A DNA stretch of 64,000 nucleotides from Vitellaria paradoxa. Its lineage: Eukaryota; Streptophyta; Magnoliopsida; Ericales; Sapotaceae. Shown here one piece after another: positions 1-64,000 of the stretch (its first letter is position 1; each line of letters opens with the position of its first letter). Both the position numbers and the translations under genes were made by a program. Below the pieces are notes generated by a model. That model made no database searches, was not told where the DNA came from, and was given only the letters and a program-made list of their open reading frames with translations. The stretch lies in NCBI GenBank assembly GCA_019916065.1, contig CM034236.1:19646805-19710804 (forward strand), in the 5' to 3' direction.

Positions 1-699
1 GGATTCAAGGCAAGTCTCGTAGTTGATTTGCAAGAATTTCAAGGTAATGGGCTCAATGTTGAAATCTTATGTGTTAAAGGAAGAATCTATGTTTGATTTG
101 AATTGATTATTGATTTTTGAGTTGAGATTTCAATTGAACTTCAATTTTGTATGGTTTATGGTCTTTACTTACGGATTTCTACATAGAATTATCATGCCTT
201 TCTTTTAGATTTGTATGGTAATTGCTATTCCTAGGATTTGTATGTAAGATCTATGAGCTATGCATATTAGGTGTTTGATTTGAATTCTCAGCAGATTTTT
301 GTCCTTAATTTCTTACTCAAATCAGATTTGGATTGTTCTAAGTGGTTTTATATCTAGATTATCTTTTGATCTATCCTTTTTAGGTGTAGAATCCTTGAAA
401 TTTATTGTCAATCACTACGAGCTTGTTTTGGATTCAAGGTTTTCTTAAATTTGTTTCTAAAAACATTTTATCCAAACAACCATTTCTAAAACCAAATTGA
501 ATCTCTATCATTCATTGTGGGGTTGAAATTTTGTCTAAAACCTTTTCCAAGAATCATTTGTTCACTAATTTTTACAAAGGCTCTCTGTGGACACGATCTG
601 GTTCTCACCGGTAATTGTGCTTCAATAGACACCCTGCACTTGGGGTCGAGCCAATATTGATACATTGGAATCGAGCAAGCACTTTTTGAGGCGCCGTTG
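1..699 (+). mobile_element. 3' part of an LTR, truncated by the window edge, with primer-site stub
   Basis: Bases 1-686 repeat almost base for base at 1113-1796, so this is the downstream part of the same LTR family. It ends in a primer-binding-site stub (GGCGCCGTTG at 690-699) that breaks off after ten bases and runs straight into the upstream part of the next LTR. The two LTRs therefore lie head to tail with the internal region missing, as expected from recombination or deletion between related elements. Small ORFs here on either strand are LTR sequence and not genes. Confidence 0.75.
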
Positions 700-1796
700 T
701 TCGAACACTGGTTAGAACAACAGAGGCCATGCAAAGTCTAATTGGAGTGAAATCTGACTAAGTCCCAGAATTTGGTTCGAACCTTTGTTCGAACCAATCA
801 GCCTGTTCGAACCTTTGTTCGAACCAACCTGCAACTCGAGGATTCTGAAATTCAGCTTTTGAGAAATGGGCAATTATGTACTTTTACATGTTATATTTCA
901 TATATATATGTACGAAGGAGGTTTTTACAGAGGAGACAGATTCATTTCTTTCAGTTAAGCTTTCCTTTTAGAGAGAGAGAATTGTAGAGAGAGAAAGTGT
1001 ATTCATCTTCAATTTCTTGAAGTTTTGTAGCAGATTTTCAGTTTTAGGAATGGATTTACTTCAATTTCTATTGTTTTCTTCTTTTATGATGTTTGAGTAG
1101 ACTTCTCTCTTGGATTCAAGGCAAGTCTCATAGTTGATTTGCAAGAATTTCAAGGTAATGGACTTAATGTTGAAATCTATTTTGTTAAAGGAAGAATCTA
1201 TGTTTGATTTGAATTGATTATTGATTTTTGAGTTGAGATTTCAATTGAACTCAATTTTGTATGGTTTATGGCTTTTACTTATAGATTTCTATATAGAATT
1301 ATCATGCCTTTCTCTTGGATTTGTATGGTAATTGCTATTCTTAGGATTTATATGTAAGACCTATAAGCTATGCATATTAGGTGTTTGATTTGAATTCTCA
1401 GCAGATTTTTGTCCTTAATTTCTTATTCAAATCAGATTTGGATTGTTCTAAGTGGTTTTATATTCAGAATATCTTTTGATCTATCCTTTTTAGGTGTAGA
1501 ATCCTTGAAATTTATTGTCAATCACTACGAGCTTGTTTTGGATTCAAGGTTTTCTTAAATTTGTTTCTAAAAACATTTTATCCAAACAACCATTTCTAAA
1601 ACCAAATTGAATCTCTATCATTCATTGTGGGGTTGAAAATTTGTCTAAAACCTTTTCCAAGAATCATTTGTTCACTAATTCTTACAAAGGCTCTCTGTGG
1701 ACACGATCCGGTTCTCACCGGTAATTGTGCTTCAATAGACACCCTGCACTTGGGGTCGAGCCAATATTGATACATTGGAATCGAGCAAGCACTTTT
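700..1796 (+). mobile_element. Full-length LTR of a gag-only Gypsy-like element
   Basis: This LTR sits directly upstream of a tRNA-Asp primer-binding site and a gag ORF, so it is the 5' LTR of the element at 1797-4165. Its upstream part (about 700-860) carries repeats of GGTTCGAAC and its complement. Its downstream part matches bases 1-686. The exact left border cannot be fixed because it joins the stub of the preceding LTR. A related LTR lies inverted at about 4170-6005. Confidence 0.7.
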
Positions 1797-1814
1797 TGGC
1801 GCCGTTGCCGGGGA
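1797..1814 (+). other. Primer-binding site complementary to tRNA-Asp
   Basis: TGGCGCCGTTGCCGGGGA is complementary to the 3' end of plant tRNA-Asp (GUC), including CCA. This primer choice is typical of Athila-like and related Gypsy elements. It fixes the LTR/internal boundary and the plus orientation of the element. The same site, slightly changed, occurs at 23368. Confidence 0.85.
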
Positions 1815-2039
1815 GAGCAATTGTTCGCGCACAATTCGGAGCTAGGATTGAATCATCTCAAGCACTTGAGAATATTCTTTCCTATCTCTATTCTCTTAGT
1901 TAGTAGTTTTTCTTTATTTTTGCATTGTATCATATTGCATTTGCTTGCCATTTAGTTAGTTTGCATTGCATTTAGTTTAGTTTGCATATTTAGCTTAGTT
2001 TTTCTATTTTTATTCATTTTCTTTACTTTTTACATTTTA

Positions 2040-3575
2040 ATGATGAACATGGATTTTAATGCATGTGCATATAGTTCACCCAACACCACCCACCCATATA
2101 TTGGTTATCTAGAAGAAATTTATGGCACACACTTTGTTCTAGAAACCACACATATGCTACCTTCCTATTTTGGGCATGAGCATGAGGACCCTTGTGTCCA
2201 TCTTGAAAATTTTGAGTTGGCTTGCATGCATAGAACTAATGGTTGCTTAGATTATGCTTTTATGTTTGATTTTTTTCCTATGTCTTTGTGTGAGGTTGCT
2301 TTGGATTGGTACTATGCTATTAATTCACCTATTCGGTCTTGGGAGGATTTGTCAAATGCATTTTACTTTCACTTTTTCAGCATACATCAGACATACATCC
2401 TCCAATTTCAATTAAAATCTTTTTATCAAAAAGAGGGTGAGATGTTCTATGAATGTTGGGAAAGGTTCAACAATATTTTACAATCCTACCCAAGCCATCA
2501 TTTAGAGTTGGTGTGCATTTTGAGTTACTTCTTTAATGGTTTGTGTCCAGACACGCGCCACACTCTAGATGAAATTTTGGATCTTACACCGGACATGGCA
2601 TGGCACTATCTTGAGTCCCTTTATGAGAACATGAGACCTAGGGGAGATTTTAAGCATATTATTGCATCCACCACTTGCGACACCATACCACATGCTACCT
2701 CCACATGCTCACATCGCACACCACTCATGGAGACTTCACTTACAGATGCCTTACCTTTAGAGTCTACCATAGAGTCTTACTCTGACTTAGACACACTTCT
2801 TAAGGTTTTTCTAGAAACTTGTCCCCACGACCTTGAGCATTCATCGAATTACATTCCTATCATGGGTCTTGAGGTAAATTGTGAGGTTGTTGAGGAAACA
2901 TTGCCTGACGTTACCATCGATTTAGGGGATAGTGTGAGAGTGGAGTCCACGACTCCAATTGTTTTGGACCCTCTTGATCATGTACCTTTCTTTACTCACA
3001 CTGAGAGTTCGGAAGACATTAGTCCAGTATGTGTGGAGTCTGTCACCAATGCATGTTCCTCACCTATCACCACCCCCGAGCATGATGCTCGACTTACCCT
3101 GATCACTCAGGCTATTCTTCAAAGTCTTAAGACTCATTCTAAGAGCAAAAATGTCACTTGGCCTGAAGAGTTTTGCATGGAGTTAGTCTCACCCATATCA
3201 CTCACTTATGTACTTGAGAGTGAGAGTGATACACACGTCTCATCTCTTGATTTAGTCCCAATTAAGAGTCCTACTTGGGGTTTAGTGAGTGACTTGTCTG
3301 AGACAAACCACACTTGGGTAGGGATAGTGGATTATCCTGAGGAGGTAGCTTATATCGACTTTGTTGGTGTCGAGTGTTTATTAGAGCATCCCATGTTCAC
3401 ATTTAATCTTCATTGTAGGCCTCATCCAGGGTGTTATGGACCCCACTTGGCCACATTGTCTCCAGTGTCACGTGCACCTGGAGCTTACCCATCTTCGATC
3501 TTTCATAGGTTCAAAAAGAACATTTTGTCAATGGAGCCATTTGGTAAGGCTTGGGATAGGGTAGGTGTTGGATGA
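2040..3575 (+). CDS. Gag polyprotein of a non-autonomous (gag-only) LTR retrotransposon
   Basis: This is an intact 511-codon ORF, 225 bp downstream of the tRNA-Asp primer site. Residues about 50-175 resemble the plant retrotransposon gag domain: an N-terminal helix-rich part with LENFELACMHRTNG, the WYYAI and SWEDLSNAF tract, then the RFNN...P.H..E....FFNGL block followed by R..LDE. No CCHC zinc knuckle and no protease, reverse transcriptase or integrase follows, so the element seems to encode Gag only, as in TR-GAG-type elements. The start could be either of two adjacent ATGs or the third at codon 4; the relative at 24078 begins MNMD, favouring the third. The last residues (NILSMEPFGKAWDRVGVG) match the end of the second gag at 25873. 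The central part, about 200-480, is acidic and low-similarity. Intactness suggests fairly recent activity. Confidence 0.8.
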   Translation: MMNMDFNACAYSSPNTTHPYIGYLEEIYGTHFVLETTHMLPSYFGHEHEDPCVHLENFELACMHRTNGCLDYAFMFDFFPMSLCEVALDWYYAINSPIRSWEDLSNAFYFHFFSIHQTYILQFQLKSFYQKEGEMFYECWERFNNILQSYPSHHLELVCILSYFFNGLCPDTRHTLDEILDLTPDMAWHYLESLYENMRPRGDFKHIIASTTCDTIPHATSTCSHRTPLMETSLTDALPLESTIESYSDLDTLLKVFLETCPHDLEHSSNYIPIMGLEVNCEVVEETLPDVTIDLGDSVRVESTTPIVLDPLDHVPFFTHTESSEDISPVCVESVTNACSSPITTPEHDARLTLITQAILQSLKTHSKSKNVTWPEEFCMELVSPISLTYVLESESDTHVSSLDLVPIKSPTWGLVSDLSETNHTWVGIVDYPEEVAYIDFVGVECLLEHPMFTFNLHCRPHPGCYGPHLATLSPVSRAPGAYPSSIFHRFKKNILSMEPFGKAWDRVGVG

Positions 3576-4165
3576 CCCTTCTGTCTCATTTTCCTTGTAC
3601 ATAGTAGGTAGGTTTTTATTTTTTTCTTATTTTCCTATTTCTTGTTAGTTTAGAATTTTACTTCTTTACTTATTTTATTTTGTTTTTATTTTCTTTTACT
3701 TACTAATTTTTTTTCTTGTTTTGTTTTCTTTTATTTTATTTTCTTTTATTTCTAACAATTTCTTTTTGTAGTTCTTATTTCCTTCAAATAAGAAAGCTTT
3801 TGAGGTAATATTTTTCCTCTCTCTTTCCTTGATCTCGTACTTATATTTTGGTATTTAATGATTATATATGCTTGGTGTTGGGAGTGCTGTAGAATCTAGG
3901 TTGGGGGTGGATTAGGTGATGCCTTAAGTAGTTTAAATAATGGGGCCATGCTTGACTTCTACTTATGCTCAGTTGATTGATTTCTGCCTCAAATGGCTAT
4001 GGTTATATGCTCTTCATCATGCTCACTTTCATACTACCAACCCACATTTGCTTTATGGTTGTTACATTGAGGACAATGTACAATTTAGGTTGGGGGGTAG
4101 GGTTTGCATGATGAGATTTGTGCTTTTATTCCAAAAATTGTCAAAATTTGTCAAAAATTGCTTGT
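3576..4165 (+). mobile_element. 3' non-coding part of the gag-only element with conserved G-rich motifs
   Basis: No coding potential beyond short chance ORFs; T-rich at first. Two motifs recur in the second element at 26162-26390: TTGGGAGTGCTGTAGAATCT followed by a G-run (from 3877), and ACATTGAGGACAATGT (4064-4079) followed by AGGTTGGGGGG (4087). Such ATTGAGGACAAT plus G-run stretches are common between the coding region and the 3' LTR of plant Gypsy elements. The expected 3' LTR is not found in plus orientation; an inverted LTR follows instead. Confidence 0.65.
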
Positions 4166-6005
4166 CATTCCACAATGTGGATTTACACCCCAAGTGCAAG
4201 GTGGTCCGATGTAGCAATTTAAATTTAAACGGTGAAGTACCGGTCGTACCCATAGGGAGAGGCGTAGTAAACTCACAATTCTTCTTCTTTTGATTAGTAG
4301 GTGTCACACAAGAAAAATTCAAGAAAATTGGTTTGAGTTTGAAAATCTAGGCATTTTGTCAAACACCTAGGAAGTGGCATTAAATCTAAATTGAAATTAT
4401 CAAAGAAAATTTGATCAAACTAAAACAACTATAAAAATGACTTGGATCAAACCGATTCAAGTAGCGATTTCTATGGATTTTCAAGGAGAACAATGACTAA
4501 TTAATTTGGTTAAACATCAAGTTCACTTGGTTGTTGTTCTAGATCAAACACTTAAGAGTGCAATAATCCATATGGATTACATGAGAGTTCTCGGTGGCAA
4601 TCCACATACAAAATCCTTAAGATCGGGCATGAAAATTTCACCAAGCCACTTACATATAATGAATATAGAATATACAATCAAGAGTTAATCTAGTAACATC
4701 AACTAGTGGTTTCAAAAAATCCAAACAAACTAATCATCATTCAATAAATCCAATTGAAATTGAAAATTAAAGCACAATTAAGAACAATGATTGAAAGATT
4801 TGGTAACGATACTTAGTTCATGTAATTGAAAACCTAAATCAAACACTTAGAATGCATAACCTATAAAGAGTACATATAAGTTCTATATTAGCAATCCACA
4901 TACAATTTCTCAAAGAAGTGCATGAGAATTCTAATTAGCAACTCACATATAATCTATATAAGCTATACAAACAAGGCTAGATCTAGAGTTAACAACTAAC
5001 AATTTCAATAGATTCAAACATTTTAACCATCATTCATAGAGAATTTCAAGAAGATGTAAACATTGAAAAGCAAAATACCTTGAAAATCCACATATATCAT
5101 CTACTATCCTTGATTTGGATCCAAGTAAGAGAGCTACTCACACATAATGAAAGTGGAAATACATGAAAATGAAACAATTCTATTCATAAGCTTAGAGTTC
5201 TGATACAAAAATTCAAAGAAAATAAAGCTTGATCCACTTTCTCTCTCTAAAATTCTCTCTCTACAAAATGAAATCTGAAAAACTGAACTATATGTAATTC
5301 CCCCCTCTCTAGACGACCTCACTCGTATATATATAGAATATAAAATAAGAAAGTACATATTTGCCCCTTTTCCAAAAGCTGAATTTCAGGATCCTCGAAT
5401 TGCAGGTTGGTTCGAACAAAGGTTCGAACAGACTGATTGGTTCGAACCAGTGTTTGAACCAAGGTTGGTTCGAACAAAGGTTCGAACCAAAGTCTGGGAC
5501 TTAGAAAATTTTCTTCCAGTTGAACCTTGCACAGCTTCTGTTGATCAAACCAATGTTTGAACAAGGGTTGGTTCGAACCAAGGTTCGAACCAAAGTCTTG
5601 GACTTAGAAATTTTTGAGCTCTGAAGCTTTTCACCCTTCTGTTGATCGAACCAAGGTTCAAACCACATGTGGTTTGAACAAAGGTTCGAACCACTTTGCC
5701 TTAGTCAAATTCAGCACTTGTTGGTCTGCACTTGGCTTCTGTTGTTCTAACCAAGGTTCAAACAACCTATGGTTTGAACATTGGTTCGAACCACTTTTTC
5801 CAATGCTTAGCCAAAATCTGCTGCATCTTTTTCTGGTTTGCCTTCTATGGTTAGAACATTGGTTTGAACAACAGTTGGTTCAAACATGTGTTCGAACCAA
5901 CTTCTTGATTTCATCCAATTTAGCCCAACTTCATCCATTTTAGTCCCAAACACCTGCAAATCACAAGAAATCCTCATGAATGCATTTAAAAACAATTTAT
6001 CATCT
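4166..6005 (-). mobile_element. Inverted LTR of a related gag-only/Gypsy element
   Basis: The stretch around 5130-5620 is the reverse complement of the LTR region near 770-1010: same GGTTCGAAC repeats, same GATTCTGAAATTCAGCTTTT-type sequence, same purine-rich leader. The left part (about 4180-5130) corresponds to the downstream LTR half, more diverged. The repeat field (5400-5900) is longer than in the plus-strand copy, with several units of the TTCGAACCAA palindrome. It abuts a Tat-lineage integrase fragment at about 6045. Borders are approximate. Confidence 0.65.
5405..5905. repeat. Array of short GGTTCGAACC palindromes in the LTR
   Basis: At least ten imperfect copies of a motif built from GGTTCGAAC / GTTCGAACC occur here, spaced by about 10-60 bases, with variants such as GGTTTGAAC. 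Because the motif is palindromic it appears on both strands. A shorter set of the same motif lies at 770-830. Translated, it gives repetitive VRTFVRTN-like peptides that are not genes. Confidence 0.8.
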
Positions 6006-6044
6006 TTTTAGAATATAAATCTACCCAACAAATCACTAATTAAG

Positions 6045-6689
6045 GTTAATGATTGTACTTTTCATAGTAAATATTGCTCCAGATATGGCATAAAGAATGT
6101 CTATTCAACACCAGCTTATCCCCAAGATAATAGGCAAGCAGAAGCCTCTAATAAGGTGATACTCAATGGCATTAAGAAAAATTTGGAGATAGCTAAAGGA
6201 AGATGGGTTGAAGAGCTACCAGCCATGTTATGGATATAATGGACCACCCTGAGGAGGTCGACTGGTGAATCTTTTTTTTCCCTTATGTATAGAATGAAGG
6301 CAGTCATTCTATTGGAGGTTGGCATGCCAACAATTCGTACTGAAGCATTTAACCGAGAGGAGAATGATAAGGCCATAGGAGTTAGCTTGGACTTACTTGA
6401 AGAGAAAAGAAAGCTGGCTGCAATCAGGCTGGCATCATACCAACAAGAGATAAGAAGGAAATTCAACAAGCATGTGAAACCACGAGAATTCAAGGTTGGA
6501 GATTTCGTCTTTCGAAAGATAATAGGAGCAAGAAGAGATCCGACAGAGGAAAAACTCGGCGCTAATTGGGAGGGCCCATTTTATGTTATAAAAGTGCTCG
6601 GCAATGGTGCATACCAACTAGCAGACATGGAGAAGAAGCTGATAAAGAGGCCTTGGAACAGGGTACATTTAAAGCTTTATTATATGTAA
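6045..6689 (+). pseudogene. Integrase C-terminal part of a Tat-lineage Ty3/Gypsy element
   Basis: Read with one in-frame stop near 6237, the frame gives the end of a retroviral-type integrase core (SRYGIKNVYSTPAYPQDN, with the YSTP.YPQ.NGQAEA-like motif), the spacer RRSTGESFFSLMYRMKAVI (family form ..TPTGETPFSLTYGTEAVIP), then a basic region and a GPY/F-type domain (NWEGPFYVIKVLGNGAYQLA) ending NRVHLKLYYM. This order and wording are typical of the Tat branch of Gypsy. The core's DD(35)E region is incomplete because the element is cut at its 5' side by the inverted LTR. The downstream 405-nt piece from 6285 is uninterrupted. Natural stop at 6687-6689. Confidence 0.85.
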
Positions 6690-6825
6690 TGATATAATTT
6701 GTCCTTGTACCGTGATTATTGATAAAGCAAAAACAAAGATGGGCTTCACTCTAGCTTCAGAGACATGCATATAAATAAAGGTACATCTATCTGGGTTTCC
6801 TAGATATGACAATTGAAATATAAAA

Positions 6826-7030
6826 GATTGTCCCACCGGGTCTCCCAGTGGTTGACTCGAAAAAAGGATTGTCCCACTGGGTCTCCAAATGGTTGACTCG
6901 AAAAAATGATTATCCCACTGGGTCTCCCAGTGGTTAACTCGAAAAAGGATTGTCCTGTTGAGTTTCCCAGTGGTTGACTCAAGAAAGCAAAACCACACTA
7001 GGCATCCCAGTGCTCGATTTGAAAAGGGAT
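6826..7030 (+). repeat. Tandem repeats of about 42 bp downstream of integrase
   Basis: About five diverging copies of a 41-42 bp unit containing GATTGTCCCACTGGGTCTCC and GTGGTTGACTCGAAAAA. Short tandem repeats between the pol stop codon and the 3' LTR are a known habit of Tat/Ogre elements. The hyphenated peptide ORFs on the minus strand across this tract are by-products of the repeat. Confidence 0.8.
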
Positions 7031-7859
7031 AGACTTAAAAGGGCACACAACGTCAAATTTAAGAAAAAGTAAGACACGTTGAGGCACCCTGAGGGGCGCT
7101 TCAAAGGAAAATCATATCATGAACAAGCTTGATGAAAGGTATCACATGCTACTAATAAATTTTGTCTCAATGATTGATAAGGACTTACAATTTCCATTAA
7201 AACGTACACACAAAAGGCCATTACTGTTTACCTAGTACTAAAAAACAAGGGTTTATTATCCCGACCACTTTTGTACAGATGAAGCGACTAAAACAGTTAA
7301 GATCATTGATTAAATGAGATTGCCGACCAATGAGAATATGTTCGGCAAAGCTCGGGAGAAGAACCTTTTATAACTCGTTATGCTTTAAGTTTGAAAGCTG
7401 AATCAAATTAAGGAATTGTTCTCAAATGAAAGAAAATAGAGTCTAATCAGATTTCAGCATTCGTTGCCTTTAAGTAACTTAGTTTAATTAGTCTTGTTAC
7501 AAGAGGGCTATTTCTTTAACATATGCCAAAAGATGTTAGCTTAACTCTTATTTTTATTTAATGTGGACAACAGATTGTGAAACGATCATCAATCCAATAA
7601 GTTTAAACAAAGGAAAACAATATGACACGATATTTCTCATAATTTGGGAAAAGAAGGAAAGCTATCAATTATATTGAAGTACAAATTACAAAAAGTTTTC
7701 AAATACATAAAGTTCCATGTCAAGGGGCATCTTTGGGGTCAGTACAAGAGGCTCCATAAGCCTGATCACCCTTGGGCATGCTTTGAACTTCGACCTTGCC
7801 TTCCTCTAGCGCTTGAGCTTCTTATGTGTCAATGGTGGGAGTTGGAGGAAGAGTAGTTC
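7031..7859. mobile_element. Non-coding 3' region of the Tat-lineage element
   Basis: This stretch lies between the tandem repeats and the antisense reading frame. I see no protein motif and no RNA gene. Text such as AAGGGTTTATTATCCCGACC is consistent with retroelement spacer but is not diagnostic. Confidence 0.5.
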
Positions 7860-10290
7860 TTTCCCAGCTAAATTTGGGGATTTGCTAATTAAAATAAGGC
7901 TAGGGGACTTCTGTGTAGATCGCCGAGGAAGTTTCAATAGCAAGCCATTGCATAGCTACTTCCCAACCATCAAGGAAGTATAAGTTCCTCACATTGATCA
8001 CCTGTTTAACAAAGTCATGAAAGTGCATCTTGACTTCTTTTTCAACCTTTTCTTCTGCCGCTTTCAGTTCTTGTTCTTGGGAGTGAATGATATCATCTTT
8101 GCTCCTCTTAAGGTTGACCTTCAGTTGAGTATTGGCCTCCTTTAGGCTGAAAAGCTATTGCTAGGCCCTATTCAACTCCTTATTTAGCTTTGGGCTGACT
8201 AAGGTTGACATTAGCCTCAGTTAGTTGAAGTCTCTTCTAGAGTAGTTCCTCATCCTTAGAGGCCAGCAACTTGTTGACTGTTTCAAATTTTCGATGGCTG
8301 TCCTCCACCCTTTCCTTGGCGAGTGAAGCCTTGGTATTTGCGGCCTCCAATAGTGCTTTCAATTGTCTTTTCTCTTTCTCTAACTCCGCAACCATTCGCT
8401 CGTGTTTTGCTTTAAGCTTGGCCAGTTGAGTCGTCATTCCCCATATCAAGCCTTTATCGTCACCTATCTTGCGATGAACGACTTGGCTACGGTTGACCAA
8501 TTTGAGAGCATTGAAAGAGGCCTGGGAGTGAGAAGAAAAGAAATGACTTAGAGGGGTAAGGAACTAAAACAATAAAATTAGAAGATCAAAAACAATAGAG
8601 GAAATTAGAGAAGTGACTTGCAACAACGATGTTCTTTAATAGGTTCTCATGGATGCCTTCTATCCGGCTCTTTTTTATCTTGTCAAAATCGTAAGGGGCT
8701 GCAACCCCTTTGAGGAACTCATAAGGATAGAGCAAAGCAGAATCTAGGATAAAGAACGGATGACTAGGGCACTCGAATTAGGGAATTTGGATCTGTGGCA
8801 TGAATTCTGGGGCCTCCTCGGGTCAACATCCTAGTTAAATACTCCACAGCGGCTCTAGCTCCAGCACCTCTTCTCTGCTCGGCGATGGCCCAGGGCCTTG
8901 AGTGGATTGCGAAGAAGGTTGAGAAGCCTCAAAAGTTGGCCTAGGAGGGACTGGGGGCAAATCGGTAAGAGATAGGCCTTCTAAGGCAATCAATTTTGAT
9001 GATTCGCCCACCTTCTGTTTTTTCTTTACTTTTGGGTCCCCCTCCTCTACTGGTCGGGAGGGCTTGAGGGTCGCTTCCGTCGGCTCCTTGATCGAAATCC
9101 TGGAAGCTTTTCATTTAGCCTTAACCGATTCTTCCCTTACGGCTTGGCCCCAATTGGCCTTCTCATCCTCGACCTCTAAAGTTCATTTTTTTTCCATGGT
9201 AGCCTTTTTCTTCCTAGTCATCTCTTCGGAAGCCTTTCTTATATCGAACTTTGGAGGCATGATGTGAACGTCAGGTTTGGTCGGGAGAAAAAGGGGTCTC
9301 TTTCTTCCTCCTCTTCACTTTCGGTCACGACTCTAAGAAAAGGCTCCGCTATCTGAAGAGCCTCAAGAAAAGGTTGATTTGCAGGCACTGAACCTTCAAT
9401 AGGTAGTGCGACGTTGGGTGCCAAGCGCCGAGTTGGGTAGTTCAGGTGGTAGAATTTTAGCCTGCGCTCGGGCATCCAATCAAACCACTAGAGGAGTGTC
9501 TAGGAAATTGAGTTGATGGCAAACCTCGAGGGTAGTGCCACGATCAATTGGTAAACAGGTCGGTAGTTAAAGAGAATGGGAGCCGACCTCACAAACGGGT
9601 AGTTGTGGGGTCCTCCCAAAACTTTAATATAGAGTCAATGTGGGCGCAATCAGCAAGGTTACCTTTAGTCCAGCTTTTCTGAGTGTGGTTGTCTACACAC
9701 AAAACAAATCAGCAATGTTAGGCATTAAAATTTGAGACAATACAAAGTAAAGGTGCGAAGAAGTTCCTTGACCTAGGCCCCGTGCAGTAGCAATAACCGG
9801 AGGGAAAGGGTCCTCGTTGGGACGATTCATCCATTCTCCGAAACAAAACAGATATCATCCTCAAATCTCTTGACGTTGTTCGGGAGCATGTGCACGAGGA
9901 CCTTGTCAGGTCGGGATTTGAGGTACTATTTATTCTCATCCCTCATAATCTTCTTAATATTATAGCAATATAGGAGGTCCCATTCAAACAGGTGGAATCC
10001 ATAACAATGATTGATTTCCTCTACGCCGTTTACTATCCTATAAAAATTATGGGAAACAAATCTAGGTAAAAGACTGGTTATGTGAAAAATTTTTCAGAGG
10101 AAAAATGAGATAGGAAATCTCAGACCTCCCTCGATGATAGTTATGATGGGGAACGTCCCTATTTCCTGGTCATCTTCACTAGCCAATTTAATGTCTTCAG
10201 TGTCTAGGATATTGTATTTTTGTTTAAAAATGGTGATTTTCTCAGCGAAGCTGAGTTCATCAATAAATTTCCCTATTCCTAATCTATAAA
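7860..10290 (-). pseudogene. Antisense additional ORF (aORF) of the Tat element, gypsy-type transposon domain, broken
   Basis: On the minus strand, opposite to integrase, the translation from about 10260 downward reads through frameshifts and stops as a plant 'putative gypsy type transposon' protein: AEKITIFKQKYNI, then EGGLRFPISFFL, LLPRFVSHNFYRIVNGVEEI, a YLKSRP block and VLVHMLPNNVKRFEDDICFV. Further downstream are an acidic SEEEEERDPFF segment (about 9280-9330) and a charged coiled coil (8237-8500, heptad-like, rich in K/E/L). Additional antisense ORFs between pol and the 3' LTR are known from the Tat lineage; their function is not established. Several stops (for example near 9920) and shifts make this copy non-functional. 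The coiled coil alone could mislead as a host gene fragment. Confidence 0.7.
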
Positions 10291-10457
10291 ATAAAAATTA
10301 GAGAAAATAAAGACACAAACGAACTAAGAAAGCTCACTACAAGGAAAAATTGCAGAAGCTGGAAGAAGAGTTTGAGGGGATGAAAATCTTAGGAGCGTCT
10401 GAATGCACAAAATAACTTGAAGAATGCAAAAAGAATGGTAGGAATGGGTATTTGAGG

Positions 10458-10459
<2 letters not shown>

Positions 10460-10501
<42 letters not shown>
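10460..10501. repeat. (AT)n/(GT)n microsatellite
   Basis: A short (AT) run followed by about 17 uninterrupted GT units. It lies at the 5' side of the antisense ORF region, between it and the 3' LTR. Confidence 0.95.
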
Positions 10502-10502
<1 letters not shown>

Positions 10503-10797
10503 CAAAATTTTGAAAAAACGAAGGTGAAGTGATTGGCAGCAAAACCTCACTTAATGCACCGTCTAAATTAATGTCAATGTGACGGATGGCAATGAGTTTA
10601 GGGTTTCGAAGCGACGGTTGACATTTTAGCGCGTAGGGAAATGAAAAGGCTATCATGCGATACAAATAACCTGATGCCATAGCTAATGAGGAGAAAGCAC
10701 GTCAAAAGCAAAATAAGACAGGGAATGTCTCAATGTGAAAGAGGTAGATACGAGTAAAATCTTTTTACTCTGGTCAGGTAATAAATTATCCCGACCA

Positions 10798-10811
10798 AAG
10801 TGGGGGCATAA
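10798..10811 (+). other. Polypurine tract before the 3' LTR
   Basis: AAAGTGGGGGCATA sits immediately before the TGTTGGTGCGG start of the LTR. A purine run ending in GGGGGCAT(A) directly 5' of a TGTTG LTR start is the usual plus-strand priming arrangement of Tat-like elements. Confidence 0.7.
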
Positions 10812-11505
10812 TGTTGGTGCGGATATAACCAATGACACGTGGCACTTTCCCGAGCGGTAAGGATGCAAATATAGCCCATAACACGTGGCACTTTCCCAAG
10901 TGATTTGAGTAGGCGCTCAGGAAAGCGGAGATGGTTGAGAGAAGATTAAAGCAGGGTCCCACCTTGTTCACGAATCGGGTGGTTAAGTTCTAACTATAAA
11001 TGCAAAATAGTCATAAATGAACTAACTTAATTGTTTAAAAGTTATTTTAGTTAGTTTCCCTCTTTACAAGTGGCAGACAGAAGTAACATTTAGGCATCTA
11101 AGGGACTAGAACCAGTCAGCTCAAGCACGCATTTAGCCCACGCGCATTAAATGAGGGATAGGGGCATTAAATGGAAAGAGAAAGGCATTAAATGAAGTAA
11201 AGGTAATAGCACACTGAAGCGTACATATACGAGATACACAATGATTACCATCAAATCATTTATTTATTTATTTGTTCACATTACATTATATGGTCCACTA
11301 TAAATAGGACACTGAGCACCGGAATCTAGGTACACTCTCTATTGTCTACCTTATAACACTATTTACTTTATTAGATTTTTAAAGCCCTTGCTAACTTGAC
11401 CATCAGAGAGTTTTCTTGTCGAGGACACTCTCTCCGGCCATAACCTCTTGTTTCTTTGTGCTCGACAGGCTTGATATCAGACTTCCAGTCAACATGGAGA
11501 GCAAA
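10812..11505 (+). mobile_element. 3' LTR of the Tat-lineage element
   Basis: It starts TGTTGGTGCGG after the polypurine tract. Inside, a roughly 50-bp segment containing ACACGTGGCACTTTCCC is repeated (about 10838 and 10882), giving two CACGTG G-box cores, and a TATAAATAG box lies at 11299-11307, the likely retroelement promoter. The right border is uncertain (about 11495-11530; a TG...CA end may be at CCAGTCA). No 5' LTR copy is in the window, so identity and target duplication cannot be checked. Confidence 0.65.
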
Positions 11506-12272
11506 TCCCAGCTAGGACAATTTTATTGCCGCACAATAAGTAGTTTAACTAACTAAAATTATGCTTTTTTGAGTTTAAAATATTATAAATAAAAAGAAAT
11601 AGCTTGACTATACCAAAACGTAAACATTTCATTAAACTAAAACAACATTTATTTTGAGAAAATGTTATAAAAAATCTATATATGTTATTTTATTTAGTCA
11701 GCTTGATAATTTTCTAGTTGTTGTTTTTCTTACTCAAGGTAGAGCTCAAGTTTTAAACGAGTCATAAAGCAAACTAGAATTTGACTCATTAAAATAATAC
11801 ATGAATTGAGTTCAAGTTGAGTTTAACTGGTTCAAATCATGATCACTCCTAATTATAAGTAAGACTATAAATAAATTGAGATATTTATAAACAAACTTGA
11901 ACTCAACTTGTCCACTTAGTATAGCAGCAAAGTCTAAAAATTAATTAGCTCCCCCTATCATTTCCCACAATAGCAGATTTACGTGTCCCTAACTACTCAC
12001 AACGTATGAAAGAATCTTATTTCACTGAATTTTATGATTTTTTAATAAATTATTTGATAGGTAAAATAAATTAATATATATATTAGTTTTAGAGAGTGAA
12101 AATGCAAAATTAGCGTTTCATTATCTTTTGTTGCATTTATTAAGAAACATTTTAGTAAATACTGTGTTTGTTTCCATGAAATAATTGTGCCATAACAAAA
12201 TTCTTCAAAATTTTAAAAATCTTTCAAATTTATTTCTATATGTTTCCTAAATGAATAAATATTGATTATATC
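11506..12272. other. AT-rich sequence without recognisable features
   Basis: No coding ORF of note, no RNA gene and no clear repeat border seen. Base composition is like the surrounding transposon-derived DNA. Confidence 0.5.
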
Positions 12273-14337
12273 CACTAGTAGAATTATTGATTTTTGAGAC
12301 ACAAAAACTCAGATGTCAGCTAAAAGTTATCGCTAAATGTGATAGCTACCATCTACTTTTGGCGGTCGCTAATAAGCTTCACTACCAGGCCTAAAATTCT
12401 CTTCCCCCCCTCCCATTCTAATATCTTTCCCAACTCCCACGTGCTCTCACATTTCTTTTTTTATCTTTGTCATAACTACATCTCCCTCTCACTTACTAGC
12501 ATAATCTCTCAACTCGTCATCGCTATCTGGCCAACGCAACCTGCAAGTAAGGGAAATCATATATTCTTTCCTCTCTCTCTCTCTCACTCATCGAACAAAA
12601 GGGCATTGGTGAGACTTGACATGGACAATCTCTGAGGCGTTAAGCTTGTAAGAATAAACGATGTAGGAATCTGACACTCAGTGTGCCTGCAGTCCACACT
12701 TAGGGATGAGCATGAGGTGGGTAGGGGATGGGTATGCCTATCCCCATATTTGATTCTCAAACACAAATCCATCCCCATACCTTACTCGATCCTTGCTGAG
12801 GATTTATTTTTATCCCCCATCCTCGTCCTAAATAAGGAACGGGAATCCCTGCAGGGAATCAGGTACCCAAAATTAAACAAAAATAAGGAACAAGTTAACA
12901 AAATAATAGCATAATTGTGAGAATTCCACAGCAAAATTACACAGCGGGGCAATGGTGGAATGCCATATAGTCAATGGCTACTTCTACCCTTTTGCCATAT
13001 GCATTAATGTTTCTGATAAATAATATACAAAATAAAATACAGGAAAAAAACCTAATCTAACAATTTTTATTTTTGTTTTTTTGTAATATTCTTGCTCATC
13101 TATATAGAATGACTAGCAATCTCAGTACCTCAATCTAGCCACTTACAACCTCTGAAGATAATTGTTTCTGTAAACTCAGTAAACACAAGTATTGTGATAA
13201 TTGTTTCTAAATAAAAAGGAAATAGGTTGTGGAAAGCGTCCAAATGAAGCTAAAAAAGTAATTAGACTTGGTTAATCGTTGAAAGCTATACACGTGTTTA
13301 CGAATGTAAGGAAGGTTAATGATGATGAATTCACAAAATTGATCCAGAAAATCATACACTGCTACTATGCTTTTGCCCCTAAAGATCTGTTCAACCAAAA
13401 ATTTGGTACGACACCCCAAAAAGATGTAAAGTTGTATCTCCAAGTCTTTCCATATATATATTGATGAATCTCAGGCTAAATAGCCTTAATAAAAAGTCAA
13501 GCAACAATGCTGACAAGATCCTTCCAAACCATGAAGTGTACTGAGAAACCTTGGAAGGAACCAATACAATGGACTTACAAACTGGAGGTCGATGGTGACA
13601 GGTGACAGGTGAAAGATTTGAGAGCCTGACACTGAGGTTGAGACAATGAGAGTAAAATGTGTATAACTCTAAAAAATCAGAATATATATAGGGGGTATGG
13701 GTAGGGGATTGGATAGGTCAGGGAAGAGGTAGGGTAAGGTACGGGATGAGGACAGACTCATACCCATACCCTACTCGATCATCGAATTTTTTTTAAAAAT
13801 TCTACCCATACCCTACCTGATCCCTAAAAAATCCCCGAATCTTCTACTTGTCTGGAGCAGGGATCGGGTAGGGTACGAATGACTCAGCTGAGACGGCCAT
13901 CCATATCCACACTTATAGTTCTTCCTTAAGCTTGAAACTTGAAAAGTTCCTAAGTTTGAGTCAATAGCCTAAATCAAGCAACAAGCTCGGTTGGCTGTGA
14001 GACTTGGTACGCGTGATATTTAAGGCACTAATGATTTTGTTCATAATTACGAATGTATGGACAGAAATAGTAAATTAAATAAAATAATGCTAAAACCAAC
14101 GTTGGCGGTCAGTAATAGTTTTGGAATTGATGCGTGTAATCAAGCTGCCACCTACACGCAAGTGATCACTTGACAATTTTTAACGTTCGTCACGTGGCGA
14201 GTGCTAAAAGTTTATAGCGACCTGATTTCTTTCATCCACGTGTTTGTGGTCGCAAACCAGATACTAAAACTATTTGTAATTGCATGTTTAGCTTTGGAGA
14301 TTGTTTTTTGGCAGACACTAAATCCTTGTTTTAGTAC
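12273..14337. mobile_element. Possible short CACTA-type element, carrying a nested hAT
   Basis: The left side begins CACTAGTAGAA and has GGCGGTCGCTAATAAGC (12360), similar in style to the subterminal GCGACCGCTAATAA sequences of the CACTA element at 14716. The right side has GGCGGTCAGTAATAG (14104) and GCGACC (14218). A clean mirrored right terminus was not found (TTTAGTA near 14335 is the best candidate), so borders and class are tentative. No transposase is recognisable. Confidence 0.35.
12702..13906. mobile_element. Non-autonomous hAT-like element with 8-bp target duplication
   Basis: Direct copies of CCACACTT flank the segment (12694-12701 and 13907-13914), the 8-bp length expected for hAT elements. 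The ends are rich in GGGTAGGGGATGGGTA and its complement TACCCATACCCTACC, forming long imperfect inverted subterminal regions (12705-12850 against 13690-13890). The first bases AGGGATG resemble hAT termini of the CAGGGATG type. The interior (12900-13680) has only short ORFs and no transposase, so it would depend on an autonomous partner. Confidence 0.7.
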
Positions 14338-14715
14338 AATATATTTAAGAAAATGATAAATAATTTCTAAATTTCAATAAATATTTTTTGAATTCAGGTT
14401 GAAGTTTTGTAGCATTTTCAAAAATTATAAAATGGAGCCTAAATTCTTAAGTAAATGCAATGTATTATATCTTGTTTTCTCACTTTAAAATTAAGAAAAT
14501 CTATTTAAAAATTCGTAAGATAATTTATAATGCATTTTAAACTTATCATAATTTGTGTATGTGTGAATAGTTTTACATATCAAGAATAAACTAAAGCATA
14601 AAAAAATAATAATAATGAAACATTAACTTCTCTTAAATATATTCTTCCATTTACATATTTTGGTGAAGAATTTTATATAAATGATTAGATATTAAAGTTA
14701 AATGTGGCATTGTTG
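14338..14715. other. AT-rich spacer
   Basis: No feature seen. It ends with TTG (14713-14715), which matches the TTG after the CACTA right ends of units B and C. Confidence 0.5.
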
Positions 14716-14907
14716 CACTACTAGGTGTATTAGTGAGGGGAAAATTCAGGCGAACACTTTTGATAGTTGCTAATAAGTTTTCGCTGATTGTTTGGTTGCT
14801 AATAATGCGCGATAGGTTATTTGTGACAATATTATTCGGGCGACCGCTAATAAAAATTTATTAGCGACCACTTTTGCCAGTCGCTAATACGGTTAATATA
14901 CTCGGGC

Positions 14908-15140
14908 AGAACGTCCCCCTCTTTTCCCCCTCATCTCTTTTTCCTCTCTCTCTCTCTTTTTTTCCTCCATCCTTTCCCTCTCTCGCGCTCTGTCCTCTCT
15001 CTCTACCTTCCCTCCTCTCTAGTCCATGCCACTGCCGAACCGCCGTCATCTACTACCAAGGTAATTTCTCCTCTTCTCCTCTTTCCTCCTCTCTTCTTCT
15101 ATTTCTCTTTCTCTTTCTCTTTCTCTCTCTTTAATTTTGA
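14908..15140. repeat. Pyrimidine-rich (CT)n leader within CACTA
   Basis: CTCTCT, CCTCT and TTTCTC runs dominate. This produces long spurious ORFs on both strands. It sits between the left subterminal repeats and the transposase, where the element's 5' untranslated region would lie. Confidence 0.8.
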
Positions 15141-16550
15141 TTTATTTATTTATTTTTTTTGGCTAAGGTTGGTTAGAACCTCAAATCCACCTTCCCTTAC
15201 TCTTGATCTGCGAATATAGGTATGGAAACTTTTTTTTATATACCGATTTTTTGATGTTGTTTTGAGTTTTCATTTTTACTTTTTGCATGTTGGAAGCACT
15301 CATGTTGTATGCGGATTTGAAACTTTTTTTTTATATTCTTATTTTTTTTTATTTTTTTATCTACTGTTAATTTTTTTTGGTTGGATTTTGTTGGATTTAA
15401 GATATTAAAATGCTGTTTTGGTTTTTTTTTTTTTATTTGTATGTTGGAATCATTGATGCATGTATATATTATTTTTTCTTATTTTTTTTTTTGGTATACG
15501 TTGTTTTGGTTTGACAATAGGCTTAACTTTTTTTTTTAGAAACTATTTTTTTTAATGTTGAATAGTAACTATTTTTTTTTCTCTCTCTCTCTCTCTCTTT
15601 TTTTGTTCATAATCCTATTATTCTTTTAATTTTTGCAATATTTTTTTTGTTGTATTTTGTTTATTTTTTATCCATATAAACTATTGTAATTTATTTTATT
15701 TACCGCTAGAATATTGGAATGTTGGAATATTGTTGGAATTTTGTTGGACGAAAGTTGAAGATTTTTGTTTGCTATTTTACAATAGAATTAATAATAATAT
15801 AATATTATTAAAATATTATTAGTTAAATTAAATTAATATTAAATTATAAATTAAATAGTAAATTAAATTAGATAATTTAATATCATAATGCCAATAATAA
15901 AATGTTACATTAATTAAATTAATAAAAATATTGCTATTGTTTAAAATATTAAAGAATAAATTAGTTAATATTATAATAATCAAATAAATTAATTAATGTT
16001 TGATTAGTTAGTTAAATTAGATTATAATATTAATAATATTAAATAATAATATTGAAAAAGAAAAAATTAGGTAAATTACTATTATTATTAGAACATAATA
16101 TTAAAAATATAATTAAATTGTGTGACTCATAATATTATAATATTAAATTGTAATAGCCATATCGAATTAGTTAAACTATTGAAAATATTATTATTTGAAA
16201 TATTAAATAACAAATTGATTAATATAATAATAACTACATACATATTACTTAATTTAAATTAATATTAAATTAAGTTATTATAATACGAAATTATAATGTT
16301 ACATTGGTTCAATTATACAAATATTAAATAATAGTATTGAATTAATTGAATAAATAAAAATATTGTTATTGTGTAATAATATTGAAAAAGATAAAATTAG
16401 GTAAATTACTACTACTATTATTATTAGAACATAATTTTTATTTTTTTAGCAATTAAAAATCAATGAAAAATCATGTTTTTATTTTGTTGTCTTATACAAC
16501 ATTTTAATTAAGAGTATACATTTTTTTGATAATACATATAATATTGTCTT
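15141..16550. other. AT-rich non-coding stretch inside the CACTA element
   Basis: First T-rich, then built of AATATTA-like low-complexity sequence. No gene or repeat border seen. It may be the first intron or promoter spacer of the element. Confidence 0.5.
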
Positions 16551-19470
16551 TTTTGAAATACTCGACGATGCGCCGACAAAATTGTATCCTGGACGCAAAG
16601 ATTTCAGTAAATTATCATTCATCATCGAGTTGTTACATTGGAAGACGTCGAATCAATGGTCAAATATGTTGTTCGACATGCTACTGCAATTGTTACACAT
16701 AGTTCTACCAATGAAAGAAAAGTTTGCTAATTCGTACTACTAGGCTCGCAAGCTAACTGAAAATCTGTGATTCACATACAAGACCCTAGATGCATGTCCA
16801 AATAGTTGTATATTATTTCAGAATGAGAATGCCTACCTCGATACATGCACCGTGTGTTAGACTTCAAGATAGAAAGATGTCAGGGGTAGCTAAGATCATT
16901 TGAACAATTTAGGTATTTGAAATCGTAATAAGCTTGTGGCTGCAAGGTAAGTGCGCTATTTTCCATTTAAGCCAAGGCTAAAGACACTTTTCATATCCTC
17001 TAAGATTTCTAAACTAATAAGATGGCATGCCGAAAATAATGGGGAGGATGGAAAGTTATCCAATCTAGCAGACTCCTTAGTGTGGAAAGATTTTGATCAA
17101 AGACACCTTAAATTTACTGCTGATAGTCACAGTGTGTGCTTAGGCTTAGTTGTAGATAGATTTAGCCCATTTAGGGCCATGACTGGGCAAATCATGGTAT
17201 GTGGCCCGTGTTGTTGGTTCCATATAATCTTCCACACTGACTGTATATGAAGCAATCTTTCTAGATCCTTTCGACACTAATTAACGGACCAAGAGGTCCC
17301 AGGGATAAGATAAATGTGTATATACAGCCTTTGATTGAAGAGCTTCATGAATTATAGGCTGAGGGTGTGATGATGTTTGACTCTAAAGGAAATAAAATGT
17401 TTAGACTCTGGACAAAATTACTATGAACAATGAACGACTTTGCCGTATATGCTAACTTATCTGCTTGGAGCATGAAAGAGGAGTTTACATGTCCTTGCTG
17501 CAACTAGAGTAAGAAGTCAACCTAGCTAAAGTATTATAGTAATGGGCATACATAGGTCACAGACACTTCTTACCTCTATTGCATAGGTTTAGGAGGGACA
17601 AAGTCTCTTTTGACGGCACTCAGGAGTATGGTCCAACATCACGAACAATGATCGGGGTTGATTTGTTGGCCTAGATCGAGTGAGAACAAATACAAACAGT
17701 GCATAATTTTTAGGATCTATTGGACCTCCTCTGGCGTCTATTTTAGGTACAAATAGGAACTGAAGTCATAATTAGAAGAAGAAGAGTATTTTCTACGAGT
17801 TACTTTACTAGAAACATAACCTACTAAGGTAGAACTTAGATGTCATACACATCGAGAAAAATATTTGTGATAATATATTGTGGATCAACCTTGGTGTTAA
17901 GAGGAAGTCAAAAGACAGTGTCAATGCTTGACATGATTTGCAAGAGATGGGGCTAAGAACCTTGTTGTACTTACAGGAAAGAGAGTCCAACAAGGCATAC
18001 ATGTCGCCTGCACAGTACATGATGAGCAAAGAAGGGAAGGATAACTTCCTATCAATCCTGAAAGATATTAAGGTGCCTGATGAGTATTTCTCAAATATTT
18101 CCAAACGAGTGAACATGAACGAAAGGATGTTACAGGCTTTGAAGAGTCATGACAATCATATTCTCATTCAATAGTTACTGCCTATAGCGGTAAGGAATTA
18201 TCCACCTAAGAATATGGTTGAGCCATTTATTGAGGTCAGTAACTTCTTCAGACAGCTGTGTTACAGAGTTTTCTGTACAAAAGATTTGCAGGGTCTATAG
18301 GAGATGATTGCTTTGACACTATGCTATTTGGAAAAAAATTTTCCACCGATGTTTTTTGATGTAATAGTTCACTTGACCATACACTTAATTGATGAAGCCT
18401 GGCTTGGTGTTCCTGTCTAATTCAAGTGGATGTATTTGATTGAGAGGTACATGAACACATTGAAGAGGTATGTGCGTAAAAAACTCAACTGGAGGCATCC
18501 ATAGCCAAGGGTTATTTGATGGATGAGTGCACTAATTTTTGCGCTACATATCTTAACGACGATGTTCAAACAAACTTAATTAGGCTAGAGCAAATAAATG
18601 AAGGTCCTATTGGGGAGGGCACATCAGTTGATCTCAACCACATCGGTGGATCTAAGCTCATTGGTTTATGCTCTTTAACACCTAATCGGTTGTGCCATTG
18701 ACTCAGTAAGTCATTTCTCCTTATAGAGAAAGTAAATTGTGTTACACTTATAATAATTATTGTGCTTATCGGTAACACAATTTGATTTATGTTGCAAGAG
18801 ACACATAAATGAGCTAAAATAAGACATGCCTCATGCAACAGATAATCAAATTCGGATGTCCCATTATCAATCTTTTCATAATTAGTTTAAGAATTATGTA
18901 TGTATTAAATATCTACATGTACTTTTATATGTCTTATCGCATTACTTTACAACTTGTGACATTAATGGGTTTCAATTTTGCATCAAGCAAGTAGACGATC
19001 TCGGCTATGCAAAAAGTGGCATCGGTTATCCATCTGTCGACAGTGGTTACTATTATAGCCAATTAAACGACATTATTGAAGTTGTATATAATCACAGTTT
19101 GAAATGTCTATTATTCAAGTGTGACTAGGCTGATCCAATCCGTGGGTTTAAAACTAATAAGTACTAGTTTAATTGGTAAACTTTAACAATTTGTTATATC
19201 GGGATGCGCAAATACAATATGAACCTTACATATTGGCGTCAATGGCAGATCAAGTTTATTATGTCGGAGATCAAGCCAATCCTAATTAACTAGTAAATTG
19301 CGATTAAAATGTCAAGTAGGGGGTATATTATATTGAATGTGATGAGCCAGATATTGATACATTCGCCCAACAAGCTCTTGACCAAGATGCAATTATTTAA
19401 CGTGAGGAAGATGTTAATTGGATTAGGGAGACCATCGAAAGAGATACCGTTGACTTATATGACTAAGAAA
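16551..19470 (+). pseudogene. TNP2-type CACTA transposase, broken
   Basis: Read across several stops and frameshifts, the plus strand follows the plant TNP2/transposase_21 order: KLYPGRKDFSKLSF (16578), DACPNSCILFQNE (16788), the RYFPFKPRLKTLFISSKISK block in an open 99-codon stretch (16951-17250) with LADSLVWKDFDQRH and LGLVVDRFSPF, then NDFAVYANLSAWSM and CPCCN-like cysteines (about 17430-17510). Further on are YMSPAQYMMSKEGKDNF and LKSHDNHILIQ (17938-18174), the FFRQLCYRVF and FPPMFFDVIVHLTIHLIDEA block (DUF4218, about 18245-18420), and a DUF4216-like end (YYYSQLNDIIEVVYN, LFKCD, PYILASMADQVYYVGD; 18960-19290). It would catalyse element excision and insertion if intact. At least eight inactivating lesions are visible. 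Confidence 0.85.
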
Positions 19471-19589
19471 GGGTTGCAGACTTTTTTTATCCTAACAAAG
19501 TTTATTTTAAATAATTATTTTTTTTTTAAATTACAATAAATCTATCTTGTGAACATGTACATAAACATGTTCAGATGTTTTAAGAGGAG

Positions 19590-21090
19590 ATCTGGTCCTA
19601 GGATGATGGCCAAGCATCTCAACCTATCCTGTGCGAGCAGTAGCTTGGTAGACGCTATCCCGTTATCACCCTCCACATCGGCACATCCTTCAACGCACAG
19701 TTAGGCACCTTTAGTGTCTGACCATAAAACGGTAGGTATAAATTGTTAGTTTAAGATATTTTTTAGCTGTTAAAATTATTTCTTTCAACTTATTAAATTT
19801 GCTACTTTGTATGCAAGATTCTCCCACTTCGAGCAGGCCTTCTAGGTTCAGTAGAGGGCCTTAGAAAGTAGTGTCGCAGTGGAATTGTAGGTCACAGTGG
19901 ATGATCGTACAATGGGATGACATACGCCACCCAGTGGGGGAAGGCTGGACGATCCCCCATCTCCCAGATTGGATACATGGTCCAGAATCCAATCAAATTC
20001 CCGTTGACCACCATTAGAAAGCCTTCCCGCTTGACGCATTCGAGGGCCTCTGGGCTAAGGTGCAAGTATCATAATTTGCTTATGTTGTACGTAGTGTTTG
20101 TGTTGAAATTTAACAATATTAAACAATATTCTGTAATTTATCTTTTTTTAGACTAATGTAGTTAGTATTCCTCTAGACATCTGGGATGTTTGTTACGGCA
20201 AGTGCCGGAAGATGGGAAGGACCATAAGAATAAGGTAAACTCTACTTATTGGAAGGGCCATGAGACTGACCCTAACATCGTTTAGCGGCTCCCACCGGGC
20301 ATACTCCCCTATTAGTAGGCTAATCTCGTCAGTTACTAGTCGAGCGACGATGCACAGGTGAGTAGATTGCGCTCAAATTTTTTTTCTCTCAAGTTTTTAA
20401 GTTATAAAGCGTAATTTACAAAAGTTAATCGACAAGAAATGAAAAATAGGAGGAGGTTATGAGGAACTCGTAGAACCGAATTTTGTAGTGCCCCGGCCAT
20501 AAGGAGGGGACTTGGCACTTTACGTAGGTTCGCTACGAGGTAAAACATTAGCCTATCGCATAAAAATTTCGTTTATTTTCATGTCATACGATAATAAACT
20601 ATTAACATATAATTTGCTATTCAATAGTTGGCGGAAGAGGGCCAGAGGACTGATCGGATGGCCATGTGGTTATAGACCCGTAGGAAGGATTCACTGGAGG
20701 TTTAGGCCATGCGGGTAATTAATTTATATATTTTGGCCAATGAGCATATTCAAATTTCCTTTGCATAGTTTAGTCACTTATCTTTCTTATCCATCTTGTC
20801 TTATTTCCCTTAAGCTCAGTTTGAGGCACGTCTGACCGAGCTACCGCCAGATGAGAGGGAGTCTGAGGCAAGAAGAGATGAGATATTCTTCTCTATCATT
20901 GAACGTGATGGCTATGGATATATGTTCACGCAGGGCACGGGTATTTCATGCCGATCCATCGCACGAGCGAAGTCATCCTCCTAGGCTAGAGATAGCAACT
21001 AGGACCTGCTCCAGACCCTCCATGCAGAGATGGATGCACAAGAGGTGTTGCTTCGGGCTGAGATGATGGGCGAAACGGAGAGGTGCTTAC
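19590..21090 (+). pseudogene. Second CACTA gene (TnpA-like, plant Ptta/En/Spm family), broken
   Basis: Fragments in changing frames resemble the DNA-binding accessory protein of CACTA elements: WDDIRHPVGEGWTIP (about 19915), a W-rich basic piece near 20170, an arm with TDRMAMWL (about 20650), and a C-terminal stretch FEARLTELPPDERESEARRD then a GYGYMFTQGTG motif (about 20822-20950). It is followed by a glutamate-rich helix (LHAEMDAQEVLLRAEMMGE). Introns and stops interrupt it. The assignment rests on position after TNP2 and on the C-terminal wording, so it is less certain than TNP2. Confidence 0.6.
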
Positions 21091-21776
21091 CCCAGAGTCA
21101 AAGCTAGCCTCCTCCTCCTCAAGTTAGAAATATTAATTTTCGTATTTATAGCTAATTAAAATTTTATAAATTTATTTATTTATATTTTATTATCACGTTT
21201 TCATTTGCTTATTGTTTCATTATAAGATCCGGACGATGACAGCTGGCTTTTTTGGACTAGACTATGGTGATTTCTTATTGTTTTGTTTTTGTATTTTGTA
21301 AATTAATTGTTTGTTTTCTTTTTCCTTTTGTGTATATTTGTATATAACTTATTTTGTAATTAAATTTTTGTATATAGAAATGAATATTTTTGTTTTATTT
21401 TATTTAAAAAATTTTCTATTACATGTGCAATTTAAATTATAACCAAATTAAATTAAGTTAGAAATAAATATTTGCACATAAATAATATAACTAATAAATG
21501 AATTTAAAAATTAATAAAAAAAGTACTTAAAATAATTAAAACATTAATAATTTTTTTTAAAAATTAGAAAGTTTATTGCGATTACCCTATGCAGTCACTA
21601 ATGAAATATTTAAAAAATAATTAAAAATAAATAAAAAATTAATACACTTTTGCGACTGCTTCTAAAGCCCAAACGATTGCTAATGTCTTCCTGCCACATG
21701 GTAGGGACTAGGCTTTAAGTTCATAAGAAAGAATTAGCAATTGCTTAGTCTTTAGGCAATCGTGAAAAGTATTTAC

Positions 21777-23361
21777 TGATTACACTAATAAAATGTAATT
21801 ATTTAAATATAATTTATCTTTATTTAATGTATTTTTATTCCTAATAATACAAATTTATCAATATTGAGAATTAATGTCTTTTTGGCTAACGTTGCAGGAA
21901 TATTGCACAAGGAGTGGTCCTAACCACTCAAAGTGTGGTCCTGACCATTCAAAGGGTGGTCCGGACCATCTTCTCAATGGTCCCAACCACTCAAGGGATG
22001 GTTCGGACTATTCTTTCAAATCTCCAACATATATATTTGGTAATAGCAAAATTTACTCCAGTCCGGACACCCCCGCTCCTGATCCGAACCATTACCATAC
22101 GCAACCCCAAAATCAGAGTTCATGATTGGCAGTTTCGGGTGGAAAAGAAGGAAGGAATTATTCTAGTTTCGGCAAACATTATGCTATTTTCCTTATAGAA
22201 AATTCAGATTGTAATTTTTTTTTTATTAGAGAGAGATATTTTTAGAAGTGGCGGTCAGTTTTTGTTTTTTTTAAGAGATAGAGGATTTTTCGGTTCGGCA
22301 GTCTTCAATTTTGAGTTGTTAGTTTTTGCAGTCTTCAATTTTTAGTTCCAAAAAATATTATTAGTTTTGTGTTTTTGAGAGTTTGGAGAAGAGTTTTGGA
22401 GATCGAAAGTTTGTTGAATACTTTATTTCAAGTTTCAATTCAATACCAGGTATTTTTATTTATTTGCAGCATTTTCTATTAGCTTGTATGAAGATATCAA
22501 TGGTTTGTGTTATGAATATCATGTTTGGCTAAAGTTTATTTTCTTGATTCAATAACTTAATGAAGGGTGGAAACATATTTCTAAATTAATGTTTACATGG
22601 TTATGTTCGAGGTATGAAAACCTTTGAATATAGACCTTTAATTATTTTCAATTCAATTTATTTAGATCAAATATATTCGAACACAAAAATTCTTGACCAT
22701 ATTTTCTATAATCATTGATAAGAGTTTTGGAACCTATAAAAATTCCTATTAAACATTTGAAATAAAGAAATTGAATTGGACTCACGGATATTTTAAAATG
22801 ATTATTTTCCGATCTTGTAATCCTAAACGTGAATACAAGATTGTGACCGTGGGATTTTATGAACGTTCACGAAGATACTTTCCGATTGATTATTTACTTT
22901 ACGTGAAATATAAATCGTAGTAAAAAAAATTACTTTTCCCACATTAATTTATGAAATATGCCTTCCACCCAGAATTAGTTATTGAATCGAGAACTTTTGT
23001 TTTGTTATTAATATTTGCTATTTTTAGTTGCTATTATTTGCAATTTAGATTCAATTATTATTCTGATTTATTGAGAATGCTTGTTGATTTTCTGTTTAAT
23101 TTTTGAGATTTTATTTTGCTATTTTTTTATCATTTAATAGTTAAAGTAGTTCTGGTTAATTTATTTAATTCAAGTTCTTAGCCTATAAAAAAAAAATTGC
23201 CCAAATATAATTTAAATTTATTTATTTTTAACTTCAATAACTTAGAAAAATAGTCAATATTGGGTTCCCTGTGGATTCGACCTCGGACTCATCGAGTTTA
23301 AAGTTACACCGCACACCCTTACACTTGGGGGTTATTTAGACGCACTATCTAGAAGCGGTCA
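21777..23361 (+). repeat. 5' LTR
   Basis: Starts TGATTACACTAATAAAATG and ends GAAGCGGTCA. Positions 21914-22010 hold a set of GGTCC/GGACC half-palindromes. It aligns along its whole length to 27960-29549 with scattered substitutions and small indels. Confidence 0.9.
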
Positions 23362-23367
23362 AGTTTT

Positions 23368-23385
23368 TGGCGCCGTTGCCGGAGA
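23368..23385 (+). other. Primer-binding site, tRNA-Asp type
   Basis: TGGCGCCGTTGCCGGAGA differs by one base from the site at 1797. It lies six bases after the LTR end. Confidence 0.8.
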
Positions 23386-24077
23386 ATCAAGAAAAAAAAT
23401 TCTATTTTTCTAAGATCATTGTAGGTTAATTTTATTTGCTATTTTCTAAAAAAAATTTATATATATAAAATCTGTTTTCTTTTTTTATTTCAATTTACTT
23501 CAGTTAAAAAAAAACCTGCACTGTTTTTTTTTATTTCAGTAAATTTTTTTTTTATTTTTTTACTTTATATTTTAGTTAAAATTTTATATATAAAAGTAAT
23601 TACGTTATATCTCGTTTTCGTTAAAAAAAGTAAAATAAAAAAGTTTACTATTTTTTTTCTTTTTAGTTTCTGGACATAATCTCAGTGGTCCCAACCACCC
23701 AAAAATGGTCTCGACCGTTGGTTAGATGGTCCCAACCACTAGTTAGATGGTCTGGACCGCTTAGTTGCTCTTTCTGTTTGTTTTTTTTTTTTTTTTTTTG
23801 TTTTCCTTGTTAAATTTACTCAATTTCTTAAAAAAAATTTTAATTTTTAATTAAATAATTTATTTTCGGCAGTAAGGAATTTTAAAATTTTATTTTCTGT
23901 TTCTTTTATAAAATTACATTAAGAAAAGAAATTTATAAAAATATTATTAATTTAGAATTTAATTTAAGTATTTTCTATAGAGAACTTAGTTATTTTTAGA
24001 AAGAACCTTTTGAAAATAGCATTTTGAGTTTTTTTTAGTCCCCTAATTTTTATTTTATTATTTATCAATTAAAAAAA
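23386..24077 (+). mobile_element. Leader between primer site and gag
   Basis: T-rich, non-coding. A further set of GGTC/GACC half-sites lies at 23687-23760, like that in the LTR. Confidence 0.5.
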
Positions 24078-25873
24078 ATGAACATGGATTATTTGTCTTA
24101 TAATTCTAGTTCACCAAATACCACCCACCCACTCATTGGTTATTTAGGTAATATTTATGGAATTAATATTTCTCTAAAAACTTTTTCTATGCTACCTAAA
24201 TTTTATGGACTAGAATATGAGGACCCTAGAGTTCATTTAGGGGCTGTTTGGTTGGTCAACTTTGGCCAAAAAGTACAACAAAAATAGAAAGATGTGACAT
24301 AAAGGTGATAGGTGTTAAAATTTAATTGGAAGAAAGTACAAAAAGTAGTTAAGGTTTGGTGACTTTTGGTTTTTTTTTTTGTTGGCCAAATAGCCTCTTA
24401 GAAAAATTTGAGTCAATTTGTATCTATTACACAAACGGTGACATAGATGACACTTTTAGGTATAATTTTTTTCGTTATCATTATGCGAAGTGGCCGACAA
24501 GTAGTGTTGTGCCGCTAATTGGGACGTTAATACTTGGGAAGAGCTACAAAATGAATTTATTACGACCTTTCTCCCTATTTTTCAAAACTTTAGCCTACGA
24601 TTTGAAATTGAAAATTTTTCTCAAAATTGCGGCGAAGAAATTTATCAATGTTGGGAGAGGTTTAAAAATATATTAAACTATTATCCAGATTATAATCTTG
24701 AGTTATGGTTCATCATTAAAAATTTCTACAATTGTTTATTTTTAGAGATGCACCACACTCTTGAGGAGTTATCTGGGGGTAAGTTTCTTGACTTTACTCC
24801 AGAATTGGCATGGGATTTTTTTGAGTCACTCTATGAGCAAACTCAACATAGGGACGAAGTTAGCTTAAAAGTAGATTCTAGTGCACATGAGACTTTCACA
24901 TATATTGACTCTACATTAGATGAACATTATTTGAGTCCACAGTATGTCCTTATATCCGTCTACTCACTGAAACTGAAATTGCTGAATCTAGGGCCTTTTT
25001 GTTACTTGCACAAAAAAATCCTAATTCAAAAATGTTAGACTTTGAGTGGAGTGACGATTCCAACGATGGTTGGGATAGTGAAGGGAATGAGCCCTTTGAC
25101 TCATTCCCACCAGACTCCAATATGCACGAGACTTCATCTATTGAGAGTCTAGCGGACATGCCAACCAACACCACCATGGAGCTTGAAGCTTATCCCACCT
25201 TGACAACTCAATTGACCTTGGAGAGTCCTAATATTCATTTTGAAAACTCTAATGCCATAGGGTTAGGGGAGCACACTATTGAGCCAATCAGTTTAGTTTC
25301 ATCATGTTCTACCACACCACTCACTAAGACCACTTTTGATATATCTTTTCCTACTAGGGCTAGTACACTTGATGACTTACCTATTGAGACCCCTATATTT
25401 GAGTGGAAGTATGATTCTAATTATGGTTAGGTTCCTACTTCAATTCCACAGGACTCTCATGAGAGTGAATTTTCTTTATCATCCTTTGAGAGTTCAATAG
25501 ACAGGCTTGAGAGTGAGAGTGGTGCACACCTCTCCTCTTTTGCCATCACCCCAACTGAGAATCTTATTGAAGGAAATGAACATGTTTTAACCAAAACTAA
25601 CCACACATATAGGGAAATGGTTGAAACAAAAGAGGTAATTTGCATTGACTTTTTAGGTGTCGAGGTGATATTAGAAAACACACAACCACATTCCATGTTC
25701 ACATACATGACTTTGGGCCATATTTGGGATTTAAGGATCTCTACAAGGACATACACTATCCAGTGTTCTCTACACTAGAAGCCCACTCATTCTGGGTACC
25801 TCCTAGACCCAAGGAGAATATTTTGTTTCTAAAACCGTTTGGTGAGGCTTGGGAAAGATTAGGAGTTGGATGA
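24078..25873 (+). pseudogene. Second gag, interrupted by a MITE and by frameshifts
   Basis: The start MNMD with SSPNTTHPLIGYLGNIYG parallels the intact gag at 2040. After VHL (24239) a 158-bp MITE interrupts the frame; homology resumes directly behind it with EKFESICIYYTNGD. Further stops or shifts occur in the central part: near 24520 (WPTSSVV region), before LEELSGGKFLDFTPELAWDF (about 24757) and around 25430. The end, NILFLKPFGEAWERLGVG, is nearly the same as in the first copy. Not functional as it stands. Confidence 0.8.
24240..24397. mobile_element. 158-bp Harbinger/Tourist-type MITE inside gag
   Basis: Flanked by TTA on both sides (24237-24239 and 24398-24400). Ends are GGGGCTGTTTGGTTGG and, on the other side, TTGGCCAAATAGCCTC, an imperfect inverted repeat of 12-16 bases. 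TTA duplication and GGGxxTGTTTGG ends are typical of PIF/Harbinger MITEs. The surrounding codons join in frame across one TTA copy. Confidence 0.85.
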
Positions 25874-27959
25874 TATATTTTTGCATTAAACTTTGTATAT
25901 TAGTAGATTAGATTTTATTTATTTTTGTTTTCTTTCTACCGAGATTAAATGTTATTTTTCTTTTAGTTTACTTTTATTTGTTTATCTAACATTTTCTCTC
26001 GTAGAAGTTTTATTTTTTCTTTTAGCAAAATTTAATTCAAAGGAATAAAGTGCTCAAGTTCTCTTATTTTGTTCAAATAAGGAAGTTCTTGAGGCAATAT
26101 CCTTCCTCTCCCTTTTATTTAGTTTTGCACTTCTAATGGGTACTTTGCATATATAATTGTTGATGTTGGGAGTGCTGTAGAATCTAAGTTGGGGGGATGT
26201 ATTTGGTGATGCTTTAAATGGCTTAAATAATGGGTGCATGTTTGGTTTATTTTGTGCTTTGTTTTTCTTTATGCCTTTTGTGGTTATTGTTTCATGCTCA
26301 TCATTATGCTCACTATTGCACATTACGGACCCACAGACGCTTCATAGTTTTCACATTGAGGACAATGTGAATTCTAAGTTGGGGGGTGGACATAGAAATG
26401 CGTGAGTAACATGAGCATAGCAAATTAAATCTAAATTAATAAAATATTGATTAGTAAAAGAATTAATGAATTAATTTCAGTTTTAGTAAAAGGGTGGATT
26501 TCAAAATGAGCATAAGTTTGTTTTTTTTTTCTAAGATATAGAAATTCACTAGTTAAATTGTGAGAATGAAAATGTGTTAAAGAGTAGAGTTTATGATAAT
26601 TGATTGCCTAAGTATGCCAAAACATAGGTAGGAATTCAAAAAAAATGCCCTACATATTGTGAATTTTAGAGCCTTATTCTTCTTTAAAGAGAGATCACAT
26701 AAACTCTGAAAATTTCTTTTCATTTGTTAGCCTCATTACATCAAATTGTTTTGGTATACAATGCACAAGATGTTTTGTTTGATCTTCACATTTAAATTGA
26801 TGCTCTGAAAAAGATGTTATTAGCCTTTAGAGTGATATTAGGCCATCTTTGAAAAATTTTGAAGCCATACCTTTTTCTTTGATAACATTACCTTGGAGCC
26901 TAGTTGAAGCCTTAGAAAAAATATATATAGGTGATATATATTCTTGCATAGCTACAATTATGAACCCTAAACTTTAGATTATAGGAAAACCAACCCTTGC
27001 ATGATAAAAGAGTTTTGTGCAATTTTCTACTGAAGGGTTTTGAAAAAGAATAAGAGGTATGTAAAGAGACGGAGAAAGTTTATTCCCTAAAAAAAAAAAA
27101 AAAAGGAATCGATAATACGTAAAGCTTCATGATTTGGTTCTAAAGTTGATTCCCTATTCAAAAAAAAAAAAAAAAGGGGGGGGGAAATGGAGTTTGAATC
27201 TTATTGCACAAATCCTTAAAACATGCACTTTGATTTTCCTATCCGTTCTTGTTTAACCAACACCCCATGGCCAAGTTACAACCATTTAAAGAGTTAATGG
27301 ACTTTAGGTGAAAGACATTTTTGAAAGATCATTGATTTGGATTTTGTGATCTAATGAAATTTTCTTGAATTGTGTTGATACATTCTTCCATGACGCTGTT
27401 TTATATATTTACATATAATCTAGTTCGTCTTTATTCTATCAAGGTTCAATGCAAAAATTTGTTTAGTATTCCCGCATGAACCTATAAGTGAAACCTTAAC
27501 TCTGACTGAATTCATTTGCTGAGTGATCATCTTGGTGAGGATTGGAATTGAAGCCAATGTTTTTTTTTAGCATACTTGGTAATTGATTTGATTGAATAAT
27601 ACAAATTGATATATTTGATTTTAAACAATTGAAACTAGTTGGATTGATATGTCAAAGAGAGAAATTTATTCAATTTTTGAATGAAATCATTTACTTAATA
27701 CTGACTTTAATTCATTACATTCTTGTAACTAATTAATAATAATATAAATATTTTTACATATTTAGAATTTTGTGGGTAGATTCGCTGCAAACCCTCACGA
27801 GACCCAACTCGTCCACTAAGGGAAACTTAGGGGTTTAAAGGGCTTGCCTCATGTGCTAAGTGAGGTCGTGTTTCCAACGAAAAGAGAAATAGAATGATAG
27901 TTGCATTTATTTTAAATAATGTTATTGCTAGGGACTAGCAACTCTTAAGTTAGGGGGTG
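25874..27959 (+). mobile_element. 3' non-coding part of the second gag-only element
   Basis: About 2.1 kb without coding content. It holds the two family motifs (GTTGGGAGTGCTGTAGAATC at 26165 and ACATTGAGGACAATGT at 26353, each followed by AAGTTGGGGGG), poly-A runs near 27095 and 27160, and the polypurine tract AGTTAGGGGGTG just before the 3' LTR. Confidence 0.6.
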
Positions 27960-29549
27960 TGATTACACTAATAAAATGTAATTATTTAAATACAATTTAT
28001 CTTTATTTAATGTATTTTTATTCCTAATAATACAAATTTATCAATATTGAGAATTAATGTCTTTTTGGCTAACGTTGCAGGAATATTGCACAAGGAGTGG
28101 TCCCAATCACTCAAGGTGTGGTCCCGACCATTCAAAGGGTGGTCCGGTTGGTCCGGACCATCTTCTCAATGGTCCCAACCACTTAAGGGATGGTCCGGAC
28201 TATTCTTTCAAATCTCCAACGTATATATTTGGTAATAGCGAAATTTACTCCGGTCCAGACACCCCCGCTCCTGGTCTAAACCATTACCATACACAACCCC
28301 AAAATCAGAGTTTGTGATTTGCAGTTTTCGGGTAGAAAAGAAGGAAGGAATTATTCTAGTTTCGGCAACATTATGCTATTTTCCTTATAGAAAATTCGGA
28401 TTGTAATTTTTATTTATTAGAGAGATATTTTTTTAGAAGTGGCGGTCACTTTTTGTTTTTTTTAGGAGATAGAGGAGTTTTCGGTTCGGCAGTCTTCAAT
28501 TTTGAGTTGTTAGTTTTTGCAGTCTTCAATTTTTAGTTCCAGAAAATATTATTAGTTTTGTGTTTTTGAGAGTTTGGAGAAGAGTTTTGGAGATCAAAAG
28601 TTTGTTGAATACTTTATTTCAAGTTTCAATTAAATACCAGGTATTTTTATTTATTTACAGCATTTCTATTAGCTTGTATGAAGATATCAATGGTTTTTGT
28701 TATGAATATCATGTCTGGCTAAAGTTTATTTTCTTGATTCAATAACTTAATGAAGGGTGGAAACATATTTCTAAATTAATGTTTACATGGTTATGTTCGA
28801 GGTATGAAAACCTTTGAATATAGACCTTTAATTATTTTCAATTCAATTTATTTAGATCAAATATATTCGAACACAAAAATTCTTGATCATATTTTCTATA
28901 ATCACTGATAAGAGTTTTGGAACCTATAAAAATTCCTATTAAACATTTGAAATAAAGAAATTGAATTGGACTCACGGATATTTTAAAACGATTATTTTCT
29001 GATCTAGTAATCCTAAACATGAATACAAGATTGTGACCGTGGGATTTTATGAACGTTCACGAAGATACTTTCCGATTTATTATTTCCTTTACATGAAATA
29101 TAAATCGTAGTAAAAAAAATTACTTTTCCTATATTAATTTATGAAATATGCCTTCCACCCAGAATTAGTTATTGAATCGAGAACTTTTGTTCTGTTATTA
29201 ATATTTGCTATTTTTAGTTGCTATTATTTGTAATTAGATTCAATTATTATTCTGATTTATTAAAAATGCTTGTTGATTTTCTGTTTAATTTTTGAGATTT
29301 TATTTTGCTATTTTTTTATCATTTAGTAGTTAAAGTAGTTCTGGTTAATTTATTTAATTCAAGTTCTTAGCTTATAAAAAAAAATTGCCCAAATATAATT
29401 TAAATTTATTTATTTTTAACTTCAATAACTTAGAAAAATAGTCAATATTAGGTTCCCTGTGAATTTGACCTTGGACTCACCGAGTTTAAAGCTACACTGC
29501 ACGCCCTTGCACTTGGGAGTTATTTAGACGCACTATCCTGAAGCGGTCA
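27960..29549 (+). repeat. 3' LTR
   Basis: Same start and end as the 5' LTR. The GGTCC palindrome field (28098-28200) has one extra GGTCCGG unit (GGTCCGGTTGGTCCGGACC) compared with the 5' copy. Confidence 0.9.
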
Positions 29550-29672
29550 TGGAGCTATAAGCATAGAAAGAAATTCTTACGGAATGTTAGAGTTTTCTTT
29601 CGGGATGATCCCTACTTATTCAAGTGTTGCCCTGATCAAGTGATTAGACGTTGTATCCCTAAGTGGGAATTT
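29550..29672 (+). pseudogene. Gypsy pol fragment (between RNase H and integrase)
   Basis: The frame from 29550 reads WSYKHRKKFLRNV, then FFRDDPYLFKCCPDQVI and RRCIPKWEF. This is the segment with WDDPYLF...DQ.IRRC.P that precedes the integrase zinc finger in Athila-like Gypsy polyproteins. Only about 40 codons remain. It directly abuts the 3' LTR on its left and the start of tandem unit A on its right. Confidence 0.75.
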
Positions 29673-30309
29673 TCACTGATCTTTATGTTTGGGATCAGAA
29701 TAAACTTTTATATATTGGACTTAATTTTATTTTATAACTAAATTGTTTGAATTTATATATCATTTGAAATTCAATTCAAAACAATAAGATTTAGTAAAAA
29801 ATTATTTTTTTAAATTATTTAGGTAGATAAATTTATTCTCGTATATCATATTTGTTATATTTTCTTTTTTCTACTAGTATGGTAAAATTTGACATTTTTC
29901 TTAAATTAATTTAATTTAATTCTTAAATTTAAATAAGTATTCTAAATATAAAATTTTATTTATCAAATCAAATAAAATAAATTTTTTACTTTAAAATCAA
30001 ATTAATTTTAGCATAGGAATGTTTTTAAACAGTGTAAAAGTTTTTTTTTTTAATTTAGTAATCCAACCAGTTCAAATTTAGCCACTTTATGATTTTTATT
30101 TATTTATTTATTTTTTTTTTTGAGGGGGGGCCGGCAAAACAAATGTACGTCTGGACAGATACTATGGGGAAATTAAACTATACAAATTCCAAGAATAGGT
30201 CTAAACCGAATTAGAGCATTGATCATGATCTAGAGTGACGGACAATCAAAAGTTTCGCAAGTAGAATGGGTTAGATAATTGTACTACTGTCAACCTCCAA
30301 AGCTGTGTG

Positions 30310-30549
30310 GTTTAGAAAGTCAAAATCAGACACAATTTGATAGGTGGACCATGACCCATAAATATTTTAGGTAAGTAAAAGAAAGTCAAAATCAAAGACA
30401 ATTTGCTAGGTTGACCATGACTCATTAATATTTTAGGTTAGTAAAAAAACATGTGGATTGGACCAGTCCATTTTCCTTGTGCCTGAATTTCATAAAAGTT
30501 AATAATAATAAAAAAAAAAAGCTAGTTAACTATATTTTGTTATAAATAG
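30310..30549 (+). promoter_or_regulatory. Promoter of peptide gene A
   Basis: A TATA box, TATAAATAG, lies at 30541-30549, 47 bases before the ATG in all three copies. Upstream are W-box cores: AGTCAA (complement of TTGACT) at 30318 and 30384 and TTGACC at 30411. A segment of about 65-70 bp (GTCAAAATCAGA...TGACCCATAAATATTTTAGG) is tandemly doubled. W-boxes are WRKY factor sites and often mark defence- or stress-responsive genes, so such regulation is an inference. Confidence 0.6.
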
Positions 30550-30587
30550 CAACCTCTAATAATGTGTTTCCTCAAGTTAACATTAAA

Positions 30588-32763
30588 ATGGCGAAATTTG
30601 CTGCGGTTCTGAAAGTTCTCTTGATTGTTATCTTTCTCTTCACTTTTGAGGTGGCGGCAAGGGAATTTGTTCATACTTGGAGCCCTTTTATCCCTTGTAA
30701 GTTCTGATTTGATTATGATTCATTTTAAAGTTGATTGATATATGTATATATATGTAACCATGTAACTATGTATCTATATTTACGTAGAGAGGGATAAAAA
30801 TTAGATGGTGCAAAAATGTAGGTCAACAAACTTAATTATATAGTATTTCTGATACTGGGGATGGAGGGTATGCCATGTAGCTTTAATTTTTTGTTTTCAT
30901 TTGTTTTGTTTTTAGTATATTTTTCTTTTTATTGTTTGACAAAAAAAAAATTAATTAAATAAACAGGAAAGGGAAGAGAAAGAGAGGGAGAGAGGGAGAG
31001 AGAAGAAGAAGAACAAGGAGGAGGAATTCGGAAGCTAGTATATGCATGTAATTTTATAGATTTATATATAATGTATATTTTGGTTTCAAAGAATATATAA
31101 TATATATTTATGAAGCAGTTTATAAATTGTCACTTTGAGTGCGCAAAGTTCATTTTCATAGCACTTCATAATATTTTGTTAAAACTAGACTAATTTCATA
31201 AGGTGAGGGAACCAAGGTATTTTATTTATATGGGGTAAGATATTAGCGAATTGGATATATATGTGAAGGGGTAGTTAGTGTAATATATTAGAATTTTTTT
31301 GTAGAAAAAATATTAATATAAATATAAATAAGATAATTTAAAATTTTTTCTTCTCTTTTAAATTTCATTTTGAATAAAGTCTATCTTCTTGGTGCTGTAC
31401 CAAATTATTTGAGAATTTAGGTGCTCTTTTGAATTCCATTTTGAATAAAGCCTATCTTATTAGTTTGTTTGATTGAGGCTGTATCAAATAATTTGAGGAT
31501 CTAAAGCGAAAAAAACAATTTAAGCCTAAAAATTTGGGTCTTGTAATATAGATACTCTTAGGTATTATTTCTATAAATTAAGACAAATTCTACAAATATT
31601 TGAGATTAAAATGAGCATTGAAGTTAATAAATAATAAAATTAAAATAATTAAATGTATCTATATAAATTAAGACAAATTCTATAAATATTTGAGATTAAA
31701 ATGAGCAAGTTAAGAAAAAAATAAAATTAAAATAATTAAATATATCTATATATATTTTTTAAATTTGAGGCTTGGTTATGAGGTTTTATTTCTATAAATT
31801 AAGACAATTTTCATAAAAATATTTAAAATTAAGATGAGGATTGAAGTTGAGAAAATAATAAAATTAAAATAATTAAATATATATATGCACTAAATTTGGG
31901 GCCTTCTTATTGGATGAGGTATTATTTTTATAAATTAAGATAAGTTTCAAAACTATTAAAACAAATATTGAGAATAAATGAAGAAAAAATTTAAAATAAT
32001 TAAATATATATATATATATTTAAATTTGAAACCTTCCTATTAGACTTAGCCTTAGGTATTTGTCTAAATTGTCAAATGATTGAATCAACCTTGGCTGCTA
32101 CTGTCACAGTTTACAACTTTTATATACACATATATATATAAGTTTTAATAAGGAATAATTTTTTTTTATCTTCTATACTTAAGGTAAGAATCACTTACAC
32201 CCTTTAAATTTTAAAAAGTAATATCAGTATCTCTTGTACTTACTCTTCAATAACCTATCTTTGAGCAGAAGTGTAGGTAATATAAAGTAAACGAGTATAA
32301 ACGTAATTTTTAAATTTATTTAAAGTTAAAACAATGTTTAACGGATTTTTTAATATTTTTATTTTGATTAAAAGTACAAAAGATATAAAGATAAGTTTTT
32401 AAAATTTAAAAACTTATGTACAAAAGATAAAAAAGCAATTACCCATTTTAATAACATATATATATACATATATATATGTCCAAATCCAAGGAGAGGGAAA
32501 AATACACCCGATCAGATAATTAGTTTAAAGAAAATACAGAATCGAAGGCAGTGCCTATTATTAGAGTAGGTTCTAGCCTAGTGAATTCTTTTTATTTTAT
32601 CAATGTCATTGTTATTCTTTTAGTTTTTATTTTCGGATATCACCAACCTCTTACGTGAAATAATTAACATTGTATTTATTTTGGTTTCTTCATTTCATCA
32701 TCAGACAAGAACAGTACGCAGCTGGTCAACCGTCCAGATAACCCATGGTCCCACAATCCCTGA
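30588..32763 (+). CDS. Small secreted peptide precursor, copy A (two exons)
   Basis: Exon 1 is 30588-30696 and exon 2 is 32705-32763, joined by a 2008-bp GT-AG phase-1 intron (GTAAGT donor, TCATCAG acceptor). The predicted protein has 55 aa. Residues 1-24 (MAKFAAVLKV... ending FEVAA) look like a signal peptide with an uninterrupted hydrophobic core and an A-A cleavage site before R25. The rest is REFVHTWSPFIPYKNS, then TQLVNRPDNPWSHNP. The start has plant context (AAAATGGCG) 47 nt after TATAAATAG. There are no cysteines, so it is not a defensin-type peptide. The Pro-rich C-terminus ending HNP recalls processed plant peptide hormones (CLE, IDA and RGF types often end HN or HH) but fits none of their consensus motifs. 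I do not recognise the family. Exon structure and frame are preserved in copies B and C. If the intron were retained, translation would stop after 39 codons. An AATAAA at 32988 may serve polyadenylation. Confidence 0.7.
30967..31035 (+). other. Purine-rich (GA) tract in the intron after a candidate acceptor
   Basis: After AAATAAACAG comes about 70 bp of almost pure purine (GAAAGGGAAGAGAAAGAG and onward), conserved in intron copies B (43061) and C (54762). Purine tracts can act as splicing enhancers. If used as an exon after exon 1, the joined codon would be TGA, a stop. The rest of the intron (to 32704) is AT-rich with no other feature seen. Confidence 0.35.
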
Positions 32764-33450
32764 TATCCATATCGTCAAAATTTGTGAACATTGGAATCCC
32801 ATCAGAGCCCTTTGAATCTGCTATTTGATACTGTAGTTTGCCATTTCATGTTGTACCGCTAAGCTCGGAAATGGTTATAAATTCCCCAAAAAAGTGATTT
32901 CATCTTGTATTTGGAAAAAAATAAAAATAAAAAGAAGAGATAGAGTTGAATTTTAGGTACATTGTATTTAGAGAAGTATATATTTTAAATAAATTCTTAC
33001 GAAATGATTCTAAGATAAGTTCGTGTGTTCCATAGTTAGAGTGTTTGCTATTATTAGTATCTTTTTCTTTTACACATTGTTTGGAATGGTGGATTTGATT
33101 TCATTTGATGAAAATTCTTTTCAATTTTTATGTTTAATGTTAAAATAAAATTTTATGAGTTTGATTTGATTTGATTTCATAATTTAAATTTTAAATTTTA
33201 TATATCATTTGAAATTTTAACTCAAAAGTAATAAAATTTGATGAGAATTCTTTTTTCCCTTAAACCATCTAAGTAAATGAGCAAATTTACTCTCATATAT
33301 CATATTTACCATATTTTTTATTTTCTATTAATATAGTTAAGTTTGATATTTCTTTCAAATGAGTTCAATTTAATTTTTAAATTCAAACATGTGTTTAAAT
33401 TTTATTTATCAAATTAATTCTAAAATAAAAATATTTTCCAAAGAGTATTA
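32764..33450 (+). other. 3' flank of gene A
   Basis: Bases up to about 32993 are the likely 3' untranslated region: ATATCCATATCGTCAAAA and AAGCTCGGAAATGGTTATAA are shared with copies B and C. AATAAA is at 32988-32993. Beyond that it is AT-rich without features. Confidence 0.45.
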
Positions 33451-33932
33451 GGATGAGTTTGGAGTGATAAAAACTGAGATAAAATGTGGTTTAAGAAAAT
33501 TTTTTGCGTTTGGTGCACACATTTCAAACCGCATTTTTTGGAGATGAATAGTAAGATTCATAGACGGATTCAAAATTTTTGACAATCATGACTTCTTTGC
33601 GTTGTAATCTATCCAAACAGATTGTAGAAACTGTTTGAACAAAAGTTAGCCACGCGTATCTATCAGAACGGTTTCTAAAATCCGTTTGAACGATTTTTAG
33701 GATCCCACAAAAAATAGTTAAAGTGGGTGTCACTTCGTAGTTTGAGAGTTCATGGTAAGAATGGTAAAAAAATTTTTGTTATTTGATTAACCGAATTTTA
33801 GTTATCGACTTTGTTTTAAAGATATTGATTTTTTTTTTTAAATTTTGAAAAGACGGGAATATGAAAAAATATATAGAAATTTTTAAAAATTTTCAAAAAT
33901 TTTCACCAAAAATTAGTGCATCAAACGTAACC
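33451..33932. mobile_element. 482-bp MITE private to unit A, TTA duplication
   Basis: TTA copies lie at 33448-33450 and 33933-33935. Unit B at the same place reads GTGTTAAGAATATTATT without the insert. Ends are GGATGAGTTTGGAGTGATAA and TCAAACGTAACC, matching as imperfect inverted repeats (GG.T..GTTTG). TTA and the GTTTG-type ends point to PIF/Harbinger. The inside contains short ORFs only. Confidence 0.75.
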
Positions 33933-33935
33933 TTA

Positions 33936-35699
33936 AGAATATTATTAGTCCCATGGAATTTGGTGTTTATATAACTTCAAAATGTATTTTATTATATAAA
34001 TTTTGTCCAGATAATACACGCCCGCCCATAATCACCTGAACGTCATGTAATAAACAAAAATAAATAAAGATGTACTAATGAAGTTCGCAAACACAACTTA
34101 TTACTTTCACAAGAAATGTAGACCAAAAAAAAAAAAATAAAATAAAATAAAAAATAAAAATAAATAAAATAAAATAAAAAAATAGAATCGATAAGCCTTC
34201 CTAGCAACCAGCAAAAGGGTGTTATTTAACTTGAAATATCTTATATGATTTTCTAGCATTGACTGTCTTCTCAGGTTATATTTTGACTACATCTCAACAA
34301 TGGAATCTAATGTTTGAAAATAAAAAATAATAAAATAAATCTATTTTTTTAAATTAAAATATTTCAAATTATTCTCCTCGCACACTTTATTTTTTTTTTA
34401 TTTTTATAGCTCTCAACAACATTTTGAAAATTTTATATAATCTAAATAGGTAAAATAGATATCTCATATTATTCTCACATGTGACCAAACTATTTTCTAT
34501 TTAACATTGATAGCAATCAACAGAGGAATTTAATTATGACAAATATTTCAAAATAAGAAAAATGAGTGTAAATTTAAATGTTGAGAGTAGTTACCAATAA
34601 TTAACCAAATATTGGGGGATGTAAATGTACTTACACTATTTTAAAAAATAAATTTGATTTTTATTCCTCTAAACTTTACTTAATACACCTTTAGGCTAGG
34701 ATTTGTTTTATTTTCTCTTAGTTTTGTAACCATTAAGAACTTGACACTTAAGGTTTTCATTAGCTGCTTAGAGATTTTTTTTGGGCACTTTCACCCTTAC
34801 TGTACATAAATTATCGTGATAAAAAAGTCATAGCAAGAGACATTGTAACTAACAATAGGTTCAGATCCTTAATTATTGCCCAAAAAAAAAAAGTCTTGAA
34901 ATAATAATTTTGATAAAATTAAGGAGGCTAAAATAAAATTTATCCTAATTTAAAGTACTATAATATAGAATAAAAAAAATAACCAGCTATGCCTCTTGCT
35001 ATAAAATATAATAAAATTAGCAATTGCCTGTATTTGAAGGCACAGAAATATAATTTGGCATATAAATATTTCAAATTTAAATTTATAAAACAAACTTACA
35101 TAAAAAATGTAAAAATAACCTATAAAATAAAAATCATTAATCGAAAGAGATTAAAGTATAAAATTTTATTGTTTATTACAAAAATTATCACATTTTTTAA
35201 AATATTAATTTAAAATCATTTGTATAAAAAATATTCAAAAAATAGAGGAAGAGTGAGAGAAAAAAGAAAAATAATTCTATCCATTTAACAAATTTAACAG
35301 CTGAAAATATATCAAATTTAAAATTTTAAACTTTCTTTTTATATAAATGACACATGATGTAAAGTCATGTATTTAAAATATAATAAATGTATGTATAATT
35401 TTACAAAATATGACATATATATTTAAAGGATGTATGAATTTCAAACATACACATATATATAATATATGTATGTATTTTAAATTCAAATGATATGTTTTAC
35501 TATATAGATTTATAATAAATAATGACATGGTAAACTTTTAGTAATGACTAGAATAAATATCAAATCAAAAGATACGTTTTATTATATAAATATATAATAA
35601 GTGATGATATGATAAATTTAGTAATAATTGGAACAAATATCAAATCACAGTGTGTGTTTTGCTACGTAGATAAACAATAAAAGTCTAAAAGAGCTATGC
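33936..35699. other. AT-rich part of unit A
   Basis: Aligns with 48102-49555 in B and, in part, 58155-59167 in C. Contains an (AAAAT)n run near 34130-34185. ORFs here are short, lysine/isoleucine-rich and not conserved between copies, so I call no gene. Confidence 0.5.
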
Positions 35700-36263
35700 C
35701 TCGTGGTTCGACCTATCTATCATACACGATCCTATTGAACCTCATGGTGAGTAGCAAGTTCGCATTTCTGAGCCTCGCAAAACTGGTGTGAATCCTAATG
35801 TTGATGTTGCTATACTGATTCCGGAAAATGATTTGGAAACTTCTAAAGTTAAGATTGAAGTGGGAAATTTGCGGATGGTGGTTTTGGGTTTGGAGGAAAA
35901 GGATGGAGAAGAGGTTTTGGATGCCATGACAGATCATGTTACTGTATGTCGTAAGGATTATGATCAGGAAGCTCCGACTAATTCAGAGAATGTGGTGAAG
36001 GAGGTCAATGTTGCGGAGGTTTCATCTTCTTCACAATCTGATTCTCAGTTTGTAGCTGTTATTAGTCCATTTGCTTCTTGTCATGAAGATGGGGATTTGG
36101 TGTTGAAAAAAGATCTTAAAATGGCTAAGTTGCAGAAGCAAAGGCAGGTTAATTCCTTGGGTCAATTTGATGAAATAAGGAACAAGATGTCTCAGAAAAA
36201 GTAGAAGCAGAAGAAACAAAAAGAGGAGGGAGCAAACCCGGTTTCTTCAAACTCAAATTAATG
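35700..36263 (+). pseudogene. Unrecognised coding fragment at the end of unit A
   Basis: One frame stays open from the ATG at 35788 to a stop at 36202-36204 (138 codons): acidic and serine-rich, with NPNVDVAILIPENDLETSKV, a SSSSQSDSQF stretch and a lysine-rich end (NKMSQKK). A further KQKKQKEEGANP follows the stop. It ends abruptly where the 36264 segment joins. The homologue in unit B (49560-50126) has a frameshift and stops. Codon use is less AT-skewed than the surroundings, suggesting a gene or LINE fragment captured by duplication. No domain is recognised. Confidence 0.45.
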
Positions 36264-36469
36264 TCTATGAAGATTTTTGACTGCAGTTCAATATTGTGGT
36301 TTCTTTGGGTTAGTCTCAGCCATGTGTTCATTGGCATGGAGATATTTGGTAATGCTAACTTTATCTGTTTTTGCCTTCTGTTCAAGTGTTTCTGTGGTTG
36401 TTTGTTGGGCGTTTTTGGTGGTGTGCTTTGCTTTATTGCAGCAGCTTTTGTGCTGATACTCCAGACCTT
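36264..36469 (+). other. Hydrophobic coding-like fragment joined to CACTA sequence
   Basis: Nearly identical to 51580-51764. In two of its frames it encodes a very hydrophobic stretch (for example SLAWRYLVMLTLSVFAFCSS). No homologue occurs in the full CACTA element at 14716-21776, so it is foreign to that element. It marks the junction of the tandem duplication. Origin unknown. Confidence 0.4.
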
Positions 36470-37196
36470 CCGTACGTACGGAAACTGATGCACAAGAGGC
36501 GTCGTTTTGGGTCAAGATAATGGACGAGATGGAGAGGTGTTTATTTTAGAGTCAAAGTCAGCCCCGTTCTGCTCAAGTTAAAAATATTAATTTTTATATT
36601 TATACTTAATTAAAATTTTATAAATTTATTTATTTATATTTTATTGTCACGTTCTCATTCGCTTATTGTTTCATTGTAGGATCCAGACGATAGCAGTTGG
36701 CCCTCCTGGACTGGACCAAGGTGATTTTGTACTGTTTTATTTTTTTTATTTTGTAAATTAATTGTTTATTTTCTTTTTCCTTTTGTGTATATTTGTATAT
36801 AACTTATTTTGTAATTAAATTTCGTACTATTGTTGTATATATAAATGAATATTTTTGTTTTATTTTATTTAAAAAATTTTCTAATACAGGTGCAATTTAA
36901 ATTATAAGTAAATTAAATTAATTTAGAAATAAATATTTTCAAATAAATAATATAAATAATAAATGAATTTAAAAATTAATAAAAAAGTAATTAAAATAAT
37001 TAAAACATTAATAATTTTTTTTTTAAATTAGAAAGTTTATTGCGATTGCCATATGCAATTGCTAATGAAATATCTAAAAAATATTTAAAAATAAATAAAA
37101 AATTAATACACTTTTGCGACTGCTAGAGGCGATCGCTAGTAAAGCCTAAACGGTTGCCAATGTCTTCCTGTCACATGGTGGGGACTTGGCTTTAAG
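36470..37196 (+). mobile_element. 3' part of CACTA element, first portion (start of unit B)
   Basis: Matches 21010-21717: the end of the TnpA-like gene (TGATGCACAAGAGG...GATGGAGAGGTGTTTA), a conserved GGATCCAGACGATAGCAG block, the AT-rich tail and GCAATTGCTAATGAAATATC. It continues at 40983 after the solo LTR. Confidence 0.85.
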
Positions 37197-38083
37197 TGTA
37201 ATAACCTGAATTTTTTTTTCTTAATTAAATTGCTTAAGTGTGGTCGTGATACTTGTTATAATAAAAATCTAGAAAATTGAGGATTTGAAAATTTTTGGAA
37301 TTGGTTGGAAAGATTTTCGGATTTAATTTCACCCTATGTGAGAGTTTAATGTAGATTTCTAAAATTTTTATCCAAACACTTCTTAGCCCAATTATTTATT
37401 TGGTTCAAACCAAGACTATTAACCCATGGGTCAACCCTTTTCTTTGACTCACCTCAACTCACTTCAACTCACTTCAACTCACTTTATCACTCAATGAATT
37501 GACTCATGAATAGTTGCTCTAAATTATTTCCCGACAACTTCATTTCCATCTTCCATACACTCTCACCATCTTTCAAAATTATTTGACTAATTGGACAAAG
37601 AGAAGACCCACATTGATGACCTTAAAGCATCTTTTTCAAATTATTTAGCAAACAAGATTTAAAGCATTTTATTTGAAAGTTAGCATGATTTAAAGCATTT
37701 GGTTAAATTGTCAAAAAGCTAGCATGATTGTTTAAATTTGTCAAAAAGTTAGCTTGATTCCCGGATCATGCCACCTCCATACATCTTCCCCAATGCTTTT
37801 CTTTAATGATATGGTTAGATAGTCAAAAAGTAAGCATGATTCTTGGATCATGCTACCAATTGTATAGGCATGATTTTACCTTAGTTGATTTTTTCTCCAC
37901 TAATAATTTTCTCTACACTCCCTATAAATTGTGTGTCTTCAAAGAGAAGAAAATAAGAGAGAAATAAAAATAAATTATTCATTAGTGAGGCTGAAGATTT
38001 GGTGTTGCTTGGAGGAAGAAGAAAGGCTTGGAATTTTCCAATTTGGGTGGTGTTCAAAGCTAACTCATTTTTCCTTCTCAGAC

Positions 38084-38309
38084 TTGGTCATTAATATCTT
38101 CATTGAGGTAGGATGATGAATCTCCTAAAATATATTTGATGCATTTTCTGGTTTGAAGTATGAAACTTAATTGTGATAAAAATAAATACCCGTATATTGG
38201 TCATTAATATCTTCATTGAGGTAGGATGATGAATCTCCTAAAATATATTTGATGCATTTTCTGGTTTGAAGTATGAAACTTAATTGTGATAAAAATAAAT
38301 ACCCGTATA
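38084..38309 (+). repeat. Exact 113-bp tandem duplication in the solo LTR
   Basis: Copies 38084-38196 and 38197-38309 begin TTGGTCATTAATATC and appear identical base for base. Perfect identity in an otherwise ageing region points to a recent slippage event or an assembly artefact. Confidence 0.9.
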
Positions 38310-39332
38310 TTGGGGGTAGGGAAGCCAAAATTTTGACTAAAGTAACTCAGTATGCTGACAGCTCTCTATTTGTAACTTCTTATGTGCTTCTAACCCCTAA
38401 AACGGTGGAATTAGGCTTTGGCTAAAACATAAAAGTTGTAGCCCTTTCAGTTTTCTTTTCAACCCAAAAAGAATTGCATCAATCCGATTTGTGAGTCAAA
38501 AGTTATGCCCAAAATACTGAGCACGTGTAAAATTATATTTTCTGGACAAACTGAATTCAAAGCTGTTTTTGTACCTTTAGACCTTAAAATTTTAAAAAGT
38601 GTAAAACATGAAAGTTGTAGGTCTTGAAGTCTAGTTTCTACAGATGTAAAGTTTATAGATATTAGAGTCTTACTCTATGTTATATGAATTTTCTTTCAAG
38701 CTGCTATTCTGTTTAGCTTTAATTGATGCTTGTTTGGATTTGTTTAGAATATTATGTTTAAAGATTTATTTAAATTTCCAATTTCCTTCTGTTAGTTATT
38801 GTCATGTTAATAATTTCTATTGATATGAAATTATTTTAAACTAGATATTATGTATTATTTGACACTCTAATATTGATGATAATTTGACTTAGATAATCAG
38901 TTTCATCATGGATAGTTGGATGACTTATTCAAACTAAAATGCTAGTATTTGATAAAATGCCCAAAAGAAACAATGGACTTGTTCTTTTCTCATTTGGTCT
39001 TTCTTAAATGAATTTGATTTATTTTGGCATTGTTTTGTCAACCTAGCAAGTTATATGATTATATTTTTATGATTAAGTGAATTTAATGAAACTCATTTAA
39101 TACCTTCCTAAACATTGGGATAATTCTGTGGACATTTGTGGATATCTTGAAACCAAAAACCTATGATAAGGGTTTGGTTATAAATAAGATGATGATTGGA
39201 AATTTATTTAAAGTTTTTTTTTGAATAAAATAAAACTTATCAATTTTGCTAAAAGTTAAATATAAGTCCAAGAGCTATTTATTATCTTTATATTCCATAA
39301 AATAATAAAATAAAAGGTAAAAGGAGCAAAAA

Positions 39333-39416
39333 CCGAGATTTGTAGCCAATGAGGTTCGAACTTGCGACTTTAAATCGCAATTAGGGTCGCCCACCCACTA
39401 AGCTACCAACCTCGGT
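39333..39416 (-). other. tRNA-like sequence in the solo LTR
   Basis: On the minus strand ACCGAG pairs with CTCGGT at the other end. TAGCTTAGTGGG fits the polymerase III A box and AAGTTCGAACC fits the B box. Loop spacing is off and the anticodon stem is irregular, so it is probably a tRNA-derived relic and not a working tRNA gene. Confidence 0.5.
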
Positions 39417-40136
39417 CTAATTAATATACCATTAGAAATAATTTTATTCTTATCAAATTTGGTACGGTAAGCTTGTCAAAACAATTAACTAAAATACTAG
39501 TTTGTATTCTAAATTTTTTTTTTACTTGCTAATTGTTAATTTACATATAGCGCCTACCTTTGTGATAATGATATTGATGACTATGTTAAATCTTTGATTT
39601 ATTGAGAATTACTATTAAAGTATGGATATAGATAAAGTGCTTAAAAATATATTGCATGTGACTAAATAATCTCACTTTTGATTCATCGCCCGAGAACATT
39701 GCCGGTTGTTGTTAAAAATGTCTGATTTCCATACAAGGTACCCTTGGAATGTAAAAGGGTGAGAAGAAATTAAGGCACTTCGTGCTAAAGCTATTTTTGG
39801 CAATGGGGTGATGGGTGGATAGAAATGGCCTTTTAGATGAAGATGAGAACATGCATTTTATTTGGGAGATGCTCCCTTCTGACCTGGCCAGTCAGGTAGC
39901 CGGTCGCGACGGCTAGGTTTTTGGTAGGTGACACCGTCGGTATGCATTGGATGCTAAGCCCGTAAAGTCACTGGTTCCCAAGGCTGGAGGTAGAGGAGGA
40001 TAGGAGTATGATTATCTTAGGAGGATTTATTTTAAACTCCTTTACAAAATTTTACTGTGACCAGCAACCTCTCTTGTTATGTATGAATGATGTGTTGGAA
40101 TTATTTAATTATATTTAATTCCTCTCGATTAATATT

Positions 40137-40137
40137 T

Positions 40138-40176
<39 letters not shown>
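40137..40176. repeat. (AT)n microsatellite
   Basis: About 16-17 AT units inside the solo LTR, next to the second tRNA-like relic. Confidence 0.95.
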
Positions 40177-40177
<1 letters not shown>

Positions 40178-40179
<2 letters not shown>

Positions 40180-40261
40180 AAACCGGTATCGCTACCGGGT
40201 TTGATCCCGAGACCTTGAAGATCTAAATCTGAGATCCCTACCACTGCGACACAGACTTCAT
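40178..40261 (-). other. Second tRNA-like relic
   Basis: On the minus strand TCGCAGTGGTAG fits an A box and GGGATCAAACCC a degenerate B box. The ends (ATGAAGT..., ...GGTTTCAT) pair partly. Same interpretation as the relic at 39333. Confidence 0.45.
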
Positions 40262-40982
40262 TGTGGTATACACATCAGTATTTAATTATTTTACATGTAA
40301 GTAAAATAGTAGTTACGGTGACGATTTCATCGAACCGTTGTAAGTATAATTTACATTATTCAGTTGAGATCTATTGAATTAATTGTTGCATAAATAGTAT
40401 GCCACTTAAACACATTCACTTAATACAGCGTAATATTACAACCACTGCATATAGGCACCTAGGAGATTCTGATTACTGGGCTTTAGTAGCTCACCCCTTG
40501 TAGGAATATTTTTTTCAGGATATTAAGCACAGGGATACAGAAGATGAGCTGGAAAGAGATTAAATTCTCTTAAATATTCCATCAGAAGAGTTATCTATTT
40601 TTTCTTCTTTTCTGCACAGAGCTGGAGGACTTTATTTTTGGTCTGTAATAATTGTTGGATGATTGTAATTATTAAGCATAGACCTAATTTGCTTTTATTT
40701 GGTATGTAATGTTAATAGCGTGATTGGGACACTTAGATGGTTCTGTAATATTTTGTGCCCTGTAGTTGAAATCCCATCAAATGGTTCAGTCCAATGACTT
40801 ATAAATATTGTTTGAGATAATCATAGGATTTTGACTATCTTAAATTTTTCTTACGGGTCAACCCCAATTTGGAGGAAAACTCTGGGGTGTGACAGCGTGT
40901 TATTATCGTTTTATTTTTATACCTAACAAATAAATTCCAAGTCACCCCTGGGCATTCGGTTATGAAAATCCGGGGCGTGACA

Positions 40983-41229
40983 TTAAGTTCAAAAGAAAGA
41001 ATTAGCGATCACTTGGTCCTTAAGCAATCGTGAAAGGTATCTACTTAAATTCACTAGCAGTCGACAATGTGGTCGCTAATACAAAAATAGCGGTCGCTAA
41101 TAAGTTTTAATGACGGTACAATTGCGACTCTTCAGCGGCAATCGCCAATATGTTTAAGCGACCGCTACCAGCCTTTTTAGCGTTAGCAACTGCTAGTGAC
41201 GGTTGCTAAAACCCTCTTTTCTAGTATTG
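40983..41229 (+). mobile_element. CACTA right end in unit B
   Basis: Continues 37196 after the solo LTR. Carries several subterminal GCGGTCGCTAATA / AGCGACCGCT repeats and ends CTAGTATTG, one mismatch from the complement of CACTACTAG, followed by TTG (41230-41232), the same triplet as before the left end at 14716. Confidence 0.8.
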
Positions 41230-41883
41230 TTGCGATCAAACTTAAAGAAGTAAATAGTTAAGAGTATAACACTTTATTTTGAATGGTAGATTTGATGGGA
41301 TCTGATTTATTTGATGAAAATTTCACTAATTCTTATGTTTGAGATCAAAATAAACTTTTATATATTGGATTTAATTTTATTTCATAACTAAAATTTTAGA
41401 ATTTATATATCATTTGAAATTTAATTCAAAACAATAGGATTTAATAAAAATTTAATTTTTTTAAATTATCTAGGTAAACAAATTTACTCTTATACATCAT
41501 ATTTTTTATGTTTTCTTTTTTCTACTAGTATGGTCAAATTTGACATTTTTCTTAAATTAATTCAATTTAATTCTTAAATTTAAATAAGTATTCTAAATAT
41601 AAAATCTTATTTATCAAATCAAATAAAATAAATTTTTTACTTTAAAATCAAATTAATTTTAACATAGAAATGTTTTTAAACAGAGTGTAAAAGTTTTTAT
41701 TTTTTTAATTTAGTACTTCAACCAGTTCCAATTTAGCCACTTTATGATTTTTATTTATTTATTTATTATTATTATTTTTTTGAGCGGGGCGGCAAAACAA
41801 ATGTACGTGTGGACAGATACTATGGGGAAATTAAACGATACAAATTCCTAGAATTGGTCTAAGGCGAATTAGAGCATTGATCA

Positions 41884-42652
41884 TGATCTAGAGTGACGGA
41901 CAATCAGAAGTTTCGCAAGTAGAATGGGTTAGATAATCGTACTACTGTCAACCTCCTAAGCTGTGTGGTTTAGAAAGTCAAAATCAGAGACATTTTGCTA
42001 GGTGGACAATGACCCATAAATATTTTAGGTAAGTGAAAGAAAGTCAAGATCAGAGACAGTTTGCTAGGTTGACCATGACTCATTAATATTTTAGGTTAGT
42101 TAAAAAACTTGTGGACTGGACCCAGTCCATTTTCCTTGTGCCTGAAGTTCATAAAAGTTAATAATAATAATAATAAAAGTTAGTTAACTATATTTTGTTA
42201 TATATAGTAATGTGTTTGGTTGATTAAAATTAATTAAAATTTATTAATTTTTATCAAATTTTTATATATTTTTTTCATTAAATTTTAACACATGTCACTT
42301 TTACATCAAATTTTTATACTTTTATTATACTTTTTGACAAAACTTTTACCGATCAAAGTTTCATAGGTAAAATAGGCTAGATAATTGTAATACTGTCAAC
42401 CTCATAAAGCCGTGTGGTTTCGAAAGTCAAAATCGGAAACAATTTGCTAGGTTGACCATGAACCATAAATGTTTTAGGTGAGTAAAAGAAAGCCAAAATC
42501 AGAGACAATTTGCTTGGTTGACCATAACTCAATAATATTCTAGGTTAGTAAAAACGTGTTGATTGGACCCAGTCCATTTTCCTTGTGCCTGAAGTTCATA
42601 AAAGTTAATAGTAATAAAAAAAAGCTAGTTAATTATATTTTGTTATAAATAG
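41884..42652 (+). promoter_or_regulatory. Duplicated promoter of peptide gene B
   Basis: The promoter occurs twice: 41884-42210 (ending with a decayed TATATATAG box and TAATGTGTTTGG) and 42340-42652 with the intact TATAAATAG (42644-42652). W-box cores: AGTCAA at 41976, 42042 and 42425, TTGACC at 42069, 42452 and 42518, twice as many as in A. The two copies are separated by about 130 bp of AT-rich sequence. Confidence 0.6.
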
Positions 42653-42690
42653 CAACCTCTAACAATGTGTTTCCTCAAGTTAAAATTAAA

Positions 42691-44956
42691 ATGGCGAAGT
42701 TTGCTGCGGTTCTGAATGTTCTCTTGATTGTTATCTTTCTCTTCACTTTTGAGGTGGCTGCAAGGGAATTTGTTCACACTTGGAGCCCTCTTACCCCTTG
42801 TAAGTTCTGATTTGATCATGATTCATTTTAAAGCTGATTGATATATATATATGTGTGTGTGTAACTATTTAACTATATTTTTGTAGAGGGATAAAAAAAT
42901 ATATGGTGCAAGAATGTAGGTTAACGAACTTATATAGCATTTCTGACACTGGGGATGGAGGGTGTGTAGGGTCTTTAATTTTTTGTTTTCATTTGTTTTG
43001 TTTTTGGTATATTTTTCTTTTTATTGTTTGACAAAAGAAAATTAATAATTAAATAAACAGGAAAGAGTAGAGAAAGAGAGGGAGAGAGAAGAAGAAGAAC
43101 AAGGAGGAGGAATTCGGAAGCTAGTATATGCATGTAATTTTATAGATTTATATCTAATGTATATTTTGGTTTCAAAGAATATATAATATATATTTATGAA
43201 GCAGTTTATAAATTGTCATGTTGAGTGCGCAAAGTTCATTTTCACAGCACTTGTAATATTTTGTTAAAACCAGACTAATTTCATAAGGTGAGGGAACCAA
43301 GGTATTTTATTTATATGGGGTAAGATATTAGCGAATTGCATATATATGTGAAGGAGTAATTAGTGTAATATATTAGATTTTTCTTTTTGTTGAAAAAATA
43401 AAAATAAAAATAAGATAATTTAGAATTTTTTTCTCTTTTAAATTTCATTTTGAATAAAGCCTAACTTCGTGGTGCCATGTCAAACAATTTGGCGATTTAC
43501 GTGCTCTTTTGAATTCTATTTTGAATAAAGTTTGTCTTGTTGGCGTGTGGAATTATTTGGGGGTTTGGGGCCTAAAGTGAAAAAAATAATTTAGGCCTAA
43601 AAATTTGGGTTCTGTACCATAGATACTCTTAAGTATTTTTTTTATAAATTAAGACAAGTACGAAAAGTATTTCATAGAATGAGTATTAATGTTAAGAAAA
43701 AATAAAATTAAAATAATTAAATATATCTATATATATATTTTTTAAATTTGAGGTTTGGTTATGAGGTTTTATTTTTATAAATTAAGATAAGTTTTAAAAA
43801 AATATTTAAAATTAAGATGAGGCTTGAAGTTAAGAAAATGATAAAATTAAAATAATTAAATATATATATATGTATGTATTAAATTTTAGGGTTTTCTTAT
43901 TGGATGAATTATTATTTTTATAAAGTAAAATAAATTCCAAAACTATTAAGATGAATATTGAAGATGAAGAGAGGATAAATTTAAAATAATCAAATATATA
44001 TATATTTTTTAAACTTGAAGCCTTCCTAATAGGGGGCTTTAAGACATTGTCTAAGTTATCAAATGCTTGAATTGGCCCTAGCTGTGATGCCACTGTCATC
44101 TTTTACAACCTTTATATATATCTATATATATATAAGTTTTAATAAATTATAATTTCTTTTTTATTTTTCATAGTTAAGGTGAAAATCACTTACACATCTG
44201 AATTTTAAAAACTTACACTTATATTCTTTCTCTTGAATTTTAAAAATTTACATTTATATCTCTTATGCTTTGTACTAAAGTGAAGTTGTAAATAATGTCA
44301 AATTTTTAAGTGAAAAGATAAAAAATACTCATTAAAAATTAAATAAAATTAGAGAGTATACATACGCATATAAAAAAAATATATTCTATTTCTTATGATT
44401 CATTCAAACGAACTTTTACTTCTCAATAACCCATCTATGAATAAAAGTGTGGGTAATATAAAATAAAGAGGGTATAAATATAATTTTTAAATTTACTTAG
44501 AGTCAAAACTATTGTGTTTGACAAATTTTTTAATGTTTTCATTTCAATCAGAAATACAAAAGATGTAAATGTATTTTTTTTTAAATTTAAAGAGTATAAG
44601 TGATTTTTATCTTAAAAATGAAAAAATAATTGCCCCTCTTAATAAAATAGTAACATATATATGTCCAAATTCAAGGAGAAGAAAAAATACACCCAATCAG
44701 ATAACTAATTTAAAGACAATACAGAATCGAAGGCAGTACCTATTATTAAAGTTGGTTCTAGTCCAGTGAATTCTTTTCTTTTATCAATATCATTGTTAGT
44801 CTTTTAGTTATTATTTTTGGATATCACCAACCACTTACGTGAAATAATTAACTTTGTTTTGTCTTGGTTTTCTTCTTTTCATCATCAGACAAGAATAGTA
44901 GGCTGCTGCTCCGCAACCCTCCTTCTGGAGATATCTCATGGCCTCACAATCCCTGA
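42691..44956 (+). CDS. Small secreted peptide precursor, copy B (two exons)
   Basis: Exons 42691-42799 and 44889-44956 with a 2089-bp GT-AG phase-1 intron; predicted 58 aa. Signal peptide as in copy A with K9N. Then REFVHTWSPLTPYKNS and the tail RLLLRNPPSGDISWPHNP. Exon 1 differs from copy C by one base (T36 codon ACC against CCC) and from copy A by three silent and three replacement changes. The tail is the most altered part but keeps frame, the Trp, and HNP before TGA. Same promoter spacing (TATA to ATG 47 bp). It may act as an extracellular signalling peptide after processing near R-rich or Pro-rich sites; that is inference from layout only. Confidence 0.7.
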
Positions 44957-45344
44957 TATCCATATCGTCAAAATTTGTGAATGTTGGAATCCTATCAGAT
45001 CCCTTTTCATGTTGTGCCTCTAAGCTCGGAAATGGTTATAAATTCCCAAAACAAGTGATTTTCATTTTGTATTTAAAGAGAGAGAGAGAGAGAGTTGTTT
45101 TATGTGCATTGTATTTTGAGAAGTGTAATATATATATATTTTGAATAAGTTCTAATGAAATTATTCTAAGATAATTTCGTGTGTTTCATAGTTAGGGTGT
45201 TTGCTCTTTCTAGTATCTTTTTCTTTTACACATTGTTTTGAACGATGGATTTAATTTCATTTGATGAGAATTCTTTTCAATCTTTATACTTAATGTTAAA
45301 ATAAAATTTTATGAGTTTGATTTGATTTGATTTCATAATCTAAA
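44957..45344 (+). other. 3' flank of gene B
   Basis: Conserved 3' untranslated-like sequence to about 45130, with a (GA)n run at 45079-45095. No separate gene. Confidence 0.45.
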
Positions 45345-47135
45345 TTCATTATTACAATAATTGATAAAAATCACACTAAGAAATTTATAAAGATGACAGT
45401 TTTAGAAAAAATGTGATAAAGATTTGTGACTTAAATTTTTTATCTCGATTTAATTAAAAAATTGAGATAAAAAGTTACTTTTAATACTTTTTATCCCACT
45501 TTTGTTAAAACTGTGATTGTATTTAAAACGAAATAAAAGATTAATGGAAACCATCTCTAGAAAAAACTGAGATAAAAGATCAGTGAAAATATCTCTAGAA
45601 AAAACCGAGATCAAAAAGTGAGGAAAATCATATCTTAAAGCAAACAAGATAATTAAAAGAATGAGAAACAATATTGTTATTTCTTTCTCTATATCTCTCT
45701 TAAATAATTTTGTTTATCACTTTATATGATTTAAATTAAATTTCATAAATTTTACTGTAACATTTATTTATTAATTTTAATTAATTGAATATGTTATAAA
45801 AATTATAATCATAGATCAGTAAACAAAAATATTTTTAGATTAATGCTAAAACTAGATTTACCAAGTCAAATTTAAATAACATTAAATGTATAATCATTAT
45901 TTTTTCAGTAAATATATGGGAGTAGTCTTCATAATTTGTATGACTTATAATCAAGTGAATATTAAATATTTAATATCTAATAAATATTTAATGTATCTTT
46001 AATGTAAATTATATTAAAAGTGACATTATTTTATATTTTGTTGAAAGTGATAAAAATTTAGAAATAAAAATAATAAAAATTTTCATTTTTTTTTTGTCTT
46101 TTTAGAATTGTTTTTTGAATGCAATCATTGAAAATATTTATATTTTGTATTACAAATCAATTTTTAAAATAGTTTTCAAAAATTTTGTTTCCAACAATAA
46201 TTTTTTAAAACTAAAAATAAATGCGACCTTATTACTTTTAAAAATATAATACAAAACGAAGAAAAATATATTATAAATAATGAGTCATGATTAAATATAT
46301 GCTATATACAAAGATTAAAGAAAAATAAAAAAAATATTTAAGATCATTTTTAATTAAATACTATAGATATTTATAAATTATTTATTAAGTATTCGCATAG
46401 TTTTATATATTAGTTATGATTTTAAATTATTGCAAAAAGTTAAAATAATTAAATAAATTAAATTTTTTATTATTTTTCCCAACCAATTGATTAGGAAAAG
46501 TGCAACTTTTAGCTACTAATTGATTGGCAAAAGTCATAATAAATTATTGTAAAAAACTTAAAATAATTCAATTAAAATAATATAATTTTATTATTTTTAG
46601 TAACCCCAAAAGTGATAAAAAAATTGTTTATATATATATTAATATGTAAAATGTACATGTAAATGAAAACTTGGACTAAAGGTCAACTATACTAACTTCC
46701 AGAGGAATGGCATGAGTTTGATTCTCAATTGAAACAAAAAAATATCAAATATATATAATTACTATAATGATAAGATGTCAAATGGTACTATGATGGCATG
46801 ATAGTAGTTTGCCATGTGAATTTTTATTATTTTTAAAATTAATCTATTTTTTAGCGTGATTATTTGTTTATATTTGATAACGGTTTTTCAAAAAAAATAA
46901 AATCAAAATTTATAAAAGTTTACATGAGATTTCTTTTCATCTCAATTTTTACCATACAATATCACACTTTTAGTGTGTGATTGTTGTGTGTTTTCGATCA
47001 CGGTTGTAAATTATGATCGAAAAAAGGTGACTTACAATCTTACTTGGATCAATCACGCTTTTGTAACTGAGATAAAAAGTAAAACATTGCACTTAACAAC
47101 TCTAATGTTTATGCATTTTTTGTAGTCGTGATTTT
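45345..47135. mobile_element. About 1.8 kb segment private to unit B, possible CACTA-like element
   Basis: Units A and C join directly where B has this AT-rich segment. The left side has CACTAAGAAATTT (45374) and the right side TTTTTTGTAGTCGTG (ending 47130), a weak inverted pair. Internal sequence repeats GATAAAAAGT-like words near both ends. No target duplication could be set, and no protein is recognisable. Confidence 0.4.
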
Positions 47136-47561
47136 GAAATTTATGTATCATTTGAAATTTTAATTCAAAAATAATAGAATTTAATGAGAATTCATTTTTA
47201 TCATAATCCATCTAAGTAAAACTACTCTCTTATATCATGTTTACCATATTTTCTATTTCTTATTGATATGGTTAAGTTTGATATTTCTTTTAAATGAATT
47301 CAATTTAATTTTTAAATTTAAACACGTGTCTAGATTTCATTTATTAATTAAATCAAATCAGTTTTAAAATAAAAATATTTTCCAAACAGGGTGTTAAGAA
47401 TATTATTGATCTCTTTAACTCTAGAGTTTGGATAGAATTTGGTGTTTTTACGACTTCAAAATGAATTTTATTATATAAATGTTGAATCTATTATACACAA
47501 CACCTCACGTCACTTTGTCCAGATAATACGCGCCCGCCCATAATCACCTGTACGTCATCTA

Positions 47562-48101
47562 GGCACCATTTGGAGTGTTATAAAACTTCAAAAAATTATA
47601 TAAAATTCTAATAAATTTTATAATTTATTAAAATTCTCTATTACATTTTTACTTTTTTTCACCTTCACTAACTTAAAAAAATTTCAATATTTTATTAAGA
47701 AAATAAAAAATTCGTAACGAAATTAATTGAGTGTGAATTTTTTTCTTTTTACAATCATATTTTTCACGTCGAAAGTTTTCAAATGAGTATCATTGTCGCT
47801 TATTTATCTTCAATTTTTAATCTGTTAGAATAGATTTGGGTAAACAGTTCTAATGGTTAATCGGTATAGAATCCGTTAGAATGGATTTTGAAGACCGTTC
47901 TAACGGTTTTGTTTTGTTCAGAGAGAGAAAAAGTATTTTTTGAATCTGGTAGAACGGATTTAGGAAACCGTTCTAAAAGTTTTAGCACTGTTCATATCTA
48001 AAAAACGCAATTTGAATAAAACACCAAACGCCCTCAAAAACCCAAAATCATGTTTTTTCTTTTTTTTTTTTCTTTTTTTTTTATCACTCCAAATGCTACA
48101 G
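47562..48101. mobile_element. 540-bp MITE-like insert shared by units B and C
   Basis: Absent from unit A, which reads GTCATGTAATAAAC at 34041-34054. Ends GGCACCATTTGGAGTG and CACTCCAAATGCTACAG form an inverted repeat centred on CATTTGGAGTG. Inside are several copies of CCGTTCTAACGG / CCGTTAGAATGG. Its presence in B and C only shows that these two units share a more recent ancestor. Confidence 0.7.
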
Positions 48102-49559
48102 TAATAAACAAAAATAAATAAAGATGTATAAATGAAGTTCCCAAACACAACTTATTACTTAATTTCACAAGAAATGTAGACCCAAAAAAAAAAATTAATA
48201 ATAATAATAAAATAGACTCGATAAGCCGTCCTAGCAACCAGCAAAAGGGTGTTATTTAACTTGAAATATCTTATATGATTTTCTAGCATTGACCGTCTTC
48301 TCAGATTATATTTTGACTACATCTCAACAATGGAATCTAATATTATTGTCACATGTGACCAAACTATTTTCTATTTAATATTGATAGCAATCAACAGAGA
48401 AATTTAATTATGACAAATATTTCAAAATAAGAAAAATGAGCATAAATTTAAATGTTGAGAATAGTTACCAATTATTAACTATTTTAAAAAATAAATTTGA
48501 TTTTTTTTATTCCTCTAAACTTTAATTAATACATCTTTAGGCTCGAATTTGTTTTATTTTCTTTTAGTTTTGTAACCATTAAGAACTTGACACTTAAGCT
48601 TGTCGTCAGCTGCTTAGAGTTTTTTTTCTTTTTTTTTTTTTTGGGACTTTCACCGTTGCCGTACATAAAGTATAGTGATAAAAAATTCATAGCAAGAGAC
48701 ATTATAACTGGCAAAAGTTTCAGATCCTTAATTACTACCAAAAAAAAAAAAAAAGTCTTGAAATAACAATTTTGATAAAATTAAGGAGGCTAAAATAAAA
48801 TTTATCCTACTTTAAAGTACTATAATATAGAATCAAAAAAATAACCAGCCATGCCTCTAGCTATAAAATATAATAAAACTAACAATTGCTTGTGTTTGAA
48901 GGCACAGAATATAATTTGACATATAAATAATTCAAATTGAAATTTATAAAACAAACTTATATAAAAAATGTAAAAATAACCTTTAAAAATAAAAATCATT
49001 AATCAAAAGAGATTAAAGTATAAAATTTTATTATTTATTACAAACATAATCACTTTTTTTAAAATATTAATTTAAAATCGTTTGTATAAAAATATTAAAA
49101 AAATATAGGAAGAGTGAGCGAAAAAAGAAAAATAATTCTGTCCATTTAACAAATTCAACAGCTGAAAATATATTAAATTCAAAATTTTAAACTTTTTTTT
49201 TATATAAATGACACATGGTGTAAAGTCATGTATTTAAAATATAATAAATGTATGTATAATTTTACAAAATATGACATATATATTTAAAGGATGTATGAAT
49301 TTCAAACATATACATATATATAATATATGTATGTATTTTAAATTCAAATGATATGTTTTATTATACAGATATATAATAGGTGATGACACGGTGAACTTTT
49401 AATATTGACTAGAAAAAATATTAAATCAAAAGATATGTTTTATTATATAAATATATAATAAGTGATGATATGATAAATTTAGTAATAATTGGGATAAATA
49501 TCAAATCACAGTGAATATTTTGTTACTTAGATAAACAATAAAAGTCTAAAAGAGCTATG
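48102..49559. other. AT-rich part of unit B
   Basis: Homologous to 34050-35699. No gene seen. A deletion of about 120 bp relative to A lies near 48340. Confidence 0.5.
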
Positions 49560-50126
49560 CCTCGTAGTTCGACCTATCTATCATACACGATCCTATTGAA
49601 CCTCATGGTGAGCAGCAAGTTCGCATTTCTGAGCCTCGCAAAACTGGTGTGAATCCTAATGTTGATGTTGCTATACGAGTTCCGGAAAATGATTTGGAAA
49701 CTTCTAAAGTTAAGATTGATGTGGGAAATCAGCGGATGGTGGTTTTGGGTTTGGAAAAAAAGGATGGAGAAAGAGGTTTTGGATGCCATGACAGATCATG
49801 TTATTGTATGTCGTAAGGATTATAATCAGGAAGCTCCGACTAATTCAGAGAATCTGGTGAAGGAGATTAATATTGCGGAGGTTTCATCTTCTTCTCAATC
49901 TGATTCTTAGTTTGTAATTAGTCCATTTGCTTCTTGTCATGAAGATGGGGATTTGGTGTTGAAAAAAGATCTTAAAGTGGCTAAGTTGTAGAAGCAAAGG
50001 TAGGTTAATTCCTTGGGTCAATTTGATGAAAAAGGAACAAGATGTCTCATAAAAAATAGAAGCGAAAGAAACATAAAGAGGAGGGAGCAAACCCAGTTTC
50101 CTTAAACTCAAATTAATGTCTGTGAA
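49560..50126 (+). pseudogene. Unrecognised coding fragment in unit B, frameshifted
   Basis: Homologue of 35700-36263. Here an extra base near 49775 (AGAAAGAGG against AGAAGAGG) and stops (for example TAG at 49908) break the frame. The sequence runs on into GATTTTGATGGTTTTTATGG, which A lacks. Confidence 0.5.
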
Positions 50127-51579
50127 GATTTTGATGGTTTTTATGGCATAGGGTTGAGAAAAATATCTTGAATGGAATGATGAACTCTTTAAAAATTTTT
50201 CTGATGTACAGCCGAAGCACCTTGTTCTCAACGATTTAGCATTCCAAAGCTATTCTCAACTATCTCTTTAGATAGATGTGTGTGGTCACCTATTTTTCAG
50301 ATCACATGTCTTATTAATATATAAAAGATATTTATATAGAAAGAGATGCAGAGTTTGTATTAGAGAAAATCTCTAACTCTAGAGATTATCTCTTATCCAC
50401 TCTTACATATATCTTATCTATATATATTATCCTGATATATATTTAGAAGATATGGTATCTTGAGAAAATCTTCCAACCATATCATCCTATCTAAATATAT
50501 GTTAATTATCTATAATTTATTTTATAAATAAATTATAAATAATTAGCCAACTGGACCTAGCCCATCAAGTTAAAATTGAGCTAGCTTGGGGACTGAAGGC
50601 TCATGGATTCCTAGCTCCAACTTAAAAGATATTTGGGTCTTGTCGTCTCATGACAACCCATTATCTTTTAAATTAACCCAGAGTTATTTCACTAAAAGGT
50701 CTGAGCTGCACTCTAGCAGTCCATATTGAAATTCATTTAGTTAAAACAACTTTTAATAAAATGAATTTTGGTCTTAGACCAATAATATCTATTTAATTAA
50801 CCCTCTATTATAAGCTCGTAATTAAGTTAAGCTAAATGTCGAGCCCCTTAATTACATATTTACCCTAAGTCTTTATTTATTTTAATTTTGATCATTCTCA
50901 ATATTTTCATATTTGTAAACAATTTACAAATAAATATTGTTATTCAATAAGTAATTTATTGAATAAATTGCGGTCACAGATTTAATGATAAAAAAGATAA
51001 ATAGCTTAGGTGAGCATATCAAAATGGATTCCATCTTGTAAGTATACGTTCCCATGATTCATGAAATTAAATCTCCAAGTTATCGAGATTTTGACCATTT
51101 TAAAATCTCACTCCGTGATAACTCAAATAAATTTAATTAATAAATGTGAGTCCATTACAAACTCAGGATTAAGGTTTATTAAGTTTATTAAAGTTTAAGT
51201 AAATTATGATTAATGACATTTATTAACTAAATCATAATTTACAATTGTCATTTCAATAAGTATATCACATATACATATTAACTTTCCTACTCAAAGTCAC
51301 CACTTTAGTGATCAAGATAAATCACCTAATTAAGAAGTAGAAAAGTTACAGTTTTAACATAATGAAATGCTCGTTTCATTAATAACTGTGAATTTACTTT
51401 TATTTATAAAACTTTTGGTTTAAATTTTTCTATATTAGTATCTTATACCCAATACTTAAATCACATGTTTTATAAATAAGGGACATTAATGTATACTTAA
51501 ATAAATAAATATTTTATTATATCTAGAAAAAAAATTAAAATAAAATATCATTACATAAAACATGCTTTCAAGGGCACTA
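50127..51579. other. 1.45 kb segment between the coding fragment and the CACTA chunk of unit C
   Basis: Unit A joins GAAGATTTT directly to TTGACTGCAG; in B this segment intervenes. ATTTT borders it on both sides (50122-50126 and 51575-51579), a possible 5-bp duplication. The inner part (from about 50277, TGTGTGGTCACC) has the look of a Copia-type LTR, but no start/end pair is clear. No gene seen. Confidence 0.35.
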
Positions 51580-52742
51580 ATTTTGACTGCAGTTCAATAT
51601 TGTGGTTTCTTTGGGTTAGTCTTAGCCATGTGTTCATTGGCATGGAGATATTTGGTAATGCTAACTTTATCTGTTTTTGCCTTTTGTTCAAGTGTTTCTG
51701 TGGTTGTTTGTTGGGCGTTTTTGGTGGTGTGCTTTGCTTTATTGCAGCAGCTTTTTGTGCTGATACTCCAGATCTTCCGTACGGAGATGGATGTGCAAGA
51801 GGTGTCACTTCGGATCGAGATGATAGCCGAGATGGAGAGGTGCTTATATTAGAGTCAAAGCCAGCCTCATCCTCCTCAAGTTAGAAATATTAATTTTCAT
51901 ATTTATACCTAATTAAAATTTTATAACTTTATTTATTTATATTTTGTTCTCATGTTCTCATTTGCTTATTGTTTCATTGTAGGATCCAGACGACGGCAAT
52001 TGGCCCTCCTGGACTGGACTAGGGTGATTTTGTATTGTTTTGTTTTTTGTATTTTGTAAATTAATTGTTTATTTTCTTTTTCCTTTTGTGTATATTTGTA
52101 TATAACTTATTTTTTTATTAAATTTTGTACTATTTTTGTATATATAAATGAACATTTTTGTTTTATTTTATTTAAAAAATTTTCTATTACATGTGCAATT
52201 TAAATTATAAGTAAATTAAATTAATTTAGAAATAAATATTTTCAAATAAATAATATAAATAATAAATGAATTTAAAAATTAATAAAAAAGTAATTAAAAT
52301 AATTAAAACATTAATAATTTTTTTTTAAAAATTAGAAAGTTTATTGGGATTGCCATATGTAGTTACTAATGAAATATCTAAAAAATATTTAAAAATAAAT
52401 AAAAAATTAATACACTTTTGCGACCGTTAGAGGCGGTCACTAGTAAAGCCTAAACGGTTGCCAATGTCTTCCCGTCACATGGTGGGGACTTGGCATTAAG
52501 TTCACAAGAAATAATTAGCGATCGCTTGGTCTTTAAGCGATCGTGAAAGGTATCTACTTAAATTCAGTAGCAGTCGCCAATGCGGTTGCTAATACAAACA
52601 CAGCGGTCGCTAATAGATTTTAATGACGATACAATTGCGACTCTTCAGCGGCATTCGCCAATATGTTTTAGCAACCGCTACCTGCCTTTTTAGCGTTAGC
52701 AATCGCTAGTCGCGATTGCTAAAACCCTCTTTTCTAGTATTG
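51580..52742 (+). mobile_element. Hydrophobic fragment plus CACTA 3' part at the start of unit C
   Basis: 51580-51764 repeats the fragment at 36264; 51765-52742 is the CACTA 3' part without the solo LTR, so it shows the empty site. It ends CTAGTATTG followed by TTG (52743-52745). Confidence 0.85.
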
Positions 52743-53419
52743 TTGTGATCAAACTTAAAGAAGTAAATAGTTAGGAGTATAACACTTTATTTTGAATAGT
52801 AGATTTGATGGGATCTGATTTATTTGATGAAAATTTTCACTATTCTTATGTTTGAGATCAAAATAAACTTTTATATATTGGATTTAATTTCATTTCATAA
52901 CTTTAATTTTGGAATTTATATATCGTTTGAAATTCAATTCAAAACAATAGGATTTAATAAAAATTTATTTTTTTAAATTATCCAGGTAGACAAATTTACT
53001 CTCATACATCATATTTGTTATATTTTCTTTTTTTACTAGTATGGTCAAATTTGATATTTTTCTTAAATTAATTCAATTTAATTCTTAAATTTAAATAAGT
53101 ATTTTAAATATAAAATTTTATTTATCAAATTAAATAAAATAATTTTTTTCTTTAAAATCAAATTAATTTTAACATAGAAATGTTTTTAAACGGGGTGTAA
53201 AAGTTTTTATTTTTTTAATTTAGTACTTCAACCAGTTCTAATTTAGCCACTTTATGATTTTTATTTATTTATTATTATTATTATTATTTTTTTGAACAGG
53301 GCGGCAAAACAAAGGTACGTGTGGACAGATACTATGGGGAAATTAAACGATACAAATTCCTAGAATAGGTCCAAAGCGAATTAGAGCATTGATCATGATC
53401 TAGAGTGACGGACAATCAA

Positions 53420-54349
53420 AAGTTTCGCAAGTAGAATGGGTTAGATAATTGTACTACTGTCAACCTCCTAAGCTGTGTGGTTTAGAAAGTCAAAATCAGA
53501 GACAATATGGGGTTCGTTTGGTATGCAATAATTTATTAAAAATTTCTAAAAATCTCTATAAATCTCTGTTAACTTTATATCACATCAATTTTTTTTTCTC
53601 ACTGCACGTATTACGAACTCTCCCCAAATCACAATTTATCTTATTTTTTTTTACTCCAAACAAACCCATGATAGGTGGACCATGACCCATAAATATTTTA
53701 GGTAAGTAAAAGAAAGTCAAAATCAGAGACAATTTGCCAGGTTGACCATGACTCATTAATATTTTAGGTTAGTAAAAAAACTTGTGGATTGGACCCAGTC
53801 CATTTTCCTTGTGCCTGAAGTTCATAAAAGTTAACAATAATAATAAAAAAGCTAGTTAATTATATTTTGTTATAAATAGTAATGTGTTTGATTGACTAAA
53901 ATTAATTAAAATTTACTAACTTTTATCAATTTTTTATACTTTCTTCTCATTAATTTTAACATATATCACTTTTACATCAAATTTTTATATTTTTATTATA
54001 CTTTTTTACTAAACTTTTATCAATCAAATATCTCATAGTGATCAACAATCAAAAGTTTCATAAGTAAAATAGGTTAGATAATTGTAATACTGTCAACCTC
54101 ATAAAGCTGTGTGGTTTAGAAAGTCAAAATCGGAGACAATTTGCTAGGTTGACCATGAACCATAAATGTTTTAGGTGAGAAAAAGAAAGCCAAAATCAGA
54201 GACAATTTGCTTGGTTGACCATAACTCAATAATATTCTAGGTTAGTAGAAACGTGTTGATTGGACCCAGTCCATTTTCCTTGTGCCTGAAGTTCATAAAA
54301 GTTAATAGTAATAAAAAAAAGCTAGTTAATTATATTTTGTTATAAATAG
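53420..54349 (+). promoter_or_regulatory. Duplicated promoter of peptide gene C, with a MITE inside
   Basis: Two promoter copies as in B; the intact TATAAATAG is at 54341-54349. The upstream copy is split by a 159-bp MITE (53509-53667). W-box cores AGTCAA and TTGACC recur in both copies (for example near 53490, 53714, 53742, 54121, 54150 and 54217). Confidence 0.6.
53509..53667. mobile_element. 159-bp MITE in the promoter of gene C
   Basis: Starts GGGGTTCGTTTGGTATG and ends ACTCCAAACAAACCC, an inverted pair of about 13 bases. Units A and B lack it. The flanking duplication is unclear (AT on both sides). End style matches Harbinger-type MITEs such as that at 24240. Confidence 0.75.
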
Positions 54350-54387
54350 CAACCTCTAACAATGTGTTTCCTCAAGTTAAAATTAAA

Positions 54388-56760
54388 ATGGCGAAGTTTG
54401 CTGCGGTTCTGAATGTTCTCTTGATTGTTATCTTTCTCTTCACTTTTGAGGTGGCTGCAAGGGAATTTGTTCACACTTGGAGCCCTCTTCCCCCTTGTAA
54501 GTTCTGATTTGATCATGATTCATTTTAAAGCTGATTGATATATATATATATGTGTGTGTGTAACTATTTAACTATATTTTTGTAGAGGGATAAAAAAATA
54601 TATGGTGCAAGAATGTAGGTTAACGAACTTATATAGCATTTCTGACACTGGGGATGGAGGGTGTGTCATGGGTCATTAATTTTTTGTTTTCATTTGTTTT
54701 GTTTTTAGTATATTTTTCTTTTTATTGTTTGACAAAAGAAAATTAATAATTAAATAAACAGGAAAGAGTAGAGAAAGAGAGGGAGAGAGAAGAAGAAGAA
54801 CAAGGAGGAGGAATTCGGAAGCTAGTATATGCATGTAATTTTATAGATTTATATATAATGTATATTTTGGTTTCAAAGAATATATAATATATATTTATGA
54901 AGCAGTTTATAAATTGTCATGTTGAGTGCGCAAAGTTCATTTTCACAGCACTTGTAATATTTTGTTAAAACCAGACTAATTTCATAAGGTGAGGGAACCA
55001 AGGTATTTTATTTATATGGGGTAAGATATTAGTGATCGAATTGCATATATATGTGAAGGAGTAATTAGTGTAATATATTAGATTTGTTTTTGTTGAAAAA
55101 ATAAAAATAAAAATAAAAATCAAAATAATTTAGAATTTTTTTTCTCTTTTAAATTTCATTTTGAGTAAAGCCTAACTTGGAAGTGCCTTATCAAACAGTT
55201 TGGGGATTTACGTGCTCTTTTGAATTCTATTTTGAATAAAGTTTGTCTTGTTGGCCTGTTTAGATCGGGGCGTATGGAATTATTTGGGGCTTGGGGCCTA
55301 AAGTGAAAAGAATAATATAGGCCTAAAAATTTGGGTTCTGTATATAGATACTCTTAAGTATTATTTTTATAAATTAAGACAAGTACAAGAAATATTTCAT
55401 AAAATGAGTATTAAAATTAAAAAAAATAAAATTAAAATAATTAAATATATCTATATAAACTAAGATAAGTTCTATAAATATTTAAGATTAAAATGCGCCA
55501 AGTTAAGAAAAAATAAAATTAAAATAATTAAATATATCTATATATATATATATATTTTAAATTTGAGATCTGATTATGAGGTATTATTTTTATAAATTAA
55601 GATGAGTTTCAAAAAAATATTTAAAATTAAGATGAGGCTTGAAGTTAAGAAAATGATAAAATTAAAATAACTAAATATATATATGTATGTATTAAATTTT
55701 GGGGCTTTCTTATTGGATGAGTTATTATTTTTATAAATTAAGATAAATTCCAAAACTATTAAGATGAATGTTGAAGATGAAGAGAGGATAAATTTAAAAT
55801 AATCAAATATATATATATTTTTTTTTAAATTTGAAGCTTTCCTATTAGACGGGGCTTTAAGCCATTGTCTAAGTTATCAAATGCTTGAATCGGCCCTAGC
55901 CGTGATGCCACTGTCACCTTTTACAACCTTTATATATATCTATATATATATAAGTTTTAGTAATGGATAATTTCATTTTTATTTCTTATAGTTAAGATGG
56001 AAATCACTTGTACATTTGAATTTTAAAAACTTGCACTTATATAATTTCTTTTGAAATTTAAAAACTTACATTTATATCTCTTATATTTCGTACTAAAGTG
56101 AAGTTGTAAATGACGTCAAATTTTTAAGTAAAAAGATAAAAAATACTCATTAAAAACTAAATAGAATTAGAGAGTATACATGCACATATAAAAAAGTATA
56201 TTCTATTTCTCATGATTCATTCAAACGAACATTTACTCCTCAATAACCCATCTTTGAATAAAAGTGTGGGTAATATAAAATAAAGAGGATATAAACATAA
56301 TTTTTAAATTTACTTAGAGTTAAAACCATTGTGTTTAACAAATTGTTAACATTTTCATTTCAATCAAAAATATAAGAATTGTAAATGTATCTTTTTAAAG
56401 TTTAAAGAGTATAAGCGATTTTTATCTTATGTACAAAGGATGAAAAGATAACTTAGTAACTTATATATGTCCAAATTCAAGGAGAGGGAAAAATACACCC
56501 AATCAGATAACTAATTTAAAGACAATACAGAATCGAAGGCAGTACCTATTATTAAAGTTGGTTCTAGCCTAGTGAATTCTTTTTATTTTATCAATATCAT
56601 TGTTAGTCTTTTAGTTATTATTCTTGGATATCACCAACCTCTTACGTGAAATAATTAACATTGTTTTGTTTTGGTTTTCTTCTTTTCATCTTCAGACAAG
56701 AATAGTAGGCTGCTGATCCGCCCTCCTTCTAAAGATAACCCATGGCCTCACAATCCCTGA
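54388..56760 (+). CDS. Small secreted peptide precursor, copy C (two exons)
   Basis: Exons 54388-54496 and 56696-56760 with a 2199-bp GT-AG phase-1 intron; predicted 57 aa. Signal peptide identical to copy B. Then REFVHTWSPLPPYKNS and the tail RLLIRPPSKDNPWPHNP. Against copy B the second exon has five base substitutions, all replacements, and loses one codon (AAC) without breaking frame. DNPW is shared with copy A, WPHNP with copy B. Promoter spacing is unchanged. Function unknown; the layout (signal peptide, short variable middle, conserved C-terminus) is that of plant peptide-hormone or phytocytokine precursors. Confidence 0.7.
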
Positions 56761-57614
56761 TATCCATATCGTCAAAACTTGTGAATGTCGGAATCCCTAT
56801 CAGAGCCCTTTGTTTTGTTTGCCATTTCATGTTGTGCCACTAAGCTCGGAAATGGTTATAAATTCCCCAAACAAGTGATTTTCATTTTGTATTTAAAAAG
56901 AGAGAGAGAGAGAGAGAGAGAGTTGTTTTAGGTGCATTGTATTTTGAGAAGTATAATATATATATATATATATATATTTTGAATAAGTTCTAATGAAATT
57001 ATTCTAAGATAATTTCGTGTGTTCCATAGCTAGGGTGTTTGTTCTTTCTACTATCTTTATCTTTTACACATTGTTTGGAACGATGGATTTAATTTCATTT
57101 TGTGAGAATTTTTTTTAATTTTTATGTTAAATGTTAAAATAAAATTTTATGAGTTTGATTTGATTTGATTTCATAATTTAAATATTTTTAAATTTATGTA
57201 TCATTTGAAATTTTAATCCAAAAATAATAGAATTTAATGAAAATTCATTTTTCTCTTAAACCATCTAAGTAAATCTACTCTCTTATATCATGTTTACTAT
57301 ATTTTCTATTTCTTGTTGATATGGTTATGTTTGATATTTCTTTTAAATGAATTCAATTTAATTCTTAAATTTAAACACATGTTTAGATTTCATTTATCAA
57401 TTAAATCAAATTAATTCTAAAATAAAAATATTTTCCAAACAGGGTGTTAAGAATATTATTAGTCTCTCTAACTGTAGAGTTTGGATAGAATTTGGTGTTT
57501 ATACAACTTCAAAATGAATTTTATTATATAAATGTTGAATCTATTATACACAACACCTCACGTCACTTTGTCCAGAAAATACGCGCCCGCCCATAATCAC
57601 CTGTACGTCATGTA
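56761..57614 (+). other. 3' flank of gene C
   Basis: 3' untranslated-like conserved sequence, (GA)n at 56899-56922 and (TA)n at 56955-56979. No gene. Confidence 0.45.
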
Positions 57615-58154
57615 GGCACCATTTGGAGTGTTATAAAACTCAAAAAAATTATATAAAATTCTAATAATCTTTATAATTTACTAAAATTTTCTATTATATT
57701 TTTATTTTTTTCCACCTTCACTAACTTCAAAAAATTTCAATATTTCATTAAGAAAATGAAAAATTCGTAACGAAATTAATTGAGTGTGAAACTTTTTTTT
57801 TTTTACAGTCATATTATTCGCGTCGAAAGTTTTCAAACGATTATCATTGTCGCTTATTTATCTTTATTTTTTAAATCCATTAGAATGAATTTTGGTAAAC
57901 TGTTCTAACGGTTAATCGGTATAAAATCTGTTAGAATGGATTTGAAAGACCGTTCTAACGGTATTGTTTTGTTCAGAGAGAGCAAAAGTGTTTTTTGAAT
58001 CCGTTAGAATGGATTTAGGAAACCGTTTTAACAGTTTTGGTATTGTTCATCTCTAAAAAATGCAATTTAAAAAAAACACTAAACGTCCTCAATAACCCAA
58101 AATCACGTTTTTTTCTTCTTTTTTTTTTATTTTTTATCACTCTAAATGCTACAG
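57615..58154. mobile_element. 540-bp MITE-like insert, copy in unit C
   Basis: Same insert and same site as 47562-48101, with matching ends (GGCACCATTTGGAGTG ... CACTCTAAATGCTACAG). Confidence 0.7.
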
Positions 58155-58240
58155 TAATAAACAAAAATAAATAAAGATGTATTAATGAAGTTCCCAAACA
58201 CAACTTATTACTTAATTTCACAAGAAATGTAGACCCCCAA

Positions 58241-58271
<31 letters not shown>

Positions 58272-59167
58272 TAGACTCAACAAGCCTTCGTAGCAACCAG
58301 CGAAAGGGTGTTATTTAACTTGAAATATCTTATATGATTTTCTAGCATTGACTGTCTTCTCAGGTTATATTTTGACTCCATCTCAACAATGGAATCCAAT
58401 GTTTGAAAATAAAAAATAATAAAATAAATCTATTTTTTAAATAAAAATATTTCAAATTATTCTCCTCGCACACTATCTTTTCTTTTTAATTTAATTTTTA
58501 TAGCTCACAACAACATTTTGAAAATTTTATATAATCTAAATAAGTAAAATAGATATCTCATGTTATCTCACATATGACCAACATATGACCAAACTATTTT
58601 CTATTTAACATTGATAGCAATCAACAGAGGAATTTAATTATGACAAATATTTCAAAATAAGAAAAATGAGCATAAATTTAAATGTTGAGAGTAGTTTTTT
58701 TTTTGATAATTAATGTTGAGAGTAGTTACCAATAAATAACCAAATATTGGGTGATGTAAATGTACTTACACTATTTTAAAAAATAAATTTGATTTTTATT
58801 CCTCTAAACTTTACTTAATACACCTTTAGGCTAGGATTTGTTTTATTTTCTTTTAGTTTTGTAACCATTAAGAACTTGACACTTAAACTTTTCATTAGCT
58901 GGTTAAAGTTTTTTTTTTTTTTTTTGGCACTTTCACCCTTACTGTACATAAATTATAGTGATAAAAAAGTCATAGCAAGAGACATTATAACTGACAAAAG
59001 GTTCAAATCCTTAATTATTACAAAAAAAAAAAAAAAGGTCTTGAAATAACAATTCTGATAAAATTAAGGAGGCTAAAATAAAATTTATCCTAATTTAAAG
59101 TACTATAATATACAATCAAAACAATAACCGGCTATGCCTCTTGCTATAAAATATAATAAAACTAGCA
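58155..59167. other. AT-rich end of unit C
   Basis: Homologous to 34050-35020. Holds an (AAT)n run at 58240-58269 and a small local duplication around TGTTGAGAGTAGTT (58682 and 58722). No gene seen. Confidence 0.5.
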
Positions 59168-61617
59168 CCATTCTATAAAGTCAAACACCTTAACACTCAA
59201 AAGGTTAAGAACAATCAAACAAGTTCTAATTTTCAATTCATACAAGCCAGTTTCCTTACCTATTAACCCTTCTCAATTAAGGAATCAAATCATAGTAATT
59301 ACAAGTTGGGATGAAACGAATTGAACTAGTCATTCAGGAAATATAATCAACATTGAACCAAATTCGATATCATAGTCACCCCAATTTACAACAATGCGAT
59401 TTACCAGCATTAGTGAAATAGCAATGCCATCAAGTTTCAAGTAAACAACATAGAGATGAAAGAATTTCCTTAGTGTGACAACTTTAGCATATATATTGAT
59501 TGCCAGAACTTCAAGTGGCCAAGTCAAATGATTATCAACATAACAGTTTAGAAAACATTCAACTCAAAGGAATTTTTCAACGTTTTAATGTGCAAGTAGC
59601 AATCAAGAATTCAATAAAACATGGATTCAGCTATGATCAGTTCCTTTCAAAATTTAGAATTACTAGGATTCATCCCGCAATATATAAGAAGTATAATAAG
59701 TAACATGGAGAATAATCTTCCTATATCATCTTTGAGTAACTCACCTTTGTGAAATTTATTCCTCTATTACCATTGTCCTCATCCCAAAGAGTCTTGAAAT
59801 CCCAAACATTCACTGAAACCTTCTTTAGCAATATACTGACTTCTCGACCTCTAACTTATAGCATCGCCCATATCTTCGACCTCACTCAAATAATATGGGA
59901 GATTTTAAAATCAACCTCTTTCCAATATTCTACTCTTTTATTTCACTTCATAGTCAGTTTACCTTATATAAAGAAATACCTTCGGCATCTTTATGTTCTA
60001 ATATATTCCAAATTGTTCTACCATTTTACTAACCACAACAAGGCTTCAATGCTAAAACATCATAGCTAATACTAAGTCAGGCACGGGTAAATCCTCTTCA
60101 TAAAATTCCAATTATCTCGATTTACGTCGTCACCTAATCATTAGGCATCATCACACAACTTAAATTTCCTCATAACCCTTCACTATATTAAAGCAACTCC
60201 TTCTTCAAGTAGAGATAACTAGCATAAAATTTTCAATCAACATATGTTCCGAGCCATAAAATGTTCTCACTATATTACCCCACACATTTGTGCTCTTTCC
60301 CAATTCACTTAAATCAATAGGTCCATTAGCTAAGAGGTACTTGAGTAAGATAAAGGTGGTACCCCACCAAATCCACAAAACTTAAACATCAAACACAATC
60401 TTGACTATACTCAATTACTACACTAATCCCTCAAAATCATCCGACCAAATATCACCTATCTCCAAACTTTGTCTCATGCGAACCAATTCATTATTTATTA
60501 TTCTTGATGCCTAATGATTCAGTCAAAACATCAATACTTGATAAGCAATATGCTGTCTTAATTACTACCAAATTTGCTAACTTCAGTTTTACTTAAAACC
60601 CAAACTTTTTACCATTCCTTTTAACAAAAGTCTCAAATGTCCTAACATCCAATGCTATATCTTATAGAATCATAAACTCACAATCATTTGATTGAATTTC
60701 AAACTTCCAAGACTTCATCGCTGCCATGGAATATGACCTAACAAAAAAATAATAGCGACATCTGATATGAAATCTATGAAAGTCAAGCCAACCCTTAGGA
60801 GTTGGCTCCCACTCATCCCCGAGTATCATATCCAAAATCAACACCTTACTCACAAAAACAATATTGAAAATCTTTCTCATTCAACCTCCAATTGACCATC
60901 TGATCACGAAGTTTCCCCCCAGTATGCTTAACATCATTTACTAAAAAGGTTACCTCAGCACAAATCTGAACCACCATATTATCAAATAATCGGTTATCAC
61001 CAATCCATTATAATGATCAATCACCACTCATCAAGTTGGTAACTCATAAATTTTAAGATTTCAATTCTCTACCATAGCCCTTTCTACTTCAAACTCATTC
61101 CATAGCCATCACTTCAACAATCAAAGATTACCTCATTGAGTCTCTAAATCACAACCTTAGACCCTCTAAGTCTATTAGCATTTACAAATTTTCTATTATA
61201 TTCACAATCACTTCTCATCATCTTTGATAATGCTAGATCTACTGTTAAAACATCTGTCAAACATTACTTTTAGGTTCACAAGCCTCCAATGATTACACCA
61301 TTTACTCATATATCAGCCTTGTCATCAGCTAGTGATGTTTACCAAATTCTCATACCTCCAAACAATACGATCAAGATTCTAGTAACATTTAGTCCTGACC
61401 ATCTCTACCATGATCCTTACCACAAAATGTTAATAAGTCCATCCAATAAAAATGACTAAATGTCAATTAGAACACATCAACATGTAACACGCAATGTTAG
61501 GCTCCCACTGTCCCTTAGGTATTCTGACTTAGGCTCTGATACCAATCTATCGCGCCCCAGATCTCGCGACCCGAGGGTTGAGTGATAAACACGTATAACA
61601 TGTACTAACACTACCAT
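59168..61617 (-). mobile_element. Minus-strand LTR retroelement remnant, largely non-coding
   Basis: Orientation is set by the primer site at 61533-61544 and the LTR-end sequence to its right (ATCGCGCCCC, a decayed form of TGTCACGCCCC). To the left on the minus strand about 2.3 kb of internal sequence shows no gag or pol motif that I recognise; a 72-codon minus ORF (60662-60880) is unassigned. It could be a large non-coding derivative or a 5'-leader fragment. Its left edge coincides with the truncation of unit C. Confidence 0.5.
61533..61544 (-). other. Primer-binding site, initiator tRNA-Met type
   Basis: TGGTATCAGAGC on the minus strand is the complement of the plant initiator tRNA-Met 3' end, used by many Gypsy and Copia elements. 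It is preceded on the minus strand by a GGGGCGCGAT LTR end. Confidence 0.8.
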
Positions 61618-64000
61618 CACTACAAGAAAAAGCATTTTTAGCGACCATAGATTTGGTCGCTAAATATTAGTTTTTACTGACTAAATATTATTTAGTAGCT
61701 AATAATTTATATTTAGCGACCAAATATAAATTGGTCGCTAAAAGTTATCTTTTACCGGCCACATATTAATTTAGTCGCTAAAGAGTTCTAAAATATTTCC
61801 CTCCCAACACTTTGGCGCGAACAATGACTTTTGGCTACCAAAACATTTGGTCGCGGAATATTTTCATAATTTTTGACATTTATATTTAGTGACCAAATAA
61901 GTTTGGTCGCTAAATTCGAGACATTTGGCGACCAATTGGTCGCTAAAAGTTATTCTTTACCGACCAAAGATTAATTTAGTCGCGAAAGAGTTCCAAAATT
62001 CCTCCCCTTGGCGCCAACAATGGCTTTTGGCTACCAAAATATTTGGTCGCGAAATATTTTCATAATTTTTGACATTTATATTTAGCGACCAAATAAGTTT
62101 GGTCACTAAATTCGAGACATTTGGCGACCAATTGGTTGTTAACAGTTATTCTTTAGCGACCAAATATTATTTTAGTCGCGAAAGAATTCTAAAATATTCC
62201 CCTCCACCTTTTGGCGCCAACAAATGGCTTTTGGCTACCAAAATATTTGGTCGCGGAATATTTTTATAATTTTTGACATTTATTTTTAGCAACCAAATAA
62301 GTTTGGTCGCTAAATTCGAGGTATTTGGCGACCAATTGGTCACTAAAAGTTGTCCTTTACCAACCAAAATATTAATTTAGTCGCTAAAGAGTTCTAATAT
62401 TCCCCCCCGTGCTTTGGCACCAAGAATGGCTTTTGGTTACCAAAATATTTGGTCGCGGAATATTTTCATAATTTTTGACATTTATATTTAGTGACCAAAC
62501 TTACAACCAAATAAGTTTGGTCACTAAATTTGAGGCATTTGGCGACCAATTGGTCGCTAAAAGTTATTATTTACCGACCAAATATTAATTTAGTCGCGAA
62601 AGAATTCTAAAATATTTCCCTCCTTGATTCGGCACTAACAATTGGCTTTTGGCTACCAAAACATTTGGTCGCGAAATATTTTCATAATTTTTGACATTCA
62701 TTTTTAGCGACCAAATAAGTTTGGTCGCTAAATTCGAGGCATTTGACGACTAATTGGTCGCTAAAAAATATCTTCGTCAACCAAATATTAATTTAGTCTC
62801 TAAATACAAAATTTTGTTTCCAAAATTTTTTCTGTAGGAATTTCGTGCCAACAAAGACTTTTGACAACCAAAAAATTTGGTCGCGAAATTTCTTTAATAA
62901 TTTTTGACATTGTTATTAGTTTTATTTTTTGCGGCCAAATAAGTTTTGCAACTAAAATTCTACCCATTTAGCGACTACTTGGTTGCCAAAAGTATCTCTT
63001 CACCGGCCAAAAATTAATTTGGTTGTAGAATCTATATAATAAGGAATTTGAAGAGATATTTTCAGTCGTTAGATTAGTTTAATAGCTTAAATTGCACTCT
63101 TTTTTTCTCTTTATTTCCTCCTATTTTCTCTTTTCTCATTCATAAAATGTTTTTTTTTGTCTCACATCATTAAATGATTATAACTTCACTTTTACTTTTA
63201 GATATAAAATTATTATAACTGTGGCATGTAATTTAAATAAATGTGAAATTAACTTATAGTTTCTTAAGAATGACTCACTTGCTTAAAAATTCACTTTAGT
63301 TTTAAAATTTATATATTTCAAATTCTTTAAGAATTATAAGAAAAAATAGAAAAATGCTTGAATAATAATTACAAAAATGTTTAAAATTTATTTTTCTCAT
63401 AGTAATGTATTTGTTAAAATTAAAAATAAATAAAAATGCCTCAATATTAATTTAGCTTGGGAGTAATTATTTGTCTAATATGAAAATGATTAAAAATTAT
63501 CTTTTTTGAAAGATAACTTAAATATTATTTTTTTTTCAAAATAACAACTGTTACCTTTTTTTTAATTTAAAAATAAAGAAAAGTTCCTAAATATTACTAA
63601 GATTGGGAGTAATTCTTTTTTTTTTTAAATTCTTATTTTAAATTTAAATTGGTCATGTTGACCATATTTTTATAAATTTAATCTAGAAATTATTATAAAA
63701 TCTTACGTGACACTCTTTATGTTAACCATTTTGTTTTTTTAAATTCTAATTTTAAATTTAAATAAAATTGGTGGGGTTGACCATATATTTATATAATAAG
63801 GAAACTCAAATTTTAGAATTAAATTTTTTTTACTGTTGAATTTATTTAATGGTCTAGATTACTTCTTTTTCTCTACAATTTAGTTGTCTTTTTAATCATT
63901 TTACATGAAATACTCTCTCTTACTCTTTCAATATTTTTTTGAATAATTTTTTATTAAATTTTTAAATTAACATTTTTAAAAATGTGATAATATTTATAAT
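61618..64000. mobile_element. Left end of a second CACTA-type element, running off the window
   Basis: Starts CACTACAAGAAAAAGC, the most usual plant CACTA terminus, followed by many TTTAGCGACCAAA / TTTGGTCGCTAAA subterminal motifs on both strands. It is inserted in the LTR of the minus-strand element. From about 63020 to the window end the sequence is AT-rich with no recognisable protein. The right end is outside. Confidence 0.7.
61797..63010. repeat. Six tandem copies of an about 200-bp subterminal unit
   Basis: Units start near 61797, 61999, 62199, 62400, 62618 and 62818. Each contains TTTTGGCTACCAAAA, ATTTGGTCGCG, AATTTTTGACATTTAT, AGCGACCAAATAAGTTTGG, GGCGACCAATTGGTCGC and ATTAATTTAGTCGC. 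The last copy is the most diverged. GACCAATTGGTC is itself a 12-bp palindrome. Confidence 0.85.

Follow-up and report, generated by a model that had tools for sequence, protein, structure and literature searches.

Do three very short, similar reading frames lying in tandem within a transposon-rich window (the whole 64-kb stretch of DNA that was analysed) constitute genuine genes, and, if so, what might their products do? Genes this short, and split by an intron, are easily missed by annotation; over 40% of the CTNIP family, for example, was unannotated according to an excerpt of the CTNIP study (PMC9191895).

Three tandem copies of a two-exon gene model

All three copies lie on the + strand and have two exons each. 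In the first, a TATA box at 30541..30549, 47 nt upstream of the ATG, is followed by a 109-nt exon 1 (30588..30696) encoding a predicted signal peptide and the segment REFVHTWSP, a predicted phase-1 intron that runs from GTAAGT to CAG (30697..32704), and an exon 2 whose coding part, stop included, occupies 32705..32763, giving a product of 55 aa. The corresponding elements of the second copy are the TATA box at 42644..42652, exon 1 at 42691..42799, the predicted intron at 42800..44888 and the exon 2 coding part with its stop at 44889..44956 (58 aa), and those of the third lie at 54341..54349, 54388..54496, 54497..56695 and 56696..56760, respectively (57 aa). Neighbouring ATGs are 12,103 and 11,697 bp apart, the predicted introns measure 2.0-2.2 kb, and the TATA box, TATAAATAG, begins 47 nt before the ATG in every copy. 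Donor GTAAGT, acceptor CAG and phase 1 can be read in all three, and the original prediction of three intact tandem copies, with TATA box, ATG, 109-nt exon, GT-AG phase-1 intron and stop, thus holds for each of them.

The spliced products share residues 1-33, with the exception of residue 9, followed by PYKNS and a terminal W(S/P)HNP, such that HN ends one residue before the C-terminus in all three, and none of them contains a cysteine. The secretory-type N-terminus that had been proposed is supported by a maximal 12-residue Kyte-Doolittle mean of 3.2 at the N-terminus of copies 1 and 3, the two that were scored; small secreted peptides in general are short reading frames with an N-terminal signal peptide and a motif conserved in the family, and what was observed here is a hydrophobic N-terminus on this hydropathy measure and motifs common to the three products. 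Gene structure, intact frames and uneven replacement are directly observed in the three copies, and we consider it likely that the gene is coding and its product secreted, while expression, splicing, cleavage, trimming, signalling and a receptor for the mini-peptide are inferred.

Frame retention, replacement pattern and non-coding conservation

Could such a structure have arisen by chance? Among ATG-initiated reading frames of at least 30 aa on the + strand of the aligned block, that of exon 1 alone starts in the same column in all three copies. The - strand likewise holds one same-column frame (30, 52 and 52 aa; copy 1 position 31047), which is strongly hydrophobic and lies in the intron, so a common frame with a hydrophobic start is by itself no proof of a gene. 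A similar caution applies to the splice acceptor, since 83 AG acceptors occupy matching columns in the three copies. The proposed one opens 19, 22 and 21 residues with a common stop, and a rival at 31039, whose 20 preceding nt contain no pyrimidine tract, also opens 20 residues in every copy; the proposed acceptor is therefore well placed, not unique. A further acceptor, 10 nt 3' of the proposed one, lengthens the frames of copies 1 and 2; we rejected this model, in which copy 3 meets a stop after three residues.

When neutral evolution was simulated 20,000 times, the three copies all remained intact in a fraction of 0.0039 of the runs and single copies in 0.12, the former value being optimistic because the reading frame was chosen for being intact. 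Exon 1 carries no indel in any pair of copies, and the exon 2 indels are of 3 and 6 nt (copies 1-2), 6 nt (1-3) and 3 nt (2-3); among intron indels, counted over pairs that are not independent, 7 of 31, 7 of 29 and 2 of 19, respectively, are divisible by three.

The divergence statistics, which rest on three related sequences only, indicate that replacements are distributed unevenly. Between copies 1 and 2, 10 of the 12 replacements fall in columns 34-53, residues 1-33 have a Ka of 0.013 and a Ks of 0.146 (Fisher P = 0.038), and nonsynonymous changes affect 1 of 76 sites in columns 1-33 versus 11 of 51 in columns 34-58 (P = 0.00018, with the boundary chosen post hoc). A scan statistic computed over windows of 15 or 20 codons gives P of about 0.01 for this clustering. 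At a local divergence of 5%, the scarcity of replacements in residues 1-33 does not reach significance (Poisson P 0.11). Relative to the intron rate, columns 41-53, a region likewise chosen post hoc, show 8 nonsynonymous changes against 3.0 expected between copies 1 and 2 (P = 0.012), and 5 against 1.5 between copies 2 and 3 (P = 0.017). The W-x-HNP end has a single replacement, separating copy 1 from copies 2 and 3. Since copies 2 and 3 differ by six replacements and no silent change, no constraint is visible between them, and the identity of exon 2 is below that of the intron, at 81-85% versus 86% in the pairs involving copy 1 and 92 versus 94% for copies 2-3. Read at the level of sequence, the frame-keeping indels and the uneven replacement are the informative signals for what would be a real gene.

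Plain similarity between the copies is a different matter. Windows in exon 1 have an identity of 0.92-0.97, which falls to 0.77-0.91 in the early intron; conservation is lower over the first ~200 nt of the intron and high only at about 30900-31260. The most conserved stretch of all is a block in the copy 1 intron on the + strand, 30958..31260, a possible regulatory element, where substitution identity to copies 2 and 3 reaches 0.95-1.00 (60-column windows starting at 30958-31228, gaps aside); the block equals exon 1 in conservation, and the TATA-proximal promoter is conserved to the same degree as that exon. Because promoter and intron block match exon 1 in this respect, resemblance between the copies is by itself weak evidence, and exon 1 identity was rejected as functional proof. 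In the alignment of the copies, the DNA immediately 3' of the stop is highly conserved as well. Another gene of the duplicated unit was considered as the driver of the duplication and rejected, the reading frames seen being only transposon-like or fragmentary; two of them were compared with Pfam, and neither scored above the cut-off.

Relation to known peptide families

The lack of a match to the CLE, IDA, RGF, CEP, PSY, PIP or CIF consensus, as originally stated, is supported by a motif test, in which IDA, PIP, CEP, PSK and DY-type motifs were absent from all three proteins. The CLE domain is C-terminal with an R-x-V-P-x-G core, found in none of the three, and the resemblance to CLE consists of a Pro/Ser-containing stretch ending near HN. 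The hallmark of SCOOP is a Ser-rich SxS motif and that of CIF, as of RGF/GLV, a sulfated DY; SxS occurs in none of the proteins, and the absence of DY from all three sets them apart from RGF/GLV as well as CIF. The C-terminal GxGH of PIP/PIPL is likewise missing from each. Having HN one residue from the C-terminus is only a loose resemblance to the IDA, RGF and CLE ligands, and in contrast to most known ligands, whose motifs are C-terminal, the best-conserved mature segment here is N-terminal.

Definitions taken from excerpts of published work lead to the same picture. Neither the IDA/IDL signature, an S(G/A/V)PS core followed by (R/K)(R/K)HN, nor the C-terminal SPG(I/V)GH of CEP is found in any of the three proteins (PMC4526919, excerpt). 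According to the same excerpt, IDA/IDL and PIP/PIPL genes of Arabidopsis are intronless, unlike the present genes with their predicted 2.0-2.2 kb intron, although both families share with them an Arg after the signal peptide, and IDL also an HN near the C-terminus, there followed by up to 13 more residues. The PSY pattern, DYX5-7NXXHXP, cannot match because the DY pair is absent, yet the HxP ending is shared with PSY and its nematode MigPSY mimics, and MigPSY genes similarly contain a single intron and lack a variable domain (PMC10629525, excerpt). In CLE precursors, by contrast, the signal peptide is separated from the ligand by a variable domain (PMC11538016, excerpt), which the present precursors lack, and CTNIP/SCREW peptides are defined by two conserved cysteines (PMC9191895, excerpt), a residue that the spliced products lack. 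Closest in organisation is PROSCOOP/SCOOP, with tandem arrays amid transposon remnants, a signal peptide, no cysteines and a lineage-restricted distribution: its genes are tandem, partly unannotated, have two or three exons and were not detected outside Brassicaceae, and encode 72-117 aa compared with 55-58 aa here (PMC6382344, excerpt).

The searches brought up no described relative. The three proteins matched no Pfam family at E up to 10, and the mature part of copy 3, the only one compared, matched no PDB sequence at the same threshold. Among 5.8 billion proteins, neither the three-copy alignment nor copy 3 with nine typed motif variants (mostly X elsewhere) retrieved a candidate, in a search that needs three common 5-residue words and is blind to relatives that are distant or unannotated. 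A control with the window's retrotransposon integrase piece recovered 27 proteins among 51 candidates in that database; five of these carried plant names from NCBI (one Camellia, four Henckelia), which shows that the database includes some plant proteins. Viral contigs gave no match to the mini-peptide, and Rfam (gathering threshold) and ARAGORN found nothing. In prokaryote genome contigs, one of 12 pattern matches was a hit, open over the 60 codons read and resting mainly on DNPWSHNP, which we judged to be chance. The string REFVHTWSP did not occur in the literature search, broader searches listed reviews, family papers and surveys of small secreted peptides, and nothing matching appeared in the excerpts of PMC4526923, PMC13091385, PMC13205790 and PMC11756074; the sole literature match to shorter motif strings, WPHNP in a PERK-1 kinase motif, was judged unrelated. 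Calling the gene undescribed fits the negative protein searches in a database with some plant proteins, small-secreted-peptide catalogues being outside their scope.

A candidate receptor ligand and the alternatives

What could such peptides do? Our leading interpretation, with a probability of about 0.45, is a tandem three-gene family of cysteine-free secretory pre-peptides, most likely giving rise to an extracellular receptor ligand. The family would be restricted to its lineage, resemble the SCOOP cluster in organisation and probably have a receptor-ligand role. Cleavage by signal peptidase after A24 would release a chain of 31-34 residues that begins directly at REFVHTWSP and in which constant ends, REFVHTWSP..PYKNS and W-x-HNP, would flank a rapidly changing spacer carrying indels of 3 and 6 nt. 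This chain would act outside the cell as a phytocytokine or peptide hormone, and trimming of the last P would expose an HN end. Such an end has precedents: arginines of LRR receptor kinases contact the C-terminal Asn in RGF1 and AtPep1, and TDIF also ends in Asn (PMC6749341, excerpt). Counting against a ligand are the final P, which must be removed or tolerated, and the conservation data, with exon 2 less conserved than the intron, and promoter and intron block matching exon 1. It is a doubtful further step, which we offer as speculation, that signal-peptide cleavage alone yields a new class of ligand, 31-34 residues long with two separately conserved ends, in which a spacer varying between copies would produce differently tuned two-point ligands. 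If true, the two-ended reading would add a lineage-restricted signalling family overlooked by annotation, and either a further ligand family ending near HN or a two-ended ligand is directly testable with synthetic peptides and receptor panels.

The same variable spacer could speak for a short, proline-containing defence peptide that itself acts against microbes or animals feeding on the plant, with its middle under diversifying selection, as the excess of changes over the intron rate in the post hoc region of columns 41-53 would suggest. The mature part of copy 3, with 8 Pro in 33 residues and a net K+R-D-E charge of +3, suits this role, but that of copy 1 has only 5 Pro in 31 residues and a charge of +1, cysteines are absent from all three, and the chain is constant at both ends rather than variable throughout, which makes a defence function unlikely in our view. 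We regard as similarly improbable a young orphan gene, transcribed and translated with no settled function, whose copies are alike mostly through recent duplication. The empty Pfam, PDB, protein and viral searches, with the one prokaryote hit put down to chance, are in keeping with it, as are some non-coding neighbours that match the similarity of exon 1, an exon 2 less conserved than the intron, and the purely replacing differences between copies 2 and 3; however, intact splice signals and frame-keeping indels in each of the three copies (P about 0.004), and the bunching of replacements in one segment, would not be expected of it. Even then, the locus would be a clear example of a candidate secreted-peptide gene that was recently amplified in tandem within transposon-rich DNA.

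Slightly less probable again is that the copies represent a spliced non-coding RNA or a regulatory duplicate, or that exon 1 is joined elsewhere. The conservation peak inside the intron, the high conservation just past the stop and the hydrophobic frame common to the copies on the - strand of the intron would all sit comfortably with this, and the acceptors at 31039 and at +10 nt offer other ways of continuing exon 1. Against these stand the 20 nt before 31039, which show no pyrimidine tract, the early stop that the +10 acceptor meets in copy 3, and an exon 1 that is free of indels in every pair of copies.

Gene models and alternative reading frames

The original prediction placed three tandem copies of a candidate two-exon gene in this DNA, each encoding a tiny secreted peptide (55, 58 and 57 residues), and its models proved base-exact when read against the sequence, all on the + strand, with exons at 30588-30696 joined to 32705-32763 in copy 1, 42691-42799 joined to 44889-44956 in copy 2, and 54388-54496 joined to 56696-56760 in copy 3. 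The proposed common TATA box is likewise present, starting 47 nt 5' of the ATG in all three copies, as is the proposed product layout, which reads MAKFAAVL(K/N)VLLIVIFLFTFEVAA and then REFVHTWSP..PYKNS...W(S/P)HNP. Every copy also has the ATG context AAAATGGCG and the donor GTAAGT, a hexamer that the window contains 12 times on its + strand and 23 times on its - strand, and the unspliced exon 1 frame reaches a stop after 39 codons in each.

Other acceptors were compared among the 83 AG sites aligned in all three copies. The predicted acceptor, with a T/C-rich stretch just 5' of it, leads to 19, 22 and 21 residues and a common stop. An acceptor at 31039 would add 20 residues in every copy and has no T/C-rich stretch in the preceding 20 nt, and one lying 10 nt 3' of the predicted site opens longer frames in the first two copies but meets a stop three residues on in copy 3. 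The intron also carries, on its - strand, a hydrophobic ATG ORF that runs leftwards from 31047 and whose start is aligned across the three copies (30, 52 and 52 residues); it is the complement of a GA-rich tract, and AT-rich or GA-rich duplicated DNA can retain frames of this kind.

Coding gene or duplicated DNA

Pairwise identities (1-2, 1-3 and 2-3) are 94.5, 93.6 and 99.1% for exon 1 and 90.5, 91.8 and 97.3% for the upstream 346 bp. In the intron, copy 1 shares 86% identity with either other copy, whereas copies 2 and 3 share 94% with each other. In 60-column windows of copy 1 against the others, identity is 0.92-0.97 in exon 1, down to 0.77-0.91 at the 5' end of the intron (~200 nt), 0.92-1.00 in an intron block from about 30900 to 31260, and 0.95-0.96 around the TATA box. 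The part of the block at 30958-31260, GA-rich at its start and possibly an intronic enhancer or alternative start region, has a substitution identity of 0.95-1.00. Since this block and the TATA-box windows are as conserved as exon 1, nucleotide similarity alone is no proof of coding. The first tens of bases 3' of the stop (32764-32797) are nearly identical across the copies, above the exon 2 level.

Coding is argued for by the indel pattern, the intact signals and the uneven distribution of replacements. Indels are absent from exon 1 and confined to lengths of 3 and 6 nt in exon 2, whereas in the intron 7/31, 7/29 and 2/19 of them in the three pairs have a length divisible by three. ATG, GT, AG, frame and stop are intact in every copy, with a probability of 0.0039 under neutral simulation with the intron as calibration, an optimistic figure because the frame had been picked for being open. 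Between copies 1 and 2, codon columns 1-33 of the aligned products (signal peptide and REFVHTWSP) show 1 replacement in 76 sites versus 3 silent changes in 23 sites (Fisher P 0.038), and columns 34-58 show 11 replacements in 51 sites (P 0.00018 versus columns 1-33, with the boundary picked post hoc); a scan statistic for uneven replacement gives P of about 0.01. Against coding, constraint in columns 1-33 is not significant (P 0.11) when the lower divergence of the conserved neighbouring sequence, 5%, is taken as reference; conservation is weaker in exon 2 than in the intron; and between copies 2 and 3 there are 6 replacements but not one silent change. Weighing all these signals, we judge the candidate gene to be protein-coding with a probability of roughly three in four.

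Predicted maturation, function and relatives

The claimed mismatch to known families was borne out, as the products lack the IDA/IDL, PIP/PIPL, CEP, PSY, CTNIP, SCOOP, CLE and DY-type signatures, and we therefore assign the peptide to no named family. Signatures were defined from excerpts of published descriptions, save the CLE core, the SCOOP SxS motif and the CIF signature, for which the familiar definitions were used. In genome style, the nearest known system, from partial descriptions, is that of the PROSCOOP clusters. No relatives were found in Pfam, in PDB sequences, in the viral and prokaryotic collections scanned or in protein searches needing three shared 5-residue words, which does not establish that orthologues are absent; the sole match, to a prokaryote genome contig, was judged to be chance.

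A long hydrophobic core occupies the N-terminus (mean of 3.2 over 12 residues, copies 1 and 3 scored) and ends in EVAA just ahead of R25, in keeping with the -3/-1 rule for signal peptide cleavage, so that cleavage would likely free a chain of 31-34 residues. Cysteine and a DY sulfation site are absent from the products, and an N-x-S/T site occurs only in copy 1, at N39. All three products carry HN one residue before the C-terminus. According to part of one account, the last Asn of RGF1 is contacted by arginines of the RXR motif of its LRR receptor kinase, Asn23, the last Asn of AtPep1, is also contacted by receptor arginines, and the C-terminal residue of TDIF is Asn (PMC6749341); a further excerpt describes additional residues beyond HN in IDL proteins (PMC4526919). 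By analogy with these cases, a ligand is the leading reading of the product, held tentatively at somewhat under even odds; its rivals are a direct-acting defence peptide, an orphan gene without a settled role, and a non-coding or mis-modelled transcript.

Surroundings of the copies

The window has a GC content of 30.4%, and no convincing further gene was found in the duplicated unit carrying each copy. The promoter segment, as far as the TATA region, is repeated 5' of copy 2 (41903-42207) and copy 3 (53669-53879), and neither repeat is followed by an exon 1 match; at the thresholds used, copy 1 showed no such repeat. Pfam retrotransposon gag domains lie at 1956-3572 and in a gag-like ORF at 24505-25035, with a DUF4218-like fragment under the Pfam cut-off at 18480-18698 and an integrase-type piece at 6240-6689 (43-54% identity to Camellia and Henckelia proteins), whose matches make a plant source very probable. 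On either side of the gag-like ORF is a long direct repeat pair of 95.2% identity (21777-23361 and 27960-29549) that looks like LTRs. A tandem array at 61729-62798 (period 204 bp, 5.2 copies), holding the words GGTCGCTAAA and TTTAGTCGC, resembles a transposon-derived satellite. Another long direct repeat pair, 1-699 and 1112-1807, is 96.1% identical across a gap of just 412 bp.
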